A program made the position numbers and the translations under genes. Below, piece by piece: positions 1-64,000 of a stretch of DNA of 64,000 nt. Source of the stretch: Serratia nematodiphila DZ0503SBS1 (GTDB lineage Bacteria; Pseudomonadota; Gammaproteobacteria; Enterobacterales; Enterobacteriaceae); assembly GCF_000738675.1 (NCBI RefSeq), contig NZ_JPUX01000001.1, positions 3,658,001 to 3,722,000 of the forward strand. The letters are read 5' to 3'. The notes beneath the pieces were generated by a model that worked only from the letters and a program-made list of their open reading frames with translations, was not told the origin of the DNA and made no database searches. Positions within the stretch are counted from its first letter, which is position 1. Every line of letters starts with the position of its first letter.

Positions 1-266
1 ACATCCCAGGTGGAAGCGTACTGGCGCGGCATGATGCAGAAGCGATCCGGCCCGCCGCCGTTGCGCCAGCCGCCCGGCACCTGCTGGTAGCACTCATAGC
101 CGTCGGCGACGTACAGGCTCAGGGTATGGTGGTCGGCGCTTTCCTGCGTGACGCGATCGTTGCAGTTAGACCAGGCCGCCAGCTCCACGCCGGTGCCCAG
201 CAGCACGCTGCCGTGCAGCCGCGCCTTGTGCTCACGCAGTGTTTCAAACGCCTGATAGTTGGACAT
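1..266 (-). CDS. AraC-family regulator-like protein, N-terminal part (runs off the window)
   Basis: The reverse strand reads open from an ATG at 266 to the window edge, about 88 codons, starting MSNYQAFETL and including GYECYQQVPGGW. It resembles the N-terminal effector-sensing part of AraC-type regulators found beside transporter genes in Serratia, but the helix-turn-helix region would lie outside the window, so the family call is tentative. It is divergent from the EamA transporter gene at 445 and may regulate it across the 178-bp gap. Low certainty on function, good certainty that it is coding (open frame, GC-rich codon use). Confidence 0.5.
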   Translation of the reverse strand, partial: MSNYQAFETLREHKARLHGSVLLGTGVELAAWSNCNDRVTQESADHHTLSLYVADGYECYQQVPGGWRNGGGPDRFCIMPRQYASTWD

Positions 267-444
267 CGCCGGCCCCGTTGTTCGACATGCTGACAGTGTA
301 AAGAGTGGCGCCGCGGCATGCCAGCGGCCGCCCCGCGCTTTTGGCAAAAAAAGCGCAAGAATATGCAACTGGGCGCAAAGCGCTGCAAGCGCCGCCGCGC
401 GCCAAAGCGGATACTGCGCCATCGGTTTTTTCGGAGTGAATAGA

Positions 445-1362
445 ATGAATGCGCTGTTGTACCTCGCCGTGGTGCTGATTTGGGGCACCACCTGGATAGC
501 GATTACCCTGCAACAGGAAGGCCCGGTGGCCATTCCCGTGTCGATCGCTTACCGCTTCGCCATTTCCGCCGCGGTGATGTTCGCCGTGCTGTTGCTAACG
601 CGCCGCCTGCGCCGCATCGCCCCGCGCGATCATCTGTTCTGCGTGCTGCAGGGCTGCTGCGTGTTCGGTTTCAACTTCTTCTGCTTTTACCATGCGGCGG
701 CTTATATCAGCAGCGGGCTGGAATCGGTGATCTTCTCGATGGCGGTGCTGTTCAACGCCCTCAACAGCCTGCTGTTCTTCCGCCAGCGCCCCAGCCCCAA
801 CCTGCTGCCGGCGGCGCTGCTGGGGTTGACCGGCATCGTGGCGCTGTTCTGGCAAGATCTGGCCGCCACCCGCATGGCGCCGGAGCTGCTTAAAGGCATC
901 GGCCTGAGCGCGCTCGGCACCTACGGCTTCTCGCTGGGCAATATGATCAGCGCGCGCCATCAGCGCCGCGGGCTGGATATTTTTTCCACCAATACCTATG
1001 CCATGACCTACGGCGCGATGCTGATGGCGCTGATCGCCCTGGCGCAGGGCGCATCGTTCCAGATGGAATACAGCAGCCGCTATATCGGATCCCTGTTGTA
1101 TTTGGCGATCTTCGGATCGGTGATCGCCTTCGCCGCCTACTTCAGCCTGCTCGGCCGCATCGGCGCCGGCGCGGCGGCCTACAGCACCCTGCTGTTCCCG
1201 CTGGTGGCGCTGACCATCTCAACGATTTACGAAGGCTACCAGTGGCACTTCAACGCCGTGCTGGGCCTGTGCCTGATTTTGCTGGGCAACCTGGTGATGT
1301 TCGCCAAGCCGGGGCTGAAGTGGCGACGGGCGGGCATCTCAAAACAAAACTCAACCCTTTGA
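445..1362 (+). CDS. EamA/DMT-superfamily inner-membrane transporter
   Basis: About 305 residues, the usual size of a ten-helix drug/metabolite transporter. The start MNALLYLAVVLIWGTTWIAI is the classic first helix of the RhaT/EamA family with its WG(T/S)x(W/F) motif. A second EamA half follows from about residue 150. The frame is open upstream to 259, but the ATG at 445 is preceded by a GGAG 9 bases upstream and begins exactly at the first membrane helix, so it is the likely start. Substrate cannot be told from sequence; relatives export amino acids, metabolites or toxicants. It is divergent from the regulator fragment at the window start and co-directional with the PhzF gene 54 bp downstream. 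Confidence 0.9.
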   Translation: MNALLYLAVVLIWGTTWIAITLQQEGPVAIPVSIAYRFAISAAVMFAVLLLTRRLRRIAPRDHLFCVLQGCCVFGFNFFCFYHAAAYISSGLESVIFSMAVLFNALNSLLFFRQRPSPNLLPAALLGLTGIVALFWQDLAATRMAPELLKGIGLSALGTYGFSLGNMISARHQRRGLDIFSTNTYAMTYGAMLMALIALAQGASFQMEYSSRYIGSLLYLAIFGSVIAFAAYFSLLGRIGAGAAAYSTLLFPLVALTISTIYEGYQWHFNAVLGLCLILLGNLVMFAKPGLKWRRAGISKQNSTL

Positions 1363-1416
1363 AGCCATTGGCGAATATCGTTATTATCAGGTTTTGTTGA
1401 TAACGGATGATGGCCA

Positions 1417-2313
1417 ATGCTCAGAAGTGATGATGTGACACCCCGCGCCTACCAACAGGTGGACGTTTTCACCGCCACGCCACTGCAGGGCAATCCCGTG
1501 GCGGTGGTGCTGGAAGCCGAAGGGCTGAACGACGCGCAGATGCTGGCATTGGCCCGTTGGACCAACCTTTCGGAAACCACCTTTGTGCTTAAACCGACGC
1601 ACCCGGCGGCGGATTATAAGGTGCGCATTTTCACCACCGAAAAAGAGCTGCCCTTCGCCGGCCACCCAACGCTGGGCACCGCCCACGCCCTGCTGGAAGC
1701 CGGGTTGACGCCTAAACGCCCTGGAACGATGATGCAGGAATGCGGCGTCGGCCTGGTGGCGGTCAATATCCTGCCGGAAGGTACATTGGCGTTCGCCGCG
1801 CCCGAAGTAGAGTTCCGCCCCATGGCGGCCGAGGAAACCGAACGGCTGACGGCCGCTTTACGGCCTGCAGTGATTGCAGCAACCCCCCTGCCGGTGATTG
1901 CCGAGATGGGTATTCGCTGGCTGATGGTGCGCCTGCCGGACGCGCAGTCCTGCCTGGCGGTAACGCCGGATCAGGCCACGATTAAACAGCTGCAAACCGC
2001 CTGTGATGTGGATGGCGTAGTGATTTATGGCGCCTGCTCCGCAACCGAACCCGCCGATTACGAAATGCGCGCGTTTATGGTGGAATGCGGTGTTTTGATT
2101 GAAGATCCGGTAACCGGCAGCGCCAACGCCTGCCTGGCGCGCTTGCTGCAGGCCAGCCGCTTCCCCGACGGCGGCCGGACCGCGCAGGGCTACCAGGTGC
2201 GCCAGGGCACCCAACTGAAGCGAGATGGCCGCGTGAGCGTGCGCTTTATTGACGGCGAGCCCTGGATCGGCGGGCAGTGCTGCACCCTGATTAATGGCAC
2301 ATTGGGTATTTAG
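1417..2313 (+). CDS. PhzF-family isomerase/epimerase-like protein
   Basis: 298 residues, the typical PhzF length. Family signatures are visible: YQQVDVFTATPLQGNPVAVV near the N-terminus, the GHPTLGTAHALL loop around residue 86, and EDPVTGSANACLA near residue 230, which forms the second half of the duplicated diaminopimelate-epimerase-like fold. The catalytic glutamate of the family sits in the segment L-S-E-T-T-F at about residue 52. PhzF itself isomerises a phenazine precursor, but most enterobacterial members have no phenazine genes nearby and unknown substrates; no phenazine genes are seen here. Probably cytosolic. It could share a transcript with the upstream EamA transporter. Confidence 0.9.
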   Translation: MLRSDDVTPRAYQQVDVFTATPLQGNPVAVVLEAEGLNDAQMLALARWTNLSETTFVLKPTHPAADYKVRIFTTEKELPFAGHPTLGTAHALLEAGLTPKRPGTMMQECGVGLVAVNILPEGTLAFAAPEVEFRPMAAEETERLTAALRPAVIAATPLPVIAEMGIRWLMVRLPDAQSCLAVTPDQATIKQLQTACDVDGVVIYGACSATEPADYEMRAFMVECGVLIEDPVTGSANACLARLLQASRFPDGGRTAQGYQVRQGTQLKRDGRVSVRFIDGEPWIGGQCCTLINGTLGI

Positions 2314-2471
2314 TTTGGGGGGGTAACAGGTTGGAGGGAGTGGTTTTATCTGCCTATTCGGCTTCCCCTAATAGAGAAAGGTTAATCGTAGCATAATGCT
2401 TGGAAACCCACTCATTAATTATATTGTCATCAATAAATTTCATAAAGTATTTTCTCAAATAGATTTAAACA

Positions 2472-2804
2472 TCATTCGTCAACGGGTTTCTCCCAATAAA
2501 TGATTTTCTCCATTTCCCTTTCTATATCATCCATATTATCCATCCCTAACTCATGACTAAACCTTTCAGAAATAACCCCTCTTACTTTTGATAAGCGGCC
2601 AGTAACATTATTTTTATCAATAAACTGCGTAGTTTCCTCACAATATGCATTTCTCACCTTCTGACTTACTTCCCCACTTGCATCGGTATAATAATGCCGT
2701 GCAATGTTCCGCAATGATATCAAAATAAACTCTATCTCAGATAATATATCTATCGCTTCATGGCCAGATAGAACTATTCTCTCATTCTCTTTATTTAGTT
2801 TCAT
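2472..2804 (-). CDS. Small AT-rich hypothetical protein in the Rhs island
   Basis: About 110 residues starting MKLNKENERIVLSG. The open frame extends upstream to 2867 but the ATG at 2804 is more natural: it lies just inside the end of the upstream gene (14-bp overlap), suggesting translational coupling. Predicted soluble, acidic, mostly helical. No family recognised. It is AT-rich compared with the flanking chromosome and sits at the distal end of the Rhs-associated block, the place where orphan immunity genes accumulate. Function unknown; immunity-related function is inference from position only. Confidence 0.55.
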   Translation of the reverse strand: MKLNKENERIVLSGHEAIDILSEIEFILISLRNIARHYYTDASGEVSQKVRNAYCEETTQFIDKNNVTGRLSKVRGVISERFSHELGMDNMDDIEREMEKIIYWEKPVDE

Positions 2805-3129
2805 TTGTAAAATCACCCATATTAAAAAACAGACTCTTCCATTGTTCAAGGCACCCCTCAAACTCATCTATACTCGAAACAATCATAGACTCCTCGGTGT
2901 ACTCATTAAAAATCCCCACGCCATTAGGTTTAATAGTTATAGTATGAGAGTTTCCCGTTCCCTCCCAAAATGGCAGATTTCCAGATCTTACAAGTTTACA
3001 AGCCTCAATAAACTCATTGACACCATAAAAACCTCTTTGGATATCATCCTTTATAAAGTCAGTTAGTATCCTATAGTCACTATTAGATTCTATAGACGGA
3101 TAACCGTCATCACAGATAAAAAACCTCAT
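2791..3129 (-). CDS. Hypothetical protein, possible orphan Rhs immunity gene
   Basis: 112 residues beginning MRFFICDDGYPSIESNSDYR. Soluble, AT-rich, no family recognised. It ends 14 bp inside the next gene (2472..2804), so the two are probably co-transcribed. It lies in a run of small same-strand genes downstream of displaced Rhs tips, which suggests it is one of a stack of immunity genes left from earlier toxin cassettes, but nothing in the sequence proves this. Confidence 0.55.
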   Translation of the reverse strand: MRFFICDDGYPSIESNSDYRILTDFIKDDIQRGFYGVNEFIEACKLVRSGNLPFWEGTGNSHTITIKPNGVGIFNEYTEESMIVSSIDEFEGCLEQWKSLFFNMGDFTNETK

Positions 3130-3181
3130 GACAATCCTCCATGTTCTTTATTTCCTCATTCAATTCCTGCACACTCAGCAA

Positions 3182-3628
3182 TCAAACTATCACCATTTCC
3201 TCAGATTTTAGCACATTGACCTTCAGTCGGAATCCAGCACTTGAATCTATAGCAACCGTTGAATCATGTAATATGGTTGCAGAAACGAAGGGGTTGGAGT
3301 TTTCCGAGTAAACAACCCAAACTAGTTTTTCTTCGCGATCCAAATAAGCGATAAAACCTTCTGAACCATAGCTCCCCTCACCTAAACATAAGTATCCACC
3401 ACAACTCAAGTTAATTTTTTTAATTACATCAATAGTAGTAATCTCATCTTTATTTTTTTCATAGAACTCAAAAAAATCGAAACATCCCGATTTAGATACT
3501 TTAGGCGTGGGGTAGGATATGATATCGATCAACTCAGCTCTACCATCTGAAAAATACAGAGCATTTTTAATCGGTAATTCACCAGCTTCCCACAGTTCAG
3601 TAATTACATTCTTCATTTTTATGGACAT
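3182..3628 (-). CDS. Hypothetical protein, likely immunity gene orphaned by loss of its Rhs toxin
   Basis: 148 residues starting MSIKMKNVITELWEAGELP. The protein looks like a globular alpha/beta protein with central segments such as GGYLCLGEGSYGSEGF and LVWVVYSENSNPF. This layout recalls SMI1/KNR4-like immunity proteins, but I cannot confirm membership. The gene begins 25 bases after the decayed Rhs core fragment (3654..3845) in transcription order, exactly where an immunity gene would follow a Rhs C-terminal toxin; the toxin segment itself is missing. AT-rich against the GC-rich chromosome, consistent with horizontal acquisition. Confidence 0.6.
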   Translation of the reverse strand: MSIKMKNVITELWEAGELPIKNALYFSDGRAELIDIISYPTPKVSKSGCFDFFEFYEKNKDEITTIDVIKKINLSCGGYLCLGEGSYGSEGFIAYLDREEKLVWVVYSENSNPFVSATILHDSTVAIDSSAGFRLKVNVLKSEEMVIV

Positions 3629-3653
3629 ATCTTAAACGGAACAACTCACATCG

Positions 3654-3845
3654 ACGTATTCAGCACATACGGATAAAGGTTCAACCCACCGCGCAGCCCT
3701 ATCGGCTCCAGCGTGGTAAAACACCTAGCCTAGGAACAGGTTAGGTTGTATGCAGGCCACTTGATATTGCCCGACGTAGCGAGCGGTTGCTGATATTTCG
3801 CGCCCTGCAGCTTCTTTGCGCCGACTACCACCTGATCCTGTAGTA
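3654..3845 (-). pseudogene. Decayed remnant of a Rhs core tip
   Basis: This stretch aligns by eye with the Rhs core end found intact at 4531..5368 and 6316..7156: shared blocks include the codons for the DPIGLRGGLNLYQY region, the segment around GRFTTQ, and the QYQQPLRYAG region. It carries several indels and a stop and has lost both flanks, so it cannot be translated as Rhs. It is followed in transcription order by the gene at 3182..3628. It records an older Rhs tip at this locus. Confidence 0.8.
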
Positions 3846-3878
3846 GTTAGCACTATCCAGTACCAACACTATCAATAA

Positions 3879-4178
3879 TCAGGTTCGAAGAAGAAAAACA
3901 TCCGCTACTTTTTTGGGACCTTCGTAAATTTCGAATTTATCATGCTGAACCATACGCTCTTTAGGTGCAGATTCCATAAGAAAATCTACAGTTCCCAACG
4001 AAAACGTCTTGCCATTTTCAGACTTGGATTCCTCTAGCTCAAAAACAACGCTCCAGGCATTGTTTTGCCACTCCTTGTCCTCAGGAAATCGAGATACTGC
4101 ATAATACTTTCCTGCTGGAGGGACTGTTTTTCTCCCGCCCATATGTTCAGGAGTCCAATCAACCTTTACGAGATTCAT
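3879..4178 (-). CDS. Probable immunity protein for the displaced Rhs toxin
   Basis: 99 residues beginning MNLVKVDWTPEHMGGRKTVP, soluble, no family recognised. It starts 21 bp after the stop of the displaced Rhs toxin tip (4200..5368) and lies on the same strand, the standard toxin-immunity order. An AGTGTG-rich leader precedes the ATG. Low GC relative to the Rhs core. The immunity role is inferred from position; no catalytic motif is visible. Confidence 0.6.
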   Translation of the reverse strand: MNLVKVDWTPEHMGGRKTVPPAGKYYAVSRFPEDKEWQNNAWSVVFELEESKSENGKTFSLGTVDFLMESAPKERMVQHDKFEIYEGPKKVADVFLLRT

Positions 4179-4199
4179 AACACACTCTCCATTAGATAC

Positions 4200-5368
4200 T
4201 CAACACCCACGCTTAGCTTTAATTTCTTTGCTCCAAGTAACCTTAGCGTGATTATTCAAATCAACAACTTCAGCATATCTCGCAGGTCCTATTCCATCTA
4301 GGTGAGGGTCAATATGCATTTTACTTGCCACGTTGTCGGGCACATCAATTTGTACGACTCTAAAAACATCGCCCCCATGCCCCATTTTGTTACCCCACGT
4401 AACTGCATCTTTATAAGACTCAGCGAACCATTTCCCCTCCATCGTTCCTTGGCCTGCTTTCCATCCCTCATTCATCAAACTATTGTACTCATCGAGACTC
4501 ATGCCTCGATATAGTACTTTCAACCCCAACGGATCCACCCACATCAGCGGGTTCGACGCATACTGATAAAGGTTCAGCCCGCCGCGCAGCCCTATCGGAT
4601 CCTGCGTGGTGAAACGCCCCACCTCGGGTTCGTAGTAGCGGAACAGGTTGTAGTGCAGGCCGCTTTCGTCGTCCTGATATTGCCCGGCGTAGCGCAGCGG
4701 CTGCTGATATTGCGCGCCCTGCCGCTTCGCCGCACCGGCCACCGTCTGGCCCTGCAGCTTGCCGAAGGTGTCGTATTGCCCGGACCAGCACAGGTTGCCC
4801 GCCGCGTCAGTCACCTCCAGCGGCGCGCTGTTCAGATCGGTGTGATACCAGTAAATATCCGCCGAGCGGCTGTCGCCCGCCTGCTCCAGCGCCGCCAGCG
4901 GGCTCCACGGGCTGGCCGGATCGTAGCTCCAGCTGCGGCGGCTGCCGTCGTCGCGCTGCTCCTGCAGCAACCGGTAGCCCTGCCACAGGAAACGGGTCGT
5001 CTGTTCGGTTTTGCCCCTGTAGCGCACCGTTTTGCGGCTGCGGCGGCCCAGCGCGTCGTAATGGTACTGCGCCTCGAACTCGCCCTGCGGGCCGCGGCCG
5101 TGCGCCTGCACCAGCCGATTGGCGTCGTAGCGGTAGTGCTGTTCGTACAGGCCGTTGCGCCGGCTGATCAGGTTGCCCCAGGCGTCGTAACGGTAAAACA
5201 GTTTTTGCCAGTGCGTCAGGCGGTTGTCGGCGATCGGCGCCAGCGGCAGGTGCGCGTCGATGTCGCTCTGCGGGCTGCGCTCACCCAGCAGGTTATCCGC
5301 CAGATCGTACACCAGCCGCGCGCCCGGTTTGCCCTGATTGGGTTCGCGGTGTTGCAGCAGGCGGCCTT
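4200..5368 (-). pseudogene. Displaced (orphan) Rhs C-terminal tip with ART-like toxin
   Basis: An open frame that matches only the last part of a Rhs protein: about 265 residues of Rhs core joined to a 105-residue variable toxin domain. The homology to the full-length gene starts abruptly at 5368; no proper start codon or ribosome site is present (the first usable codon is a GTG inside the core), so it is probably silent. The core ends with the conserved WVDPLGLK junction. The toxin domain starts VLYRGMSLDEYNSLMNEGWK and contains EGKWFAESYKDAVTWG; an Arg in YRG, a Phe-Ala-Glu strand and a later Glu suggest an ADP-ribosyltransferase-like fold. That fold call is tentative. Immunity candidate is the next gene, 3879..4178. 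Such tips are reservoirs for toxin switching by recombination. Confidence 0.8.
4531..5368. repeat. Rhs core direct repeat, copy A (838 bp)
   Basis: Same orientation and near-identical to 6316..7156. The two copies start at the same GGATCC and end at the same GCGGCCTT; the 3-bp length difference is one in-frame codon missing from copy A (DANR instead of DADNR in the protein). Substitutions are few by eye. Confidence 0.9.
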
Positions 5369-5516
5369 TGATGCAACTAACAATCTAATGTTTTTACTCT
5401 TCCTTTTTTATTTTTAAAGAACCTAATATCTCCTTTTCAAGCTTTGATCTTATATCTCATATTTAATACTGCACACTAAAGAGCCCCAAAGAAAGGATCC
5501 TTTCGCAGCTTGTCGG

Positions 5517-5870
5517 TCACTCTTCTTCGATGCACTCATCACTTATGATCGATAATCCATCAAGTTGATTAAACGCATTCTTCAAGAATTTGTACCTGCT
5601 GAGTTTTTCTGGATTCTTCCCATTAGTGAAAGACACCTTAATTATCGTGCTAAACTCTTTGTTATCTTCCTCTAACCACTCATTAGAGTGAGGAATATAA
5701 TTATCAGTAATGGTTAACTTGTCCGCATAAAGGCCAGTATATGCAAAGTAAACACCAAAATAGGAGCTATCATACTCCGAACAAGTTATATCCCATTTAT
5801 CGTCCAGTAATTTGCTCGCTTCTTTTTTTGATATAATACTACCATATTTTAAAAAATATAATTTTTTCAT
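5517..5870 (-). CDS. Probable immunity protein of the full-length Rhs effector
   Basis: 117 residues beginning MKKLYFLKYGSIISKKEASK. The ATG is only 3 bp beyond the TAA stop of the large Rhs gene, the tight toxin-immunity coupling expected for a cognate pair. Acidic and soluble, no transmembrane segment, which fits protection against a cytoplasmic nucleotide-acting toxin. AT-rich in contrast to the Rhs core. No named family recognised. About 150 bp of AT-rich sequence with no recognised gene separates it from the displaced Rhs tip. Confidence 0.75.
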   Translation of the reverse strand: MKKLYFLKYGSIISKKEASKLLDDKWDITCSEYDSSYFGVYFAYTGLYADKLTITDNYIPHSNEWLEEDNKEFSTIIKVSFTNGKNPEKLSRYKFLKNAFNQLDGLSIISDECIEEE

Positions 5871-5873
5871 AAT

Positions 5874-8800
5874 TTATCCACCACATTTACCAGGTATTCT
5901 AGTTCCCTTTCCTTTAGCCTTAACTTCAGCAGCAGACTCAAAGACCATTGCGTTCACAGGTCTACCTCCTGACATTTTGGATAATTTTTGCAATGTATCA
6001 TCAATACCTAATTTCTTAGCCATTTCACTACCCATATCAATTGGTCCAGTGCGCCCTCCTTTTCCTATTCCCAGCTGCTCTGCTTTTTGATATAGCTCAG
6101 GATGTGAAATAGCAACGTCAAAATCACTAACACGGCCAACATCAAATGGTTGACCTGTAGAGAAACTTACCCCCGATACGGAGCTTCCTTGCATATATGA
6201 AACTGTGCCGGGATATCCTAATTTACTCATTCCTGCCTGTAATGCTTCACCGAACTGTTTAAATTGGCCGAAACTATTAAAGCCATGTGGAACTCCTTCT
6301 ACAGATAACCCAAACGGATCCACCCACATCAGCGGGTTCGGCGCATACTGATACAGGTTCAACCCACCGCGCAGCCCTATCGGATCCTGCGTGGTAAAAC
6401 GCCCCACCTCGGGTTCGTAGTAGCGGAACAGGTTGTAGTGCAGGCCGCTTTCGTCGTCCTGATATTGCCCGGCGTAGCGCAGCGGCTGCTGATATTGCGC
6501 GCCCTGCCGCTTCGCCGCGCCGGCCACCGTCTGGCCCTGCAGCTTGCCGAAGGTGTCGTATTGCCCGGACCAGCACAGGTTGCCCGCTGCGTCGGTCACT
6601 TCCAGCGGCGCGCTGTTCAGATCGGTGTGATACCAGTAAATATCCGCCGAGCGGCTGTCGCCCGCCTGCTCCAGCGCCGCCAGCGGGCTCCACGGGCTGG
6701 CCGGATCGTAGCTCCAGCTGCGGCGGCTGCTGCCGTCGCGCTGCTCCTGCAGCAACCGGTAGCCCTGCCACAGGAAACGGGTCGTCTGTTCGGTTTTGCC
6801 TTTGTAGCGCACCGTTTTGCGGCTGCGGCGGCCCAGCGCGTCGTAATGATACTGCGCCTCGAACTCGCCCTGCGGGCCGCGGCCGTGCGCCTGCACCAGC
6901 CGATTGTCGGCGTCGTAGCGGTAGTGCTGTTCGTACAGGCCGTTGCGCCGGCTGATCAGGTTGCCCCAGGCGTCGTAACGGTAAAACAGTTTTTGCCAGT
7001 GCGTCAGGCGGTTGTCGGCGATCGGCGCCAGCGGCAGGTGCGCGTCGATGTCGCTCTGCGGGCTGCGTTCGCCCAGCAGGTTATCCGCCAGATCGTACAC
7101 CAGCCGTGCGCCCGGTTTGCCCTGATTGGGTTCGCGGTGTTGCAGCAGGCGGCCTTCGGCGTCGTAACCATAGTGCACTTCGCCGCGCAGCGCGTCGCTC
7201 ACCCCGGCCAGCTCGCCGCGGCCGGTGTAGCGATAGGCGCGCCACAGCACGCCGTCTTCCGGCCGGGTCAGTTTATCGTGGCCGAAGGCGCTGCTCTGCC
7301 AGCTGCGGCGGCCCATGGCGTCGTAACGCCGCTGCTGCTGCAACGCGCCCTGGCTGCGGCCGGTTTCCCGGTGCAGGCGATCGCGGGTGAACTCGCTCAC
7401 CACCTGCTGGTTGAATTTGATGGCGCTGGCGTGGCCGGAGCCGTAATACAGCCACTGCAGGCGATCGCCCTGCGGCAGCGTCAGCGCCTGCAGGTTGGCC
7501 AGCGCATCCCACTGGTATTGCAGCTCGCCGTTCACGCCCTGCTCGCCGAGCAGCCGCCCGGCGGCGTCATAGCGCATCTGCACGCTGTCCGGCTCGATGC
7601 CCAGCGCCGCGCCGCTCGCCGTCGGCAGGCGGTTCAGCTCGCGCAGCCGCCCCATGGCGTCGAAACGGTAATGCCATTCCGCGCTGGCGTTGCCGCGCCA
7701 GACCAGCTGCCCCGCCTCGTCGAAGCGGAAGCGCTGTTCGCGCTGCGTCAGCTCACCTGCGCTGCCCGGCAGGCCGACCTCGCGGTGCGCCTCCAGCAGC
7801 CCGGCCGCGCCGTAGCGATAATCGTGGCGGGTGTCGTCCGGGCGCTCTTCGGTCAGCACGCGGCCCACCGCATCGTAGCTGAAGCGGTATTCGCCGCCGT
7901 TGCCGTTCTCCAGCCGCGTCAGCCAGCCCTGCGGGCTGTAGTGATAGCGCCGGGTGCGGTTGATGCGATCGGTGATGCTGACCGGCAGCCCCAGGGCGTT
8001 GTACTGCCAGCGGGTCAGGCTGCCCAACGCGTCCTGATGCTCGGCCAGCTGGCCGTGCGCATTCCAGTTAAAGCGCTCTTCGCCGCCGTCCGGGTGGATC
8101 AGGGTGTGCAGGCGCCCGCCGTTATCCCATCGGTAATGCGTCTGATGGCCTTCGGCATCGGTCTGCGTCGTCAGCTGCCCCAGCGCATCGTAGGTATAAG
8201 CCGTGACGCTGCCGGAACAGTCGGTGTAGCGCGTCAGCTGGCCGCGAGCGTCCCACTCCAGCTTCACTTCCCCGCCCAGCGCGTCGATCACGCTGGCCGG
8301 CAGGCTCTCTTCGTCATCCGGATAGCGGTACAGCGTGGCGTTGCCCAGCGCATCGACATAGCGCGTCGGGCGCCCCAGCGTGTCCCAATGCTGCGCCTCA
8401 CTGCTGCCGTCCGGGTAGGCGACGGCGAACAGCCGGCCGCTGTTGCGCGAATATTGATAGCGCGTCACGCGGCCGAGCGGATCGGTCTCCGACAGCAGGC
8501 GGCCGTAGGGATCCCATTCGCTCTGGCGCTGCGCGCCGCCGGGCAGCAGCACGCTGCACAGCTCGCCGCGTTGGTAGATGAAACCGTAGCGGCGCTGGTC
8601 GAAATCGGTGTACTGCGCCACGTTGTCGTCGTCATCCAGCCGCCACTCCGCCCGTTTGCCGTCGCCGCGCACCGCGCTGCGGCGCCCGCCGGCGAAGTCA
8701 TAGCCGAACTCAAGGGATTCCCCGGCGCTGTTGCGGTAGGCCGTCACGCGCGGCACGCCGTCGATCTCTTGCCATTGGTATTCGTTCAGCAGCCCGGCGG

Positions 8801-10172
8801 CGTCCTGGTGGCTGATCATCAGGCCGTCGCGCCAGCCAAAGCGCCGCGTCACCTCACCGGCGCGGTTGCTCACCGTCGTCAGTTGGCCCTGCTCATCGTA
8901 ACCGTAGCGCGCCAGCGTTCGTTCACCGTCGGCGGTTTGCAGCGCCACTTCACGCAGGCGGCCCTGCGCATAGCGGCACATCAGGCGCTGCCCGGCGCTG
9001 TCCACCAGTTCGCTCAGCAGTCCCTCATCGTCGTAGAACAGCGAGGTGGCGTTGCCGATGGCGTCGGTGATCATGCTCAGCCGGCTCGGCTGGTCGCCCG
9101 CCAACGGCGGGTAGTGGAAAATCTGTTCGCCGACGTCAAACAGCTGCCAGCTGCCGTCGTCGTTGTGCATCAGCCAGCATTTTTCGGCTTCGCAGTAGGT
9201 TTTGTGGCCGCGCGGCACCATAGGGAAAGCGACGAAGTCGCCGGAAGGCGCACGCCACACCAGGCCGTCCTGATACGGCTGCAGGCTGCTCTCCCAGAAC
9301 AGGTTCCAGCCGCGGCCCAGTACGCCGTCGCCGGGGTTGCCGCTGCGCCAATAGCGCTGCCAGGCGACCGGCAGCCGCGAAGGCAGCACGAAATCGAGAT
9401 CGTCTTCGCCGTCGAGGAATTTCTGGCCGCTGACGATATCCACCGGCCGGGCGATAATGCCGACCGCGGCGGTGGCGGTCATCAGCGTGCCGGCGCGGCA
9501 GGCGATGCGCGCCAGTTTGTTGATGCCGGGCAGCTTGCCCAGCAGTTTGCCCAATGCCCCCAGCTTGCCGGCGGCGCCGCCCACGCCGCCCACCAGGCCG
9601 GCGAACAGCAGCGTCAGGTCAGAGACCTTGTACAGCCAATCCGGCACTTCGGGCTTGATCGGCAAGGTGGTGACGGTGCCGCCGCCGATAAACACGTTGG
9701 GCGAGCCTTCCATCACCTGCGCGTCGCAGTTGGTTTTGTCCCCCACGCGCGAGGCGGGCTGGCCGTTGATGCTGACCTTGTCGGAGCCCTGCGCCATCTG
9801 CATGCTCGGGCCGTCGTCGCTGCAGGCCACCTGGCTGTTGGTGGCGAGCGCAGCGGGTTTGCCGTTGATGAAGACGTTGGGGGAGCCGGTGACGATATTG
9901 CCTTTGGGGGTCAGGCTACCGGCACCGGCGTCGGCAATGCCGTCGCGCGCCGCGGTGGCCGCCTCCCCGGTGAGATACCCCACCGCCAGGCTGGCGCCGA
10001 TAAGCAGCACGCCGACGCCGATACAGGAAGCCGCCAGGCCGGCGACGAACAGCGCACCCGCCGCCAATGCGCCTGCGGCGGCGATCAGGCCGCCGACAAG
10101 GGTGCCGGCAATCATGCCGGCCAGGGCATGGGAATGCCCGATGGTATCGCCGACGCGAGCCGCTTCGGTCAT
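5874..10172 (-). CDS. PAAR-Rhs type VI secretion effector with nucleotidyltransferase-like toxin tip
   Basis: 1432 residues. Residues 1-75 hold two hydrophobic segments, the region bound by EagR chaperones. Residues 85-170 form a PAAR-like domain with repeated GSPNVFI(N/G)GK/G motifs, which would cap the T6SS spike. A DUF6531-like segment follows near 240, then many YD/RHS repeats forming the cocoon, up to the core end with WVDPFGL at about 1285, where Rhs proteins self-cleave. The variable tip (about 1290-1432) contains YMQGSSVSG and, about 20 residues on, VSDFDVAI: this is the G-S-S plus D-x-D pattern of polymerase-beta-type nucleotidyltransferases. I infer a toxin that transfers nucleotides to an essential target. 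Preceded by its chaperone gene and followed by its immunity gene. No VgrG or T6SS structural gene is in the window. Confidence 0.95.
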   Translation of the reverse strand: MTEAARVGDTIGHSHALAGMIAGTLVGGLIAAAGALAAGALFVAGLAASCIGVGVLLIGASLAVGYLTGEAATAARDGIADAGAGSLTPKGNIVTGSPNVFINGKPAALATNSQVACSDDGPSMQMAQGSDKVSINGQPASRVGDKTNCDAQVMEGSPNVFIGGGTVTTLPIKPEVPDWLYKVSDLTLLFAGLVGGVGGAAGKLGALGKLLGKLPGINKLARIACRAGTLMTATAAVGIIARPVDIVSGQKFLDGEDDLDFVLPSRLPVAWQRYWRSGNPGDGVLGRGWNLFWESSLQPYQDGLVWRAPSGDFVAFPMVPRGHKTYCEAEKCWLMHNDDGSWQLFDVGEQIFHYPPLAGDQPSRLSMITDAIGNATSLFYDDEGLLSELVDSAGQRLMCRYAQGRLREVALQTADGERTLARYGYDEQGQLTTVSNRAGEVTRRFGWRDGLMISHQDAAGLLNEYQWQEIDGVPRVTAYRNSAGESLEFGYDFAGGRRSAVRGDGKRAEWRLDDDDNVAQYTDFDQRRYGFIYQRGELCSVLLPGGAQRQSEWDPYGRLLSETDPLGRVTRYQYSRNSGRLFAVAYPDGSSEAQHWDTLGRPTRYVDALGNATLYRYPDDEESLPASVIDALGGEVKLEWDARGQLTRYTDCSGSVTAYTYDALGQLTTQTDAEGHQTHYRWDNGGRLHTLIHPDGGEERFNWNAHGQLAEHQDALGSLTRWQYNALGLPVSITDRINRTRRYHYSPQGWLTRLENGNGGEYRFSYDAVGRVLTEERPDDTRHDYRYGAAGLLEAHREVGLPGSAGELTQREQRFRFDEAGQLVWRGNASAEWHYRFDAMGRLRELNRLPTASGAALGIEPDSVQMRYDAAGRLLGEQGVNGELQYQWDALANLQALTLPQGDRLQWLYYGSGHASAIKFNQQVVSEFTRDRLHRETGRSQGALQQQRRYDAMGRRSWQSSAFGHDKLTRPEDGVLWRAYRYTGRGELAGVSDALRGEVHYGYDAEGRLLQHREPNQGKPGARLVYDLADNLLGERSPQSDIDAHLPLAPIADNRLTHWQKLFYRYDAWGNLISRRNGLYEQHYRYDADNRLVQAHGRGPQGEFEAQYHYDALGRRSRKTVRYKGKTEQTTRFLWQGYRLLQEQRDGSSRRSWSYDPASPWSPLAALEQAGDSRSADIYWYHTDLNSAPLEVTDAAGNLCWSGQYDTFGKLQGQTVAGAAKRQGAQYQQPLRYAGQYQDDESGLHYNLFRYYEPEVGRFTTQDPIGLRGGLNLYQYAPNPLMWVDPFGLSVEGVPHGFNSFGQFKQFGEALQAGMSKLGYPGTVSYMQGSSVSGVSFSTGQPFDVGRVSDFDVAISHPELYQKAEQLGIGKGGRTGPIDMGSEMAKKLGIDDTLQKLSKMSGGRPVNAMVFESAAEVKAKGKGTRIPGKCGG
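6316..7156. repeat. Rhs core direct repeat, copy B (841 bp)
   Basis: Lies inside the full-length Rhs gene and encodes the end of its core. Matches copy A (4531..5368) in the same orientation almost base for base. Recombination between the copies would delete about 1.8 kb, removing the present toxin and immunity gene and joining the displaced toxin in frame to the intact Rhs gene. Confidence 0.9.
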
Positions 10173-10203
10173 CGTAAGTTCCTTTTACGCAAAGAGTTCA
10201 TCG

Positions 10204-10635
10204 TTAGGCCGCCCGGTAGCTGTTCAGCACCTGCTGCAGCAGCGCGTCGTCTTGCGGCGTCAGCTTGCGCGCCATCGCCAGGGTGAACACCAGCACCCGG
10301 CCCTCCGCCAGCGCGAACACCGCCTGGTTCTGCCAGATGCGTTTGCCGTCGCGCAGGTAGCTGGCGCGCACCCACTCACCGGCGGCCAGCCCATCGCCCA
10401 ACGTCGCCGGTTCGCGGCTTTTGAACGCCCAGCCTTTCAGCCCCTGCGCCAGCGCATCGAGCTGGCGGGTGACGTAGCTTTCCAGATTCTCCGCCGGCTG
10501 CAGCGCATCGCGGGAAATATTGACTGAGGGGGAAACATCATCGCCGGCCAACAGGACGTTGACCGTGCGATCGGCATAGCCTTCCGGCAAAGCGACGCTG
10601 CCTTCGCTAAAAGCGCAGCGGGATAAAGCGGACAT
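10204..10635 (-). CDS. eagR: EagR-type chaperone (DUF1795/DcrB-like) for the Rhs effector
   Basis: About 143 residues from MSALSRCAFSEGSVALPEGY. The domain is DUF1795: an N-terminal strand with 'LPEGYADRTVN', a central 'SRDALQPAENLESYVTRQL', and a C-terminal 'ALAEGRVLVFTLA' strand typical of EagR proteins. Such chaperones shield the N-terminal membrane segments of PAAR-Rhs effectors before T6SS loading. The frame is open to 10653, but the ATG at 10635 has an AAGGA 6-7 bases upstream and is preferred. It lies 31 bp upstream of the Rhs gene on the same strand, as in characterised Serratia eagR-rhs pairs (family knowledge). Confidence 0.9.
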   Translation of the reverse strand: MSALSRCAFSEGSVALPEGYADRTVNVLLAGDDVSPSVNISRDALQPAENLESYVTRQLDALAQGLKGWAFKSREPATLGDGLAAGEWVRASYLRDGKRIWQNQAVFALAEGRVLVFTLAMARKLTPQDDALLQQVLNSYRAA

Positions 10636-10869
10636 GCGAGGATCCTTTTGCATAAATAATGCTTAAGCATCGCATAACTTAGCCTTGAAATAAAACCATC
10701 AGATACGGCGAATGTTGCGCGGCGTGACCGCGTTCACTGTGCAAAAGAGCGGTGCCGGAATCTGGCCGGGAATCAAACCGTCATATTACAGAATTATCTG
10801 AATCCACCGGCGCGCCGCCGCGCCGATTATGGCTATACTCGGCTTTCGTCCGTTTTTCAGGAGATCAGG

Positions 10870-11874
10870 ATGCTGAGATTCACCCGTAGCGCGCTGCTGT
10901 GCGCCGCGCTGGCCGCGTTCGCCGCCGGTGCCGCCGAAACGCCGACGTTCGGCCCGGAGCTGCAGGGCTTTCACTACACCTACCCGTTGCAGCAGTTCAG
11001 CTTCACCTCGCAGGGGCAGCCGTTAAAAATGGGCTATATGGACGTGCCGCCGGAAGGCACCGCCAACGGCCGCACCGCGCTGTTGCTGCACGGTAAAAAC
11101 TTCTGCGCCGCCACCTGGCAGGACACCATCAAGGCGCTGAGCAAGGCCGGTTATCGCGTGATCGCGCCGGATCAGATCGGCTTTTGTTCCTCCACCAAGC
11201 CGGCGCATTACCAGTACAGCTTCCAACAGCTGGCGCAAAATACCCACGGCCTGCTGCAGAACCTGAACATCAGCAAGGCCATCGTCATCGGCCACTCCAC
11301 CGGCGGCATGCTGGCCACGCGCTACAGCCTGATGTATCCGCAGGCGGTGGAACGGCTGGTGATGGTCAACCCGATCGGCCTTGAGGACTGGAAGGCGAAA
11401 GGCGTACCGTGGCGCAGCGTCGATCAATGGTTCGCGCGCGAGCTGAACACCTCCGCTGAGAGCATCCGCAATTATGAGCAGCACACTTACTACGGCGGCC
11501 ACTGGAAGCCGGAGTACGATCGCTGGGTGGACATGCTGGCCGGGCTGAACAACGGGCCGGGCCATCGCCTGGTGGCGTGGAACTCGGCGCTGATCTACGA
11601 CATGATCTTCACCCAGCCGGTGTATTACGAGTTCAAGGATCTGCAAACGCCCACCACGCTGATGATCGGCACCGCCGACACCACCGCCATCGGCAGCGAT
11701 ATCGCCCCGCCGGCGGTCAAGGCCGCGATCGGGCATTATGACGTGTTAGGCAAACAGGCGGCGAAACTGATCCCGCACGCCACGCTGATCGAGTTCGCTG
11801 GGCTCGGCCACGCGCCGCAAATGGAGGAGCCGGAGCGTTTCCATCAGGCGTTGCTCAAGGCGCTGCAACCCTGA
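10870..11874 (+). CDS. Exported alpha/beta hydrolase
   Basis: 334 residues. A Sec signal peptide (LRFTRSALLCAALAAFAAG, cleavage near AGA-AE) is followed by an alpha/beta-hydrolase fold: LLLHGKNF oxyanion region near residue 75, the nucleophile elbow GHSTGGM near 143, an acid in the GTADTT segment near 267, and the catalytic histidine in GLGHAPQ near 317. Substrate unknown; relatives are annotated as epoxide hydrolase- or haloperoxidase-like esterases. Preceded by AGGAGATCAGG before the ATG. Periplasmic. It stands alone, co-directional with the DHFR-like gene 69 bp downstream. Confidence 0.9.
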   Translation: MLRFTRSALLCAALAAFAAGAAETPTFGPELQGFHYTYPLQQFSFTSQGQPLKMGYMDVPPEGTANGRTALLLHGKNFCAATWQDTIKALSKAGYRVIAPDQIGFCSSTKPAHYQYSFQQLAQNTHGLLQNLNISKAIVIGHSTGGMLATRYSLMYPQAVERLVMVNPIGLEDWKAKGVPWRSVDQWFARELNTSAESIRNYEQHTYYGGHWKPEYDRWVDMLAGLNNGPGHRLVAWNSALIYDMIFTQPVYYEFKDLQTPTTLMIGTADTTAIGSDIAPPAVKAAIGHYDVLGKQAAKLIPHATLIEFAGLGHAPQMEEPERFHQALLKALQP

Positions 11875-11943
11875 GCGGCCGGTTGGCGCAGCCGGCGCGC
11901 GGCGGCTAAACTTTCAGCTGGCACTCAATTGCAGGAGACAGCC

Positions 11944-12594
11944 ATGCGACAGATTATTGCCAGCGCGTTCGTCAGCCTCGACGGCGTGATGCAGGCGCCC
12001 GGCGGGCAGGACGAAGACCGCAGCGGCGGCTTTCGCTTCGGCGGCTGGACCGCCCCCTACTGGGATGACGCCGTCGCGGAAACGATGAGCGATCTTTTCT
12101 CAGCGCCTTTCGATCTGCTGCTCGGGCGGCGCACCTACGATATCTTCGCCGGCTACTGGCCGCAGATCACCGACGAGGCCGACCCGTTTTCGGCCGATAT
12201 CGCCCGCGTGTTCAATCAGGCCACCAAGTACGTCGCCACCCACCACGGCGAGACGCTGGCGTGGCAGAACAGCCAGTGGCTGGGGCGGGACATCATCGCC
12301 CGGCTGCGCGAGCTGAAGCGCGCTCAGGGGCCGGTGCTGCTGGTGCAGGGCAGCAGCACGCTGATGCAACAGCTGCTGGCCAACGATCTGGTGGACGAAC
12401 TGCGCCTGCTTACCTACCCGGTGCTGCTCGGCGCAGGCAAGCGGCTGTTCGATGACAACGCCGCGCCGGCGGCCTTCACGCTGACCCAATCGGTGGTCTC
12501 ACCCGGCGGCGTGATCGTGGCCCACTACCGCCGCGCCGGCGAGGTGGCCACCGGCGACTTCACGGTGGAAAGCGCGGCGGCGGCCCAGTCGTAA
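11944..12594 (+). CDS. Dihydrofolate reductase-family (RibD C-terminal-like) protein
   Basis: 216 residues from MRQIIASAFVSLDGVMQAPG, the usual opening of the 'DHFR family protein' group related to the RibD reductase domain. The LLGRRTYDIFAGYW segment near residue 58 and LVQGSSTLMQQLL near residue 135 contain the NADPH-binding elements of this group. The frame reads upstream to a TTG at 11929, but AGGAG lies 7 bases before the ATG at 11944, which decides the start. Probably a cytosolic NAD(P)H-dependent reductase of unknown substrate, not the housekeeping FolA. Confidence 0.88.
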   Translation: MRQIIASAFVSLDGVMQAPGGQDEDRSGGFRFGGWTAPYWDDAVAETMSDLFSAPFDLLLGRRTYDIFAGYWPQITDEADPFSADIARVFNQATKYVATHHGETLAWQNSQWLGRDIIARLRELKRAQGPVLLVQGSSTLMQQLLANDLVDELRLLTYPVLLGAGKRLFDDNAAPAAFTLTQSVVSPGGVIVAHYRRAGEVATGDFTVESAAAAQS

Positions 12595-12596
12595 AA

Positions 12597-12620
12597 AAAG
12601 GGCCGTTCGGCCCTTTTCTC
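12597..12620. terminator. Bidirectional rho-independent terminator
   Basis: An inverted repeat AAAGGGCC-GTTC-GGCCCTTT immediately follows the DHFR-family stop and precedes the stop of the convergent metalloprotease. It has a T-tract on both strands (TTTTCTCTTTT on plus, a run of seven Ts on minus), so it can end both transcripts. Confidence 0.85.
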
Positions 12621-12636
12621 TTTTCCTTCCTCGCCC

Positions 12637-14253
12637 TCAGGCAAACAGAATATCGCTCTGCTCCACCTGCCCGACCACGTGGATCTTGAAGTCGGCGGCG
12701 TAGCTGTTGCTCTGGGTGTTCATCAACAGATCGGTGGTGCCGTTGAAGGCGTCGAAGTTGAGCTGGATCTCGCCTTTCTGGCCGCTGAAGGCGCTGCCGC
12801 TGTCGATAAAGCGCAGCTCGCTCAGGCTGTTGTTGAAGCGCAGGCCGGAGAGATCGATCTTGTCGATGCCGTGCTCGAAGTCTTCAATCACGTCGAACGC
12901 CGCCACCGTGGACTCTTTGGCGTTGAGATAGACGAAATAGTCGGTGAAGTTATTGGCGTCTTTGCCGCCCCACAGATGATCCGCCCCCAGGCCGCCGTAC
13001 AGGATATCGGAGCCGGCGTTGCCCGCCAGCAGGTTGTCCTGATCGTTGCCGATGATCAGATCGCGCCCGCTGCCGCCGATGGCGTTCTCGATGATCGCCC
13101 CGCGCGCGATGGCGACGTTCTGCGTGCCGCCGCCGACGCTGGAGAACGCGCCGTCGTTCAGGTTGATCATCTGCTGCTGGCTGTAGCCGGAGAAGTCCAG
13201 CGTGTCGTTGCCGCCGGCGTCCCACACCGCGAAGTTGACCGGTTTGCCGTTGTCCGCCGTGGCGGTCAGGAAATCGCGCCCGGTGTTGGAGTTGAAGCCG
13301 TACACCGTGTCGCCGGTGCGGGTGCTCATGTTGGCGCCGTACAATTTTTGGATCGCGGCGATGTCATCCACCATCGGGCCATAGCCATACACCCCTTTGG
13401 TGTCGGCGCCGGTGTAACCGGCGTTGAAATAGCTCATGATCGAGTATTGCAGCGAATCCTGATAATAGGCGGCATCGTTCTGGTAGCTCGGGTTGCCCAG
13501 CGACGCGTCATAAGATCCCGGGTGCGCCAGCCCCAGGGCATGCCCCAGCTCGTGGGTGAAGGTCTGGCTGCTGAAGTCGCCGCTAACCGGCGCCTTATGG
13601 GTGGCGAAATTTTTGTTGAACCACACCGTGCCGGCGAAGGCGTTATCGCTGCCCGCTTTGGAGCTAGGCGGATAATAGGCGTACGCGTTGATGGCATTCG
13701 GGCCGCTGCCGGCGGCGGTGCTGCCGTCGGCGCGCTGGGTGAAGTAAGCGAAGGTAATATCCGCGCGGTGGTTGATGTCGGTGGACGCCGCCGCAGTAAA
13801 GGTTACGTTCGCCACATCGGCCCAGGCCTGCATCGATTTCAGCGCCTGAGCCTGCGCCGCCAGGGTCAGCGGCTGCAGCCCCTTGTCGCCGTCGCCGGTC
13901 TGGCCGATGCGGTTCAGCGCGCTCTGCGTCAGGAAGGAATAGGTCAGCGCCACCGGCTGGTGATACGCCTGATCGCCGTTGTGCGTCAGGCCCGGCCGCG
14001 TCAGCTGATCGGCGGCGCGATCGAAGCTGAAGTTATCGCGGATTTTACCCAGGTTGTTGATGGCTGCCCCGCCGCGCTGGTTGCTGTACAGGTTAGCGTT
14101 GTCCAGCGTGAGCAGCGCGCCGTAGCCCAATCCGTCATAGGGGCTGCCGGGCTGATGATAGTAAAACTGATAGTTGTGATCGTTGGGGGATGTGGCGGCC
14201 AGGCTGGTGAACTCATCGTCATCTTGCAAAATGTCGTTGTGGCGACTGCTCAT
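12637..14253 (-). CDS. Serralysin-family RTX zinc metalloprotease (paralogue)
   Basis: 538 residues, about 50 longer than classical serralysin. The catalytic metzincin motif HELGHALGLAHP is near residue 233, followed by the Met-turn SIMSYFN. RTX calcium-binding nonapeptide repeats (GGSGRDLII, GNAGSDILYGG, GGLGADHLWGG) lie near 390-430, and the C-terminus DILFA ends with hydrophobic residues as in type I secretion signals. There is no Sec signal peptide. AAAGGAG lies 5 bases before the ATG. The N-terminus differs from the PrtS/serralysin propeptide, so this is a secondary paralogue of the Slp type known in S. marcescens; which one I cannot say. No ABC secretion genes of the Lip/Prt type are adjacent, so export would use a system elsewhere. 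Divergent from an Inh inhibitor gene. Confidence 0.93.
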   Translation of the reverse strand: MSSRHNDILQDDDEFTSLAATSPNDHNYQFYYHQPGSPYDGLGYGALLTLDNANLYSNQRGGAAINNLGKIRDNFSFDRAADQLTRPGLTHNGDQAYHQPVALTYSFLTQSALNRIGQTGDGDKGLQPLTLAAQAQALKSMQAWADVANVTFTAAASTDINHRADITFAYFTQRADGSTAAGSGPNAINAYAYYPPSSKAGSDNAFAGTVWFNKNFATHKAPVSGDFSSQTFTHELGHALGLAHPGSYDASLGNPSYQNDAAYYQDSLQYSIMSYFNAGYTGADTKGVYGYGPMVDDIAAIQKLYGANMSTRTGDTVYGFNSNTGRDFLTATADNGKPVNFAVWDAGGNDTLDFSGYSQQQMINLNDGAFSSVGGGTQNVAIARGAIIENAIGGSGRDLIIGNDQDNLLAGNAGSDILYGGLGADHLWGGKDANNFTDYFVYLNAKESTVAAFDVIEDFEHGIDKIDLSGLRFNNSLSELRFIDSGSAFSGQKGEIQLNFDAFNGTTDLLMNTQSNSYAADFKIHVVGQVEQSDILFA

Positions 14254-14607
14254 TGCATTCTCCTTTTACACAGTAGGAATCCACTCGCTTTGTAAGACTA
14301 TTCATCAGTCGTTCTAATCTAAGCCAAGGCTTAGGATTGACCAGTATAGTAATTAACCCCGACGGCGCGAGCCCACGCCGCCGCGCATCACCGCGCCGGG
14401 CGTTAAGGCGGAAACAATCATAACGATTTGTATTAGCGCAGTATTAATGAGAAAGATAAGCGTATCGGCGGGCTAATGACTCGTCTTTTTGGGCATGTTA
14501 TCGCCGGTTAGATCAGAATTATCGAGGATTAAAAAACCTAATCCTTGCCTCATCATCCTGCCGGGAACGTGCTAAGGTGTGAACGGACAGCCGAAAGGAG
14601 TGACCCG
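14254..14607. other. Divergent intergenic region between metalloprotease and inhibitor
   Basis: 354 bp without a gene. It must carry promoters for both the protease (minus) and the inhibitor (plus). The half near the protease is AT-rich with several TTAGA/CTAAG-like stretches; no operator could be assigned with confidence. Confidence 0.6.
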
Positions 14608-15018
14608 ATGCCAACCCATTTCCTTATGCGCGCCTTGCGCCGCGCCAGCCTGACAGGAGTCATTATGAGCGTATTGTGCAGCAGTGCCCTGGGCAGTTCA
14701 CTGCCGTTGCTGGAACCCGCCGCGCTGAAGGGCGACTGGCAACTCGCCGCCATCGGCGACGGTAAAACCGTCTGCGAGGTGCAGCTGAGCGACGAGGCGG
14801 TAGCCAATACCAACGCCTTCCGTTTCAGCGCCTCAGCCGAATGCCTGCAGCCGCTGGCGCTGCACGCGCTGCCGGTCGCCTGGCGGCCAACGCCGGACGG
14901 CATGACGCTGACCGACGCCGAAGGGAGCATGGTGGCGTTTCTGGCCCTGACCGCGCCGAAGCGCTATGAGCTGATCGACCGCAACGGCCCTTCACGCTTT
15001 GTGCTGATCCCGCGCTAA
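14608..15018 (+). CDS. inh: Inh/AprI-type periplasmic inhibitor of serralysin proteases
   Basis: 136 residues from MPTHFLMRALRRASLTG with an N-terminal hydrophobic export segment ending near SSALGSS. The mature part has the short eight-stranded-barrel pattern of the Inh family: LKGDWQLA near residue 44, two cysteines (in TVCEVQL and AECLQPL) that form the family's single disulfide, and a final RFVLIPR strand. Inh proteins sit in the periplasm and block serralysins by inserting their N-terminus into the active site (family knowledge). AAAGGAG lies 7 bases before the ATG at 14608. Its position, divergent from the serralysin paralogue, supports that protease as a target. It ends 4 bp from the convergent chromate transporter gene. 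Confidence 0.88.
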   Translation: MPTHFLMRALRRASLTGVIMSVLCSSALGSSLPLLEPAALKGDWQLAAIGDGKTVCEVQLSDEAVANTNAFRFSASAECLQPLALHALPVAWRPTPDGMTLTDAEGSMVAFLALTAPKRYELIDRNGPSRFVLIPR

Positions 15019-15022
15019 TCCT

Positions 15023-15544
15023 TCAGGCGAACAGCAAGCCGAGCAGCGCGCCACCGGCCAGCACCCACAGCGGATGGAGGCGCTTGCTCATGCTCAACCC
15101 CGTCGCCAGCGCCACGATCGCCGCCAGCCGCCAATTGGGCGCGGAAGCCTCGGCGATCAAAAGGCCGCTGGCCGCCACCAGCCCCACGGTCAGCGGCACC
15201 AGCCCGGCCTGCACGATGCGGCGCCACGGACGATCCTTAAAGCGCCGCCAGGCCCCCATCACCAGCAGCGTGACGATGGAAGACGGCCCGAACTTGGCGA
15301 TCGAAGACACCAGCAGCCCCGCCCAGCCGGCCACGTGCCAACCGACCAGCGGCACGATCATCATGTTCGGCCCCGGCGCGGCCTGCGCCATGGCGAACAG
15401 CGCGCTGAACTCCTGGGCGCTCATCCACTGATGCACCTCCACCACCTGCCGCTGCATCTCCGGCAGAATGGTCATGCCGCCGCCGAACGCCAGCAGAGAG
15501 AGCTCGGTAAAGATCAGCGCCAACGCCATCAACACCCCGCTCAT
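15023..15544 (-). CDS. Chromate transporter, second half (short CHR protein)
   Basis: 173 residues from MSGVLMALALIFTELSLLAF with hydrophobic segments throughout and the CHR signature FGGGMTILPEMQRQVV near residue 20, then AQAAPGPNMM. The ATG at 15544 overlaps the stop of the upstream CHR gene (ATGA), so the two are translationally coupled. Short CHR proteins work as pairs with opposite topology, equivalent to one full-length ChrA, and expel chromate or a related oxyanion from the cytoplasm. Confidence 0.9.
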   Translation of the reverse strand: MSGVLMALALIFTELSLLAFGGGMTILPEMQRQVVEVHQWMSAQEFSALFAMAQAAPGPNMMIVPLVGWHVAGWAGLLVSSIAKFGPSSIVTLLVMGAWRRFKDRPWRRIVQAGLVPLTVGLVAASGLLIAEASAPNWRLAAIVALATGLSMSKRLHPLWVLAGGALLGLLFA

Positions 15545-16107
15545 GACGGCCACCGCCACATCAGCAGAATGCTCAGCGGCGCCAGCACCAGCATGGTCGG
15601 CAACAGCGGCAGGCGCAGCCAGGCAATGGCGATCAGCGCCAGCGCCACAATCGCCAGCGCCGCCCACTTGCCGCGCAGCGGCAGCAGCATCTTAATCCCG
15701 GTCGAGAGCAGCAACCCGGCGGCGGCGGCGGCCAGACCGGCGAACACATGCTGCACATGAGGATCGTTTTGGAAGCGGGCGTACACCACGCCCAGCCCCA
15801 CCACAATCGCCGTCGGCGCACTGATGAGGCCCAGCAAGGCGCACAGCGCGCCGCGCAGCCCGCGAAACTCCATGCCCACCGCTACCGACAGGTTGATCAC
15901 GTTGCCGCCGGGCAGAAACTGGCACAGCCCGAGCAGCTCGGTGAACTGTTCGCCGCTCAGCCAGCGCCGCCGCTCCACCAACATGCTGCGCGCCATCGGC
16001 AGCACACCGCCGAAGCCGATCAGCCCCAACCACAGAAAGCCCAAAAACAGCGCCGCGTTGCCCGGCGCTGCCGCCGGGTGCGGTTTTAACGTATTGATAT
16101 CTGACAT
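15541..16107 (-). CDS. Chromate transporter, first half (short CHR protein)
   Basis: 188 residues from MSDINTLKPHPAAAPGN. The CHR signature is visible as GLIGFGGVLPMARSMLVERRRW near residue 30 and LCQFLPGGNVINLSVAVG near 65, followed by hydrophobic segments. Paired with the overlapping downstream gene. The frame extends upstream to 16125, but the ATG at 16107 fits family starts. A LysR regulator is encoded divergently 109 bp away and probably controls the pair. Confidence 0.9.
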   Translation of the reverse strand: MSDINTLKPHPAAAPGNAALFLGFLWLGLIGFGGVLPMARSMLVERRRWLSGEQFTELLGLCQFLPGGNVINLSVAVGMEFRGLRGALCALLGLISAPTAIVVGLGVVYARFQNDPHVQHVFAGLAAAAAGLLLSTGIKMLLPLRGKWAALAIVALALIAIAWLRLPLLPTMLVLAPLSILLMWRWPS

Positions 16108-16216
16108 GACATTGCCGTTCCACATCGCTTGTTTTGATGTCTGGTATCATGCGCGCCGCCGTGCCATGATGTCTAATGCATTCCGGAACTACTAAAGATA
16201 CCTTTGAGGTATGGCT

Positions 16217-17122
16217 ATGATCGAACTGCGTCGCCTGCGGGCGTTCGTCACCGTGGTGGAAGAAGGCAACATCACCCGCGCCGCCGAGCGGCTGTTTATC
16301 CAGCAGCCGCCGCTGACCCGCCTGTTGCAGGGGTTGGAAGACGAATTGGGCGTGAAATTGTTGCAGCGATTGCCGCGCGGCGTGCGCGTCACCGAAGCGG
16401 GCGGTGTGCTGTTCGAAGAAGCCCGCGCCCTGCTGGCGCGCGCCGAACGCCTGCGCGAAGCGGTGCAGCGCGCCGCCCGCGGCGAGCAGGGCCACATCGC
16501 CATCGGTTTCACCAGCTCCGCCGCGCTGCACCCGTTCGTGCCCAACCTGCTGCGCCGCTACCGCGACATCCTGCCGGGCATCACGACTCAGTTGGAAGAG
16601 GCCGGCAGCGGCGAACTGATGGAGGCGTTGCTGGAACAGCGCCTCGACGCCGCCTTCGTGCGCTCGCCGGCCAACGGCATTCCCGGCCTGAGCGTCGAGC
16701 CGGTGCTCAGCGAACCAATGATCGTCGCTCTGCCGCTGGGCCATCGGCTGGCGCATGAGACGCAGCAGCCGCTGCCGTTGGCCGAACTGGCCCACGAGGC
16801 GTTTATTCTCTATCGCCGCCCGGCCGGCCAGGGGCTGTACGACGCCATTCTGGCCGCCTGCCACCGTGCCGGCTTCAGCCCGCGCATCGTGCAGGAAGCG
16901 CCGCGCCTGCCGGCCACCCTCAGCCTGGTCGGTGCCGGATTGGGGGTATCCATCGTGCCCGGTTCGATGCGGCGGCTGGGCGGCGACGGCATCGTCTACC
17001 GCACTCTCGCCGCAGAGGCGCAGCTCAGCGCCCCGCTTTACCTGGCGCTGCGCCGCAGTCCGGCCTCGCCGATCGTCGAGCGCTTTCGGCAACTGGTGCT
17101 GGAGACCGTGGGGCAGTCATAA
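16217..17122 (+). CDS. LysR-family transcriptional regulator
   Basis: 301 residues. The winged helix-turn-helix is at residues 1-60 (LRRLRAFVTVVEEGNITRAA, then QQPPLTRLLQGLEDELGVKL), and a LysR substrate-binding domain follows from about 88 (GHIAIGFTSSAALHPFVP). Two in-frame ATGs exist; GAGG is 1 base from the first (16211) and 7 from the second (16217), so the second is preferred. It is divergent from the chromate transporter pair, the common arrangement for an autoregulated LysR gene controlling its neighbour. Ligand unknown. Confidence 0.9.
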   Translation: MIELRRLRAFVTVVEEGNITRAAERLFIQQPPLTRLLQGLEDELGVKLLQRLPRGVRVTEAGGVLFEEARALLARAERLREAVQRAARGEQGHIAIGFTSSAALHPFVPNLLRRYRDILPGITTQLEEAGSGELMEALLEQRLDAAFVRSPANGIPGLSVEPVLSEPMIVALPLGHRLAHETQQPLPLAELAHEAFILYRRPAGQGLYDAILAACHRAGFSPRIVQEAPRLPATLSLVGAGLGVSIVPGSMRRLGGDGIVYRTLAAEAQLSAPLYLALRRSPASPIVERFRQLVLETVGQS

Positions 17123-17221
17123 AAATAGCCCAAACGGCCAATAAAAAATGACGTTCGTTTATTATTTATTTAAATTATCCGGCGACTAAAATTAATTCCA
17201 TCCAATGACTATTCAACTTCC

Positions 17222-17237
17222 GTTTAATTAATTAAAC
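17222..17237. promoter_or_regulatory. Perfect 16-bp palindrome upstream of the bicupin gene
   Basis: GTTTAATTAATTAAAC is identical to its own reverse complement. It lies 178 bp before the oxalate decarboxylase-like start and 100 bp after the LysR gene stop, in an AT-rich 292-bp gap with no other gene. It could be an operator or simply AT-rich low-complexity DNA; no regulator is assigned. Confidence 0.45.
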
Positions 17238-17414
17238 CTGCACTCACTTAGTAACAAACGCAAACAAATAAGCGCCTACGCAATACCTTCCAGCCGCTAG
17301 GATTTAAGGGTCACAGCCTATTTCCGCCGATGACAAAAAATCATTTCAATGGCGAACGCGCCTTCCCTGTCGCCTGCTTCTGCAGGCGCACGGCTTTATA
17401 TTGGAGAAAATGCT

Positions 17415-18584
17415 ATGCTATCGCGTCGTGATATATTGAAAGTCTCCGCCGTCAGCGCGGCCGCCGCCGGCATGATTGGCGGCATCGCCAAAAATGCCGC
17501 TGCCGACGACCATCGCAATATCGTGCCCCCCAGCAGCTATCAGCCGCCTGCCGATGCGCAGCATCTCTATAAATACAAATTCACCGACAGCAAAAAGCGC
17601 AGCCTACCCAGCGGCTGGGCGCGCGAAGCCACCGTCGAGCAATTCCCGATCTCCGAGGGCGTGGCCGGCGTCGACATGACGCTGGAACCGGGCGGCGTGC
17701 GCGAACTGCACTGGCATGCCATCGCCGCCGAATGGGCGTTTATGCTGGAGGGCCATGCGCGCATCACCATTCTCGATCCCGAAGGCAAATGCGAAGTGGC
17801 GGATTTCGGGCCCGGCGACGTCTGGTATTTCCCGAAAGGCTACGGCCATTCCATTCAGGCGTTGGCGGACGGCGCGCATTTTATTTTGGCGTTCGATAAC
17901 GGCCATTTCTCCGAATTCGGCACCTTCAGCATCACCGATTGGGTGGCGCATATGCCGAAAGAGGTATTGGAAAAAAGCGTCAACATGCCGGCGGCGGTAT
18001 TTTCCAAGGCCAAACAGGGTGAAGCTTATATTGTCGGCGGCGCCATCCCGCCCACCTTGCCATTGCCGAAAAACGACGGCGGATTAAATAACGCCCCGCT
18101 GACCCACCGTTATGAATTAATGAAGCAAAAGCCGTTCTTTGAAAATGACGCGGGCAGCGTCCATTTGGTGTCGTCAAAAGAATTCCCCATCTCCACCACC
18201 ATGACCGGCATCATCGAGATCGTGAAACCCGGCGCGATCCGGGAATTGCACTGGCACCCCAATGCCAACGAATGGCAATACTATATTTCCGGCAAAGGCC
18301 GAATGACGGTGTTCAGCTCGCACGGTCACGCGCAGACGGAAGAGTACGCCCCTTCAGACGTCGGTTACGTGCCGCAGGGCTTCGGCCATTACATCGAGAA
18401 CATCGGCGATGAGGATTTGAAGGTCTTGATCGTGATGGACAACGGCATTTATCAGGATATTTCGTTGTCCGACTGGCTGGCGAAAACCCCGGCCTACCTG
18501 CTGGCGGACAACTTCAACAATCAGGTTGAGGACTGGCAGGATCGGCCAAAAGACAAACGGGTGATGTCGCGGCGCAGCCGCTGA
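17415..18584 (+). CDS. Tat-exported bicupin, oxalate decarboxylase family
   Basis: About 389 residues. The N-terminus has a twin-arginine motif (SRRDILK) and hydrophobic AAAAGMIGG stretch, so the protein is probably folded and metallated before export. Two cupin domains follow, each with Mn-type ligands: HWHAIAAEW with later GYGHSI in domain 1, and HWHPNANEW with GFGHYI in domain 2. In Bacillus OxdC the lid of domain 1 reads SENST and its Glu is the proton donor; here the aligned segment is SEFGT, keeping the Glu but changing the next residues, so decarboxylase versus oxidase activity is uncertain. GGAG lies 8-9 bases before the ATG at 17415. Monocistronic, ended by a strong hairpin. Confidence 0.88.
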   Translation: MLSRRDILKVSAVSAAAAGMIGGIAKNAAADDHRNIVPPSSYQPPADAQHLYKYKFTDSKKRSLPSGWAREATVEQFPISEGVAGVDMTLEPGGVRELHWHAIAAEWAFMLEGHARITILDPEGKCEVADFGPGDVWYFPKGYGHSIQALADGAHFILAFDNGHFSEFGTFSITDWVAHMPKEVLEKSVNMPAAVFSKAKQGEAYIVGGAIPPTLPLPKNDGGLNNAPLTHRYELMKQKPFFENDAGSVHLVSSKEFPISTTMTGIIEIVKPGAIRELHWHPNANEWQYYISGKGRMTVFSSHGHAQTEEYAPSDVGYVPQGFGHYIENIGDEDLKVLIVMDNGIYQDISLSDWLAKTPAYLLADNFNNQVEDWQDRPKDKRVMSRRSR

Positions 18585-18590
18585 CGCCGC

Positions 18591-18621
18591 GGCGAGGGAG
18601 CCGCTCCCTCGCCGCTTTTCT
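18591..18621 (+). terminator. Rho-independent terminator after the bicupin gene
   Basis: GGCGAGGGAG-CCG-CTCCCTCGCC forms a perfect 10-bp stem followed by GCTTTTCTTT on the plus strand. It starts 6 bp after the bicupin stop. There is no T-tract on the minus strand. Confidence 0.85.
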
Positions 18622-19926
18622 TTACTGCTTGCGCTGCTCCGCCACCTGTTTGGCGGTGACTTTGCCTTGCTTGTCGCCGAAATGGCCGACCACAAAGTTG
18701 GCGACCGCCGCCACTTCCTCGTCGGAATAGGCGCTGCCGAACGCCGGCATCATCTCATGCCGCTCGCCGACGCTGATGCTCGTCCCCTTCAGGATGGCCT
18801 GCACCACGCTGCGCCCCTGCGGATCGTTCACCGCCGTGCTGCCGACCAGCGATGCGTACTCGCTCTGGCGGCCCGGCCCGTTCCACTGGTGGCAACCGCT
18901 GCAGTCGTTGGCGAACACCCGGCGCCCAAGCGAACTGTCTTGCCCGCCCGGCAGGATCGGGGTGGAAGCCCCCGCGCCCTTCGGCTGCAGGTTCACCGCC
19001 GCCGCGCCGTCGCCGGCGATAGGCTCGATGTCGCGCAGGTATTTCACCAGCGCCAAATTATCTTCCGGCGTCAGGAACTGCAGGCTGTTTTCCACCGCTT
19101 CCGCCATCGGGCCGGCGGCGCTGCTGCGCCCCGGCGCATGGCCGGTAGCCAGATATTGCGACAGCTGCTGGTCGCTCCAGCCGCCGATGCCGGTCTGTTT
19201 GTCCGGCGTGATGTTGGCGGCGAACCAGCCCTGCACCACTTCACCGCTCAGGTGCTTGCTCTGGTTAAGACCGAACCCCAGATTGCGCGGCGTATGGCAC
19301 TCGCCGCAGTGGCCCAGCGCCGTCGCCAGATAGGCGCCGCGATTCCACTGTTCATCCTTGTTGAGATCCGGCGCGAAGCGCTGCTCATGGAAGAACGCCA
19401 GGTTCCAGAATTTCATGCCCCAGCGCTGGTTGAACGGGAACGACAGCTCGTTTTGCGGGTTGGCCTGTTTCACCGGCGGCAGGCTGAACAGATAATCCTT
19501 GATCGCCAGCACGTCGTCGCGGCTCAGCCCGGTGTACGAGGTATAAGGCATCGCCGGATACAGGTTGCCCTGCGGGCCGATGCCCTCACGCACCGCGCGC
19601 ACGAACTGATCGTCGCTCCAGTTGCCGATGCCGGTCTCCTTGTCGGCGGTAATATTGGTGCCGTAAATGGTGCCGAACGGCAATTTGAAGGCGAAGCCGC
19701 CCGCATAAGGCGCGCCGCCCGGCGCGGTGTGGCACGCCACGCAGTCGGCGGCGCGCGCCAGGTACTCGCCGCGCGCCAGTTTGTCGGTCATGCCGGCCGG
19801 CGCCCCGGCGATCGGCGCCGCCGGCTCAGCGCCGGTTGGCCGCAGCAGCGTGTACAGCGCGTATCCTCCCGCCAACACCACCACGGCGATAATCAGCCAT
19901 AACAGCCCTTTCAAGGCATTGCTCAT
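18622..19926 (-). CDS. Membrane-anchored triheme cytochrome c, electron acceptor subunit
   Basis: 434 residues with an N-terminal membrane anchor (LLWLIIAVVVLAGGYALY) and three CxxCH heme motifs: CVACH near residue 62, CGECH near 205 and CSGCH near 341. The layout matches the cytochrome subunits of alcohol and aldehyde dehydrogenases. It is the third gene of an operon with a 2Fe-2S protein and a molybdopterin subunit, so it should carry electrons from the periplasmic hydroxylase to the respiratory chain. GGGAG lies upstream of the ATG. Confidence 0.92.
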   Translation of the reverse strand: MSNALKGLLWLIIAVVVLAGGYALYTLLRPTGAEPAAPIAGAPAGMTDKLARGEYLARAADCVACHTAPGGAPYAGGFAFKLPFGTIYGTNITADKETGIGNWSDDQFVRAVREGIGPQGNLYPAMPYTSYTGLSRDDVLAIKDYLFSLPPVKQANPQNELSFPFNQRWGMKFWNLAFFHEQRFAPDLNKDEQWNRGAYLATALGHCGECHTPRNLGFGLNQSKHLSGEVVQGWFAANITPDKQTGIGGWSDQQLSQYLATGHAPGRSSAAGPMAEAVENSLQFLTPEDNLALVKYLRDIEPIAGDGAAAVNLQPKGAGASTPILPGGQDSSLGRRVFANDCSGCHQWNGPGRQSEYASLVGSTAVNDPQGRSVVQAILKGTSISVGERHEMMPAFGSAYSDEEVAAVANFVVGHFGDKQGKVTAKQVAEQRKQ

Positions 19927-19937
19927 CGCATCTCTCC

Positions 19938-20396
19938 CTAACCCAACGCCTTGGCGGCCTGGTGGATGGCGGCGCGAATGCGCACATAGGTGGCGCAGCG
20001 GCAGACGTTGCCGCCCATCGCCGCGTCAATGTCCGCATCGCTCGGATCCTTGCTTTGCGCCAACAGCGCGCTGGCGCTCATGATCTGGCCGGACTGGCAG
20101 TAACCGCACTGCACCACGTCCAGATCAAGCCAGGCTTCCTGCACCGCCTTGCCTTCCGGTGTGGCGCCCACGGCTTCGATGGTGGTGATTTTCTTGCCGA
20201 CGGCGGCGGAGACCGGCGTCATGCACGAACGCACCGGCACGCCGTCCAGATGCACGGTACAGGCGCCGCACATGGCGATGCCGCAGCCGAACTTGGTGCC
20301 GGTCAGGCCGGCTTCGTCACGCAGAAACCACAGCAGCGGCATGTGCGGATCGCCCTCAAAGGTCAGCGGCTGATCGTTTACAGTTAAATGAATCAT
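19938..20396 (-). CDS. 2Fe-2S subunit of molybdenum hydroxylase (IorA/CoxS type)
   Basis: 152 residues. The N-terminal plant-type ferredoxin cluster has [15 protein letters not shown]; the C-terminal helical cluster has [10 protein letters not shown] and NVCRCATY. This is the small iron-sulfur subunit that passes electrons from the molybdenum site. The ATG overlaps the stop of the molybdopterin subunit gene (ATGA), and the cytochrome gene follows 11 bp after its stop. Confidence 0.95.
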
Positions 20397-22618
20397 CAGG
20401 TTCTCTCCTTGTCAGACGCCGGATTCGCAGTGGGATTATGCAGCGGCAGGCTCAGCGAGGTGCGGGGCCGCCCGAGCAGCGCCAGCGCATTGCCGACCGC
20501 CGGGGCGATGGTCGGCACCCCCAGCTCGCCCACGCCGGTCGGTTTCTCGGTCGAGGGCACGATGATCACCTCGATCTCCGGCATCTCATCGATGCGCAGC
20601 GGGCGGAAGTTATTGAAATTGGACTGTTCGACCACGCCGTCTTTCAGCGTGATATTGCCGTATAGCGCCATGCTGAGGCCGTAACCGATGCCGCCCTCGA
20701 TCTGCGCGCGGATCACGTCGGGGTTCACCGCCACGCCGCAGTCCACCGCGCACCACACTTTATGCACTTTCGGGATGCCGCCCTCGCCGATCGACACCTC
20801 GGCCACCTGCGCCACATAGGTATCGAACGCCTTGGCGACGCCCACGCCGCGCGCGCGCCCGTCCACCACCTTGGCGCCCTGCCAGCCGGCGGCTTTGGCC
20901 ACCGCCCGCAGCACGCCCGCCGCGCGCGGCGCATCGCCCATCAGCGCCAGCCGCCCTTCGACCGGATCCTGCCCGGTTTCCTGCAACAGCTGATCGATAA
21001 AGCTCTCCACCGCATGGCCGGTGTGGGTGCTGGCGACCGACCGCAGCGAGGTGGTCGGCACCTTGCCGGGCACGATGTGCGCATCGCAGCGGAAGGCTTC
21101 GAAGGTGTATGACACCTCGCTGGCGCCCTCGACCATCATTTGATCGAGCCCGTTGACCACCAGCGCATCCATCGCGCTGTGGCGCGTCCAGGAGTGGCCG
21201 ACCACGGTATCGGTCCAGCCCACCACCTTGCCGCCGCGAATGGCGCCGCGCAGGCGGTGCAGGATCATCGGGCGATACCAGCCGTTGCGGATGTCGTCCT
21301 CGCGCGTCCACACCACCTTCACGCCGTAACCGGGGCCGATGCCCTTGGCCGCCGCCGCCATGTCGGCCGCCAGATCCGGCCCCAGCGTCGGGTTGCCTAA
21401 ATCGATGCGCCGGCCGAAGCTGCCGCCCGCCAGAATGGTTTCAATCTGCACCTTGTCCGGCGGCAGCTCGAACAGATCGCACAGCTGCTTATGGTCAAGC
21501 GTCTGGATTTGGCAGCCGTAGCGCGCCTTAACGCTCTCGCCGTCCCAGAACAGATAGCCGCCCAGCGGCTCCATCGGCGCGTGGGCGACGTACGGGAAGG
21601 TGTATTCAGCCTCGATCACCTTGTCGGCCTTATCGAACACCTCGTCCGGCTTGCCGTGGCTCTTCGCCACCACGCCGGTTTTTTGCGCCACCTGGCGGAA
21701 CTCGGCGTAGATTTCCTCGGTGTTGCGCCGTTCGGCCTGCGCATCGTCCCAGGTGACCCTCAGCCGTTCCCGCCCCTGGATCGCCGCCCAGGTGTTTTTG
21801 GCGTAAACCGCTACGCCGGTGGCAACCTGTTTCACCGCCACCACGCCCGGCACCGCCAGCGCCCGCTCGGCGTCGAAGGTCGCCACTTTGCCGCCGAAAC
21901 GCGGCGGTTTCTTGATGGTGACGGTCAGCATGTCCGGCTCGTGGATATCCTGCGAGAACTGCGCGCTGCCGTTGGTTTTCGCCAGCGAATCGACGCGGTG
22001 CAAACCGCGCGTTTTGCCGATCAGGGTGAAATTGGCCGGATCCTTCAGCGTCAGGCTGGCGGGATCGGGCGGCGGCAACGTGGCGGCCAGCGCGGCGAAC
22101 TCGCCAAAGCCCGCTTCGCGCCCGCTGGCGGCATGGCGGATCTTGCCCGCCTGCACGGTGATTTCCTGCGCCGAGGTTTTCCAGCTCTGCGCGGCGGCCT
22201 GCACCAGCAGCGCGCGCGCCATGGCGCCCATGCGCCGCATTTGCTCATAGGCATTGGCCACCGAGCTGGAACCGCCGGTCCCCTGGAATCCGAAGGCCAG
22301 GTTTTTGTAGATATTGGTGTCCACCGGCGCGGCCACGACCCGCACCTGCGCCCAATCGGCATCGAGCTCTTCGGCAACCAGCGTCGCCATGCCGGTATAG
22401 ACCCCCTGGCCCACTTCGGTGTGTTTACTGATGACGGTGACGACGCCGTCGGCGCCGATCTGAACGAAGGCGTTGGCGTCTAACGCCGCCGTGCCGGAGA
22501 CGGCCGGGGCGTTCGAGCGCGCCAGCGCGCCGGTGGACGGCAGATAGGCGCCGATCACCAACGCCCCGGCGCCGACGATAAACCGCCGCCGCGAAAGCGG
22601 AACTTGGGATATGCTCAT
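20396..22618 (-). CDS. Molybdopterin-binding subunit of xanthine dehydrogenase-family hydroxylase (IorB-like)
   Basis: 740 residues. A twin-arginine signal ([18 protein letters not shown]) shows it is exported folded. The body has the two-part aldehyde oxidase/xanthine dehydrogenase molybdopterin fold, with GGSFGRRID near residue 400 and the active-site Glu in [10 protein letters not shown] near 710. The two-gene IorAB pattern, with no FAD subunit and a cytochrome c partner, is that of isoquinoline or aldehyde oxidoreductases. The true substrate, an aldehyde or N-heterocycle, is not shown by sequence. GGAG precedes the ATG. First gene of the three-gene operon. Confidence 0.92.
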
Positions 22619-22819
22619 TGCTCATGACTCCAAAAAAACCGAAGGCGTCACTGCCTTCGGCGAAACAACTCTTGTTATGGGAATGGCTTGCCGCGCCGAT
22701 CAGGTGACATAGCGCAACAGAGCAATAATTAGCGTAGCCTATTATTCAGCAGGCCTAATCTTGATAAGGGATTTTCTGTTGGAGAATCGTGCGGTGCGGG
22801 CGGGAACCCGCACCGGGGG

Positions 22820-23644
22820 TCAGCTCTGCGTCGTCGCCAGAGAGGAAAAGACGCTGAGCAGGCGGATTTGCGCCGCCATGTTGTCGCTGTCGAAGGCCAC
22901 GGTGAGCGCGTCCTGGCGCTGCACGCCGGGCACCAGGCTGAACAGATCCGCTAGCACCGGTTTGGCCGCCATCAACGTCAGCCGGTAAGGTGGCATGAAG
23001 CGGCGCTCCACCGGCAGTCTGGCGCCCTGGCGCACCTGCTGCATCGCCCGCTCGCGGATCTCCGCCCGCGCCCGCTGAGGGCTGAGCGATTCAGCGGCGG
23101 TTTGCGAGATGGCGCGTTTCACGCAAACATAGCCAGATTGCGGATAACGCTCAGCGATCCAACGTTGCAGCTCGTCGTCACCGCTCACCAGCCACAGCGG
23201 GACGTTCAACTCGGCCGCCGCCGCCGCATACAGATCGCTTTCGCCTACCACCTCGCCGTTCAGGCTGACGCGGTAAAAGGCCCGGCCATTGATGGTATGC
23301 GCCAGCACGCCGCGTTCGCCGGCGGCGCTGTGATAACCGATACACATCAGGCCGTCGTAACGTTGATGCTGCAGCCCTTCCACCATCGATAGCCCGCGCG
23401 GTTTGCCCTGCACCAGGCGCGCCCGCGCATCGATGCGATCGGCGCGCAGGTTCTGCATCATCGCGTGGCTGTCGGCCACCGTCACCTCGGTGGCGCCGCC
23501 GGCAAAAGCGCCGTCGATGGCGGCGTTGACCTCCTGCTCCATCAGCTCGCGCGCCGCCGCATAGTCAGCATGGGCCGGGTTGCACTGCTCCGGCCGCATC
23601 ACGCCGGCGATACCCTCGATATCCGCAGAGATAAAGACTTTCAC
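22820..23644 (-). CDS. M55-family D-aminopeptidase (DppA-like)
   Basis: 274 residues starting MKVFISADIEGIAGV, the exact opening of M55 zinc peptidases; the Asp and Glu in SADIEG are zinc ligands. VADSHAMMQN near residue 60 and IGYHSAAGERGVLAHT near 105 add further family ligands. DppA enzymes form decamers that cut N-terminal D-residues from short peptides in the cytoplasm. It lies 16 bp after a DmpA-like aminopeptidase gene on the same strand, so both probably serve peptide turnover in one operon. A GC-rich stem-loop without T-tract lies just downstream (22794-22816). Confidence 0.92.
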   Translation of the reverse strand: MKVFISADIEGIAGVMRPEQCNPAHADYAAARELMEQEVNAAIDGAFAGGATEVTVADSHAMMQNLRADRIDARARLVQGKPRGLSMVEGLQHQRYDGLMCIGYHSAAGERGVLAHTINGRAFYRVSLNGEVVGESDLYAAAAAELNVPLWLVSGDDELQRWIAERYPQSGYVCVKRAISQTAAESLSPQRARAEIRERAMQQVRQGARLPVERRFMPPYRLTLMAAKPVLADLFSLVPGVQRQDALTVAFDSDNMAAQIRLLSVFSSLATTQS

Positions 23645-23660
23645 ATCACACTCCCGTTAT

Positions 23661-24716
23661 TTAATTTTCCGCCAGCCGATCGAGCAGCGGGCCCAACGCC
23701 ATACGATCGTGCTGCTGGAAACCGCTGACGCCTTCGGCGCTGAGCAAGGCATCCAGCACCGCGTATTCGGTGGCGTCCGCGGCCGCCGCAAACAGCGGCT
23801 CCAGCCGTTCGTCCGGCAACGTCGCCCCCAGCAACCGGGTGGAAAACGCCAGCGCGATATCGCCGGAGCCGTGCCCCCAATGGCTGCCCACCCGCCCCAA
23901 ACCAGCGCCCGCGCGGCGGGCGATGCGGTTCAGCTGGCGGCTGTCCAGCGCCCGATCGCAGGCGATGATGATAATGACCGAACCGGCGTCTACCTGCGGC
24001 GGCGGATCCGCCAACAGTTTGCCCAGCGCCTGGCCAACGCGCACGCCGCTCAGCGTCAACGAGTCGAGGGTGCCGAAGTTGGCCAGCACCAGCACGCCGA
24101 GCGTGGTGCCAAGCCCTGGGCAATAGCGTGAGGCAGTGCCGATGCCCCCTTTCAAGCCGAAGCTGCTCATGCCGCGCCCGGCACCGACGCTGCCGCGCGC
24201 AAAGCGGGTGGAATGGTTATCCAGCGCGCTGAAGACGTGCTCCTCACGCACCGCCATCGCCTGAATATCGTTGAGGTAACCGTCGTTGCACTCCAGCACC
24301 AGCGGGTTAATGGTGGCGCTGCCGCGGCCGATCTGCGGGTAACGCAGACAGCTGCGCCGCACCATGGCGTTGAACAGCGTGCCGACGGCGAAGGTGTTGC
24401 TCAGCAGGATCGGCGTTTGCAGCACCCCCAGCTCGTTCAGCTGCACCAACCCCAGCGGCTTGGCGAAGCCGTTGAGCACCGCGCTGCCGCACGGCAGCGG
24501 CTGGTTAAACAGATCGCCCGGCGGCACGATGGCGGTAACGCCGGTCTGGCATTCGCCGTCGGCCAGCGTGTGATGCCCGACGCTGACGCCCGGCACGTCG
24601 CACAGGGTGTCGGTCGGGCCGGCCGGATAGCGCGCGCCCGGCAGGCGGCGATGGCGCCGCCAATAGCTCAGCAGATTGTCGAGGCTTTGTTGTTCAAACG
24701 CCTGGCTGTCTGTCAT
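23661..24716 (-). CDS. P1/S58-family self-processing aminopeptidase (DmpA-like)
   Basis: 351 residues from MTDSQAFEQQSLDN. The N-terminal nucleophile signature is ARGSVGAGRGMSSFG: by the DmpA/BapA precedent the chain cleaves itself between the Gly and Ser176, and the Ser becomes the N-terminal nucleophile of the beta subunit. CDVPGVSVGHHT near residue 40 and NTFAVGTLFN near 108 are also family-typical. These enzymes release N-terminal D-Ala or beta-amino residues. The frame is open to 24827, but GAGGG upstream of the ATG at 24716 and family alignment decide the start. In operon with the M55 peptidase. Confidence 0.92.
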   Translation of the reverse strand: MTDSQAFEQQSLDNLLSYWRRHRRLPGARYPAGPTDTLCDVPGVSVGHHTLADGECQTGVTAIVPPGDLFNQPLPCGSAVLNGFAKPLGLVQLNELGVLQTPILLSNTFAVGTLFNAMVRRSCLRYPQIGRGSATINPLVLECNDGYLNDIQAMAVREEHVFSALDNHSTRFARGSVGAGRGMSSFGLKGGIGTASRYCPGLGTTLGVLVLANFGTLDSLTLSGVRVGQALGKLLADPPPQVDAGSVIIIIACDRALDSRQLNRIARRAGAGLGRVGSHWGHGSGDIALAFSTRLLGATLPDERLEPLFAAAADATEYAVLDALLSAEGVSGFQQHDRMALGPLLDRLAEN

Positions 24717-24887
24717 GGTTCCCTCATCCGCCGTCAGCCCATCAGAAAACCAGAATATCGCGCAATGCGCCGCGCCGTAAATTGAAAGCCGAAGCGAGCA
24801 GCAAAAATAGCCTTGCCCCATCGCCATTTATTGGTTTTTTGGGGGGGAAACAGTGTAAATGGCCGGTGCCGCGGGTGATATCCCCCC

Positions 24888-26987
24888 TTATCCCAAATGT
24901 ATAACCCGATCTGCCGACGCAATGGTCGTTTCACGGTGGGCAATGATCAGCTTAGTGATATTGAGTCTCTTGATGGCCTGATTCACCACAGCTTCGCTCT
25001 CCTTATCCAGCGCGCTGGTGGCCTCATCCAGAAACAAAATAGCCGGTTTTTTGTAGATTGCCCGGGCTATGAATAGCCGTTGTTTTTGCCCGCCGGACAA
25101 TCCTTCCCCCAACTCGCCAATCAGTGTTTCATATCCCATAGGCATGCGTAAAATCACGTCATGCAGATAGCTGGCACGGGCACAGGCTTGCATCCAGGCA
25201 TCGTCCACCTCGTCCGCAAACCCGCAAATATTTTCCCGGATCGAGCCGGAGAACAGTTTGTCGTCCTGCATCACGCAGGCAATCATTTTGTGGTAGTTGT
25301 TGATGCCGAGCTGGCGGATATCGACACCGTTCACCTCAACCCGCCCTGAATCCGGGGTAAACAGTCCGCACAACACCTTCATCAACGTGGTTTTGCCGGC
25401 GCCGGACGGGCCCACGATGGCCACGCTTTCGCCCGGCGCAACGCTGATGTCCAGGCCATCAAAGATAGCCGATGACTGACTGTCGTAACGATAGCTCAGG
25501 GCATGGGTCGTCAATCCCAAAGGTTGCAGCCCCGCCGTGTAAGGGTGATCGGGTTTACGCGCCTCCCGCGGATGCAGGGCGATATCGGCAATGCGCTCGT
25601 TATGCAGGCTCATCATGCGCAGCTGCAGCAAAAATTCCGTCAGCGACCCGATGCGGTCGGAGAACTGGCCCCGAAAGGCGCCGAACGCCACGAACATGCC
25701 GAGGGTCATCTGGTTATCGATCACCAGGCTGGTTCCCAGCCACAGAATGACGATCTGGTCGCACGCCGCTATGAAGGTGTTGATCCCGCCAAACAGCATG
25801 TCCATCCTGGTGACGCGGATACCCGTGTTGATGGTGTCGATTTCAAGGTTTAGCCAGTGAGCGATGCGGCGTTCTGCCATGCCCTGCATCTTGACGGTAG
25901 CGATACCGTACAGCGTTTCCATAAAATACGAGCCGGCCCGCGCCTCTCTCACCAGCGCCTCCTCGGACAGCTGACGGTAATATCCATAGGTCAGCAGCCG
26001 CATCAACACATAAAGCGCAGTGAAAGTGAGCACTACCCAGGTCAGCCAGCCGCCATACAGCACCATCATCACCAACACACCGATCACCATGATGCCGTCC
26101 ATGATGGCGCCGACGATACTGGTGGTGAAAGTGCTGCGCAGCGTATCCAGTGAACCGAAGCGTGATTGAATGTCACCCAGCTTACGCCGTTCAAAGTAAC
26201 CGAGTGGCAGGCACAGCAGATGGGTGAACAACCCGGACTGCCACTGCACGTTGATAAGCGTCGCCATGACCAATCCTGACCATGCCCGCACCATGCCGAT
26301 GGCAGCCCGCAACAAGATAAACAGCATCAATCCGGCGCAGATGAGCGACAGTAACCCGCGATCTCCGGCGGGAATGGCGTGATCCATCACCAGCTGCGTG
26401 CCGATGGGCATCACCAGGTTGATGGTTTCGAATACCAGAGACAGGCAAAAGATTTTGCCGAGCGCCCCCTTGAGGCCATGCACGCTGCCGATCAACGTGC
26501 GAAGATGAATGCGATGGCGGACGCTGTCGGCGGTGAACTCGCTGCCGGGCCAGGCCTCAAGCGCTACGCCGGTGAAACTGTGCGACAGTTCCGTCAGGCT
26601 GACGGCCCGGCGCCCGCGCGCCGGATCGTGCAGCACCGCGCGGTGGCCTTTGACGCTGACCAGCACCACGAAATGGTTGAATTCCCAGTGCAGAATGCAG
26701 GGCAGTTTTAGCGCACCGAGTTCGTCCAGATCCAGAGACAGAGGACGGGTGCTCAACCTCAATTGCTCGGCGATACCGGTCAGTCCAGCCAATGTGGCAC
26801 CGCGGGATGACAGATTGAACTGCCGGCGCAGCGCGATCAGGTCGATGTTTTTGCCGTAATAACCGCAGATCATCGCCAGACAGGCCAGCCCGCATTCCGA
26901 CGACTCGGTCTGGTGCATCATCGGAACCCGGTGGCGCAGCCGCAGATCCAGTTGGCTGACCCGCTGTTTGAATGTGCTCCTACTCAT
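24888..26987 (-). CDS. C39 peptidase-containing ABC exporter (CvaB type), system 1
   Basis: About 699 residues, the size of CvaB. Residues 15-140 form a C39 cysteine peptidase that removes double-glycine leaders: [14 protein letters not shown] holds the catalytic Cys, [10 protein letters not shown] the His and LHDPARG the Asp. Membrane helices follow (about 165-430), then the ATPase with Walker [10 protein letters not shown], signature LSGGQKQRL, Walker [13 protein letters not shown] and the switch His in IIAHRET. The ATG at 26987 overlaps the HlyD-like gene by 8 bp. With its partner and TolC it would process and export a GG-leader peptide; the candidate substrate is the 36-residue gene at 28787..28897. 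Clearly paralogous to 56859..58958. Confidence 0.95.
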
Positions 26988-28254
26988 TGACCGGCCCCGT
27001 CGCACTGTGCTTCATGTCGTAGAACGGCGACAGCATCCATTGATACATCTTCCTTTTTTCCAGAAACAGAGTGCTTTGCGCTTTCATGCCGTTTTCCAGG
27101 CTCAGACGTTTGCCATCGTAAGCAATGGATTGTTTTTCCGGGATAACAATCACCTTGTAGTAAGGCACGGCGGCGGTCAGCGCCGTTTTGGGCGCCCCCT
27201 GGTAGGTCAGCATTTCCTGCGGTGAAGCCGGGGCTTTGGAGATGACGGACACGGTGCCGGCGAACTGGCCGAACTTCTCCGCCGGAAAGGCGTCATAGCG
27301 CACATTGACCTTATCGCCTGCGGCAATGTAGGGGATGGCGTCGTTGGGCACCCACAGTACCAGGGCATAGCGATCGATGTTTTGCGGAATAATCTGCAGC
27401 AGACTGTCGCCAATGTTGACCATCTGGCCAACCGTGACGCTCAGCGAATCGATGCGGCCGCCGGCCAGCGCGCGAACGATAATATCGCCAGTGGCATCGA
27501 TGTTTTGCCGCTCCTTTTGCAGCTCATAGCGCTGCAGCTCCATCTGGTAGATCTGGTTGTCGAATTCGGCAGCCTGGATATGGATCTGGCTCTCCAGCGC
27601 GGTGATCTGCAACGCATTCTGTTCGTTCTGGCCGGACAGGCCCAGCAGGTTGTTCTGCTGCTGGTAATACAGCGCCACCTGATTGGTGAGCTGATCCTTA
27701 TTGATCAGCCCCTTGGTCTGATAGTGCCGGTAGTTCTCCATGTTTTCCTTCATGATGCGTATCCCTTCCTGGGCGCGTTTGAGGATATCGGTGGAGCGGG
27801 TGAATGCAGCGGTGTATTGCGCCTTCTGTTGTTCCAGCATGATAAGCGTGGCCTGCTTGCTGCTTTCCAGTCGGTTAATGATTTGCGCAATGCGCGCCAG
27901 CTGGCCATCGATATCCCGCCGTTGGTTGTCGCTGAGCACACCGCTACGGGTACTCTTGCTGACGTCGATCTGGTAAATGGGGGCACCAACGGCAATCACC
28001 TGCCCTTCGGTGACAAATTGTTTGACCACTACCCCTTGAACCGTGGAGTAAACGTTCGCGGCGCGGGGATAGGTGCTGATCTCACCGGTCACGTTGACCC
28101 GCCGGGTATAGGTGCCGGCGATGGTGAAGGTGAGAAAAGCAATGAGAAAAAACAGGCACAGCCCCGCCGTGAACCAAAAGGGAATGCCGGGAAGGAGGAG
28201 CGCCCGGCCACGCCATTTCATTTTCTGATTATCGATCGCTTCCTGGCGAAACAT
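26980..28254 (-). CDS. HlyD/CvaA-family membrane fusion protein, system 1
   Basis: 424 residues starting [20 protein letters not shown]. One N-terminal transmembrane helix ([20 protein letters not shown]), a barrel/lipoyl segment beginning [13 protein letters not shown], a long coiled coil (about 120-240), then the second lipoyl half and a C-terminal [10 protein letters not shown]. This is the periplasmic adaptor joining the ABC exporter to TolC. GGGA lies 8 bases before the ATG. Overlaps the exporter gene. Paralogous to 58951..60237. Confidence 0.95.
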
Positions 28255-28515
28255 GATCAGCGTCCCTTATTGATAGCTAACATTCAAATTCACAGGCTAT
28301 TGTATTGATAATAAAACAAGCAGAAGATCAGTTAATTTTGGTGAGAGGATATGAAACTATTAAAATAAACACCTTTAAATCTTCTGAGTGATCCTAGCAC
28401 CAATAAATTTTCATGAACGTATTTTTCACCCAATGGCAGTATCATATCCAGAGAAAAATCAGAGAGATCCAGTTCGACAAGTCTTTTTATTTTTTAAATC
28501 CTACAGTATCTACTT

Positions 28516-28752
28516 CTAACTCATTTTCATCGTGGTAAAATAGACTATCGTCATAACAATAACAAAAATAGAACAGAACAATAAATCACCTGAAAAATTT
28601 CTCAATGAATCCAAATAATCATTGCTGTTCTTATTTAATTTTTTAATGGCATCGCTTTCGTTATCAGCCTCTACTTCGATATGATGCTTTCTGAACCCCT
28701 TCTGCTTCATGTCTTTAATTATTTCTCGTGTAACCACTTCCTTTCTTAGCAC
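28516..28752 (-). CDS. Small single-helix membrane protein, possible immunity for the GG peptide
   Basis: Up to 78 residues from a GTG at 28752, or shorter from an ATG encoding MKQKGFRKHHIEVEAD. The N-terminal half is charged and the C-terminal part is one hydrophobic helix (LLFCSIFVIVMTIVYF). It lies between the double-glycine peptide gene (34 bp upstream) and the exporter genes on the same strand. That position suggests immunity or an accessory export role. Start uncertain; no family recognised. The 261 bp between it and the HlyD gene hold only a short open stretch (28332-28445) of doubtful coding value. Confidence 0.5.
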   Translation of the reverse strand: MLRKEVVTREIIKDMKQKGFRKHHIEVEADNESDAIKKLNKNSNDYLDSLRNFSGDLLFCSIFVIVMTIVYFTTMKMS

Positions 28753-28786
28753 TTTTTATTCATCACTCTTTATAAAAACAACATAT

Positions 28787-28897
28787 CTATTCATCATATA
28801 CCCCATCTCCGCTATCAGACGATCTTTTTCCACTCCCATCGCGATCCTGCCATCCACCCGACACCGCATCGAATTGGCTGCTTAAAATTTCCTTCAT
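28787..28897 (-). CDS. Double-glycine leader peptide precursor (36 residues)
   Basis: Reading the reverse strand from the ATG at 28897 gives a 36-codon gene with a good ribosome site (AGGAG six to seven bases upstream). Residues 1-15, MKEILSSQFDAVSGG, match the double-glycine leader rule: hydrophobic at -12 (Ile), -7 (Phe) and -4 (Val), Gly at -2 and -1. The predicted mature peptide is 21 residues beginning WQDRDGSGKRSSDSG, strongly hydrophilic with no hydrophobic stretch, so it does not look like a pore-forming microcin; a signal peptide or modified peptide is equally possible. It heads the strand that continues into 28516..28752 and the C39-ABC/HlyD exporter, which is the proper processing machinery for such a leader. 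Confidence 0.75.
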   Translation of the reverse strand: MKEILSSQFDAVSGGWQDRDGSGKRSSDSGDGVYDE

Positions 28898-29110
28898 AAA
28901 TACTCTCCTATGGGTTTGCTGGTTTTACAGCCATTAAAAATAGCTGTAGTGGAAAAATCAAAACACACTAATAAAAATCCATAACCATCCTGTATTTCAT
29001 GAAAAAAAACCAATAAGAAAAGTGTGTTCTAAACATTGCAACCCATCATATTAAAATAAAACCCAGAATAATATACCGAACCTAATTACACGCAGATGCT
29101 ATCGATTCAA

Positions 29111-29854
29111 TTAATTGAATCGCCAAATAATCTCAACGCCCAGGATTAATAACCCAATAAAGAAAAGGCGGCGAAACAGCTGCGGGCGACAATGACGGCG
29201 CACCCTCTCCCCCAGCCACATGCCGGCCAACGCCGGCAACAGCGACAGCAAGGAAACGCCGAGCAACGAGCCGGGCAGCGCCTGATGCCAGGCCAACCCT
29301 GCGGCCAGCGCCAGCGTCGAGACGGTGAACGACAGCCCCAGCGCCTGCACCAGCTCATCGCGCGCCAGGCCTAACGCATTCAGGTAAGGCACCGCCGGAA
29401 TGACGAACACCCCGGTGGCGCCGGTCAGCGTACCGGTCACCAGGCCGCACAGCGGCCCCAGCCAAGGCTCTGCCTCGGCGGAAATGCGCCAGTCGAAACG
29501 GGTGAATCCCAACAGGGCATAGCCGATCAGACACATGCCCAGCGCCAGCGGCGCCAGGCCGCCGTCGCCAGCAGTGAGCGCTCCGGCGCTCAACAATGTG
29601 CCCAGCGTGACGCACAGCATCATCGGCCAGAGCCGCCGCCACAGCGCACACAGCGTCGGCCCGCACAGCAGTTGCCACAGGTTGGTGATCAGCGAGGGCA
29701 ACAGCAGCAGCGCGGCGGCCTGCCCCGGCGGCATCATCAGACTGAGCAACCCCATCGACACCGTCGGCAACCCCAGACCGATCGCCCCTTTGACCGTGCC
29801 GGCCAGCGTAAAAATGCCCGTAAGGGCGACAATTTCGAGTAACGTCAGCGACAT
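29111..29854 (-). CDS. TauE/SafE-family permease
   Basis: 247 residues from MSLTLLEIVALTGIF with about eight hydrophobic helices and the duplicated family motif (GTVKGAIGLGLPTVSM near residue 20, GLVTGTLTGATGVFVIPAV near 130). These proteins move sulfite, sulfonates or other anions across the inner membrane. The frame is open to 29944, but AAGGA 7 bases before the ATG at 29854 marks the start. Divergent from a LysR regulator. Confidence 0.9.
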   Translation of the reverse strand: MSLTLLEIVALTGIFTLAGTVKGAIGLGLPTVSMGLLSLMMPPGQAAALLLLPSLITNLWQLLCGPTLCALWRRLWPMMLCVTLGTLLSAGALTAGDGGLAPLALGMCLIGYALLGFTRFDWRISAEAEPWLGPLCGLVTGTLTGATGVFVIPAVPYLNALGLARDELVQALGLSFTVSTLALAAGLAWHQALPGSLLGVSLLSLLPALAGMWLGERVRRHCRPQLFRRLFFIGLLILGVEIIWRFN

Positions 29855-29961
29855 GCGTCTATCCTTATGGCGAATCAACGGCTCGATTGTGGCCAGCGCC
29901 GCGCCGCGGCACAATGCGGCAATGACAGAGCCTGCCTGCGGCAAAGACAGAGGGAAAACGC

Positions 29962-30843
29962 ATGCATTTTGACTTTATCGATCTGCGGCTGTTGGCGGCG
30001 GTGCTCGAGACCGGCAGCATCACCGCCGGCGCCGAGCGCGTCGGGCTGTCGCTGGCCGCCGCCAGCGCCCGCATGCGCGGGCTGGAGCAACAGGCCGGCG
30101 TAGCGCTGCTGACGCGCAATCCGCGCGGCGTCCAGGCGACGCCCGCCGGTGAGCGCCTGTTGCATCACGCGCGAGTGCTATTGCAGCAGCGCGACCGGCT
30201 GCGCGGTGATATGGCCGAGTTCGCGCCGGGCCAGCGCAGCCAGCTGCGCATCGTCGCCAATACCGTCGCCGCCGACGCCTTTTTGCCGGAGCTGTTGGCG
30301 GATTTTCTGATGCTGCACCCGCACACCGATATCGCGCTGGAAGAGCTGCCCAGCCCGGCCATCGCGCAGACGATCGCCGAACGAGCGGCGGATATCGGCA
30401 TCGTCGCGGACCACGCCGATCTGCGCGGGCTGACAAGTTACCCTTTTCGCCAGGATCGTCTGGTGCTGGCGCTGCCGCCGGGGCATGCGCTCAGCGGCCG
30501 CCGGCAGGTCAGCTTTGCGGACGCGCTGCCTTTTGATTTCATCGGCCTGCCGGAAGAGAGCGCGCTGCAACAACATCTTGAGCAATTGGCGATACGCAGC
30601 GGCGGCCCGATGCGATTGCGGGCGCGTGCCGCTCATTTCGACGCCATCTGCCGCATGGTGCTGCGCGGCGCCGGGCTGGCGGTGGTGCCGGAAGAGAGCG
30701 CACAACGCCAGCCGGAAATTCGGCACAGCGCACTGCCGCTGACGGACGATTGGGCGACCCGGCGCCTGTCGATCGCGGTGCGTGACCCGGCGCAGTTGCC
30801 GCTGCCGGCGCAGCGGCTGGTGGCGTTCCTGCGCCATGCCTGA
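29962..30843 (+). CDS. LysR-family transcriptional regulator
   Basis: 293 residues. The DNA-binding domain is at 1-60 (DLRLLAAVLETGSITAGAER, with SLAAASARMRGLEQQAGVAL) and the effector domain runs from about 88 (SQLRIVANTVAADAFLPELL). Divergent from the TauE/SafE permease 107 bp away, which is its probable target. Its stop lies 6 bp from the convergent nicB stop, so the two regions abut tightly. Ligand unknown. Confidence 0.9.
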   Translation: MHFDFIDLRLLAAVLETGSITAGAERVGLSLAAASARMRGLEQQAGVALLTRNPRGVQATPAGERLLHHARVLLQQRDRLRGDMAEFAPGQRSQLRIVANTVAADAFLPELLADFLMLHPHTDIALEELPSPAIAQTIAERAADIGIVADHADLRGLTSYPFRQDRLVLALPPGHALSGRRQVSFADALPFDFIGLPEESALQQHLEQLAIRSGGPMRLRARAAHFDAICRMVLRGAGLAVVPEESAQRQPEIRHSALPLTDDWATRRLSIAVRDPAQLPLPAQRLVAFLRHA

Positions 30844-30849
30844 GGCGGC

Positions 30850-33800
30850 TCAGTGCGTGCCCGGCTCTGCGCGCAACCGCGCAACCTGCGCCTCCACGTC
30901 GCGCCAGGCCGGTTTGTCGCCGGCATAGCGTTGGCGTAAATAATTCACCAGCGCCGTTACCTGCCGATCGGAAAAACTGTCCTTAAAGCCCGGCATAAAG
31001 CCCAATTCGGCGGTGGCCGGTTTGGGGATACCTTGCAGGATCACCTTGATCAGGTTATCGGGGCGATCGCTGAAGATGTTGGTGTTATTGGCCAGATCCG
31101 GGCTGACGCCGAACAGCTGCGGCCCGCCGGCGGCGGCGCTGTGGCAGGCCTGGCAAGCGCCCTGAAACAACCGCTCACCGGCAAGTTGCCCCACCGCCGG
31201 CAATGCGCGAGCCGCCAACTGCGCCTGCGGTTCCACGTTCAGCGTCGACTTGGCGCTCAGCGACATCACATAATTGGCCATCGCCCGCAGATCGCTCTGC
31301 GGCAACGTCGCCAGCTCGCTCACCACCGGCCCCATCGGCCCGGCCGCCACGCCGTGCTCGGCGGAATGCCCGCTGCGGAAATACTGAAACAGCTGTTCCT
31401 CGGTCCAGGGTTTTTCCGCGTTGGCCAATTGATTCAGCGCCGGCGCTTCCCACCCGTCCACCATCCCCCCCGCCAGGAAAGCCGCGCCGCCCTTTTCCGC
31501 CCCCAGCAGGTTGCGCGGCGAATGGCAGGCGGCGCAATGGCCAAGCCCGTTGACCAGATAAGCGCCGCGGTTCCATTGCGCGCTTTGTTGCGGATCGGGT
31601 TGATATTCCCCCTGGCGCAGGAACTGCGCGTTCCAGCCGGCCATCAGCGGCCGCAGGTTAAACGGGAAACGCATCTGATTGGCCGGGTTGCTCTGGCGCA
31701 CCGCCGGTTGCGACATCAGATAAGCGTACAGCGCCTGCATGTCGCCGTCGGTCATTTTGCTGAAGGCGGTGTAAGGAAATGCCGGATAGAGGTGGCGGCC
31801 GTCGCGGGCGATACCCTGGCGCATCGCCCGATCGAACGCAGTAAACGACCAGTTGCCGATGCCGGTTGCCACGTCCGGGGTAATATTGGTGCTGTAGAGC
31901 GTGCCGAACGGCGTCGCCATCGCCAGCCCACCGGCGTTGGTCGCCCCTTCCGATGCGGTATGGCAAACCGCGCAGTCTCCGGCGGCGGCCAGCTGACGGC
32001 CGCGCTCCAGCGTGGCGGCCGACCAGGTGCCGGCGCCGGGCGTCGCCACCGGCGCGATCTCCGCCCGCCACGGCAAGGCGCTGCCGGCGATGCCCAGCAC
32101 GGCGCCGAACAGCCCCGCCGCGCCGCCGAACCACCATTTGCCGCGCTTCTTTTTCTTGGGCGGCGCGGCCTGCCGTTCGGCATCCGGCCCGTTCAGCGCC
32201 TCACGCAGCTTGTCCGAGGTGATCGGCAGCTCGCGAAAACGAATGCCGGTGGCGTCGAACACCGCGTTGGCGATGGCCGCCGCGCTGGGCACCGACGCCG
32301 ACTCCCCGGCGCCCAGCGGCGGATCGTAAGGGCGCGGCATCATCACCACGTCCACCTCCGGCACCTCCGGGAAGGTCAGGATCGGGTAGGCCCCCCATTC
32401 TTTGGCTGAGACCGTCGATTCCTCAAAGGTCACGCGCTCTTTCAATACCCGGCTGGTCGATTGCAATACATTGCCGTGAATTTGGTGGCGCACGCCGTCC
32501 GGGTTAACCATCATGCCCGCGTCGTGGCCGACCACGATGCGCGTCACCGCCACTTCGCCGCTGGCTTTGTCGATCGCCACGTCGGCCACCCAGGCGGCCC
32601 AGGCAGCGCCAAAGCCGGGAAACTTGCTGTGGATGTAACGGGCATAGGCAAAGCCGCGCCCGCGCAGCACGCCGTCTTCCGCCGGGGTCTGCATCGGTTC
32701 GGTATGCGGCGTCCAGCCGGCGCGTTCTGCGGTGCTGCGCATCAGTTCACTGGCGCGTTCATCATTGATGTAGCGCAGCCGATACTCCAGCGGATCGACG
32801 CCGGCGGCGTGGGCCAGCTCATCGATATAAGACTCGTGGGCGAAGGTGTTGGGCAAGGCGGAAACGCCGCGCATCCAGGAGGCACGCACGATCGGCGCCA
32901 TGTCCTCGATGCTGACGCGCAGCGACGGATACTCATAAGGCGGCACCGAAGTGCGATCGCCCATTTCATAGGCCACCGGCAGCGGCTCGACCCGGCCGGT
33001 CAGCAGCAGCGCCAGCGTCGGCGCGCCGTTGGAAGGATAATAGGTGCGAAAATCGTAGGCGACCGGGTGCCCGGCGGCGTCCAGCCCGCCGTCCACCTCC
33101 ATCAGTTGCGCCGTGCCCTTCGGTTCCCACACATGTTCTTGCTCGCGGGTCAGCTGCACCCGCACCGGCCTGCCCACCGCGCGCGACAGCAGCGCCGCGT
33201 CGGCGCAGACGTCATCGGCGCAATTGCGGCCATAGCAGCCGGCCGCTTCCATGCGAACGATCTCGATCTGCGCTTCCGGGTACTCCAGCAGCCAGGCCAG
33301 ATCGGCGCGCAGCAGGTGCGGGTTCTGGCTGCCTGACCAGACCTGCAGACGTTCCGGCCGGTAGTCCGCCAGCGCGCAGGAAGGGCCAATCGAGGCATGA
33401 AGCTGATACGGCCACAGGTAGCTGCGGGTGAAACGCCTGTCGGCCGCCGCCAGCGCCGCGTCCACGTCGCCGGTATCGTGCACCACCCGGGTCGAATGCG
33501 GGTTGTCGCGCAGCGCCTGCGCCACGTCGGTCATCTGCGGCAAATTGCGCCGCCAGTCTTTCCAACTGACCTGCAGCGCCTGCGCCGCCTTGACCGCCTG
33601 CTCTTCGCGCTCGGCGACAATGCCGATGAAATCGCCGATCACCACCAGTTTGACGATGCCGGGAATATGCGCGATCGAGGTTTCATCCACCGCCAGCAGG
33701 CTGGTGCCGACAAATTCGCCGCTGTCGTAACCGGCATAGGGCGGCCGCACTACCCGGCCGTGCAGCATATTCGGCAACCGCATATCGTGTACGTAAGTGG

Positions 33801-34422
33801 TTTCGCCGGTCGCCTTGGCCGGAATATCGACGCGCGCGGCGCTGGTGCCCACCAGGCGATACTCCGCCTGCGGTTTCAGCGGCGCGTCGCCGGAAATCGA
33901 CAGCTCGACATGACCGCCGGCCACCAATTCGGCGTAGCTGAGCGCCTGCCCCTGCGGGCTGCGGATCACGCCCTCCTCCAGCGTCAGCTGTTCCACCGGC
34001 GCATCGAAGCGCTGCGCCGCCTGGCGCAACAGCCAACGGCGCGCTTCGGCGGCGGCGTTGCGCAGCGGCACGGCGGAGATCTGCAGCGTGGCGCTGGCGA
34101 TGGTGGCGCCCTGATTCGGCGCGCGCTCGGTATCACCCAACACCATCTGCACCTGATCCATGCGCAGGTACAGCTCTTCGGCGACGATCTGCCCGAGCGC
34201 GGTGCGCACGCCGGTGCCGAGATCGACATGGCCGTTAAAGGCATAGATTTCACCGCTGCCGCACAGGGCGATAAACAGCCCTTGCTCCTTGGGCTTCAGC
34301 ACCGGCGTTTGCCCCTTGGGCACCAGCCCCGGCGGCGGTTGCACGCTGTCGACGATCAGCAGCACGCCGTCGCGCTGCAGCAATTCGGCCTGGCTCGGCG
34401 ATGGGGTACGGGAATCAGTCAT
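30850..34422 (-). CDS. nicB: Nicotinate dehydrogenase large subunit NicB (Mo domain fused to triheme cytochrome c)
   Basis: About 1190 residues, matching P. putida NicB in size and architecture. Residues 1-730 are the molybdopterin domain, with the active-site Glu in PLGAGESASVP. A membrane segment (WWFGGAAGLFGAVLGIAG) follows near 755, then a cytochrome c part with CAVCH near 815, CAACH near 961 and CQACH near 1089. It hydroxylates nicotinate to 6-hydroxynicotinate and passes electrons through the hemes. The frame extends to 34542, but the ATG at 34422 overlaps the nicA end by 8 bp and fits the family start. Confidence 0.93.
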   Translation of the reverse strand: MTDSRTPSPSQAELLQRDGVLLIVDSVQPPPGLVPKGQTPVLKPKEQGLFIALCGSGEIYAFNGHVDLGTGVRTALGQIVAEELYLRMDQVQMVLGDTERAPNQGATIASATLQISAVPLRNAAAEARRWLLRQAAQRFDAPVEQLTLEEGVIRSPQGQALSYAELVAGGHVELSISGDAPLKPQAEYRLVGTSAARVDIPAKATGETTYVHDMRLPNMLHGRVVRPPYAGYDSGEFVGTSLLAVDETSIAHIPGIVKLVVIGDFIGIVAEREEQAVKAAQALQVSWKDWRRNLPQMTDVAQALRDNPHSTRVVHDTGDVDAALAAADRRFTRSYLWPYQLHASIGPSCALADYRPERLQVWSGSQNPHLLRADLAWLLEYPEAQIEIVRMEAAGCYGRNCADDVCADAALLSRAVGRPVRVQLTREQEHVWEPKGTAQLMEVDGGLDAAGHPVAYDFRTYYPSNGAPTLALLLTGRVEPLPVAYEMGDRTSVPPYEYPSLRVSIEDMAPIVRASWMRGVSALPNTFAHESYIDELAHAAGVDPLEYRLRYINDERASELMRSTAERAGWTPHTEPMQTPAEDGVLRGRGFAYARYIHSKFPGFGAAWAAWVADVAIDKASGEVAVTRIVVGHDAGMMVNPDGVRHQIHGNVLQSTSRVLKERVTFEESTVSAKEWGAYPILTFPEVPEVDVVMMPRPYDPPLGAGESASVPSAAAIANAVFDATGIRFRELPITSDKLREALNGPDAERQAAPPKKKKRGKWWFGGAAGLFGAVLGIAGSALPWRAEIAPVATPGAGTWSAATLERGRQLAAAGDCAVCHTASEGATNAGGLAMATPFGTLYSTNITPDVATGIGNWSFTAFDRAMRQGIARDGRHLYPAFPYTAFSKMTDGDMQALYAYLMSQPAVRQSNPANQMRFPFNLRPLMAGWNAQFLRQGEYQPDPQQSAQWNRGAYLVNGLGHCAACHSPRNLLGAEKGGAAFLAGGMVDGWEAPALNQLANAEKPWTEEQLFQYFRSGHSAEHGVAAGPMGPVVSELATLPQSDLRAMANYVMSLSAKSTLNVEPQAQLAARALPAVGQLAGERLFQGACQACHSAAAGGPQLFGVSPDLANNTNIFSDRPDNLIKVILQGIPKPATAELGFMPGFKDSFSDRQVTALVNYLRQRYAGDKPAWRDVEAQVARLRAEPGTH

Positions 34423-34957
34423 GATCGTGGGCGTCCCCATCGCGGCAGAGAATGATGGCGCGCTGAACCGCACGCAAGATTTCAAGATGGGTGCCGCAGC
34501 GGCACAGATTGCCGGACAGCGCCTGACGGATCTCCGCCTCACTCGGGGCGGGATTGCGATCCAACAGGGCTTTGGTGGTCATGATCATGCCATTGAGACA
34601 GTAGCCGCATTGCGCCGCCTGCTCTTCAATAAAGGCGCGCTGCACCGGATGCGGGCGCTGGCGAGTGCCGAGACCTTCCAGGGTCACGATCGCCCGGCCG
34701 GACACGCCGAGGGCCGGGATCACGCAGGAGCGCGCCGCCACGCCGTCGATCAGCACGGTGCACGCGCCGCATTCGCCCAGGCCGCAGCCGTATTTTGGGC
34801 CGTTGAGCGCCAGATCGTTGCGCAGTACCAGCAAGAGCGGCGTATCCGCCATCACCTGCGCATGAAGCTGTTCGCCGTTCACCGACAGCATCAGCGGATG
34901 CTCCGTCAGCGTGGTTTTCGCGCCTTCCCTGGGCGATTGCACTTCAGATATCGCCAT
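34415..34957 (-). CDS. nicA: Nicotinate dehydrogenase 2Fe-2S subunit NicA
   Basis: 180 residues. Two iron-sulfur clusters are visible: YGCGLGECGACTVLIDG for the ferredoxin-like cluster and CGYCLNGMIM with NLCRCGTH for the second. It is the small subunit that carries electrons from the NicB molybdenum site. A GTG at 34978 is possible, but GGAG lies 9 bases before the ATG at 34957. Overlaps nicB. Confidence 0.93.
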   Translation of the reverse strand: MAISEVQSPREGAKTTLTEHPLMLSVNGEQLHAQVMADTPLLLVLRNDLALNGPKYGCGLGECGACTVLIDGVAARSCVIPALGVSGRAIVTLEGLGTRQRPHPVQRAFIEEQAAQCGYCLNGMIMTTKALLDRNPAPSEAEIRQALSGNLCRCGTHLEILRAVQRAIILCRDGDAHDHD

Positions 34958-35042
34958 TGTCTGCGTCTCCGCCTGCACTTGATGGTCTTATGGGCTGGCC
35001 TCTCGCCACCGACCACCAGGCAACCGACGTTGCGCGGGCGAA

Positions 35043-35516
35043 TCAGCCGGTGGCAGGGTCTTCCAGCATTTTATTCAGCAGGAATATCAGCGCTATCCGT
35101 TCGGCCGGGTTCAGCGTGCCGAACGTCAATTCTGTGATTTTCGCCGCCTGCGGCACCGTTTCCGCCAGCAGCGCGCCGCCGGCGTCGGTCAGGCCGACCA
35201 CCACCTTGCGCCGATCCACCGGATCCGGCGTCACCGTGATCAGATCGCGCGCCTTCAGCCGCTCGACGATGCCGCGGATGGTGGCTTGATCCACCGCCGT
35301 CACCTGCACCAGCTCGGTCAGCGAGCTCGGCCCCATATCGCGCACCGCGCACAGGGTGATGAACTGCACCGCCGTCAGCTGCGAATCGCCGACGTTTTGC
35401 TGGAAAATCGCCACGTGGCGCTGATAAACCTTGCGCAGCAGGTGCCCGACTTGCTCGGTAAAATGATAATTTTCGGGTTGGCCGCTCACGGCTGACGGGT
35501 ATTCGGGGGGCGTCAT
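35043..35516 (-). CDS. nicR: MarR-family regulator NicR
   Basis: 157 residues. A MarR winged helix is visible: FITLCAVRDMGPSSLTELVQ then VDQATIRGIVERLKARDLIT and the wing DPVDRRKVVVGLTDAG. Its place inside the nic cluster, between nicX and nicA, matches NicR, the repressor in Pseudomonas that responds to 6-hydroxynicotinate. The open frame reaches 35579, but the ATG at 35516 fits the family. Likely target: the nicX/nicC divergent region, which has an inverted repeat. Confidence 0.88.
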   Translation of the reverse strand: MTPPEYPSAVSGQPENYHFTEQVGHLLRKVYQRHVAIFQQNVGDSQLTAVQFITLCAVRDMGPSSLTELVQVTAVDQATIRGIVERLKARDLITVTPDPVDRRKVVVGLTDAGGALLAETVPQAAKITELTFGTLNPAERIALIFLLNKMLEDPATG

Positions 35517-35582
35517 TGCGTTACTCTCACCATCTATGGAATCCACGAGAATAGTACAAACCCCCGCCGTTGGCAGCAACGA

Positions 35583-36641
35583 TTACGCCCGGCGCACGCG
35601 CGACGCCTCCGGCGCCACCACTTCCCCGTCCGCCACCACCGTTTGCCCATCGAGACGAATGTCGCAGCGGCGCAGCGCGATGTCCATATGGCAAGGCGTT
35701 TTGCGCGTGCCGCCCACTTCGGTATTCGGCCCGGTGGAGAACAGGAAGTTGCCATAGAACGCGCGCGCGTCCATGCACATGCCGTCGTTCTTGTCGTGCA
35801 GGCCCATCGCCGTCCACTGGGCGCGAGGCTGCAGGCCCCAGCCGATGTGCGAGATGCCGTACACTTCCGGATCGTCGAAGTATTTCATGTATTCGCGCAG
35901 GTATTCCGCCTCAAAACCGCCGTGAATGCGGGTGACGAACCCTTGTTCGATCTCCAGCGTGATGCGTTCGCGCGCATAGCTTTTGAACGGCAGCAAGATA
36001 TCGCCAACCTCCAGCACCAACACGCCCTCCGCCTGCTCCTCATTCGGCCAGGTGAACAGGAAACCGCTCGGCCAGTGATCCCAGCGCCCCGGCTCATCGG
36101 CATAGCCGTACTCGGTCACCGTCGGGTATTGCCCGAGCGGCGCGCGGAAATCGCTGCCGGCGGCGGAGGTCACCTGCATCAGCTTCGCCTGCTCCAGCAC
36201 GGCGGCGGCGGCCAGCACCCGCGCTTTGTCCTCCGCGTTGGGCAACATGCGCGCCAGCACCTCCGGCGGCTCCACCGCCAGCAGGATGCGGGTGCCGGTT
36301 TTCAGGATCTGTTCCTGCTCCGGCGAATGCAGCAGCATCATGGTATCGACGATCAGGTCGGCGGCCTCCAGCGCACGCTGCGCCGCCAGGTTGCCGGTCA
36401 GCGCGGTATCGCCGCAATAGGCGGTCATGTCGTTGCCCATCGCCCGCGGATGGTTGAACGCCGGCAGTTCGACGGCATACACCCTGGCGCCCAGCCGCAG
36501 CGCCGCGTCGGTCGCGGCGCGCACCGTGCGCGCATCGGAATAATGGCTTTTCAAAATCGCCACGCTCTGCGAAGCATCGACCTTCGACAGCGTAAGCACC
36601 TGCTCGAACAGCTGTACCAACTGGGTTTCATTGACCGCCAT
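35583..36641 (-). CDS. nicX: 2,5-dihydroxypyridine 5,6-dioxygenase NicX
   Basis: 352 residues, the length of P. putida NicX (about 350). NicX cleaves the 2,5-dihydroxypyridine ring to N-formylmaleamate with non-heme Fe(II). Typical segments are PAFNHPRAMG near residue 62, SAAGSDFRAPLGQ near 162, SHIGWGLQPRAQW near 265 and TPCHMDIALRRC near 317; the His and Asp residues in these last segments are candidate iron ligands. Divergent from nicC; followed 66 bp later by nicR. Cytosolic. Confidence 0.93.
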   Translation of the reverse strand: MAVNETQLVQLFEQVLTLSKVDASQSVAILKSHYSDARTVRAATDAALRLGARVYAVELPAFNHPRAMGNDMTAYCGDTALTGNLAAQRALEAADLIVDTMMLLHSPEQEQILKTGTRILLAVEPPEVLARMLPNAEDKARVLAAAAVLEQAKLMQVTSAAGSDFRAPLGQYPTVTEYGYADEPGRWDHWPSGFLFTWPNEEQAEGVLVLEVGDILLPFKSYARERITLEIEQGFVTRIHGGFEAEYLREYMKYFDDPEVYGISHIGWGLQPRAQWTAMGLHDKNDGMCMDARAFYGNFLFSTGPNTEVGGTRKTPCHMDIALRRCDIRLDGQTVVADGEVVAPEASRVRRA

Positions 36642-38910
<2,269 letters not shown>

Positions 38911-38925
38911 CTGAGGAACACCGAC

Positions 38926-39678
38926 ATGAGCAACCACTACCGCATCGGCCAGATCGTGCCCAGCTCCAACACCACGATGGAAACCGAGATCCCGGCGATG
39001 CTGGGCGCGCGCCAGCTGATACGCCCGGAGCGTTTCACCTTTCACTCCAGCCGCATGCGCATGAAACACGTCAATAAAGAAGAATTGGCGGCGATGGACG
39101 CCGAGTCCGACCGCTGCGCGCTGGAGCTGTCCGACGCGCGGGTCGACGTGCTCGGCTACGCCTGCCTGGTGGCCATCATGGCGATGGGGCTGGGCTACCA
39201 CCGCGAATCGCAGGCCCGGCTGGCACAGGTGACGAAAGACAATCAGGCCGCCGCGCCGGTTATCAGCAGCGCGGGCGCGCTGGTCAACGGCCTGAAGGTG
39301 ATCGGCGCCAAACGCATCGCGCTGGTGGCGCCCTACATGAAACCGCTGACCCAGCTGGTGGTGGACTACATCCAGCACGAAGGCATCGAGGTCAAGGTAT
39401 GGCGCGCGCTGGAGATCCCGGACAACCTCGAAGTCGGCCGGCACGATCCGGCCAGGCTGCCGGGGATCGTCGCCGAGATGGATTTACGCGAGGTCGATGC
39501 TATCGTGCTGTCCGCCTGCGTGCAGATGCCTTCGCTGCCGGCCGTCCCGACGGTGGAGGCCCAAACCGGCAAACCGGTGATCACCGCCGCCATCGCCACC
39601 ACTTACGCGATGCTGACCGCGCTGGAGCTGGAGCCGATCGTCCCCGGCGCCGGCGCCCTGCTGTCCGGCGCCTATTGA
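38926..39678 (+). CDS. nicE: Maleate isomerase NicE
   Basis: 250 residues of the Asp/Glu racemase superfamily. The N-terminal QIVPSSNTTMETEIP segment is typical of maleate cis-trans isomerases. The two catalytic cysteines are Cys80 (VLGYACLVA) and Cys198 (LSACVQMPS). NicE turns maleate into fumarate, the last step of the pathway. It follows nicD after 15 bp with a GAGGA ribosome site. Confidence 0.93.
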   Translation: MSNHYRIGQIVPSSNTTMETEIPAMLGARQLIRPERFTFHSSRMRMKHVNKEELAAMDAESDRCALELSDARVDVLGYACLVAIMAMGLGYHRESQARLAQVTKDNQAAAPVISSAGALVNGLKVIGAKRIALVAPYMKPLTQLVVDYIQHEGIEVKVWRALEIPDNLEVGRHDPARLPGIVAEMDLREVDAIVLSACVQMPSLPAVPTVEAQTGKPVITAAIATTYAMLTALELEPIVPGAGALLSGAY

Positions 39679-39687
39679 GGAGGCAGA

Positions 39688-40317
39688 ATGAACGACACCC
39701 TCAGCGACAACTATCGCGGCGTCTGGGGCCAGCGCATCGGCTTCGGCCGGCGCCCGGCGCTGCTGGCGATCGACTTTATGCAGGCCTACACCACCGAAGG
39801 CGCGCCGCTGTTCGCGCCGGGCGTAGTAAGCGCAGTCGAGGAAAGCCGCGAGCTGCTGGCCTGCGCGCGCCGAACGGGAATTCCGGTGATCCACACCCAT
39901 ATCCGCTATCATGCAGGCCATTTTGCCGATGGCGGCCTGTGGGTCAAGAAAGCGCCGGTGATGAAGGACATGGTGGAAGGCAACCCGCTGGCGGCGTTCT
40001 GCCCGCCGGTGGCGCCGCTGGGCGATGAGGTGGTGCTGCGCAAGCAATACGCCAGCGCCTTCTTCGGCACCGCGCTGGCGCCGCTGCTGGTGGCGCAAGG
40101 GATCGACACGCTGCTGATGATCGGCTGCTCCACCAGCGGCTGCATCCGCGCCAGCGCGGTGGACGCGGTGCAGCACGGCTTTCGCGCCATGGTGGTGCGC
40201 GAGTGCGTCGGCGATCGTCACCCCGGCCCGCACGAAGCCAACCTGTTCGACATCGACAGCAAGTACGGCGACGTGGTGCACAAACGGGAGGCGCTCGACT
40301 ATCTGAACCGGTTATGA
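39688..40317 (+). CDS. nicF: Maleamate amidohydrolase NicF
   Basis: 209 residues, isochorismatase-like cysteine hydrolase. The triad is visible: Asp in LLAIDFMQAY near residue 29, Lys in LRKQYASAFFGT near 115, Cys in IGCSTSGCIRAS near 150. It converts maleamate to maleate and ammonia. GGAGG lies just before the ATG, 9 bp after nicE. Confidence 0.93.
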   Translation: MNDTLSDNYRGVWGQRIGFGRRPALLAIDFMQAYTTEGAPLFAPGVVSAVEESRELLACARRTGIPVIHTHIRYHAGHFADGGLWVKKAPVMKDMVEGNPLAAFCPPVAPLGDEVVLRKQYASAFFGTALAPLLVAQGIDTLLMIGCSTSGCIRASAVDAVQHGFRAMVVRECVGDRHPGPHEANLFDIDSKYGDVVHKREALDYLNRL

Positions 40318-40459
40318 ATCAACGATTCACCTGCAACGACAATAACGAAGGCGCAGACAGCGCCTCAGGCGACCGCCCGAAACAGGGCGGCGTCCATGCA
40401 ACGCAAACACAACAGGCGCCTCCTGCGGAGGCCAACACGCACCACCTGGAGACAACATC

Positions 40460-41770
40460 ATGGCCATTGTCGACACCCCGCTGGCGGGGAAAGCGGACGC
40501 AGAATCGCTGCTGCTGTACCGCAAAATCACCTGGAAACTGATCCCGTTTCTTTGCCTGTGTTATCTGGCGGCCTACCTCGATCGCATCAACGTCGGGCTG
40601 GCCAAGCTGCAGATGGCCGACGCGCTGCAGCTGAGCGAAGCGGCCTTCGGCCTGGGCGCCGGGCTGTTCTTCGTCGGCTATATTCTGTTCGAGGTGCCGA
40701 GCAACCTGATCCTGCAGCGCGTCGGCGCCAAGATGTGGATCGCCCGCATCATGATCACCTGGGGGCTGCTGTCCACCGCCACCATGTTCGTCACCACGCC
40801 GACGCAGTTCTACGTCATCCGCTTTCTGCTCGGCGTGGCGGAGGCCGGTTTCCTGCCCGGCGTGCTCTTTTACCTGACGCTGTGGTTCCCGACCTATCGC
40901 CGCGGCCGCATCATCGCGCTGTTCATGATCGGCCTGCCGCTCTCCAGCGTGATCGGCGGGCCGCTCTCCGGCTGGATCATGGGCCATTTCGACATGCGCC
41001 ACGGGCTGCAAGGCTGGCAGTGGCTGTTTTTGCTGGAGGGCATTCCCAGCGTGCTGTTGGGCGTGCTGACCTTCTGGCTGTTGCCTAACACTTATCAGCA
41101 GGCCAAGTGGCTGACGCCCGAGGAAAAACAGCGCATCGCCGACGATTTGGCGCGTGACGACGCCGAGGCCGATCACGGCAAGCACAGCTTCCGCGACGGC
41201 TTCTTCAACCTGAAAGTGTGGATGCTCGGCGGCATCGACTTCGCCATTCTGCTCAGCGCCTACGCCATGGGCTTTTGGATGCCGACCTTCATCAAAACCG
41301 CCGGCGTCACCGACATCACCACCATCGGCTACCTGACGGCGATCCCCAGCGTCGCCGCCCTGCTCGGCATGCTGCTGATCGGCAGCAGTTCGGACCGGCA
41401 GCGCGAACGGCGCTGGCACATCATCGTGCCGTTTATCGTCGGCGCGTTGGCGATGGCCGGCAGCACCTTCTTCACCCACAACGCGCTGGCCACGGTGCTG
41501 CTGTTCTCCATCGCCCAGGCGGCGATCATCGGCGCGGTGCCGGTGTTCTTCAGCCTGCCGGCCACCTTCCTGCGCGGTACGGCGGCGGCGACCGGCTTCG
41601 CGCTGGCCTGTTCGCTGGCCAACATCGCCGGGCTGGTGAGCAATTCGCTGATGGGGCTGGCGCTGGATCTGACCGGCAAGAGCGGCGGCGCGCTCTGGGC
41701 CTTCGCCGGCTGCCTGCTGCTCAGCTCGCTGCTGGTGGTGGCCCTGCCGGCCAAGGTGGTGAACCGCTGA
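40460..41770 (+). CDS. nicT: MFS transporter NicT, nicotinate-pathway uptake
   Basis: 436 residues, twelve predicted helices of the anion:cation symporter (ACS) type. Family marks include YLDRINVGLAKLQM near residue 40, EAGFLPGVLFYLTLWFP near 130 and RGTAAATGFAL near 372. In Pseudomonas the matching NicT moves nicotinate-related anions into the cell. GGAGACAACATC lies before the ATG. It follows nicF after 142 bp with no gene in between and ends the nic cluster. Confidence 0.9.
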   Translation: MAIVDTPLAGKADAESLLLYRKITWKLIPFLCLCYLAAYLDRINVGLAKLQMADALQLSEAAFGLGAGLFFVGYILFEVPSNLILQRVGAKMWIARIMITWGLLSTATMFVTTPTQFYVIRFLLGVAEAGFLPGVLFYLTLWFPTYRRGRIIALFMIGLPLSSVIGGPLSGWIMGHFDMRHGLQGWQWLFLLEGIPSVLLGVLTFWLLPNTYQQAKWLTPEEKQRIADDLARDDAEADHGKHSFRDGFFNLKVWMLGGIDFAILLSAYAMGFWMPTFIKTAGVTDITTIGYLTAIPSVAALLGMLLIGSSSDRQRERRWHIIVPFIVGALAMAGSTFFTHNALATVLLFSIAQAAIIGAVPVFFSLPATFLRGTAAATGFALACSLANIAGLVSNSLMGLALDLTGKSGGALWAFAGCLLLSSLLVVALPAKVVNR

Positions 41771-41780
41771 ATTAATGATG

Positions 41781-41802
41781 GGGGCGCAATATTTTGCGCC
41801 CC
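41781..41802. terminator. Perfect stem-loop at the nicT / membrane-protein convergence
   Basis: GGGGCGCAA-TATT-TTGCGCCCC: a 9-bp perfect stem between two convergent genes. There is no T-tract on either side, so it may block transcript ends or stabilise 3' ends rather than act as a standard terminator. Confidence 0.5.
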
Positions 41803-41806
41803 GACA

Positions 41807-42430
41807 TTACCGCCCAGAATCTGAATAATAGGCGTCTATGTGTTCTTGAGCTTTCTTTCTAAGCCCGCAAGATGGGGGGAATGCAGCGATTGATATCAAA
41901 AGAAATACCCCCCAGAGAACAAAAAGCACGAATCCAAAAAGAGGATCGCTTCTGAGGTTAACAAAGGAAGCTATCAAGAAAGAAAACGAAAACAGCATCA
42001 TCCAGAATGCATCTTTATATCTTCTTTTTATTTTCCCCTCATCAACAAAGACCTTCCCACTCTTCAACGATATGAAAAAATTAAATTTACTGAAGTACTT
42101 GGGGCCCAGTAACTCATGGGAGCTCATGATGATTTTAATCATTTCATTCTGTATATGTGAATTACTGATTCCAATGATTTTTTTAATTGACGTGCGCTTT
42201 ATTTCAAAATCAACAATCTCCGCATACTCTTTTTCCGCAATACCGTTTTTCTTCTCAGCAACCAGCCTTTTACGATAGCGATCTGACATCAAACCAAAGA
42301 GTTTTATTGAGGAAATATCACGAAAAAGCCATCTAAAAATAAGAAAGATGGCGCCTAATGCCATGACATTTAAAGTCCCATTTTGGAACGTTGATAAAAT
42401 CCAATTTCCAATTTTCAGTAGCTCCTGCAT
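41807..42430 (-). CDS. Hypothetical membrane protein
   Basis: About 207 residues from MQELLKIGNWILSTF. One hydrophobic segment near residue 20-35 (LNVMALGAIFLIFRWLF) and two near the C-terminus (MMLFSFSFLIASFV and FVLFVLWGVFLLISI) surround a charged cytoplasmic middle. AAAGGA lies 9 bases before the ATG at 42430; ATGs at 42436 and 42454 are possible. No family recognised. AT-rich compared with nicT and dcp, so possibly acquired. Confidence 0.6.
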   Translation of the reverse strand: MQELLKIGNWILSTFQNGTLNVMALGAIFLIFRWLFRDISSIKLFGLMSDRYRKRLVAEKKNGIAEKEYAEIVDFEIKRTSIKKIIGISNSHIQNEMIKIIMSSHELLGPKYFSKFNFFISLKSGKVFVDEGKIKRRYKDAFWMMLFSFSFLIASFVNLRSDPLFGFVLFVLWGVFLLISIAAFPPSCGLRKKAQEHIDAYYSDSGR

Positions 42431-42471
42431 ATCCATATTCCTTTCATGTTTCAATCAAGATCGCCAAGTAA

Positions 42472-42502
42472 AAAAGGCGCAATCTCCTGCGCCTTTTACT
42501 CT
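42472..42502 (-). terminator. Rho-independent terminator of dcp
   Basis: AAAAGGCGCA-ATCTCC-TGCGCCTTTT. Read on the minus strand it lies 23 bp after the dcp stop and is followed by a run of Ts. Confidence 0.8.
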
Positions 42503-42520
42503 GCATGAACACTCTCGCAG

Positions 42521-44722
42521 TTACTCGTCCTTCAGCCCGCGGTTGATCAGCATCGGCTCAATGCTCGGCTCTTTGCCGCGCCAGTCGATGTACAGCTTCT
42601 CCAGATCCTGGCTGTTGCCGCGCGACAGGATCATGTCGCGGAAGCGCTGGCCGTTTTCGGCGGTCAGGCCCCCGTGTTCGGTGAACCACTGGAAGGCGTC
42701 GTCCGCCAGCATTTCCGTCCACAGATAGGCGTAGTAGCCTGCGGCGTAGCCGTTACCCCAGATGTGCTGGAAGTAGCTGGAACGGTAGCGCGGCGGCACA
42801 TAGCTGAGATCCACCTTGTCTTTTTGCAGCGACTCGGCCTCGAACTTGTCCACATCCTGCTGCGGCTGATCGGCGGTCAGCATATGCCAGTGCATATCCA
42901 GCAGCGCGGCGGACAGCAGCTCGGTCATGCTGTAGCCCTTGTTGAACTTGTCGGCCTTCTTGATCTTGTCGACCAGTTCCTGCGGCATCGCCTCGCCGGT
43001 CTGGTAGTGCTTGGCGAAGTGGCTGAACACTTTCGGATCGCTGACCCAGTGCTCGTTGAACTGCGACGGGAATTCGACGAAGTCGCGCGCGGTGTTCGTG
43101 CCCGACAGGCTCGGGTATTCCTGATCGGCGAACATGCCGTGCAGCGCATGGCCGAACTCGTGGAACATGGTGATCACGTCGTCATACGACAGCAGCGCCG
43201 GCTGCCCCGGCGCCGGTTTGGTGAAGTTGGCGACGTTGTAGATCACCGGCTTGGTGCCGTTGAGCTTCGACTGATCGACGAAGTTGCTCATCCAGGCGCC
43301 GCCGCCCTTGTTGTCACGCTTGAAGTAATCGGTATAGAACAGCGCCAGCGATTTGCCGTCCTTGTCGAACACTTCATACACCTTGACGTCCGGCTGATAG
43401 ACCGGGATGTCCTTGCGCTCTTTGAAGCTGATGCCGTACAGCAGGTTGGCGGCGTAGAACACGCCGTTGTTCAGCACGTTGTTCAGCTCGAAGTAAGGTT
43501 TGATCTGCGATTCGTCCAGATCGTACTTGGCCTTGCGTACCTGTTCGGCGTAGAACTGCCAGTCCCAGGCCTGCACCTTGAAGTCGCCTTTCTGCTGATC
43601 GATCACCGCCTGTATGTCTTTGGCTTCACGCTCGGCGCGCGCGGTGGCCGCCGGCACGATGTTGCGCATAAAGCTCAGCGCGGCATCCGGCGTCTTGGCC
43701 ATCTGGTTCTGCAGCTTCCAGGCGGCGTAGTTCGGGTAGCCCAGCAGTTTGGCCTGCTCGGCGCGCACCTTGGCCAGACGCGAAATGGTCTGACGGGTAT
43801 CGTTGCTGTCGCCCTTCTCCGCACGCGTCCAGGAGGCGTCGAACAGCGCTTTGCGGGTGTCGCGATCTTTCAGGCTCTGCAGCAGCGGCTGTTGCGTGGT
43901 GTTCTGCAGCACCAACAGCCACTGTTTCTCCAGCTTGCGTTCGGCGGCCGCCTGCGCTGCCGCAGCCAGCTCACCTTCGGACAGACCGTCCAGCTTCGCC
44001 TGGTCGGTTATCGCCAGCGCGCCGTTTTTGCTCGCCGCCAGCAGTTTGTTGGTGAACTGGGTGCTCAGCGTCGCCGCTTCCTGGTTCAGCGCCTTCAGCT
44101 TGGCCTTGTCGGCGTCCGACAGGTTGGCGCCCGCCAGCTCGAAGTTCTTGTAGGTCACTTCCACCAGCCGGCGCGATTCCGGATCCAGCTTCAGCGCATC
44201 GCGATCCTGATAAATGGCCTTGATGCGCGCGAACAATTTGCCGTTGAGCATGATGTCGTCGTTTAACGCCGCCAGCTTCGGTGAGGTCTCTTCATCCAGC
44301 TTCTGCAGCGCGTCGCTGGTGTTGGCCGAGGTCATGGCGCCGAACACATTCATCACCCGCGTCAGCAGCGAACCGGCCTGCTCCAGCGCCACGAAGGTAT
44401 TTTTAAAGTTGGGCTTGGCCGGGTTGTTGGCGATCTTCTCCACCTCTTCCCGCTTTTGCTTGATGCCCGCTGCGATCGCCGGCGCGTAGTCGCTCTCCTT
44501 GATCAGGTTGAACGGCGGCGCCTGGAACGGCAGACGGCTTTGATAGAAGAACGGATTTTGAGTCTTTTGCTTGTCGTGCTGATTGGCTTCACCGGTCACG
44601 GTAGCCTCCTTCGCCTGGCCGCTGGGCAGCGCGCTATGGTCGGCGTGAGGTTGGGTTTCTGCTGCCTGTGCCTGCGAGCCCAGCGCCATGCCGATCGCCA
44701 GCACCAATGTGGATAAACGCAT
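42521..44722 (-). CDS. dcp: Peptidyl-dipeptidase Dcp (M3 family), periplasmic form
   Basis: About 733 residues. A Sec signal peptide (LSTLVLAIGMALGSQAQA, cleavage before AE) makes this an exported Dcp. The M3 thermolysin-like domain fills the C-terminal half with the zinc motif HEFGHALHG near residue 521 and EFPSQFNEHW holding the third ligand. It removes C-terminal dipeptides from peptides. A TTG at 44725 sits at better spacing from GGAG but the ATG at 44722 is adopted. Independent transcript with its own terminator, not part of the microcin locus. Confidence 0.93.
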   Translation of the reverse strand: MRLSTLVLAIGMALGSQAQAAETQPHADHSALPSGQAKEATVTGEANQHDKQKTQNPFFYQSRLPFQAPPFNLIKESDYAPAIAAGIKQKREEVEKIANNPAKPNFKNTFVALEQAGSLLTRVMNVFGAMTSANTSDALQKLDEETSPKLAALNDDIMLNGKLFARIKAIYQDRDALKLDPESRRLVEVTYKNFELAGANLSDADKAKLKALNQEAATLSTQFTNKLLAASKNGALAITDQAKLDGLSEGELAAAAQAAAERKLEKQWLLVLQNTTQQPLLQSLKDRDTRKALFDASWTRAEKGDSNDTRQTISRLAKVRAEQAKLLGYPNYAAWKLQNQMAKTPDAALSFMRNIVPAATARAEREAKDIQAVIDQQKGDFKVQAWDWQFYAEQVRKAKYDLDESQIKPYFELNNVLNNGVFYAANLLYGISFKERKDIPVYQPDVKVYEVFDKDGKSLALFYTDYFKRDNKGGGAWMSNFVDQSKLNGTKPVIYNVANFTKPAPGQPALLSYDDVITMFHEFGHALHGMFADQEYPSLSGTNTARDFVEFPSQFNEHWVSDPKVFSHFAKHYQTGEAMPQELVDKIKKADKFNKGYSMTELLSAALLDMHWHMLTADQPQQDVDKFEAESLQKDKVDLSYVPPRYRSSYFQHIWGNGYAAGYYAYLWTEMLADDAFQWFTEHGGLTAENGQRFRDMILSRGNSQDLEKLYIDWRGKEPSIEPMLINRGLKDE

Positions 44723-44975
44723 CAAATCGAAACTCCTCCATGTTCACGGAATAAGGTCTCGGGGAATGGCTCCCTCTGAGTCATCACCTAGCTTAGGCGC
44801 AGTTGGCAGTTTGAGCAAAAACAAGTGATTAGAAGTTAGCCGCCTCGCCAACCATGACCAAAACCGCTGTGACGTCGCTGCTTCCCATCATCGACACATA
44901 GTAACCAAAAGAAATGATTCTATGATTAATTAATTCAGTTACATGATAAACAAAGAAGAATCATAAAATACCCTG

Positions 44976-45004
44976 TTGACTTATCAGGTTACCCAATGTA
45001 ACTT
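44976..45004 (+). promoter_or_regulatory. Candidate promoter of the microcin-NRPS operon
   Basis: TTGACT at 44976-44981 and TAACTT at 44999-45004 with 17-bp spacing. The -35 is good, the -10 moderate. The AT-rich 299-bp gap after dcp holds no other gene. A start near 45011 would favour the ATG at 45049 for the first gene. No convincing Fur box was seen here. Confidence 0.4.
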
Positions 45005-45021
45005 GATGTAAATTTTGATTA

Positions 45022-45312
45022 ATGGAGCTAATCAAATTGGATCTTATAATGGAAATAGTTCTTATTGTCATTTTCATCCTCATTATCAGTGTGGTCTATA
45101 AAAACGCCAAGAAGAAAGGCTTGCGCACATACCACATCGTCATGCTGTTCTTGATATTTCCCCTTGCCGTATTTTTAGACTACTGCCTGCAGCGCCAAGC
45201 GATCCTTTTGGATACGGCCGCCCTGAAAACCACGGCAAGTTATGGTTTGCCGATGGCGATTATTTTTTCGTTTGTTTTATCTATCACCTCTCGCAAGAAG
45301 GAATTTAAATGA
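45022..45312 (+). CDS. Putative microcin immunity protein 1
   Basis: Up to 96 residues with three hydrophobic segments: EIVLIVIFILIISVVY, YHIVMLFLIFPLAVFLDY and GLPMAIIFSFVLSI, ending in a charged SRKKEFK tail. Size and topology match the immunity proteins of class IIb microcins such as MceB (about 95 residues). Its stop overlaps the start of the first microcin precursor (ATGA), the coupling expected for immunity and toxin. Start may be the ATG at 45022 or, with a promoter so close, the one at 45049. The immunity role is inferred from topology and position. Confidence 0.7.
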   Translation: MELIKLDLIMEIVLIVIFILIISVVYKNAKKKGLRTYHIVMLFLIFPLAVFLDYCLQRQAILLDTAALKTTASYGLPMAIIFSFVLSITSRKKEFK

Positions 45313-45596
45313 GAGCCTTAACGGAAGCTGAATTGTCGTGTATTTACGGATCCGATGGCAACGATTCTTATAATCCGACGTCACTCATTGTCGGTAGCCT
45401 GAGCACAATAGCGAAATTACCCACCCCTGTATCATTAGCCGTTGGCGTGGGCACGGAAATCGCTATTCAGGCCGCACCGCACATGCCGGTTAACGTTGCT
45501 ATTCCACAGGTTCCTATGGGCCCAACCTGGAATGGCAGTGGCGGTGGTCGCCCTTCACCTTCTTTGTCACTTTCAACACCGGACTCTTCAAATTAA
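45309..45596 (+). CDS. Class IIb microcin precursor 1 (MccE492/MccM-like)
   Basis: 95 residues. The leader MRALTEAELSCIYGS (15 residues) fits GG-type leaders of class IIb microcins, cut by the C39 exporter after GS. The mature start DGND followed by IVGSL resembles microcin M, and the segment PVNVAIPQVPMGPTWNGSG closely resembles the PVNVPIP...GPSWNGSG region of microcin E492 (from memory of those sequences). The tail is Ser/Pro-rich and ends TPDSSN, not in the Ser that carries the siderophore in E492. AAGGA lies 5 bases before the ATG. Expected to be secreted, taken up by rival cells through catecholate receptors, and to act on the inner membrane. Confidence 0.88.
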   Translation: MRALTEAELSCIYGSDGNDSYNPTSLIVGSLSTIAKLPTPVSLAVGVGTEIAIQAAPHMPVNVAIPQVPMGPTWNGSGGGRPSPSLSLSTPDSSN

Positions 45597-45676
45597 AAAA
45601 TCGCAACCCTATTCCCCTTTGTAAAACAAGGCCGAAATTTAACTTACTCTGCACCAATAAAAATAACGATTAAAAA

Positions 45677-47203
45677 ATGAAAAACCTTGCCATGCTTCAC
45701 GAAAGTTTGATTCCTTTCGTCGCAAAAAAGACAGGCTCTCAATTACTCTGGCACAATGCATTAAGCCCTGCCGAGCAGGACGAACTGAAAATAGAGGCCA
45801 GCTATCTCATCGAAGAAAATAATCGCCATGCTATTTTTGATGAGGGCACGCCGCTCTTAAACGATGAAAAAGTCTTTTTCGCCGAACGTTATGGCGGCGG
45901 CGCTATTTCGCGCAACGGCGGTGGCGCACGCTGTGGCTTTGATGGGCGATGGCAGATTAAAGGCATCGGGGCCAATGCGTTAGTCGGTCAAGGGGCCAAA
46001 CATGTCGATGGCGAGTTGACAATGACCGGTGCAGTATTGGAGGCATTATGGGGAAACGTCATGGCCAAACTGCTGCCTTATGGCGCCGTGCCCAATAAGG
46101 CAATCTTGCTGACCGACAGCCCCATTGCCACCCTCTATTCTGCATCGGCAGGAGGCCCCCATAACCGCAAGGCGTTGCTGGTGCGCGAGCCCGTCGTTCG
46201 CCCTGCACATTTTTGCCGCGCGCCTTACTATCATCCTCATGATGCGATGCAAAGGCAACCTTCGGATATTGAGCGGACCGAAAAACTCATTGTCGCCGCA
46301 CCTTCTTTTCTGCCTCGTCCCTCTGAGTTTGACGCTGCACACTGGTTGGCATTGCCCCAGGAAGAACGCGCATTCTACGGGCTCTGCGAGCTTGCCCGGC
46401 GTCTTGCGACGCAGATCGCTTACTGCCGTACCCGCCATTTGGTAATGATGACCTCCCCCTCCAATTGCGATATGGCTGGCAGGCTGTTGGACTTTCATGG
46501 TGTTCGCAGTGTTTTTCCCGCAGAACGTCGCGATCCCGGACGCAGCTACATTCAACACAACAAACTCAACGAAGACGCCCCTTTGTTGCTGAGAGGCGTG
46601 CAAGATCTCGCTTTTTATTTAGCCAAGCATCAATTCGGCCCGGTATTTCTCGCGGCAGCGCACCAAGGCATCGGCGCCGCCTTTAATATGGCCTACAATC
46701 GGGCCTGCCTGCTGGATAATCTCGGTATGGCGGGTTTTGACCCTGCATTCTTACAACGCCTGCCCCTCACCGCCGAGTGGTTCGCCTTAGGCGAACGCTT
46801 GCAAAAAATGTTCGATTTGGCTCCCGGCGTCTTTACCCGTCGACAAGGCCTGGGCCAGGGAAATGCGCATCCGGCGATTGCCCTGTTGCACCGGCTCATC
46901 GACACGGCCGTAAAGGTCCCCACCGAACAACAGGGTGCGACCGCGGAGGAGAGATTTTCTCTGGCATTCCATCGGTTATGCGCGAAGTACCTTCAGGAAA
47001 CATCAGCAGGCCAAACCGCCGCCGGATTACAGCAGGCGATGAAGCAGACAGTCACCAGAAGGTTGGGCTCCCGCACGTTCATGCGCCGTGAAGTGATTTT
47101 TCAAGACATTACCAGCTGGCGCGGCGAAGTCAGCGAGATCACCGAACAATTGCAAACCTATCTGGATCGTTTCGAGCGCCAGGCGATCAACGTATTACAA
47201 TAA
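45677..47203 (+). CDS. MceJ/MchC-like microcin maturation protein
   Basis: 508 residues. A glycine-rich segment, ERYGGGAISRNGGGARCGFD, and then QIKGIGANALVGQG near residue 90, resembles MchC/MceJ proteins and loosely the SelO-type nucleotide-binding lobe. In the E492 system MceJ works with MceI to join the siderophore moiety to the microcin C-terminus. The next gene is an MceI-like protein 18 bp downstream, reproducing the conserved mceJ-mceI pair. The ribosome site is weak (AT-rich). Assignment rests on size, the pair and recalled similarity. Confidence 0.72.
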   Translation: MKNLAMLHESLIPFVAKKTGSQLLWHNALSPAEQDELKIEASYLIEENNRHAIFDEGTPLLNDEKVFFAERYGGGAISRNGGGARCGFDGRWQIKGIGANALVGQGAKHVDGELTMTGAVLEALWGNVMAKLLPYGAVPNKAILLTDSPIATLYSASAGGPHNRKALLVREPVVRPAHFCRAPYYHPHDAMQRQPSDIERTEKLIVAAPSFLPRPSEFDAAHWLALPQEERAFYGLCELARRLATQIAYCRTRHLVMMTSPSNCDMAGRLLDFHGVRSVFPAERRDPGRSYIQHNKLNEDAPLLLRGVQDLAFYLAKHQFGPVFLAAAHQGIGAAFNMAYNRACLLDNLGMAGFDPAFLQRLPLTAEWFALGERLQKMFDLAPGVFTRRQGLGQGNAHPAIALLHRLIDTAVKVPTEQQGATAEERFSLAFHRLCAKYLQETSAGQTAAGLQQAMKQTVTRRLGSRTFMRREVIFQDITSWRGEVSEITEQLQTYLDRFERQAINVLQ

Positions 47204-47221
47204 TAACGCTGAGGATATTTC

Positions 47222-47662
47222 GTGAGTTTTATCAAAGAAAGCCACCTGGGTAAAAGTAAGTTCAGTCAATACGAGAGCCTGGGTTTCGCCGTTAGCTGTA
47301 TGTTGATGAATAAAAATTACAGCTTATACCATATAAAAACGTTGCAGCTATGGACTCAGGAAGCGATTAATCAAAATCAATTTAAAATATTATTCGATCA
47401 TTTGGATAATCCATTGGGGTATATAACCTGGGCCTACCTTCGAGATGAGACGCTGGGCCGACTTATTAACGATCCGCAGTTTCTTCTCCATAACTCAGAG
47501 TGGGATGAAGGCGGCACGCTGTGTATTTTAGATTTTTGCTGCAAGCCAGGCAGCGCCCATTTATGTTTGGAACATCTTAAAACAGCTCACCCAGTCGCAG
47601 AACGTCGCACGGTTGTATGGCGCTCCCGCCGAACGGGAAAGCTGATGACGGCAAAAAGATAA
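47222..47662 (+). CDS. MceI/MchD-like protein, HlyC-type acyltransferase family
   Basis: 146 residues from a GTG at 47222 with GAGGA upstream. It follows the toxin-activating acyltransferase (HlyC/RtxC) pattern: LGFAVSCMLMNKNYSLYHIK with the candidate catalytic His, then NPLGYITWAYLRDE, SEWDEGGTLCILDFCC with the candidate catalytic Asp, and a TVVWRSRRTGK C-terminus. In class IIb microcin loci the homologue MceI/MchD joins the post-translational moiety to the peptide C-terminus together with MceJ. No RTX toxin is adjacent, so lysine acylation of a toxin is the less likely role. Confidence 0.8.
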   Translation: MSFIKESHLGKSKFSQYESLGFAVSCMLMNKNYSLYHIKTLQLWTQEAINQNQFKILFDHLDNPLGYITWAYLRDETLGRLINDPQFLLHNSEWDEGGTLCILDFCCKPGSAHLCLEHLKTAHPVAERRTVVWRSRRTGKLMTAKR

Positions 47663-47689
47663 AGAAAAATAACTATCAGGGATGAGGCG

Positions 47690-50600
47690 ATGAGCAAGCA
47701 TCAATTATTGGATTCACAAGTTGGATTTTACTATGGCACCAAGATCGGCGATGACAAATCGGGCTATAACATCGCGGAATATGTCGAAATAAATCACACT
47801 CTCGATATCGCAAGAATGAAACGCGCCATTCATCGTGTCATCAGCCAAACGCCGACGCTGCACGTTTTGTTTGATGAAGATAACGGCACGCCTTATCAAT
47901 ATCCCGTCACCGCCAACATCTCAGTAGAATGGGTGGATCTTTCGCAGCAGGCCGACGGTATGGCCTCCGCTATCGAATTAATGGAAGCGGATGCTGAGCG
48001 CCCCTTCTCGTTGAACGCTGCGCCGTTATTCAGACAAAAAATCATCAGGCTGGGTGAGAAACGCTTTCTGTGGTATTTCTGCAGCCACCACCTGCTGCTT
48101 GATGGTTACGGCACTTATTTGCTGATCCATCAAGTAGCGCAGGCCTACCGAGATCAGACGCAGCATCCGCAAGGCGCCCCCACGATCGATGCTTTGCTCA
48201 TGGCTGAATCTGAGTATAAACAGTCAACGACCTATCAAGCTGATAGGGATTTTTGGCAAGCGATCTGCACCTCACTGCCAGATCCGATAACGTTAGCCTG
48301 CACCAATATTCCCTCGGGACAGACAATCCGCCATGTGACGTCGTTACCCTGTCCTGCCGAACGCCTTGCACTGCAAACCGGGCACCCTTCTTGGCTGGCG
48401 CGCACTTTTGTAGCGGTGATGGCGTATTTGTACTTATGTACCGGCAAGAAGCAGCAAACGATCGGCGTACCAATGATGGCGCGAACAGACGCCCTGACGA
48501 GGCAGGCGCTGACTTGCAAGACCAACGTGGTTCCTTTGACTCTCGATATTGAGGACACCGCCTCATGCCGACAGTTGGCGCAAACCATTGAACACATACT
48601 CAAGCACCTCAAGAAACATCAGGCGTTTCGTTACGAAGAGATAAAAAGTCTGAGGAGCGTCGCCAGTCGCTCGCCGTTGTTCAACATCGTGGTCAATATC
48701 ATTCCATTTGAAGCGGCAGCCTCATTTGCTCCCGCGCAGCGCAGCGAAATCCGTAATTTACGCTCAGGAGGCGCGCAGGATCTGGTCTTCAATATGCGCC
48801 CCGATCTCGATAACCAAACGCTTAGGCTGGAGATCGATGCCGATTCAGGGCTTTACGATACGGCCAGCCTGGTGCGGCACTGCCGGGGGATACAAACCTT
48901 GTGCGCCTTGCTGTACGACGATCCGGAAAATCTTTCCGTCGCGGCATTGCGACAACATTTCTCGCTCTCGCTGCTGGGTAAAACCGCCAACGACAACGTG
49001 GTCGATATAATGCAACGTATCGAACGTGCCGCTATTCAAGCGCCGCAACGCGCGGCGATCCTCACGCCTGCACACGCTTCGTCACCGCTCAGAACACTGT
49101 CTTATGCCGTCCTGCAGCAACAGTGGCATGCACTGGCCGATGCCCTGACCCCTGCTCGCGCCGCGCACACCGTGCTGTTGCTCGACTTGCCGCAAGGGCC
49201 GGAAGCCATCATCTGCATGCTTGCTGCGCTGCAATTGAAAATGCCGTTCGTCAACCTGAATGCCAAAGGGGATGGAGCGTCTCATCATCAGCTGCTTGAA
49301 CAGTTTAGCGACGCTATCCTGATTACCGATCGCACTCTGCCCTCCTTTCATTCCGAACCTGACGCATTGGCGCATTGGCACGCATCGACACTCGATATGC
49401 CGACGGATTTCGCGCGCTTCACCGTGTTTCGCCGACAAACATCGACCGAGGCGCCAGCGTTCCCGGCCGGAACCGGCTATCTCATGTTTACCTCCGGCTC
49501 GACAGGAATGCCTAAAGGCGTGATAGGAGCCCGACATGCTCTCAACGTTTTTGTCGATGCGGCGATAAAATGCTATGGCATTCAACCGCACGAACGCGTG
49601 TTGCAATTTGCGCCCTTGCATTTCGATGCCTGCATTGAAGAAATTTTCATGACGCTGGGTGCCGGCGCCCACCTGTGTATCGCCCCCGAGACCGTCAAGC
49701 ATAACTTTGCCGCGTTATTCACATTCTGCGCCGACCATCAAATCAGCCTGTTGGATCTGCCGACCGCCTACTTTAATGAGATGCTGTTCGCCTCCGGCGG
49801 TGAACAGACACTGCCGCCGACCGTCACTACCGTCATCATCGGCGGTGAAAACCTTTCACCGCGTGCCAAAGAACGCTGGTTCGCGCGCTATCCCAAAGGC
49901 ATAAAGTTATTCAACTCTTATGGCCCAACCGAGACAACCGTGGTGGCGACGGCCGCGGAGATCAAAAACGATGGCGCCGCGGTGACGATAGGCACACCGC
50001 TGGACGGTATATACACGGCAATCGTCGGCGAGGATCTCAGGCTGTTGCCGCTCGGCTGCAGTGGCGAATTACTGATCGTCGGGGCTACCGTCGGCCTGGG
50101 CTATTTGCATCAGCCAACGCTGAGCGCGGAAAAGTTCGTCACCTTTGAGGTCAACGGCCATCTCATGCCCGCCTTTCGCACCGGCGATATCGCCTGCCAG
50201 CTTCAAGATGGGCAGTTGGTGTTCCTTGGGCGCAAAATACGTGAAGCGAAAATCGCCGGGCAGCGCGTCAATATGGGTGAAATAGAAAGTTGTCTGGCCC
50301 GGTTGCCCTCAATTATCGAGATTGCCGTGCTGGCCAAAAGCGGCGATGCGGGAACGGAACTTTACGCGCATTATCACAGCCGGCAGCCACTCAGTGAGGC
50401 AATGCGCCGCACACTGTATGGCGCATTGCCCAATGCTCATATTCCTCAGCGCTTCGTGCATCATCTAACGCCGCTGGCCAAACTGGCTAACGGCAAGATT
50501 GATTATCACACCCTGGAAAGGCAATCCCGGATGCCCGAACCCACACGGGAATTACGTTCGACGACCTTCAACACCCTGGTGCATGAGGTTTGGCTGGCGA

Positions 50601-51496
50601 CGCTGGGCAGTGACGATGGCGACTTCTTCACGCTCGGCGGCGACTCCCTTCAGGCTATAAAAATCATTAACGCGCTTAACGCACACTGCCAGTTGGATCT
50701 GAACCTGAGCGACATTTTTGAACATCCAAGACTTGCCGATTTTTGCCGACACCTAACGCAATTGGCCCATGCACGCTACGGCCTGGATCAGCAGCATCTG
50801 GACATCCGTTGCGCTATCGGCCGCTGTCTATCAACCGAGGCGCCGACCAGCAACCGGCTGTTTATTCAATCTCCCGAAGGCGCAGATGAACGGCTTTTGT
50901 TAGCCGCCCTCGCTGACAAGCACGGTGTGGACATTCTGTCGCCGCAGGCGCTGCCGTTGCATGCTGATTGGCCGCTGAACGCGATCATATTCAACGTACC
51001 GAACGAAGCCACGCAATATGCACCTTGGCTCGACGCGCTTTCGGCCCTGCTGCATTCCCTGCCGGACCGAGTTAACTACATGATATTTATGCATGATACG
51101 GTAGGCGGCGCCAATCTCACGCAAGGCCTGTTGCACGATTTTCGGCATGAGCGGCTGCTGTTGCTGCATAAAGTCAATTCGCGCCAGCAAGCCGTCGACG
51201 CCGGCGTTACTGAGTTGATAACCCTTTCTGCACGGCTTGGCTATTTCCCGCACATCCGGTTCGATACGGCCAATGAGCGATTGAACGGTTGCGTACTGAA
51301 GATCTTCGGTTTCGAAGATGGTGACAACATCGATCATCGCGCCGCCTTCACAATGGCGCAGCGGAGAAACCCGGGAGTGCAGTTGTGTAGCTTGTCACAT
51401 TGGCTGAATCTGATTTCCGCCCACAGCGACAAACGCCCGAATAAAAGCGGTCGAACAGGGAAAGCTATCAACGTCAACATGGAAGGAGTGCACTGA
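47690..51496 (+). CDS. NRPS 1: C-A-PCP plus unknown C-terminal domain
   Basis: 1268 residues. The condensation domain (about 8-430) opens like EntF and has HHLLLDG at 133-139. The adenylation domain (about 450-960) has A3 TSGSTGMPKG at 601, FDACIEE at 645, SYGPTE, FRTGDI and ANGKIDY. Specificity residues read by eye against GrsA give about D-A-E-D-I-G-S-V-V, a pocket with acidic residues that would suit a basic residue such as Lys; tentative. PCP LGGDSL has Ser986. Residues about 1030-1268 match nothing I know. No loading module lies upstream, so the first C domain must take an acyl donor from elsewhere, as EntF takes dihydroxybenzoate. AGGGA precedes the ATG; ends in a 1-bp overlap with NRPS 2. 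Confidence 0.92.
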   Translation: MSKHQLLDSQVGFYYGTKIGDDKSGYNIAEYVEINHTLDIARMKRAIHRVISQTPTLHVLFDEDNGTPYQYPVTANISVEWVDLSQQADGMASAIELMEADAERPFSLNAAPLFRQKIIRLGEKRFLWYFCSHHLLLDGYGTYLLIHQVAQAYRDQTQHPQGAPTIDALLMAESEYKQSTTYQADRDFWQAICTSLPDPITLACTNIPSGQTIRHVTSLPCPAERLALQTGHPSWLARTFVAVMAYLYLCTGKKQQTIGVPMMARTDALTRQALTCKTNVVPLTLDIEDTASCRQLAQTIEHILKHLKKHQAFRYEEIKSLRSVASRSPLFNIVVNIIPFEAAASFAPAQRSEIRNLRSGGAQDLVFNMRPDLDNQTLRLEIDADSGLYDTASLVRHCRGIQTLCALLYDDPENLSVAALRQHFSLSLLGKTANDNVVDIMQRIERAAIQAPQRAAILTPAHASSPLRTLSYAVLQQQWHALADALTPARAAHTVLLLDLPQGPEAIICMLAALQLKMPFVNLNAKGDGASHHQLLEQFSDAILITDRTLPSFHSEPDALAHWHASTLDMPTDFARFTVFRRQTSTEAPAFPAGTGYLMFTSGSTGMPKGVIGARHALNVFVDAAIKCYGIQPHERVLQFAPLHFDACIEEIFMTLGAGAHLCIAPETVKHNFAALFTFCADHQISLLDLPTAYFNEMLFASGGEQTLPPTVTTVIIGGENLSPRAKERWFARYPKGIKLFNSYGPTETTVVATAAEIKNDGAAVTIGTPLDGIYTAIVGEDLRLLPLGCSGELLIVGATVGLGYLHQPTLSAEKFVTFEVNGHLMPAFRTGDIACQLQDGQLVFLGRKIREAKIAGQRVNMGEIESCLARLPSIIEIAVLAKSGDAGTELYAHYHSRQPLSEAMRRTLYGALPNAHIPQRFVHHLTPLAKLANGKIDYHTLERQSRMPEPTRELRSTTFNTLVHEVWLATLGSDDGDFFTLGGDSLQAIKIINALNAHCQLDLNLSDIFEHPRLADFCRHLTQLAHARYGLDQQHLDIRCAIGRCLSTEAPTSNRLFIQSPEGADERLLLAALADKHGVDILSPQALPLHADWPLNAIIFNVPNEATQYAPWLDALSALLHSLPDRVNYMIFMHDTVGGANLTQGLLHDFRHERLLLLHKVNSRQQAVDAGVTELITLSARLGYFPHIRFDTANERLNGCVLKIFGFEDGDNIDHRAAFTMAQRRNPGVQLCSLSHWLNLISAHSDKRPNKSGRTGKAINVNMEGVH

Positions 51497-54400
51497 TGAG
51501 CGTCATCGGCCTGATCAATCTGATGGAACTGGCGAAACAGGGAGCAACATTCGGCGAGCTGTCGCCTCGCCGCCAAACCATCGAGCATGTCGACGCCGCC
51601 GTACTCCGTACGGTGCAGGAAGACATCATCGCCTTTTTATCTGTCTGCGCGCCAGATAATTCAGAGCGACACACCGGGGAGAAGCCGTGTTACACCGTCA
51701 ATCACTACGCGGGGCAATACCTGTGGCTGTATGAAAACTTCACCAAGAACAGCCCGCTGTATAACATTCCAATCGCCAAAGAGATTCTGGGGGACTTTGA
51801 ACCCGCGCGTTTGCTCGCTGCGCTGAAAAAACTGCTCAAGCGACACGGCGCGCTTTGCGGTCGCTACCGGCTCGACGGTGAAACCATCACCGTTGACATT
51901 GCGCATCCTGATGAAACCATTTTCGAACACTGCCTCGAGGACATCAGCGGTCTGAATAGTGAAGAGCAGCAAGAAAGTATACTGGCGGCGCTTAACGCCC
52001 AGTGTACGATGCCGTTTGACCTCGGTGCTGAGTATCCCCTGCGCTGCCGAATCTTGAGAAAGAGCGCGCAGCACCACTATCTCTTCTTGACCTTTCACCA
52101 TTGCGTGGTCGACGGCTGGACGGCCAATTTGCTGGTGGATGAACTGAGCCGTGATTATCAAGCGCACGAAGCGCATTGCCATTATGACAACGGTCAGGCT
52201 TTTTTCCGGTTTCTTGAGGATCCTTTCCTCGCCGTCGCCAATGTCGATGACAGCCTGGCATTTTGGCGCGATGAACTGGATGGTGCGCCGGAAAAACACG
52301 CGCTTGAATACGATATCGCCATCACGGAGGCAGGCAAAACGCAGAATATCGTCAGAACATCGCTGGCGGACGAACTGCAGCCAGTGCTGACTCAGTTAGC
52401 CAAACATAACGGTACGACGCTGTTTACGCTGTTGCACTCCGCCTTCGCCTTACTGATTGCCAGAGCATCGGCGACGGATCGCGTGGTCATCGGCAGCCCG
52501 ATCGCCAACAGGAACGAGCCGACGTTAAACAGCGCCGTGGGCAGCTTCGTCAACACGGTCGCTCACCAATTTCGCGTCACTGGCGACGACAGTTTCACCA
52601 CGCTGCTGCAGAAGAACGCGAATAAATTTGCGCGCGCCTTCAAACATCAGGGGTTGCCCTTCTCTTACCTGGTTGAACAACTCAAGCCCACGCGCGGCAA
52701 GTTCCACCCCATTTTTCAAATCATGTTCGTCTGCCAACATCGCAAAAGCAACGAACTGAATGTTGGCCGTGCACAGGTTAACACCCTGCCGAGACGCTAT
52801 GCGCCGCCCAAGTTTGATTTGGTGCTGGAAGTGATTTCCGGCGCAGAGGGCATTCTGTTGGAGTGGCAATACAACGCCAAGCTGTTTACGCCGGAGCGCA
52901 TTAACGGATTGGCGCAAGCTTACGCATTGCTGTTGCAGCAAATTGCCTGTGATCCTTCGCGGGCCGTCGACCACTATTCGCTGGCGCCAATGGCCGATAA
53001 CCGGCAATTGCGACAGCTCTCCGTCGGGCAGGCGATGCCAGCATGCTTGCGGCAACCTCTTTCTGATCGGCTGTTACGCGCTGCCCACCAGCATACGGAT
53101 CGCCCGGCGTTGTTCGAGGGCGACCAGGTGTGGCATTACGATCGGCTATTGCACCACGCCGGCCTCGTGGCGCATTGGCTGATAGCCCATACCGCCCCAG
53201 GCGCACTCATCGCCATCGATCTTCCACGCGGCGCTCATCAAGCTATTGCGGCGCTCGGCGTGATCCTCGCCGGACGCGCCTACTTGCCGTTGGCCGAAGG
53301 ATTGCCGGATGCCCGCGTAGCGGCCATTATGCGAATATCGGGTTGCGCCTGGGTTTTGAGCAACCTGGCTCACCATCGCGCCCGCTATCCGCAGACAACC
53401 CGCGTTCAGGATCTGGAGGCGCTGTTTTCCCGCCATGTCACAGGCACAGCGCCCTTCCCGCCAGGCGAAGCAGAAGCGCTCGCGTATGTTATTTATACGT
53501 CGGGGACGACCGGCACGCCAAAAGGCGTGGCTATGGAACACGGCGCCGTCACCAACACCCTACTGACCATGAACCGACTGTTTAACGTCTCTCATCGTGA
53601 CAACGTATTGGCTCTCGCCGACCTGGCCTTCGATTTATCGGTCTATGACCTGTTCGGCAGTTGGCTAGCCGGCGCATCGGTAACGGTGTTATCGCCGCAC
53701 CACGCTAAAGAGCCGTCAGCATGGCTACATGCGATACGCCAGCGGCAAATCAGCATCTGGAACTCGGTTCCCGCCATCTTGCAAATGCTGGTGCAATATT
53801 GTGCACAAGAAAACATCCTGTCGCTGCCTCAACTGCGGCATATTTGGCTGAGCGGCGATCGTATCTCTCCGCGGCTGATCGCCCAGGCACATCAGCTTTG
53901 CCCCAACGCCACCATCACCAGTCTTGGTGGTGCCACCGAAGGGGCAATATGGTCAATTTATCATCCAGTTACACGGGATACGCACTACAGAAACGCCATC
54001 CCCTATGGAACCGCATTGCCGAATCAGAGCATGTGGGTGTTGAATGAAAAACTTGAGCCGTGCGGTTTCGGCGTTACCGGCGACATTTATATCGGCGGCG
54101 TTGGCGTTGCCCGCGAGTATTGGCGGGATAGGCAAACCACCGCCGGCAGCTTTGTTCTTTTCCCAACTACCGGTGAACGCGTGTACCGCACCGGCGATCG
54201 CGGCCGTTGGCACCGCAGCGGTTATATCGAGTTTCTCGGCCGCGAAGACCAACAGGTGAAACTGCAAGGTTTTCGCGTCGAATTGGGTGACGTCGAATTC
54301 GCACTCAAAAGCAGCAAACTGGTCGCTGAAGCATGTGTCCTCTGTCGCGATGAAACCGGGAACGGCACACCGTATCTGGAAGCCTATATCACATTGACCG

Positions 54401-55638
54401 AGGCGGGAAAAGCCAGCGTCCAGGCGGAGCGAAGAATACGCGAAGAGGTTACGGCCGTATTGCCCGCGTATATGGCGCCATCCCGATATCATCTCATTGA
54501 ACGTTTCCCGCTTTCACGCAACGGCAAATTGGATCGCACCTTGCTATCGCCAGGAACCGAGCGGAGTCAGGCCAGCGATGCGGCTGCGCCAGCCGCATCC
54601 GCGGAGCTCATGCTGCTACGAGAGCTGTTGGCGGATACGTTAGGCTGTACTCCAGACAAGATCGACCCACATGCCAGTTTCTTCAGCAATGGCGGCAGCT
54701 CGCTTTCCGGCATCACGTTTTTGGGCAACATCAAGCGCGCCCTTAATGTGGAATTAACCCTGGCGGAAATCCTTGGCTACTCACAGCTCGATAAACTTGC
54801 CGAGCGTCTGCGCGATAGCGCACCCCTGCCGTTATCGATGCTGTCCGGCGCAGCCGATCGCTCCTCCCTGCCCACCTTGTATTTGGTGCATGGTGCCGGT
54901 GGTCAGGTGCATCAATATGCAAAGTGGACAAAACAGCTTTGCGCCTGCGCCAACATCATCACCATCGCCAGTCCGGGATTGGCCGCGCCAGGTGCAGACG
55001 ACACACTCACCCTGCAGCGATTGGCCGCCTCTCATTTGGCGGCCATACCGCGTGCCAAACGCGACACTGCCGTTATCGCCGGCTGGTCATTGGGCGGCCA
55101 ATTAGCTGTCCATATAGCGGCGCAGGCGACGGAACAAGGCGCGCCTTTTGCGCATGTGGTGGTTGTCGACAGCGGTTTGCCCGCCCGGCAACCCTCAGTG
55201 AATCGACGTTTCAGCGTGGCGCAAAGTTACCTCAGTCTGTTCGACTCTCTCGGTATTGCGCGACATTTGTGTCGGCATCAAGCAACGAATGCGATAGACA
55301 GCTTCGCCAACGAGATAAAAATGCACTATGCGCTGAATCAGAGCGTGCTTGCGGAGAAGATCACGCTGGAACATGCCGAAGCCTTTTGTTGGGCGCTGAA
55401 AAAATCGTTTGAACTGACGAATAACGCCGGTCCTTTGCCGCAGATAGCGATACCGCTTACGCTTTGGCTCAGCCAGCAACGTCAGCGTAAACAGCCCAAT
55501 CTTGCACAACGCTGGGAGAGGCAATCCTCACATGGCGTTCAACTCACCTATTGTGCAGAAACGCATTACAGCATTTTAAACAACGCTCAACTTCTTGAAG
55601 CGCTAACGCGGCTGCTCCGCTCGTTGTCAACATCATGA
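51496..55638 (+). CDS. NRPS 2: docking-C-A(Cys-like)-PCP-thioesterase
   Basis: 1380 residues. Residues 1-60 look like a TubC-type docking domain. The condensation domain (about 75-500) has a normal HHCVVDG at 201-207, not a cyclisation motif. The adenylation domain (about 530-1010) has A3 TSGTTGTPKG at 668, FDLSVYDLFG and the GGATEG..WSI motif; the code reads D-L-Y-N-W-S-L-I-W, one change from the cysteine code. PCP GGSSL has Ser1069. The type I thioesterase (about 1120-1380) has LVHGAGG, nucleophile Ser1198 in GWSLGG, Asp in VVDSGLP and the His in AETHYS, and should release the product. GGAAGGAG precedes the start, which overlaps the NRPS 1 stop. Confidence 0.93.
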   Translation: MSVIGLINLMELAKQGATFGELSPRRQTIEHVDAAVLRTVQEDIIAFLSVCAPDNSERHTGEKPCYTVNHYAGQYLWLYENFTKNSPLYNIPIAKEILGDFEPARLLAALKKLLKRHGALCGRYRLDGETITVDIAHPDETIFEHCLEDISGLNSEEQQESILAALNAQCTMPFDLGAEYPLRCRILRKSAQHHYLFLTFHHCVVDGWTANLLVDELSRDYQAHEAHCHYDNGQAFFRFLEDPFLAVANVDDSLAFWRDELDGAPEKHALEYDIAITEAGKTQNIVRTSLADELQPVLTQLAKHNGTTLFTLLHSAFALLIARASATDRVVIGSPIANRNEPTLNSAVGSFVNTVAHQFRVTGDDSFTTLLQKNANKFARAFKHQGLPFSYLVEQLKPTRGKFHPIFQIMFVCQHRKSNELNVGRAQVNTLPRRYAPPKFDLVLEVISGAEGILLEWQYNAKLFTPERINGLAQAYALLLQQIACDPSRAVDHYSLAPMADNRQLRQLSVGQAMPACLRQPLSDRLLRAAHQHTDRPALFEGDQVWHYDRLLHHAGLVAHWLIAHTAPGALIAIDLPRGAHQAIAALGVILAGRAYLPLAEGLPDARVAAIMRISGCAWVLSNLAHHRARYPQTTRVQDLEALFSRHVTGTAPFPPGEAEALAYVIYTSGTTGTPKGVAMEHGAVTNTLLTMNRLFNVSHRDNVLALADLAFDLSVYDLFGSWLAGASVTVLSPHHAKEPSAWLHAIRQRQISIWNSVPAILQMLVQYCAQENILSLPQLRHIWLSGDRISPRLIAQAHQLCPNATITSLGGATEGAIWSIYHPVTRDTHYRNAIPYGTALPNQSMWVLNEKLEPCGFGVTGDIYIGGVGVAREYWRDRQTTAGSFVLFPTTGERVYRTGDRGRWHRSGYIEFLGREDQQVKLQGFRVELGDVEFALKSSKLVAEACVLCRDETGNGTPYLEAYITLTEAGKASVQAERRIREEVTAVLPAYMAPSRYHLIERFPLSRNGKLDRTLLSPGTERSQASDAAAPAASAELMLLRELLADTLGCTPDKIDPHASFFSNGGSSLSGITFLGNIKRALNVELTLAEILGYSQLDKLAERLRDSAPLPLSMLSGAADRSSLPTLYLVHGAGGQVHQYAKWTKQLCACANIITIASPGLAAPGADDTLTLQRLAASHLAAIPRAKRDTAVIAGWSLGGQLAVHIAAQATEQGAPFAHVVVVDSGLPARQPSVNRRFSVAQSYLSLFDSLGIARHLCRHQATNAIDSFANEIKMHYALNQSVLAEKITLEHAEAFCWALKKSFELTNNAGPLPQIAIPLTLWLSQQRQRKQPNLAQRWERQSSHGVQLTYCAETHYSILNNAQLLEALTRLLRSLSTS

Positions 55639-55687
55639 TATTAATGCGAGAAAATTCCCATATCCCATCAAATCTATCGAGGCACTG

Positions 55688-55873
55688 ATGAAATTACCCA
55701 GCAGTTGGATTTTTTTGTTCTGTTTTTACTATACATTCATGGACATTTTTTATTCGTTATTTTTTACCGAAGACAGGAGGTTTACCAGCACAATCATTCA
55801 ATCCTTTATCTTTTCAACCTTGCTAGTGGCATTTTTCTGGTATCGGAAAACTGCAAAAAACAAACACCAATAA
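55688..55873 (+). CDS. Putative microcin immunity protein 2
   Basis: 61 residues with two hydrophobic segments (SSWIFLFCFYYTFMDIFY and QSFIFSTLLVAFFWY) and a basic tail, an inner-membrane hairpin. It lies 15 bp before precursor 2 and starts 50 bp after NRPS 2, with GAGG upstream. Position and topology suggest immunity to precursor 2; no homologue recognised. Confidence 0.65.
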   Translation: MKLPSSWIFLFCFYYTFMDIFYSLFFTEDRRFTSTIIQSFIFSTLLVAFFWYRKTAKNKHQ

Positions 55874-55888
55874 TATAAGGAAGTAGTT

Positions 55889-56149
55889 ATGAGAGAGCTT
55901 ACAATTAATGAAGTTAACTTTATCGCGGCCGCTGGGGATTTCAGCTATGCGGAATTGGGCGGGGCCGTCGCTGCCGGCGCGGTTGGTGGCGCGATGACCG
56001 GCGCCATGGCCGGCGGTGTCGGTGCCGGCCCAGGCGCTGTTGCCGGTGCCGTTATCGGTGGTGCCGCCTATACCGCTGGCAAAATGGTGGAATCCATGTT
56101 AGGTGGCAATAAACAAACATCGACGAATAATCCTGCCGACAGTAACTAA
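55889..56149 (+). CDS. Class IIb-type microcin precursor 2
   Basis: 86 residues. The leader MRELTINEVNFIAAA (15 residues) is the classic microcin V/E492 type. The mature part is rich in Gly and Ala (ELGGAVAAGAVGGAMTG and following), giving a long hydrophobic, membrane-active core, and ends with a polar tail NNPADSN. The final Asp-Ser-Asn is shared with precursor 3, and precursor 1 ends Ser-Ser-Asn. AAGGAAG lies 7 bases before the ATG. Expected to be cut and exported by the 56859..60237 transporter. Confidence 0.85.
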   Translation: MRELTINEVNFIAAAGDFSYAELGGAVAAGAVGGAMTGAMAGGVGAGPGAVAGAVIGGAAYTAGKMVESMLGGNKQTSTNNPADSN

Positions 56150-56173
56150 TGTCGGAAGATTCGTGTTTATCAT

Positions 56174-56341
56174 ATGAAAAAGTTACTCATTATCTTGTTC
56201 GCCATTTTAATTGGGCTTATTGCTGGCACGATTGCGGATTATTTCACCCTCAATCGTTTCTTGAAATACGCTCTTATCGCCTTTGCCGTTATCGTCACGC
56301 ATAAATTGCTCAATAGCGATCGCGGGCAACGCACGGCATGA
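56174..56341 (+). CDS. Putative microcin immunity protein 3 (55 residues)
   Basis: A short gene from the ATG at 56174 to the TGA at 56341. The protein begins MKKLLIILFAILIGLIAGTI and has a second hydrophobic stretch YALIAFAVIVTHKLL, ending in a polar tail. It lies between precursors 2 and 3, 42 bp before precursor 3, repeating the immunity-then-microcin order of the other two pairs. Below common ORF length limits, so easily missed. Ribosome site weak. Confidence 0.68.
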   Translation: MKKLLIILFAILIGLIAGTIADYFTLNRFLKYALIAFAVIVTHKLLNSDRGQRTA

Positions 56342-56383
56342 TGAATGTGGCTTATTTTAAAATTTAATGATTAAGGAAAAAAT

Positions 56384-56671
56384 ATGCGCAATCTTACCTC
56401 TGAAGAATGTTCAATCATTTCCGGTGCAGGAGATCGCAGCGGTACATTGACGGTTTCCGCAGAAACTGTCGGCGCAGCGATCGGCGGTGGCATCGGTTCT
56501 ATCGGCGGCGTCGCAGGCGGCGTTGTCGGCACCATTGTCGGCGGTGCTGTCGGGAACTATGTCACCGGCGATCGCGCTCCCGGCTCTATTGGCCCATCAG
56601 GCATTCCCTGGGGCGGGAGTAACGGCGGCGGTACCATGTGGGGAAACAACAACAATACCGATTCGAACTGA
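56384..56671 (+). CDS. Class IIb-type microcin precursor 3
   Basis: 95 residues. Leader MRNLTSEECSIISGA (15 residues, GA cut site as in E492 and H47). The mature core is Gly/Ala/Val-rich (GAAIGGGIGSIGGVAGG and following) and the C-terminal third, with GPSGIPWGGSNGGG and WGNNNNTDSN, resembles microcin M around PSGI (from memory) but ends in Asn-rich sequence in place of a Ser-rich tail. AAGGA lies 7 bases before the ATG. Last gene of the plus-strand operon; a strong terminator follows. Confidence 0.85.
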   Translation: MRNLTSEECSIISGAGDRSGTLTVSAETVGAAIGGGIGSIGGVAGGVVGTIVGGAVGNYVTGDRAPGSIGPSGIPWGGSNGGGTMWGNNNNTDSN

Positions 56672-56745
56672 TCGAGGCTCTGCAAGTCTCGCGGCTGACC
56701 TCAGCGGTTAACGCTGGCTTCAGCGTCTAAACATCACTTCATGCC

Positions 56746-56772
56746 AGGGTTATCATTGTGATAACCCTTTTT
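56746..56772 (+). terminator. Rho-independent terminator of the microcin operon
   Basis: AGGGTTATCA-TTG-TGATAACCCT, a perfect 10-bp stem, followed by TTTTT. It lies 75 bp after precursor 3 and 87 bp from the convergent exporter gene stop. Confidence 0.9.
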
Positions 56773-56858
56773 GTCATGGGCTCACACCACAGGGTGAGCT
56801 GCGCGTTTGGCGTAGCGAAAATGTCGAGGTGAAAAAGACAGGTAAAGCGACGCTGGCG

Positions 56859-58958
56859 TTATCCGAGCCGAATGACTCTATCCGCAGAGGCAATCGTCGA
56901 TGGACGGTGTGCAATAATCACGCGGGTAATGTTCAGTTGTGAAATAGCGCGGTTAATATGTGTTTCATTATCGAGATCCAGGTGGCTGGTCGCTTCGTCC
57001 ATAAACAGAATGCTGGGGCGACGATAGAGCGCGCGGGCTATCAATAAACGCTGTTTCTGCCCGCCAGAAAGGCTTCCCCCCAACTCGCCGATCAATGTTT
57101 CGTAGCCCATCGGCATGTTTTGAATATCATCATGCATATTGCAACGCTGTGCGCACGCCTCAATACGTTTCAGATCCATTTCGGCGTCAAATCCTGAAAT
57201 ATTTTCAGCGATAGATCCCGCCAGCAGCTTGTCATCCTGCAGCACGCAAGCGATACATTGGCGATAATTATTTACGCCAATGTTGCTGATATCCATACCG
57301 TCGACCAACACGGCCCCTTCATCTGGAGACAGCAGCCCACACATTAACTTCATCAACGTGGTTTTACCCACGCCGGAGGGACCGACAATCGCCACGCTTT
57401 CTCCCGCCGCAATGCTGAGATTCAAATCCGCGATAATGGGTTTCGCCAAACGATCATACTGGTAGCGCAAATTCCGCACCTGAAGCTCTGCGGCGTTGCC
57501 TTTTGTGAACAGCTGACGCGCGGGCATTTGCGGTTCCGGTGACGACAGCACAATGTCAGCCACCCTTTCATTATGCAAACTTAGCATTCGCAGCTGAAGC
57601 ATCATGTCAATCAGGCTGCTGGCACGCTCCGAGAACTGACCACGGTAGGCGTTAAACGCGATAAACATCCCGATCGTCATTTGATTGTCTATGACCAATG
57701 CCGCGCCGAGCCAAAGGATGATCACCTGATCACAGGTGGCAATAAACGCCCCCAACCCGCCAAACATCATGTTTAACTTGGTCAGCTTGATACCGGCATT
57801 GATCGTTTCTACGTTTAGATTCAGCCAATACTGCGAACGGGTTTCAGATAACCCCAACGCCTTTAACGTACTGACGCTATATAACGTCTCCATGAAATGC
57901 GACCCTGCCCGCGCGCCCTTCACCAACTGCTCTTCCGACAGCTGCCGATAATGTTGATAAGTCGACAGCCTGAGAATGACGTATATCGCCGTAAAGCCGA
58001 GCACCACCCAAACTAACCAGCCGCCATAGAGCAACATCATGATAAATACCCCTACAGACATGATGCCATCAATAATGCTGCTGACGATGCTGGTAGTGAA
58101 AGTCGCTCTTATCGTATCCAATGAGCCGAAACGGGATTGAATATCACCCAACTTGCGCTTCTCAAAGAAGGAAAGCGGCAATTTCATCAGATGATCAAAC
58201 ACGCCAGCCTTCCATTGCACGTCTATCAACGCGCCCATGACGATAGAGATCCACGAGCGCAACATGGAAACGCCGGTGCGGAATAAAATAAAGAACAGCA
58301 ATCCTATACATATCAGCGCCAAAAGATCATGATCGCCGGCCAAAATCACATGATCCATGACCAACTGCGTACCGACGGGCAACAGCAGATTAACCGCTTC
58401 AATTACGATCGACAGGCAGAAGATCTTTAGCAAGGCCCCCTTGAGGCCGCGCACATTGCTCATCAGCTTGCGAAAACGCAATCTGCTTTGCTGTTTGATC
58501 GGCTGAAATTCACTGTCTGGCCATAGCTCAAGCGCTACGCCAGTAAAATGCCGCGACAGTTCATGCAACCCCAGCACTTTACGGCCAAAAGCAGGATCAT
58601 GGATCACCGCCCGCCCTCGGCTGACACTGACAAGCACCACGAAATGCTTCATGTCCCAATGCAGAATACAGGGCATTTTCAACGCTTTAAGCTCATCGAT
58701 ATTCAACGATAACGCTCTGGATTGCAGTTTCAGTGCGCTCGCGATGTCAATCAATGCGGACAGCGTTGCCCCGCGTGAAGAAAAGCCGTAGCGGCTGCGC
58801 AGATTAAACAGATCGATTTGCAAACCATGGTAATGGCATACCATCGCTAAACTGGCCAGCCCGCATTCCGAGGCTTCAGTTTGCAGGATCTGCGGCACTT
58901 TGCGGCGCAGCGACAAATTGAGTTTGCCCTTTAGCGCGTCTAAATACGATTCAGTCAT
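56859..58958 (-). CDS. C39 peptidase-containing ABC exporter (CvaB/MceG type), system 2
   Basis: 699 residues. The C39 peptidase domain carries QTEASECGLASLAM (Cys), HWDMKHFVVL (His) and IHDPAFG (Asp). Membrane helices run about 165-430. The ATPase has [30 protein letters not shown] and a switch His in IIAHRPS. It would clip the 15-residue leaders of the three microcin precursors and export them with the adjacent HlyD-like adaptor and TolC. Its ATG overlaps the HlyD-like gene by 8 bp, as in system 1, and the two exporters are clear paralogues. Confidence 0.95.
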   Translation of the reverse strand: MTESYLDALKGKLNLSLRRKVPQILQTEASECGLASLAMVCHYHGLQIDLFNLRSRYGFSSRGATLSALIDIASALKLQSRALSLNIDELKALKMPCILHWDMKHFVVLVSVSRGRAVIHDPAFGRKVLGLHELSRHFTGVALELWPDSEFQPIKQQSRLRFRKLMSNVRGLKGALLKIFCLSIVIEAVNLLLPVGTQLVMDHVILAGDHDLLALICIGLLFFILFRTGVSMLRSWISIVMGALIDVQWKAGVFDHLMKLPLSFFEKRKLGDIQSRFGSLDTIRATFTTSIVSSIIDGIMSVGVFIMMLLYGGWLVWVVLGFTAIYVILRLSTYQHYRQLSEEQLVKGARAGSHFMETLYSVSTLKALGLSETRSQYWLNLNVETINAGIKLTKLNMMFGGLGAFIATCDQVIILWLGAALVIDNQMTIGMFIAFNAYRGQFSERASSLIDMMLQLRMLSLHNERVADIVLSSPEPQMPARQLFTKGNAAELQVRNLRYQYDRLAKPIIADLNLSIAAGESVAIVGPSGVGKTTLMKLMCGLLSPDEGAVLVDGMDISNIGVNNYRQCIACVLQDDKLLAGSIAENISGFDAEMDLKRIEACAQRCNMHDDIQNMPMGYETLIGELGGSLSGGQKQRLLIARALYRRPSILFMDEATSHLDLDNETHINRAISQLNITRVIIAHRPSTIASADRVIRLG

Positions 58959-60237
58959 TGATTGGCCCCATCAGGCTGTTTTTCATATCGTAGAAAGGTG
59001 AGAACATCCATTGATATAAAGGTCTTTTTTCCAAAAACAGCGTGGATTGGGCCCGCATGCCGTTAGTGAGCTGCAACGCTTTGCCCTGGTAACTGATATG
59101 CGTTTCATCCAGGGAAACGGTCACCTTGTAAAAAGATGCCGTTTGCACGCTGGGCTGATGCACGGGAGAACTGCTGTAAGTTGACATTTCTTGAATGGAG
59201 GCCGGTACATAAGCAATGCTTTCTATCCTGCCGGGAAACTGGCCGAACTTCTCATAAGGGAAAGCGTCATAGCGAATGTTAATGCCGTCCCCTGCTGAAA
59301 CATAGGGCACACTGGTGTTCGGCAACCATAAAACTAGCTGATAAATCGCGCCATTACGTGGAATAATCTGTACCAAGCTGTCACCGCTATTGACCATCTG
59401 ACCCGGCGTAACGCTGAGAGACTCAATACGGCCATCGCTCGGGGCGTTCACGATCAATGCGCCGCTGGCATCGGCTTCCGCTAACTGCCGTTGCAAATCA
59501 TTGCGCTGAAACTCGTACTGCGAAATTTGGTTATCGAAATCCGCCGCGCGCGTAACGATGTCACTTTCCAAATTCGTAATTTGCAGTGATTCCTGAATAT
59601 GTTGACTATGCAGGTTTTGAAACAGGCTTTGTTGTTGATAAAACGAATAGGTTTGTCCGCTAAGCTGATCTTTGGTAATCAGACCGCGCTGTTGATATTC
59701 CTTATAGGAACGCATGTTGTCCTGAGCAAATGCCACCCCTTCCCGCGCGTTATCCAACAGCTGTTTGGACTGCATGTGCGCCAATTCATACTGTTTTTTT
59801 TGCGCGCGTAGATTTTCCAGCGTCATGCGCTTGTTGTCTTGCAACTTAAGAATGATGCTGTCGACGTGTTTTAACTGGTTTTCAAGCGCCAGGCGCGTAT
59901 TGGCGCTCACTTTCCCGTTATCCGTCACTCGGCTGACATCAATCTGATAAAGACGCTGGCCTTTTTTAACCGCATCCCCCACTTCGACGAAGCGTTCCGA
60001 GATAAAACCCTGTTGGGGCGCAAACACGTTGACTGAGCGGGGGAAGGTGGTGATTTCACCATAAACATTAATGCGGCGTGTATAATGACTGAATATAAGA
60101 AAAGAGAGGAAAACAAGAATAAATAAAAACGATAAAAGACCAAAACACCAGGCGGGCAAGCCGTTTATCAATAAGGCCTTACCCGCCCATTTCGCCCGCT
60201 GATGATCCGTGGCTTCCTGTCGAAACAAATCACGCAT
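58951..60237 (-). CDS. HlyD/CvaA-family membrane fusion protein, system 2
   Basis: 428 residues from MRDLFRQEATDHQRAKWAGK. One N-terminal helix (LPAWCFGLLSFLFILVFLS), a barrel segment beginning RRINVYGEITTFP, a long periplasmic coiled coil (about 125-250), and a C-terminal [20 protein letters not shown]. The frame extends to 60312, but AAGGGA 4-5 bases before the ATG at 60237 and alignment with system 1 fix the start. A Fur-box match lies about 120 bp upstream, so export is probably iron-controlled. Confidence 0.95.
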   Translation of the reverse strand: MRDLFRQEATDHQRAKWAGKALLINGLPAWCFGLLSFLFILVFLSFLIFSHYTRRINVYGEITTFPRSVNVFAPQQGFISERFVEVGDAVKKGQRLYQIDVSRVTDNGKVSANTRLALENQLKHVDSIILKLQDNKRMTLENLRAQKKQYELAHMQSKQLLDNAREGVAFAQDNMRSYKEYQQRGLITKDQLSGQTYSFYQQQSLFQNLHSQHIQESLQITNLESDIVTRAADFDNQISQYEFQRNDLQRQLAEADASGALIVNAPSDGRIESLSVTPGQMVNSGDSLVQIIPRNGAIYQLVLWLPNTSVPYVSAGDGINIRYDAFPYEKFGQFPGRIESIAYVPASIQEMSTYSSSPVHQPSVQTASFYKVTVSLDETHISYQGKALQLTNGMRAQSTLFLEKRPLYQWMFSPFYDMKNSLMGPIND

Positions 60238-60675
60238 GAAATCCCTTTCCAGAAATAAAATTCGCGCCAGCCTTGGCTCGTAAAATGCAGAAGCATATCG
60301 AAAAAGCAGCAACAGAGATTAAAACAGGCCTGTTGTTTTTAATTAGCGATATCGTAAGGATAATTATTCTCATTATGATATCGGGCGTCCCGAAGAAATG
60401 CAATGTTTTTTACGCACTTATCCAGCCACATAGCCGTATATCACTATGCATATCGATAAAAAACCAATAAAGAGCCTCCTAATCAAATAACCCTATTTAT
60501 TCTACCTCCCATCATGTGCAATAAATAATCATGCGCTACCCTTGATTGTCTATTTTTCATCCACAAGGCGTGCAGCAATAACGTTATCAAGGCTTTCACT
60601 TCCTTATCATTGAAATTGCCGCCACGCGGTGTCGGCGTATTCCGACATGCCTTTGCGCCAACGCCGCGAATGAAA
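60238..60675. other. Intergenic region upstream of the microcin exporter
   Basis: 438 bp with no convincing gene. AT-rich. It holds the exporter's control region, including the Fur-box match at 60359-60377. Past guaD's stop a short minus-strand open stretch (about 60480-60660) has no start or recognisable product. Confidence 0.6.
60359..60377. promoter_or_regulatory. Fur box
   Basis: GATAATTATTCTCATTATG matches 15 of 19 positions of the Fur consensus GATAATGATAATCATTATC. It lies about 120 bp before the HlyD-like start of the microcin exporter. Iron-starvation control is standard for siderophore-type microcins. Confidence 0.78.
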
Positions 60676-61998
60676 TCAGTCTGACCTCACCGCCTCATAA
60701 ACCACCTTGCCGTCCACATAGGTGCGATAAATATTGCGATCGTCCCCCAGGGTCATCAGCACGAAGCCTTGTTCCGCCGACGTGGCGCTGTTGGCATGAC
60801 GCAACTGCTGCAGCGGCGTGACCGCCGGATCGAGCACCACGAAATCCGCCTCTTTACCGACGTTGAAGTTGCCGATTTTGTCGTCCAGCGCCAGCGCGCG
60901 GGCGCCGCCCAGGGTGGCGTGGTAGAACGCTTCTACGGCGGAGAGCCGGTAATGCTGCAGCTGGCCGACCTTGTACGCCTCGCCTAACGTGCGCAGCATA
61001 TTGAAGGTGGTGCCGGCCCCCACGTCGGTGCCGATACCGAGCTTCACCCGCTTGTGCCAGGCCTGCTGCAGGTCAAACAGCCCGCTGCCGAGAAACAGGT
61101 TGGAGGTGGGACAAAAGGCGATCGCCGAGCGGGTATCGCACAGGCAGTCCCACTCCTGCTCCTCCAGGTGCAGGCAGTGGGCGAACACGCTTTTATCGCC
61201 GGTCATGCCGTAGCGGTGGTAAACATCCAGATAGCTGCGGTGCTGCGGAAACAGCGCTTTTACCCAGGCCACTTCCTGCGGGTTCTCGCTCAGGTGCGTC
61301 TGCAGCCAAACGTCGGGATACTCTTCGCGCAGCCGCTGCACCTGCGCCAGCAGCGCCGGCGTACTGGTAGGCGCAAAGCGCGGCGTAATGGCGTAACCGA
61401 GGCGGCCTTTGCCGTGCCAGCGTTCAATCAGCTCACGCGTCTGGCGATAACTCTGCGCCGGCGTTTCCAGCAGCGCCTCCGGCGCATGGCGATCCATCAT
61501 CACCTTGCCGGCGATCAGGCGCATGTTCAGCGCTGCCGCCTGGCTGAACAGCGCATCGACCGACTGTGGATGCACGGTGCCGAACACCAGCGCGGTGGTG
61601 GTGCCGTTACTCAGCAACTGCTGCAGAAAGAAGGCCGACATCGCCTCGGTGTGCTGCTCACAGTCATAACGGCTTTCGGTCGGGAAGGTGTAATTGTTTA
61701 ACCAGTCCAGCAGCTGGTCGCCATAGGCGCCAATCATTTCGGTTTGCGGGTAGTGGATGTGGGTATCGATAAATCCCGGCACGATCAGCTTGTCGCGATA
61801 TTCCGTGACCGTGAAGCCCGGCGGCAGCAGCGCCTCGCCCTGCTGCCAGCTGCCGAACCAGACGATGACGCCGTCGTTCAGCAGCAGCAAACCGTCGGGA
61901 ACATGCCGCAGGCGTTCCTCAAGCTGTTGCGGCGCCTCCACACAGGCTGCGATATCAAAAAAATTGCCACGAATAGCCGTGGTGAATTGCAGTGCCAT
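60676..61998 (-). CDS. guaD: Guanine deaminase
   Basis: 440 residues of the amidohydrolase superfamily. VPGFIDTHIHYPQTEM near residue 75 carries the HxH zinc ligands; WLQTHLSENPQEV near 232 holds a ligand His and the Glu, VFAHCLHLEEQEW near 270 the next His, and LGIGTDVGAGTTFNMLRT near 320 the Asp with guanine-pocket residues. It deaminates guanine to xanthine in purine salvage. Start MALQFTTAIRG fits the family. Not functionally linked to the microcin locus. Confidence 0.93.
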   Translation of the reverse strand: MALQFTTAIRGNFFDIAACVEAPQQLEERLRHVPDGLLLLNDGVIVWFGSWQQGEALLPPGFTVTEYRDKLIVPGFIDTHIHYPQTEMIGAYGDQLLDWLNNYTFPTESRYDCEQHTEAMSAFFLQQLLSNGTTTALVFGTVHPQSVDALFSQAAALNMRLIAGKVMMDRHAPEALLETPAQSYRQTRELIERWHGKGRLGYAITPRFAPTSTPALLAQVQRLREEYPDVWLQTHLSENPQEVAWVKALFPQHRSYLDVYHRYGMTGDKSVFAHCLHLEEQEWDCLCDTRSAIAFCPTSNLFLGSGLFDLQQAWHKRVKLGIGTDVGAGTTFNMLRTLGEAYKVGQLQHYRLSAVEAFYHATLGGARALALDDKIGNFNVGKEADFVVLDPAVTPLQQLRHANSATSAEQGFVLMTLGDDRNIYRTYVDGKVVYEAVRSD

Positions 61999-62424
61999 TA
62001 TTTTCTTCCTTGTGACGACCGGCCAAGCTCACCCGCGAAATAACCTGCGCCGATGAAACAAGGCTTTTTTGCCCAAACGCAAAGACCGGATTAAGCATAG
62101 CAAGCCGCATGTCAACAGGCGGAGATAAAATACATTTTCAAATAAAAACAATTAATTAGTAATTAATCTAAAAGCATAGGCCGACGAAAGAGAATAAGAC
62201 CCACGCTCAGCCTTCGCCGGCAGATTAATAGCAACCGTTTGCCTGCCAAAATAACATCGCGCCGCTGCACCTTGAATGGGCAGGCGAATATCTTCACGGC
62301 GCACGGCTTATTTCAACAGCGCGCCTGAGGATTGAATCTCGGCCTAAGGACAACGGTCAAACTTGAAACGATAACCATTCTCAATTATCATCCGCGCATC
62401 TTTTTGACCAGCAATGCGAAAACC
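61999..62424. other. Intergenic region between guaD and the FecI-like gene
   Basis: 426 bp, AT-rich in the middle. No gene seen. It holds divergent promoters and a Fur-like site near the sigma-factor gene. Confidence 0.6.
62370..62389. promoter_or_regulatory. Fur-like site before the FecI-type sigma gene
   Basis: GATAACCATTCTCAATTATC. The outer arms match the Fur consensus well, with one extra base in the middle. It lies 35 bp before the ATG at 62425, a normal repressor position for a fecI-type gene. Confidence 0.6.
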
Positions 62425-62949
62425 ATGTCCGCCACCGCTTCTGCCCCGCACGCCGCGCTGTCGCGCCTTTACGCCACCCATCATGCCTGGTTGCAGGGAT
62501 GGCTGCACCGCCGGCTGGGCTGCGCGTTCGATGCGGACGATGTGGCGCAGGACACCTTTATGCGCCTGCTGAGAAGCGACGCCGCGGCGACCCTGCGCGA
62601 ACCGAAAGACTTTCTGGTCACCGTCGCCAAACGGGTGATGGTCGATCTGTTCCGCCGCAGAACGCTGGAGCGCGCCTATCTGGAGATGCTGGCGCTGATC
62701 CCGGAAGGCTACGCCCCGTCGCCGGAGCAGCGCCAGAGCCTGCTGGACAGCCTGCAGCAGATCGACGCGATGCTCGACGGCCTGGGGCCGAAGGTAAAAC
62801 AGGCCTTTCTGTTGTCGCAGCTCGAAGGTTTGGGCTATGTGGACATCGCCGCGCGCCTCGGCGTCTCGGTCAGCTCGGTTAAAAAATACATGGCCAAAGC
62901 CACCGAGCATTGCCTGCTGTTCAGCCTCGAAAACGACGTTTATTCATGA
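62425..62949 (+). CDS. FecI-type ECF sigma factor
   Basis: 174 residues from MSATASAPHAALSRLYATHH. Region 2 is visible as FDADDVAQDTFMRLLRSDAA and the following helix; region 4 as LSQLEGLGYVDIAARLGVS with SVSSVKKYMAKATEHC, the typical FecI ending. It would transcribe the gene for a TonB-dependent ferric-siderophore receptor when signalled. The frame is open to 62332, but that start would put the Fur site inside the gene, so 62425 is preferred. Overlaps the FecR-like gene (ATGA). Confidence 0.9.
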   Translation: MSATASAPHAALSRLYATHHAWLQGWLHRRLGCAFDADDVAQDTFMRLLRSDAAATLREPKDFLVTVAKRVMVDLFRRRTLERAYLEMLALIPEGYAPSPEQRQSLLDSLQQIDAMLDGLGPKVKQAFLLSQLEGLGYVDIAARLGVSVSSVKKYMAKATEHCLLFSLENDVYS

Positions 62950-63899
62950 GCAACGCCATCACCCCCGAGCAGCGCCAGGCGCTGAAAATGGCCGCACACT
63001 GGTATGCGCTGCTGTGCGACGAGCACGTCACCGAACGCCAGCGCCAACAGTGGCAAGCCTGGCACCAGCAGCATGACGATCACCGCTGGGCCTGGCAGCG
63101 CGTCGAAGCGTTGCAGAGCCAGCTGCAGGGCGTGCCGGGCAAATTCAGCTATCGCGCGCTCGATCGCGCCGGCCGTCAATCGGCGATCGATCGCCGCACC
63201 CTGCTGAAAAGCCTGCTGTTATTGCTCGGCGTGGGCGGCGGCTTCCTTTACCAGTCGCCGTTCGGCCGGGAGCTACGCGCCGACTACCGCACCGCCACCG
63301 GCGAGATCAAACCCATTGTGTTAAGCGACGGCACCCAGCTGGTGCTGAACACCGCCAGCGCGGTGGACGTGCATTACGACGATCGTCAACGGCTGATCCG
63401 CTTGCACGCTGGGGAAATCAGCCTGATTACCGGACGCGACCCCCGGCCGCTGTGGGTGCAAAGCCCGCAGGGGGCGATGCGCGCGCTCGGCACCCGCTTT
63501 TTGGTGCGCGAGAGCGCTGGCGAGACGCGCCTGACGGTGCTGGAGCATGCGGTTGAAGCGCAGCTGGCGCAGGACGCGCGGCAAACGCGCCGGGTGAACG
63601 CCGGCGAACAGATTAGCTTCAGCGCCACGGCCTTCGGCGACAAGCAATCAGCTGCGGCGGAGGACGGCTGGCTGCGCGGCGTGCTGAGCGTCAGCCAGTG
63701 GCGGCTGGACCGGGTGATCGCCGAACTGGCGCGCTACCGGCGCGGCCACCTGAGCTGCGATCCGGCCGTCGCCGGCCTGCGCGTCAGCGGCAGTTTCCCG
63801 CTCAACGATACCGATCGCGCCCTCGTCCTGCTCAGCCAGACGCTGCCGGTTCGTCTGCAAAGCTTTACCCGCTATTGGCTGCAAATCGTCCCCGCCTGA
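62946..63899 (+). CDS. FecR-type anti-sigma/signal transducer
   Basis: 317 residues from MSNAITPEQRQALKMAAHWY. The N-terminal cytoplasmic part has the FecR motif WQAWHQQHDDHRWAWQRVE; one membrane helix (LLKSLLLLLGVGGGFLY) lies near 90; the periplasmic part has the FecR domain TATGEIKPIVLSDGTQLVLN and RLIRLHAGEISL. It relays receptor occupancy to the sigma factor. Coupled to the sigma gene by ATGA overlap. The receptor gene is expected right after. Confidence 0.92.
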   Translation: MSNAITPEQRQALKMAAHWYALLCDEHVTERQRQQWQAWHQQHDDHRWAWQRVEALQSQLQGVPGKFSYRALDRAGRQSAIDRRTLLKSLLLLLGVGGGFLYQSPFGRELRADYRTATGEIKPIVLSDGTQLVLNTASAVDVHYDDRQRLIRLHAGEISLITGRDPRPLWVQSPQGAMRALGTRFLVRESAGETRLTVLEHAVEAQLAQDARQTRRVNAGEQISFSATAFGDKQSAAAEDGWLRGVLSVSQWRLDRVIAELARYRRGHLSCDPAVAGLRVSGSFPLNDTDRALVLLSQTLPVRLQSFTRYWLQIVPA

Positions 63900-64000
63900 A
63901 TTTTTTTAAATAAAAATGATAAAAAATCGCATTCTTGATTGTCCCTTTTGCTTCGCTCATCCGACTCCCAGGAAAACACTGCAGCAATAAATAAAAAATG
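63900..64000 (+). promoter_or_regulatory. Leader region before an expected TonB-receptor gene
   Basis: AT-rich 101 bp after the FecR-like stop, ending in ATG at 63998-64000. Gene order fecI-fecR-receptor makes this the place for the receptor's sigma-dependent promoter. The final ATG has no clear ribosome site, so the true start may lie beyond the window. Confidence 0.4.

Follow-up and report, generated by a model that had tools for sequence, protein, structure and literature searches.

Class IIb microcins use enterobactin that has been tailored by an IroB-type glucosyltransferase, as set out in the relevant parts of published reviews, and in the known systems the MceJ/MceI pair acts at the C-terminus of the peptide (sections of PMC7472721 and PMC6071977). 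Parker et al. 2026 (PMC13101503) show the gene set studied here for Serratia marcescens Db11 and SM39, so the statement of an earlier note on this DNA that it knew of no such system is not borne out. Section 5 of that paper, which deals with the locus, counts an NRPS, an AMP-binding protein, a lysine-acyltransferase and MchC among the genes that may carry out modification, there without domain, specificity or product analysis. As described, the Db11/SM39 locus (SM027, SM017, SM051) has the same gene set and arrangement as the S. nematodiphila locus and, judged from these, the two are very likely orthologous. From the text of the same paper, peptides that are likely orthologous to ours appear to have given no inhibition zone when secreted without the modification genes. 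What is new here is the tail replacement, a glucosyltransferase looked for and not found, the types of the NRPS C domain and A codes, the conserved exporter Fur box and the EntF-like NRPS at other MceJ/MceI loci.

Like the class IIb loci (E492, H47, I47, M and G492), the S. nematodiphila locus has class II (double-glycine type) precursors with the common leader type, an E492-group precursor among them, the MceJ/MceI pair, a C39-ABC plus HlyD exporter and a Fur box. In contrast to these loci, its precursor tails end in D-S-(x)-N instead of a Ser/Gly-rich stretch ending in Ser, no MceC/IroB-type gene was found in the genomes, the locus has no esterase, and it has an NRPS pair of its own. A plain class IIb label would be too strong because the defining Ser/Gly tail and the glucosyltransferase were not found. 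The sequence is best read as that of a class IIb-like microcin locus whose putatively dedicated NRPS pair stands in place of borrowed glucosylated enterobactin.

Gene content and organization

The window is the whole 64-kb stretch of S. nematodiphila DNA that was analysed. Its positions 45022-60377 contain every gene that the earlier note had reported, namely MceJ/MceI, the two NRPS genes, the C39-ABC/HlyD exporter and three each of microcin precursors and immunity-like ORFs:

45022..45312, + strand: imm1, hydrophobic immunity-like ORF, 96 aa; orthologues 89-94% in four Serratia loci
45309..45596, + strand: mic1, E492-group microcin precursor, 95 aa, C-terminus TPDSSN; NF051486, 64.1 bits
45677..47203, + strand: MceJ/MchC homologue, 508 aa; 36% to annotated MchC
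47222..47662, + strand: MceI homologue, HlyC-type acyltransferase, 146 aa, GTG start; PF02794, 43 bits
47690..51496, + strand: NRPS1, C (EntF-type)-A-PCP plus C-terminal region; Pfam domains, A code DAEDIGSVV
50762..51496, + strand: NRPS1 C-terminal region, from about residue 1030; 54% identical in genome G070
51496..55638, + strand: NRPS2, ~70-aa N-terminal region-C-A-PCP-TE; Pfam domains, A code DLYNWSLIW
55688..55873, + strand: imm2, immunity-like ORF, 61 aa; 95% in four Serratia loci
55889..56149, + strand: mic2, microcin precursor, 86 aa, C-terminus NPADSN; homologue in NRPS-free locus L031
56174..56341, + strand: imm3, immunity-like ORF, 55 aa; by-eye likeness to L028:11148-11294, adjoining the mic3 homologue
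56384..56671, + strand: mic3, microcin precursor, 95 aa, C-terminus NNTDSN; homologue in NRPS-free locus L028
56746..56768, + strand: terminator-like hairpin 3' of mic3; 10-pair stem and T run
56859..58958, − strand: C39-peptidase ABC exporter, 699 aa; PF03412 (113.7 bits), PF00664, PF00005
58951..60312, − strand: HlyD-type membrane fusion protein, ORF from TTG; Pfam, likely start ATG near 60237
60359..60377, − strand: Fur box upstream of HlyD; 16/19 consensus bases

The + strand genes are close-set, with a 4-nt overlap between imm1 and mic1, a 1-nt overlap between NRPS1 and NRPS2 and gaps of at most ~80 nt, and they likely form one operon. They make up the 11.6-kb run that the earlier note took for one operon; the exporter lies outside it, as a convergent unit of its own on the − strand. 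Across the region, the hairpin total is close to that of shuffled sequences (21 vs 19.6). The likely start of HlyD is the ATG near 60237, where its 428-aa orthologues at L020-L022 begin. None of imm1, imm2 and imm3 reached the cut-off of a Pfam family, so their label rests on position and hydrophobic make-up.

No receptor or siderophore exporter gene was found within 45022-60377. The 734-aa neighbour (42521-44725, − strand) was considered as a siderophore receptor and rejected, since it is a Dcp-like Peptidase M3. About 4 kb beyond HlyD there is a receptor-like ORF accompanied by FecI/FecR-like genes.

Distribution of the cassette and other locus types

Each species is represented by a single genome in the samples. 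The MceJ search covered 30 genomes of the genus, 392 of the family and 394 of the order, the NRPS1 search the 30 of the genus, and the search with the NRPS1 C-terminal region the 392 of the family. The same cassette (type A) is present in 5/30 Serratia genomes, S. nematodiphila included, and in one genome of another genus (G070), where a single precursor was recognised. NRPS1, NRPS2, MceJ and MceI are collinear across these six genomes, and this recurrence argues that the cassette is not a chance assembly. Relative to G001, omega is 0.165-0.177 for MceJ, MceI, NRPS1 and NRPS2 of S. nematodiphila and 0.055 for mic1.

The earlier note had proposed searching for co-occurrence of the NRPS pair with MceJ/MceI. 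NRPS1 and full-length MceJ orthologues co-occur in the same 5/30 Serratia genomes; the five NRPS1 orthologues score at least 2649 bits, and the next among the matches listed scores 284 bits. NRPS1 was not found apart from a microcin locus, either in the 30 Serratia genomes or with a C-terminal probe in the 392 family genomes. NRPS1 is therefore tied to the microcin locus in the samples searched, and the NRPS pair standing alone, which would have counted against the earlier proposal, was seen in none of the 30 Serratia genomes.

A second arrangement (type B; L024, L025, L027, L029) occurs in four genomes, with an EntF-like NRPS directly upstream of MceJ-MceI that is interrupted in one of them. 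Here, too, an NRPS adjoins MceJ-MceI, but as one C-A-PCP-TE gene upstream of MceJ instead of a two-gene pair, and both of the A codes computed for the four loci are Ser codes (2/2). The tail of the L027 precursor, SAGGGS, is of the ordinary kind, and ANRGS closes a precursor-like ORF in L029.

Precursors with exchanged tails

The E492_microcin model (NCBIfam NF051486, cut-off 50 bits) recognises mic1; mic2 (13.4 bits) and mic3 (16.5 bits) fall below the cut-off, yet they are homologous to precursors of other microcin loci. Each of the three has a relative in an NRPS-free locus that matches it over the body but carries a Ser/Gly tail ending in Ser where mic1-3 have D-S-(x)-N. Between mic2 and its L031 homologue, 42/77 body positions are identical but only 1/8 in the tail; for mic3 and its L028 homologue, the figures are 53/84 and 0/8. 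A Ser/Gly-rich C-terminus ending in Ser is absent from mic1-3, which end in DSSN, ADSN and TDSN, respectively. The C-terminal residue is Asn in 4/4 type A precursors and Ser in 5/5 others compared, concordantly across three precursor families.

Domains and predicted specificity of the NRPS pair

NRPS1 consists of C-A-PCP followed by ~240 aa without a Pfam match, and NRPS2 of C-A-PCP-TE. In a tree of 15 motif-found C domains from the S. nematodiphila genome, K-12 EntF and microcin loci, a set that holds no characterised fatty-acyl starter domain, the NRPS1 C domain groups with EntF (support 99/99) and the NRPS2 C domain lies apart. The donor of the EntF C domain is the dihydroxybenzoyl-carrier protein. 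EntB (72-88% identical) was found in 11/11 genomes tested, in full in S. nematodiphila, which also encodes an EntF-type NRPS with a Ser code.

The A codes are DAEDIGSVV for NRPS1, DLYNWSLIW for NRPS2 and DVWHFSLVD for K-12 EntF, and neither NRPS1 nor NRPS2 has a Ser code. Position 278, read from the alignment, is H in K-12 EntF, as in its known code. The NRPS1 code resembles those of basic residues (Lys, Orn, Dab, Arg) and has no exact published match, which makes assembly of a dihydroxybenzoate-basic-Cys unit a soft step. The NRPS2 code (nine positions computed, Lys517 read off the sequence) equals DLYNWSLIWK, which appears among the Cys codes in section 10 of PMC12283262. The pair thus has in common with EntF and the dihydroxybenzoate siderophore NRPSs an EntF-grouping C domain in NRPS1, the C-A-PCP(-TE) logic and a host EntB, whereas it differs from them in its basic-like and Cys codes instead of Ser, its division into two proteins and the extra C-terminal region of NRPS1. 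This region (~240 aa) matched nothing in Pfam or PHROGs, and its AlphaFold model (pLDDT 39.6, two-row alignment) was of too low a quality to support a fold search. With a 223-aa probe taken from this region, matches came from 4/392 family genomes, all of which carry the microcin locus.

MceJ and MceI

The 36% identity of MceJ to a plasmid protein annotated as MchC extends across 99% of the MceJ length. MchC is remotely related to SelO, according to a passage in PMC3281104. Pfam SelO does not match MceJ itself, it does match a distant family member, L087 (28.5 bits, cut-off 22.8), and a profile search with MceJ found no SelO chain among the PDB sequences. K95, E122, N263 and D272 are invariant in the 20 MceJ-like proteins aligned, a Lys/Glu/Asn/Asp set also conserved in the SelO pseudokinase adenylyltransferases, whose substrate differs from that of MceJ. 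By this family link, MceJ may be a remote SelO-type adenylyltransferase. The AlphaFold model of MceJ (pLDDT 30.5, two-row alignment) was too poor for a fold search. MceI exceeds the cut-off of Pfam HlyC (25 bits) and is 45-53% identical to MceI of the aligned type B and NRPS-free microcin loci.

Glucosyltransferase, esterase and iron regulation

No IroB/MceC-type glucosyltransferase was found at the locus or in the type A genomes. The best PF06722 match in the S. nematodiphila genome (75.5 bits) was rejected as an IroB because it shares only ~31-36%, locally, with the IroB-like proteins of other hosts, which are 68-85% identical among themselves and were named by family, size and place. Three of the four type B genomes also have no strong IroB-type match, so a missing IroB alone does not mark type A. 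No MceD/IroD esterase ORF lies within 45022-60377 either, which bears out the earlier observation that the locus has neither an MceC nor an MceD homologue; an enterochelin-type esterase is encoded elsewhere, beside the NRPS of another siderophore-type cluster near 3.55 Mb.

The exporter Fur box is the sole match at three mismatches or fewer in the 64 kb, with 0.00 expected, and the same 16/19 site is conserved at 4/4 other Serratia loci. No Fur box was found at the imm1 promoter, in front of the maturation genes; the best candidate there (11/19) was equalled in 252/300 shuffles and was rejected. A Fur-like site at 56176-56194 (15/19) lies inside the imm3 ORF and was set aside as coding sequence.

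Proposed function and alternative readings

We propose that EntE/EntB of the host enterobactin pathway would load 2,3-dihydroxybenzoate. Judged from domain types and A codes, NRPS1 would then join it to Lys, Orn, Dab or Arg as the basic residue, and NRPS2 would add Cys, its TE releasing or handing on a small catechol unit. By homology, MceJ with ATP would activate the microcin C-terminal carboxylate and MceI would transfer the activated microcin to this unit, with the amine of the basic side chain as the simplest acceptor, so that glucose would not be needed. The D-S-(x)-N tail would be the recognition signal. Again by homology, under iron starvation Fur would derepress the C39-ABC/HlyD exporter, which would cut the leader and export the conjugate, and the conjugate would enter rivals via catechol-siderophore receptors. 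Taken as a whole, the reading of a purpose-built dihydroxybenzoyl-basic-Cys catechol, dedicated to these microcins and coupled sugar-free by MceIJ, through an amide at its basic side chain, to the D-S-(x)-N tail, has in our estimate a probability of about 0.4. Its parts differ in strength: attachment of an NRPS product to mic1-3 by MceIJ is probable, and exactly dihydroxybenzoyl-basic-Cys as the predicted product has somewhat less than an even chance. For the earlier proposal that the NRPS makes the C-terminal modification replacing glucosylated enterobactin, the search of the type A genomes that found no IroB-type gene, the tie of the NRPS to the MceJ/MceI locus in the samples searched, the EntF-type C domain, EntB, the Fur box and the concordant tails all speak in favour; that the NRPS product arrives on the microcin is what we infer. 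Collinearity in six genomes, the omega values, the EntF-like NRPS of type B and the apparent lack of zones with unmodified peptides also count for attachment, whereas the imm1 promoter without a Fur box, the inexact basic code, the unassigned ~240 aa of NRPS1, the type B genomes that likewise lack a strong IroB-type match, the failure of MceJ to match SelO and the single precursor recognised in G070 count against it.

The NRPS pair might instead make a free metabolite, a separate siderophore or signal, with the microcins unmodified or otherwise modified and the co-location a regulatory convenience. The host's second siderophore-type cluster near 3.55 Mb, with its own NRPS and enterochelin-type esterase, and the receptor-like ORF with FecI/FecR-like genes past HlyD would fit this. 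We regard it as unlikely, however: NRPS1 was found nowhere but at the microcin locus in the genomes searched and belongs to the same close-set gene run as MceJ/MceI, another NRPS adjoins MceJ/MceI at other loci, and the locus itself has no receptor or siderophore exporter gene. A still slimmer chance attaches to an ordinary enterobactin-derived siderophore linked without glucose, the NRPS pair supplying only a linker or spacer. Against the host's EntF-type NRPS with a Ser code, its full EntB and the EntF-like enzyme of some type B genomes without a strong IroB-type match stand the non-Ser codes of both NRPS1 and NRPS2. The pair also combines an EntF-type C domain with a terminal TE, so that it could assemble a whole unit by itself.

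Finally, MceIJ might pass the activated microcin C-terminus to NRPS1, so that the NRPS extends the microcin itself by a basic residue and Cys with no siderophore involved. NRPS1 does begin with a C domain, for which a donor is required, but this domain groups with EntF, whose donor is the dihydroxybenzoyl-carrier protein, and the Fur box points to iron. Even with MceJ/MceI working on the peptide C-terminus in known systems (parts of PMC7472721 and PMC6071977), we consider such an extension very improbable.

Implications

If the dedicated-catechol reading is true, MceIJ would be an interchangeable ligation module that has acquired various partners: enterobactin in glucosylated form, a copy of EntF, an NRPS pair for a basic residue and Cys and, at distant loci, radical-SAM partners. 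A self-built carrier with a matching tail change would show that the MceJ/MceI ligation pair can be re-targeted, and it would provide a tail-and-enzyme pair that can be tested for the production of peptide-siderophore conjugates. It could also explain the apparent inactivity of the commonest S. marcescens microcins in the published zone assays, in which they were secreted without their modification genes.

Organization and conservation of the NRPS-containing microcin locus

The locus lies in a 5.2-Mb Serratia genome, between two genes on the minus strand:
42521–44725, minus strand, Dcp-like peptidase, bordering the locus on one side
60676–61998, minus strand, amidohydrolase, bordering it on the other side

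An 11.6-kb run on the plus strand has the order imm1-mic1-MceJ-MceI-NRPS1-NRPS2-imm2-mic2-imm3-mic3, and an ABC-C39/HlyD exporter is encoded convergently on the minus strand. The mic1 precursor scores above the cut-off of the curated E492-microcin model (64.1 bits vs 50), while mic2 and mic3 fall under it, yet are homologues of precursors in other loci. NRPS1 has the domains C-A-PCP followed by ~240 residues with no family match, and NRPS2 has C-A-PCP-TE. Near the locus there are also a FecI-like sigma factor ORF, recognized by eye, and a FecR protein identified by Pfam (window 62332–63899); a FecA-type receptor-like ORF of 783 aa lies just outside the window (stretch L106, 4016–6367), any tie of these genes to the microcins being hypothetical.

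Full-length orthologues of MceJ (92–93% identity) and NRPS1 (91%) were found in the identical 5 of 30 Serratia genomes (the own genome G000, G001, G009, G011 and G021), and the four loci read besides the window (L019–L022) keep all ten plus-strand genes and the exporter in collinear order, the stretch edge being reached within HlyD in L019 and L020. The sixth locus of this type (type A) is in a different genus, in genome G070, with identities of 65% for MceJ, 74% for MceI, 60% for NRPS1, 67% for NRPS2, 78% for HlyD and 90% for the ABC protein; one precursor was recognized there upstream of MceJ and none behind NRPS2. When 223 aa of the NRPS1 C-terminal region were used as a probe, 4 of 392 family genomes gave a match (G000, G011, G021 and G070), and all four carry a type A locus. 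Thus, the NRPS pair standing alone, which the earlier note had regarded as evidence against its reading, was not seen in these samples of Serratia and family genomes. S. proteamaculans G017 has a decayed cassette: mic1 and imm1 are retained, MceJ is truncated, the exporter survives as remnants, an imm3-like ORF is present, and no NRPS was found within the 17 kb read. Between the window and G001, omega was 0.165 for MceJ, 0.177 for MceI, 0.177 for NRPS1 and 0.174 for NRPS2, 0.055, 0 and 0.03 for mic1, mic2 and mic3, and 0.20–0.45 for the three immunity-like ORFs; synonymous sites were saturated in the comparison with G070.

Precursor tails and glucosyltransferase

The type A precursors diverge from their relatives at the C-terminus. 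The body of mic3 matches a precursor from an NRPS-free locus (L028) in 53 of 84 columns and its tail in 0 of 8; mic2 and the L031 precursor share 42 of 77 body columns and 1 of 8 tail columns, and the weaker pair, mic1 and the L032 precursor, 30 of 79 and 2 of 8. When tails were anchored on the last six residues, the type A tails, including that of G070 (L026, 14352–14561, ending DDSTN), had 1–4 residues in common with each other (6 pairs) and 0–1 with the other five precursors (20 pairs), which share 2–5 among themselves (10 pairs). The last residue is Asn in all four type A precursors and Ser in all five others, as well as in two 86-aa precursor-like ORFs from L029 and L031. In this small sample, each of three different precursor bodies departs from its relative at that same end. 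The 86-aa ORFs belong to a further precursor-like family (L029, 15874–16504; L031, 12157–12784) and are each preceded by an ORF of 125–128 aa that had no Pfam match.

Among 13 genomes searched for PF06722, IroB-sized proteins with 169–197 bits were present in G180, G115, G071 and G346. These four (one of them cut off by the end of its stretch) are 68–85% identical to each other and to a homologue on a plasmid (L045); we call them IroB-like by family, size and, for three of the five, a place beside MceJ, rather than by comparison with an authenticated IroB. All seven Serratia genomes of type A or B (an EntF-like NRPS upstream of MceJ-MceI) have one protein with 74–77 bits, G190 has one with 47 bits, and G070 has no match. 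The own-genome protein matches the strong set only locally, at ~31–36%. By this search and identity comparison, neither the own genome nor, as judged by similar scores, the other type A genomes yielded an IroB/MceC-type gene.

Predicted NRPS product and its ligation

In a tree of 15 domains, the C domain of NRPS1 clusters with those of K-12 EntF, the own-genome EntF-type enzyme and two type B enzymes (99/99), and that of NRPS2 falls outside the EntF group. The A-domain codes, with position 278 taken from the alignment, are DAEDIGSVV for NRPS1 and DLYNWSLIW for NRPS2, identical in the window and G070. DLYNWSLIWK is listed in PMC12283262 among the Cys codes, going with an oxidised residue. The NRPS1 code agrees at 8 of 10 positions with the Arg codes given there (D-A/V-E-D-I/V/L-G-A-V/I-T/D-K) and at 7 of 10 with the Orn/Lys code (DMEDVGSVDK), and its substrate is therefore likely a basic residue, one of Lys, Orn, Dab or Arg. 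EntB, at 72–88% identity, was present in 11 of 11 genomes tested, including all six of type A. From the EntF-type C domain, the two codes and the presence of EntB, we predict a dihydroxybenzoyl-basic-Cys product. The own genome has another siderophore-type cluster near 3.55 Mb (L059, 6091–18603), which comprises a receptor-like ORF of 729 aa, a two-module NRPS of ~2900 aa and an esterase assigned by Pfam to the enterochelin type.

In E492, salmochelin is joined to Ser84 by MceJ and MceI (PMC6071977), whose precise function is termed unknown in the text of PMC7472721; MchC proteins are described as a remote SelO subfamily (PMC3281104). K95, E122, N263 and D272 (window numbering) are invariant across 20 aligned MceJ-like proteins. 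A distant member of the MceJ family reaches 28.5 bits with Pfam SelO (cut-off 22.8), and the window MceJ is below match level. MceJ would activate the peptide carboxylate.

MceJ loci in other genomes

Searches of the genus and family found an MceJ-like gene in 15 different genomes: six are type A, four are type B (G014, G029, G115 and G190), with a C-A-PCP-TE gene immediately upstream of MceJ-MceI that is interrupted in G190, and one is the decayed G017 locus. No NRPS was found in the stretch read around MceJ in G180, G346 and G071, and the 3.9-kb contig carrying the gene in G276 is too short for a locus type to be assigned. Of the four type B enzymes, two had their A-domain codes computed (G029 and G115), and both carry the Ser code of EntF. 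Types A and B are unlike in the order and number of their genes and in their codes, from which we infer two separate NRPS recruitments; the MceJ tree is compatible with type B as one lineage and with the contrary. In the Serratia type B loci (L024 and L025), neither a precursor nor the HlyD/C39-ABC pair of this locus family was recognized in the stretches covered (19 and 12.5 kb), where other ABC/HlyD-like genes (26–30%) occur; their peptide substrate may be encoded elsewhere.

An MceJ search at the level of the taxonomic order matched 8 of 394 genomes: besides the own genome, seven carry distant MceJ-like genes, whose proteins are 18–26% identical to the window MceJ (six of the seven aligned). 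Six neighbourhoods were read (G731, G680, G628, G536, G736 and G596); in the first four of them, a radical-SAM-like gene lies near the MceJ-like gene, and so does a similar GT2-like gene. Pfam, run on one of these four (L087) and Klebsiella plasmid pmk4 (L048), identified a radical SAM protein and a methyltransferase on pmk4. MceJ/MceI may be a general module for peptide C-terminal ligation. The distant pairs in L086, L087, L088, L091 and L048 have radical-SAM-like and HlyD/C39-ABC-like genes close by, and the first four also a GT2-like gene and small Gly-rich precursor-like ORFs.

Predicted iron regulation

A predicted Fur box upstream of HlyD (60359–60377) matches the consensus at 16 of 19 positions; it is the sole site in the 64 kb with three or fewer mismatches (0.00 expected) and recurs at 16/19 in four other Serratia loci. 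The second-best site (15/19, 56176–56194) falls within the beginning of the imm3 ORF and may be chance coding sequence or a second iron-regulated site. The window has 15 sites at 13/19 or better, and no comparable box was found in the promoter region of the plus-strand run. Since Fur in E492 bound in vivo to a region with 68% and 74% boxes and not to 58% and 63% boxes (PMC6071977), identity alone does not decide binding; the HlyD box (84%) is the more probable site by virtue of where it lies and of its conservation.

Relation to published microcins

The earlier note knew of no described system with this gene set, but one has been published for S. marcescens: Parker et al. 2026 (PMC13101503) report three co-located microcins, SM027, SM017 and SM051, in Db11 and SM39, found in 56%, 43% and 55% of microcin-bearing assemblies, with an exporter, NRPS, AMP-binding protein, lysine-acyltransferase, MchC and Dcp as neighbours. 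From the gene order given there, these are very likely mic1–3. That paper gives a class IIb tail in 0 of 93 microcins and suggests a possible undefined subclass. A comparable analysis of tails, codes and glucosyltransferase was not found in searches covering open-access papers other than preprints, and the words 'nonribosomal' and 'NRPS' have 0 occurrences in the main texts of PMC11634061 and PMC9746304.

According to PMC13101503, SM017, SM027 and SM051 are encoded by eight target strains and discussed with the tested set (Fig. 3A), and SM008, SM020 and SM064 are the microcins carried by target strains that were ZOI-positive. From this text we infer that SM017, SM027 and SM051, secreted without modification genes, gave no zone. 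Twelve microcins inhibited the E. coli secretor in the same work; if these three are among them, the peptide is toxic inside the cell even when unmodified, which would still be consistent with the modification serving in uptake.

The proposal of a class IIb microcin with its own NRPS holds in part: there are good comparative grounds for a putative NRPS-made C-terminal modification, and the locus does not strictly belong to class IIb, since neither the class IIb tail nor the glucosyltransferase was found. It is genuine and conserved, a variation on the siderophore microcins.
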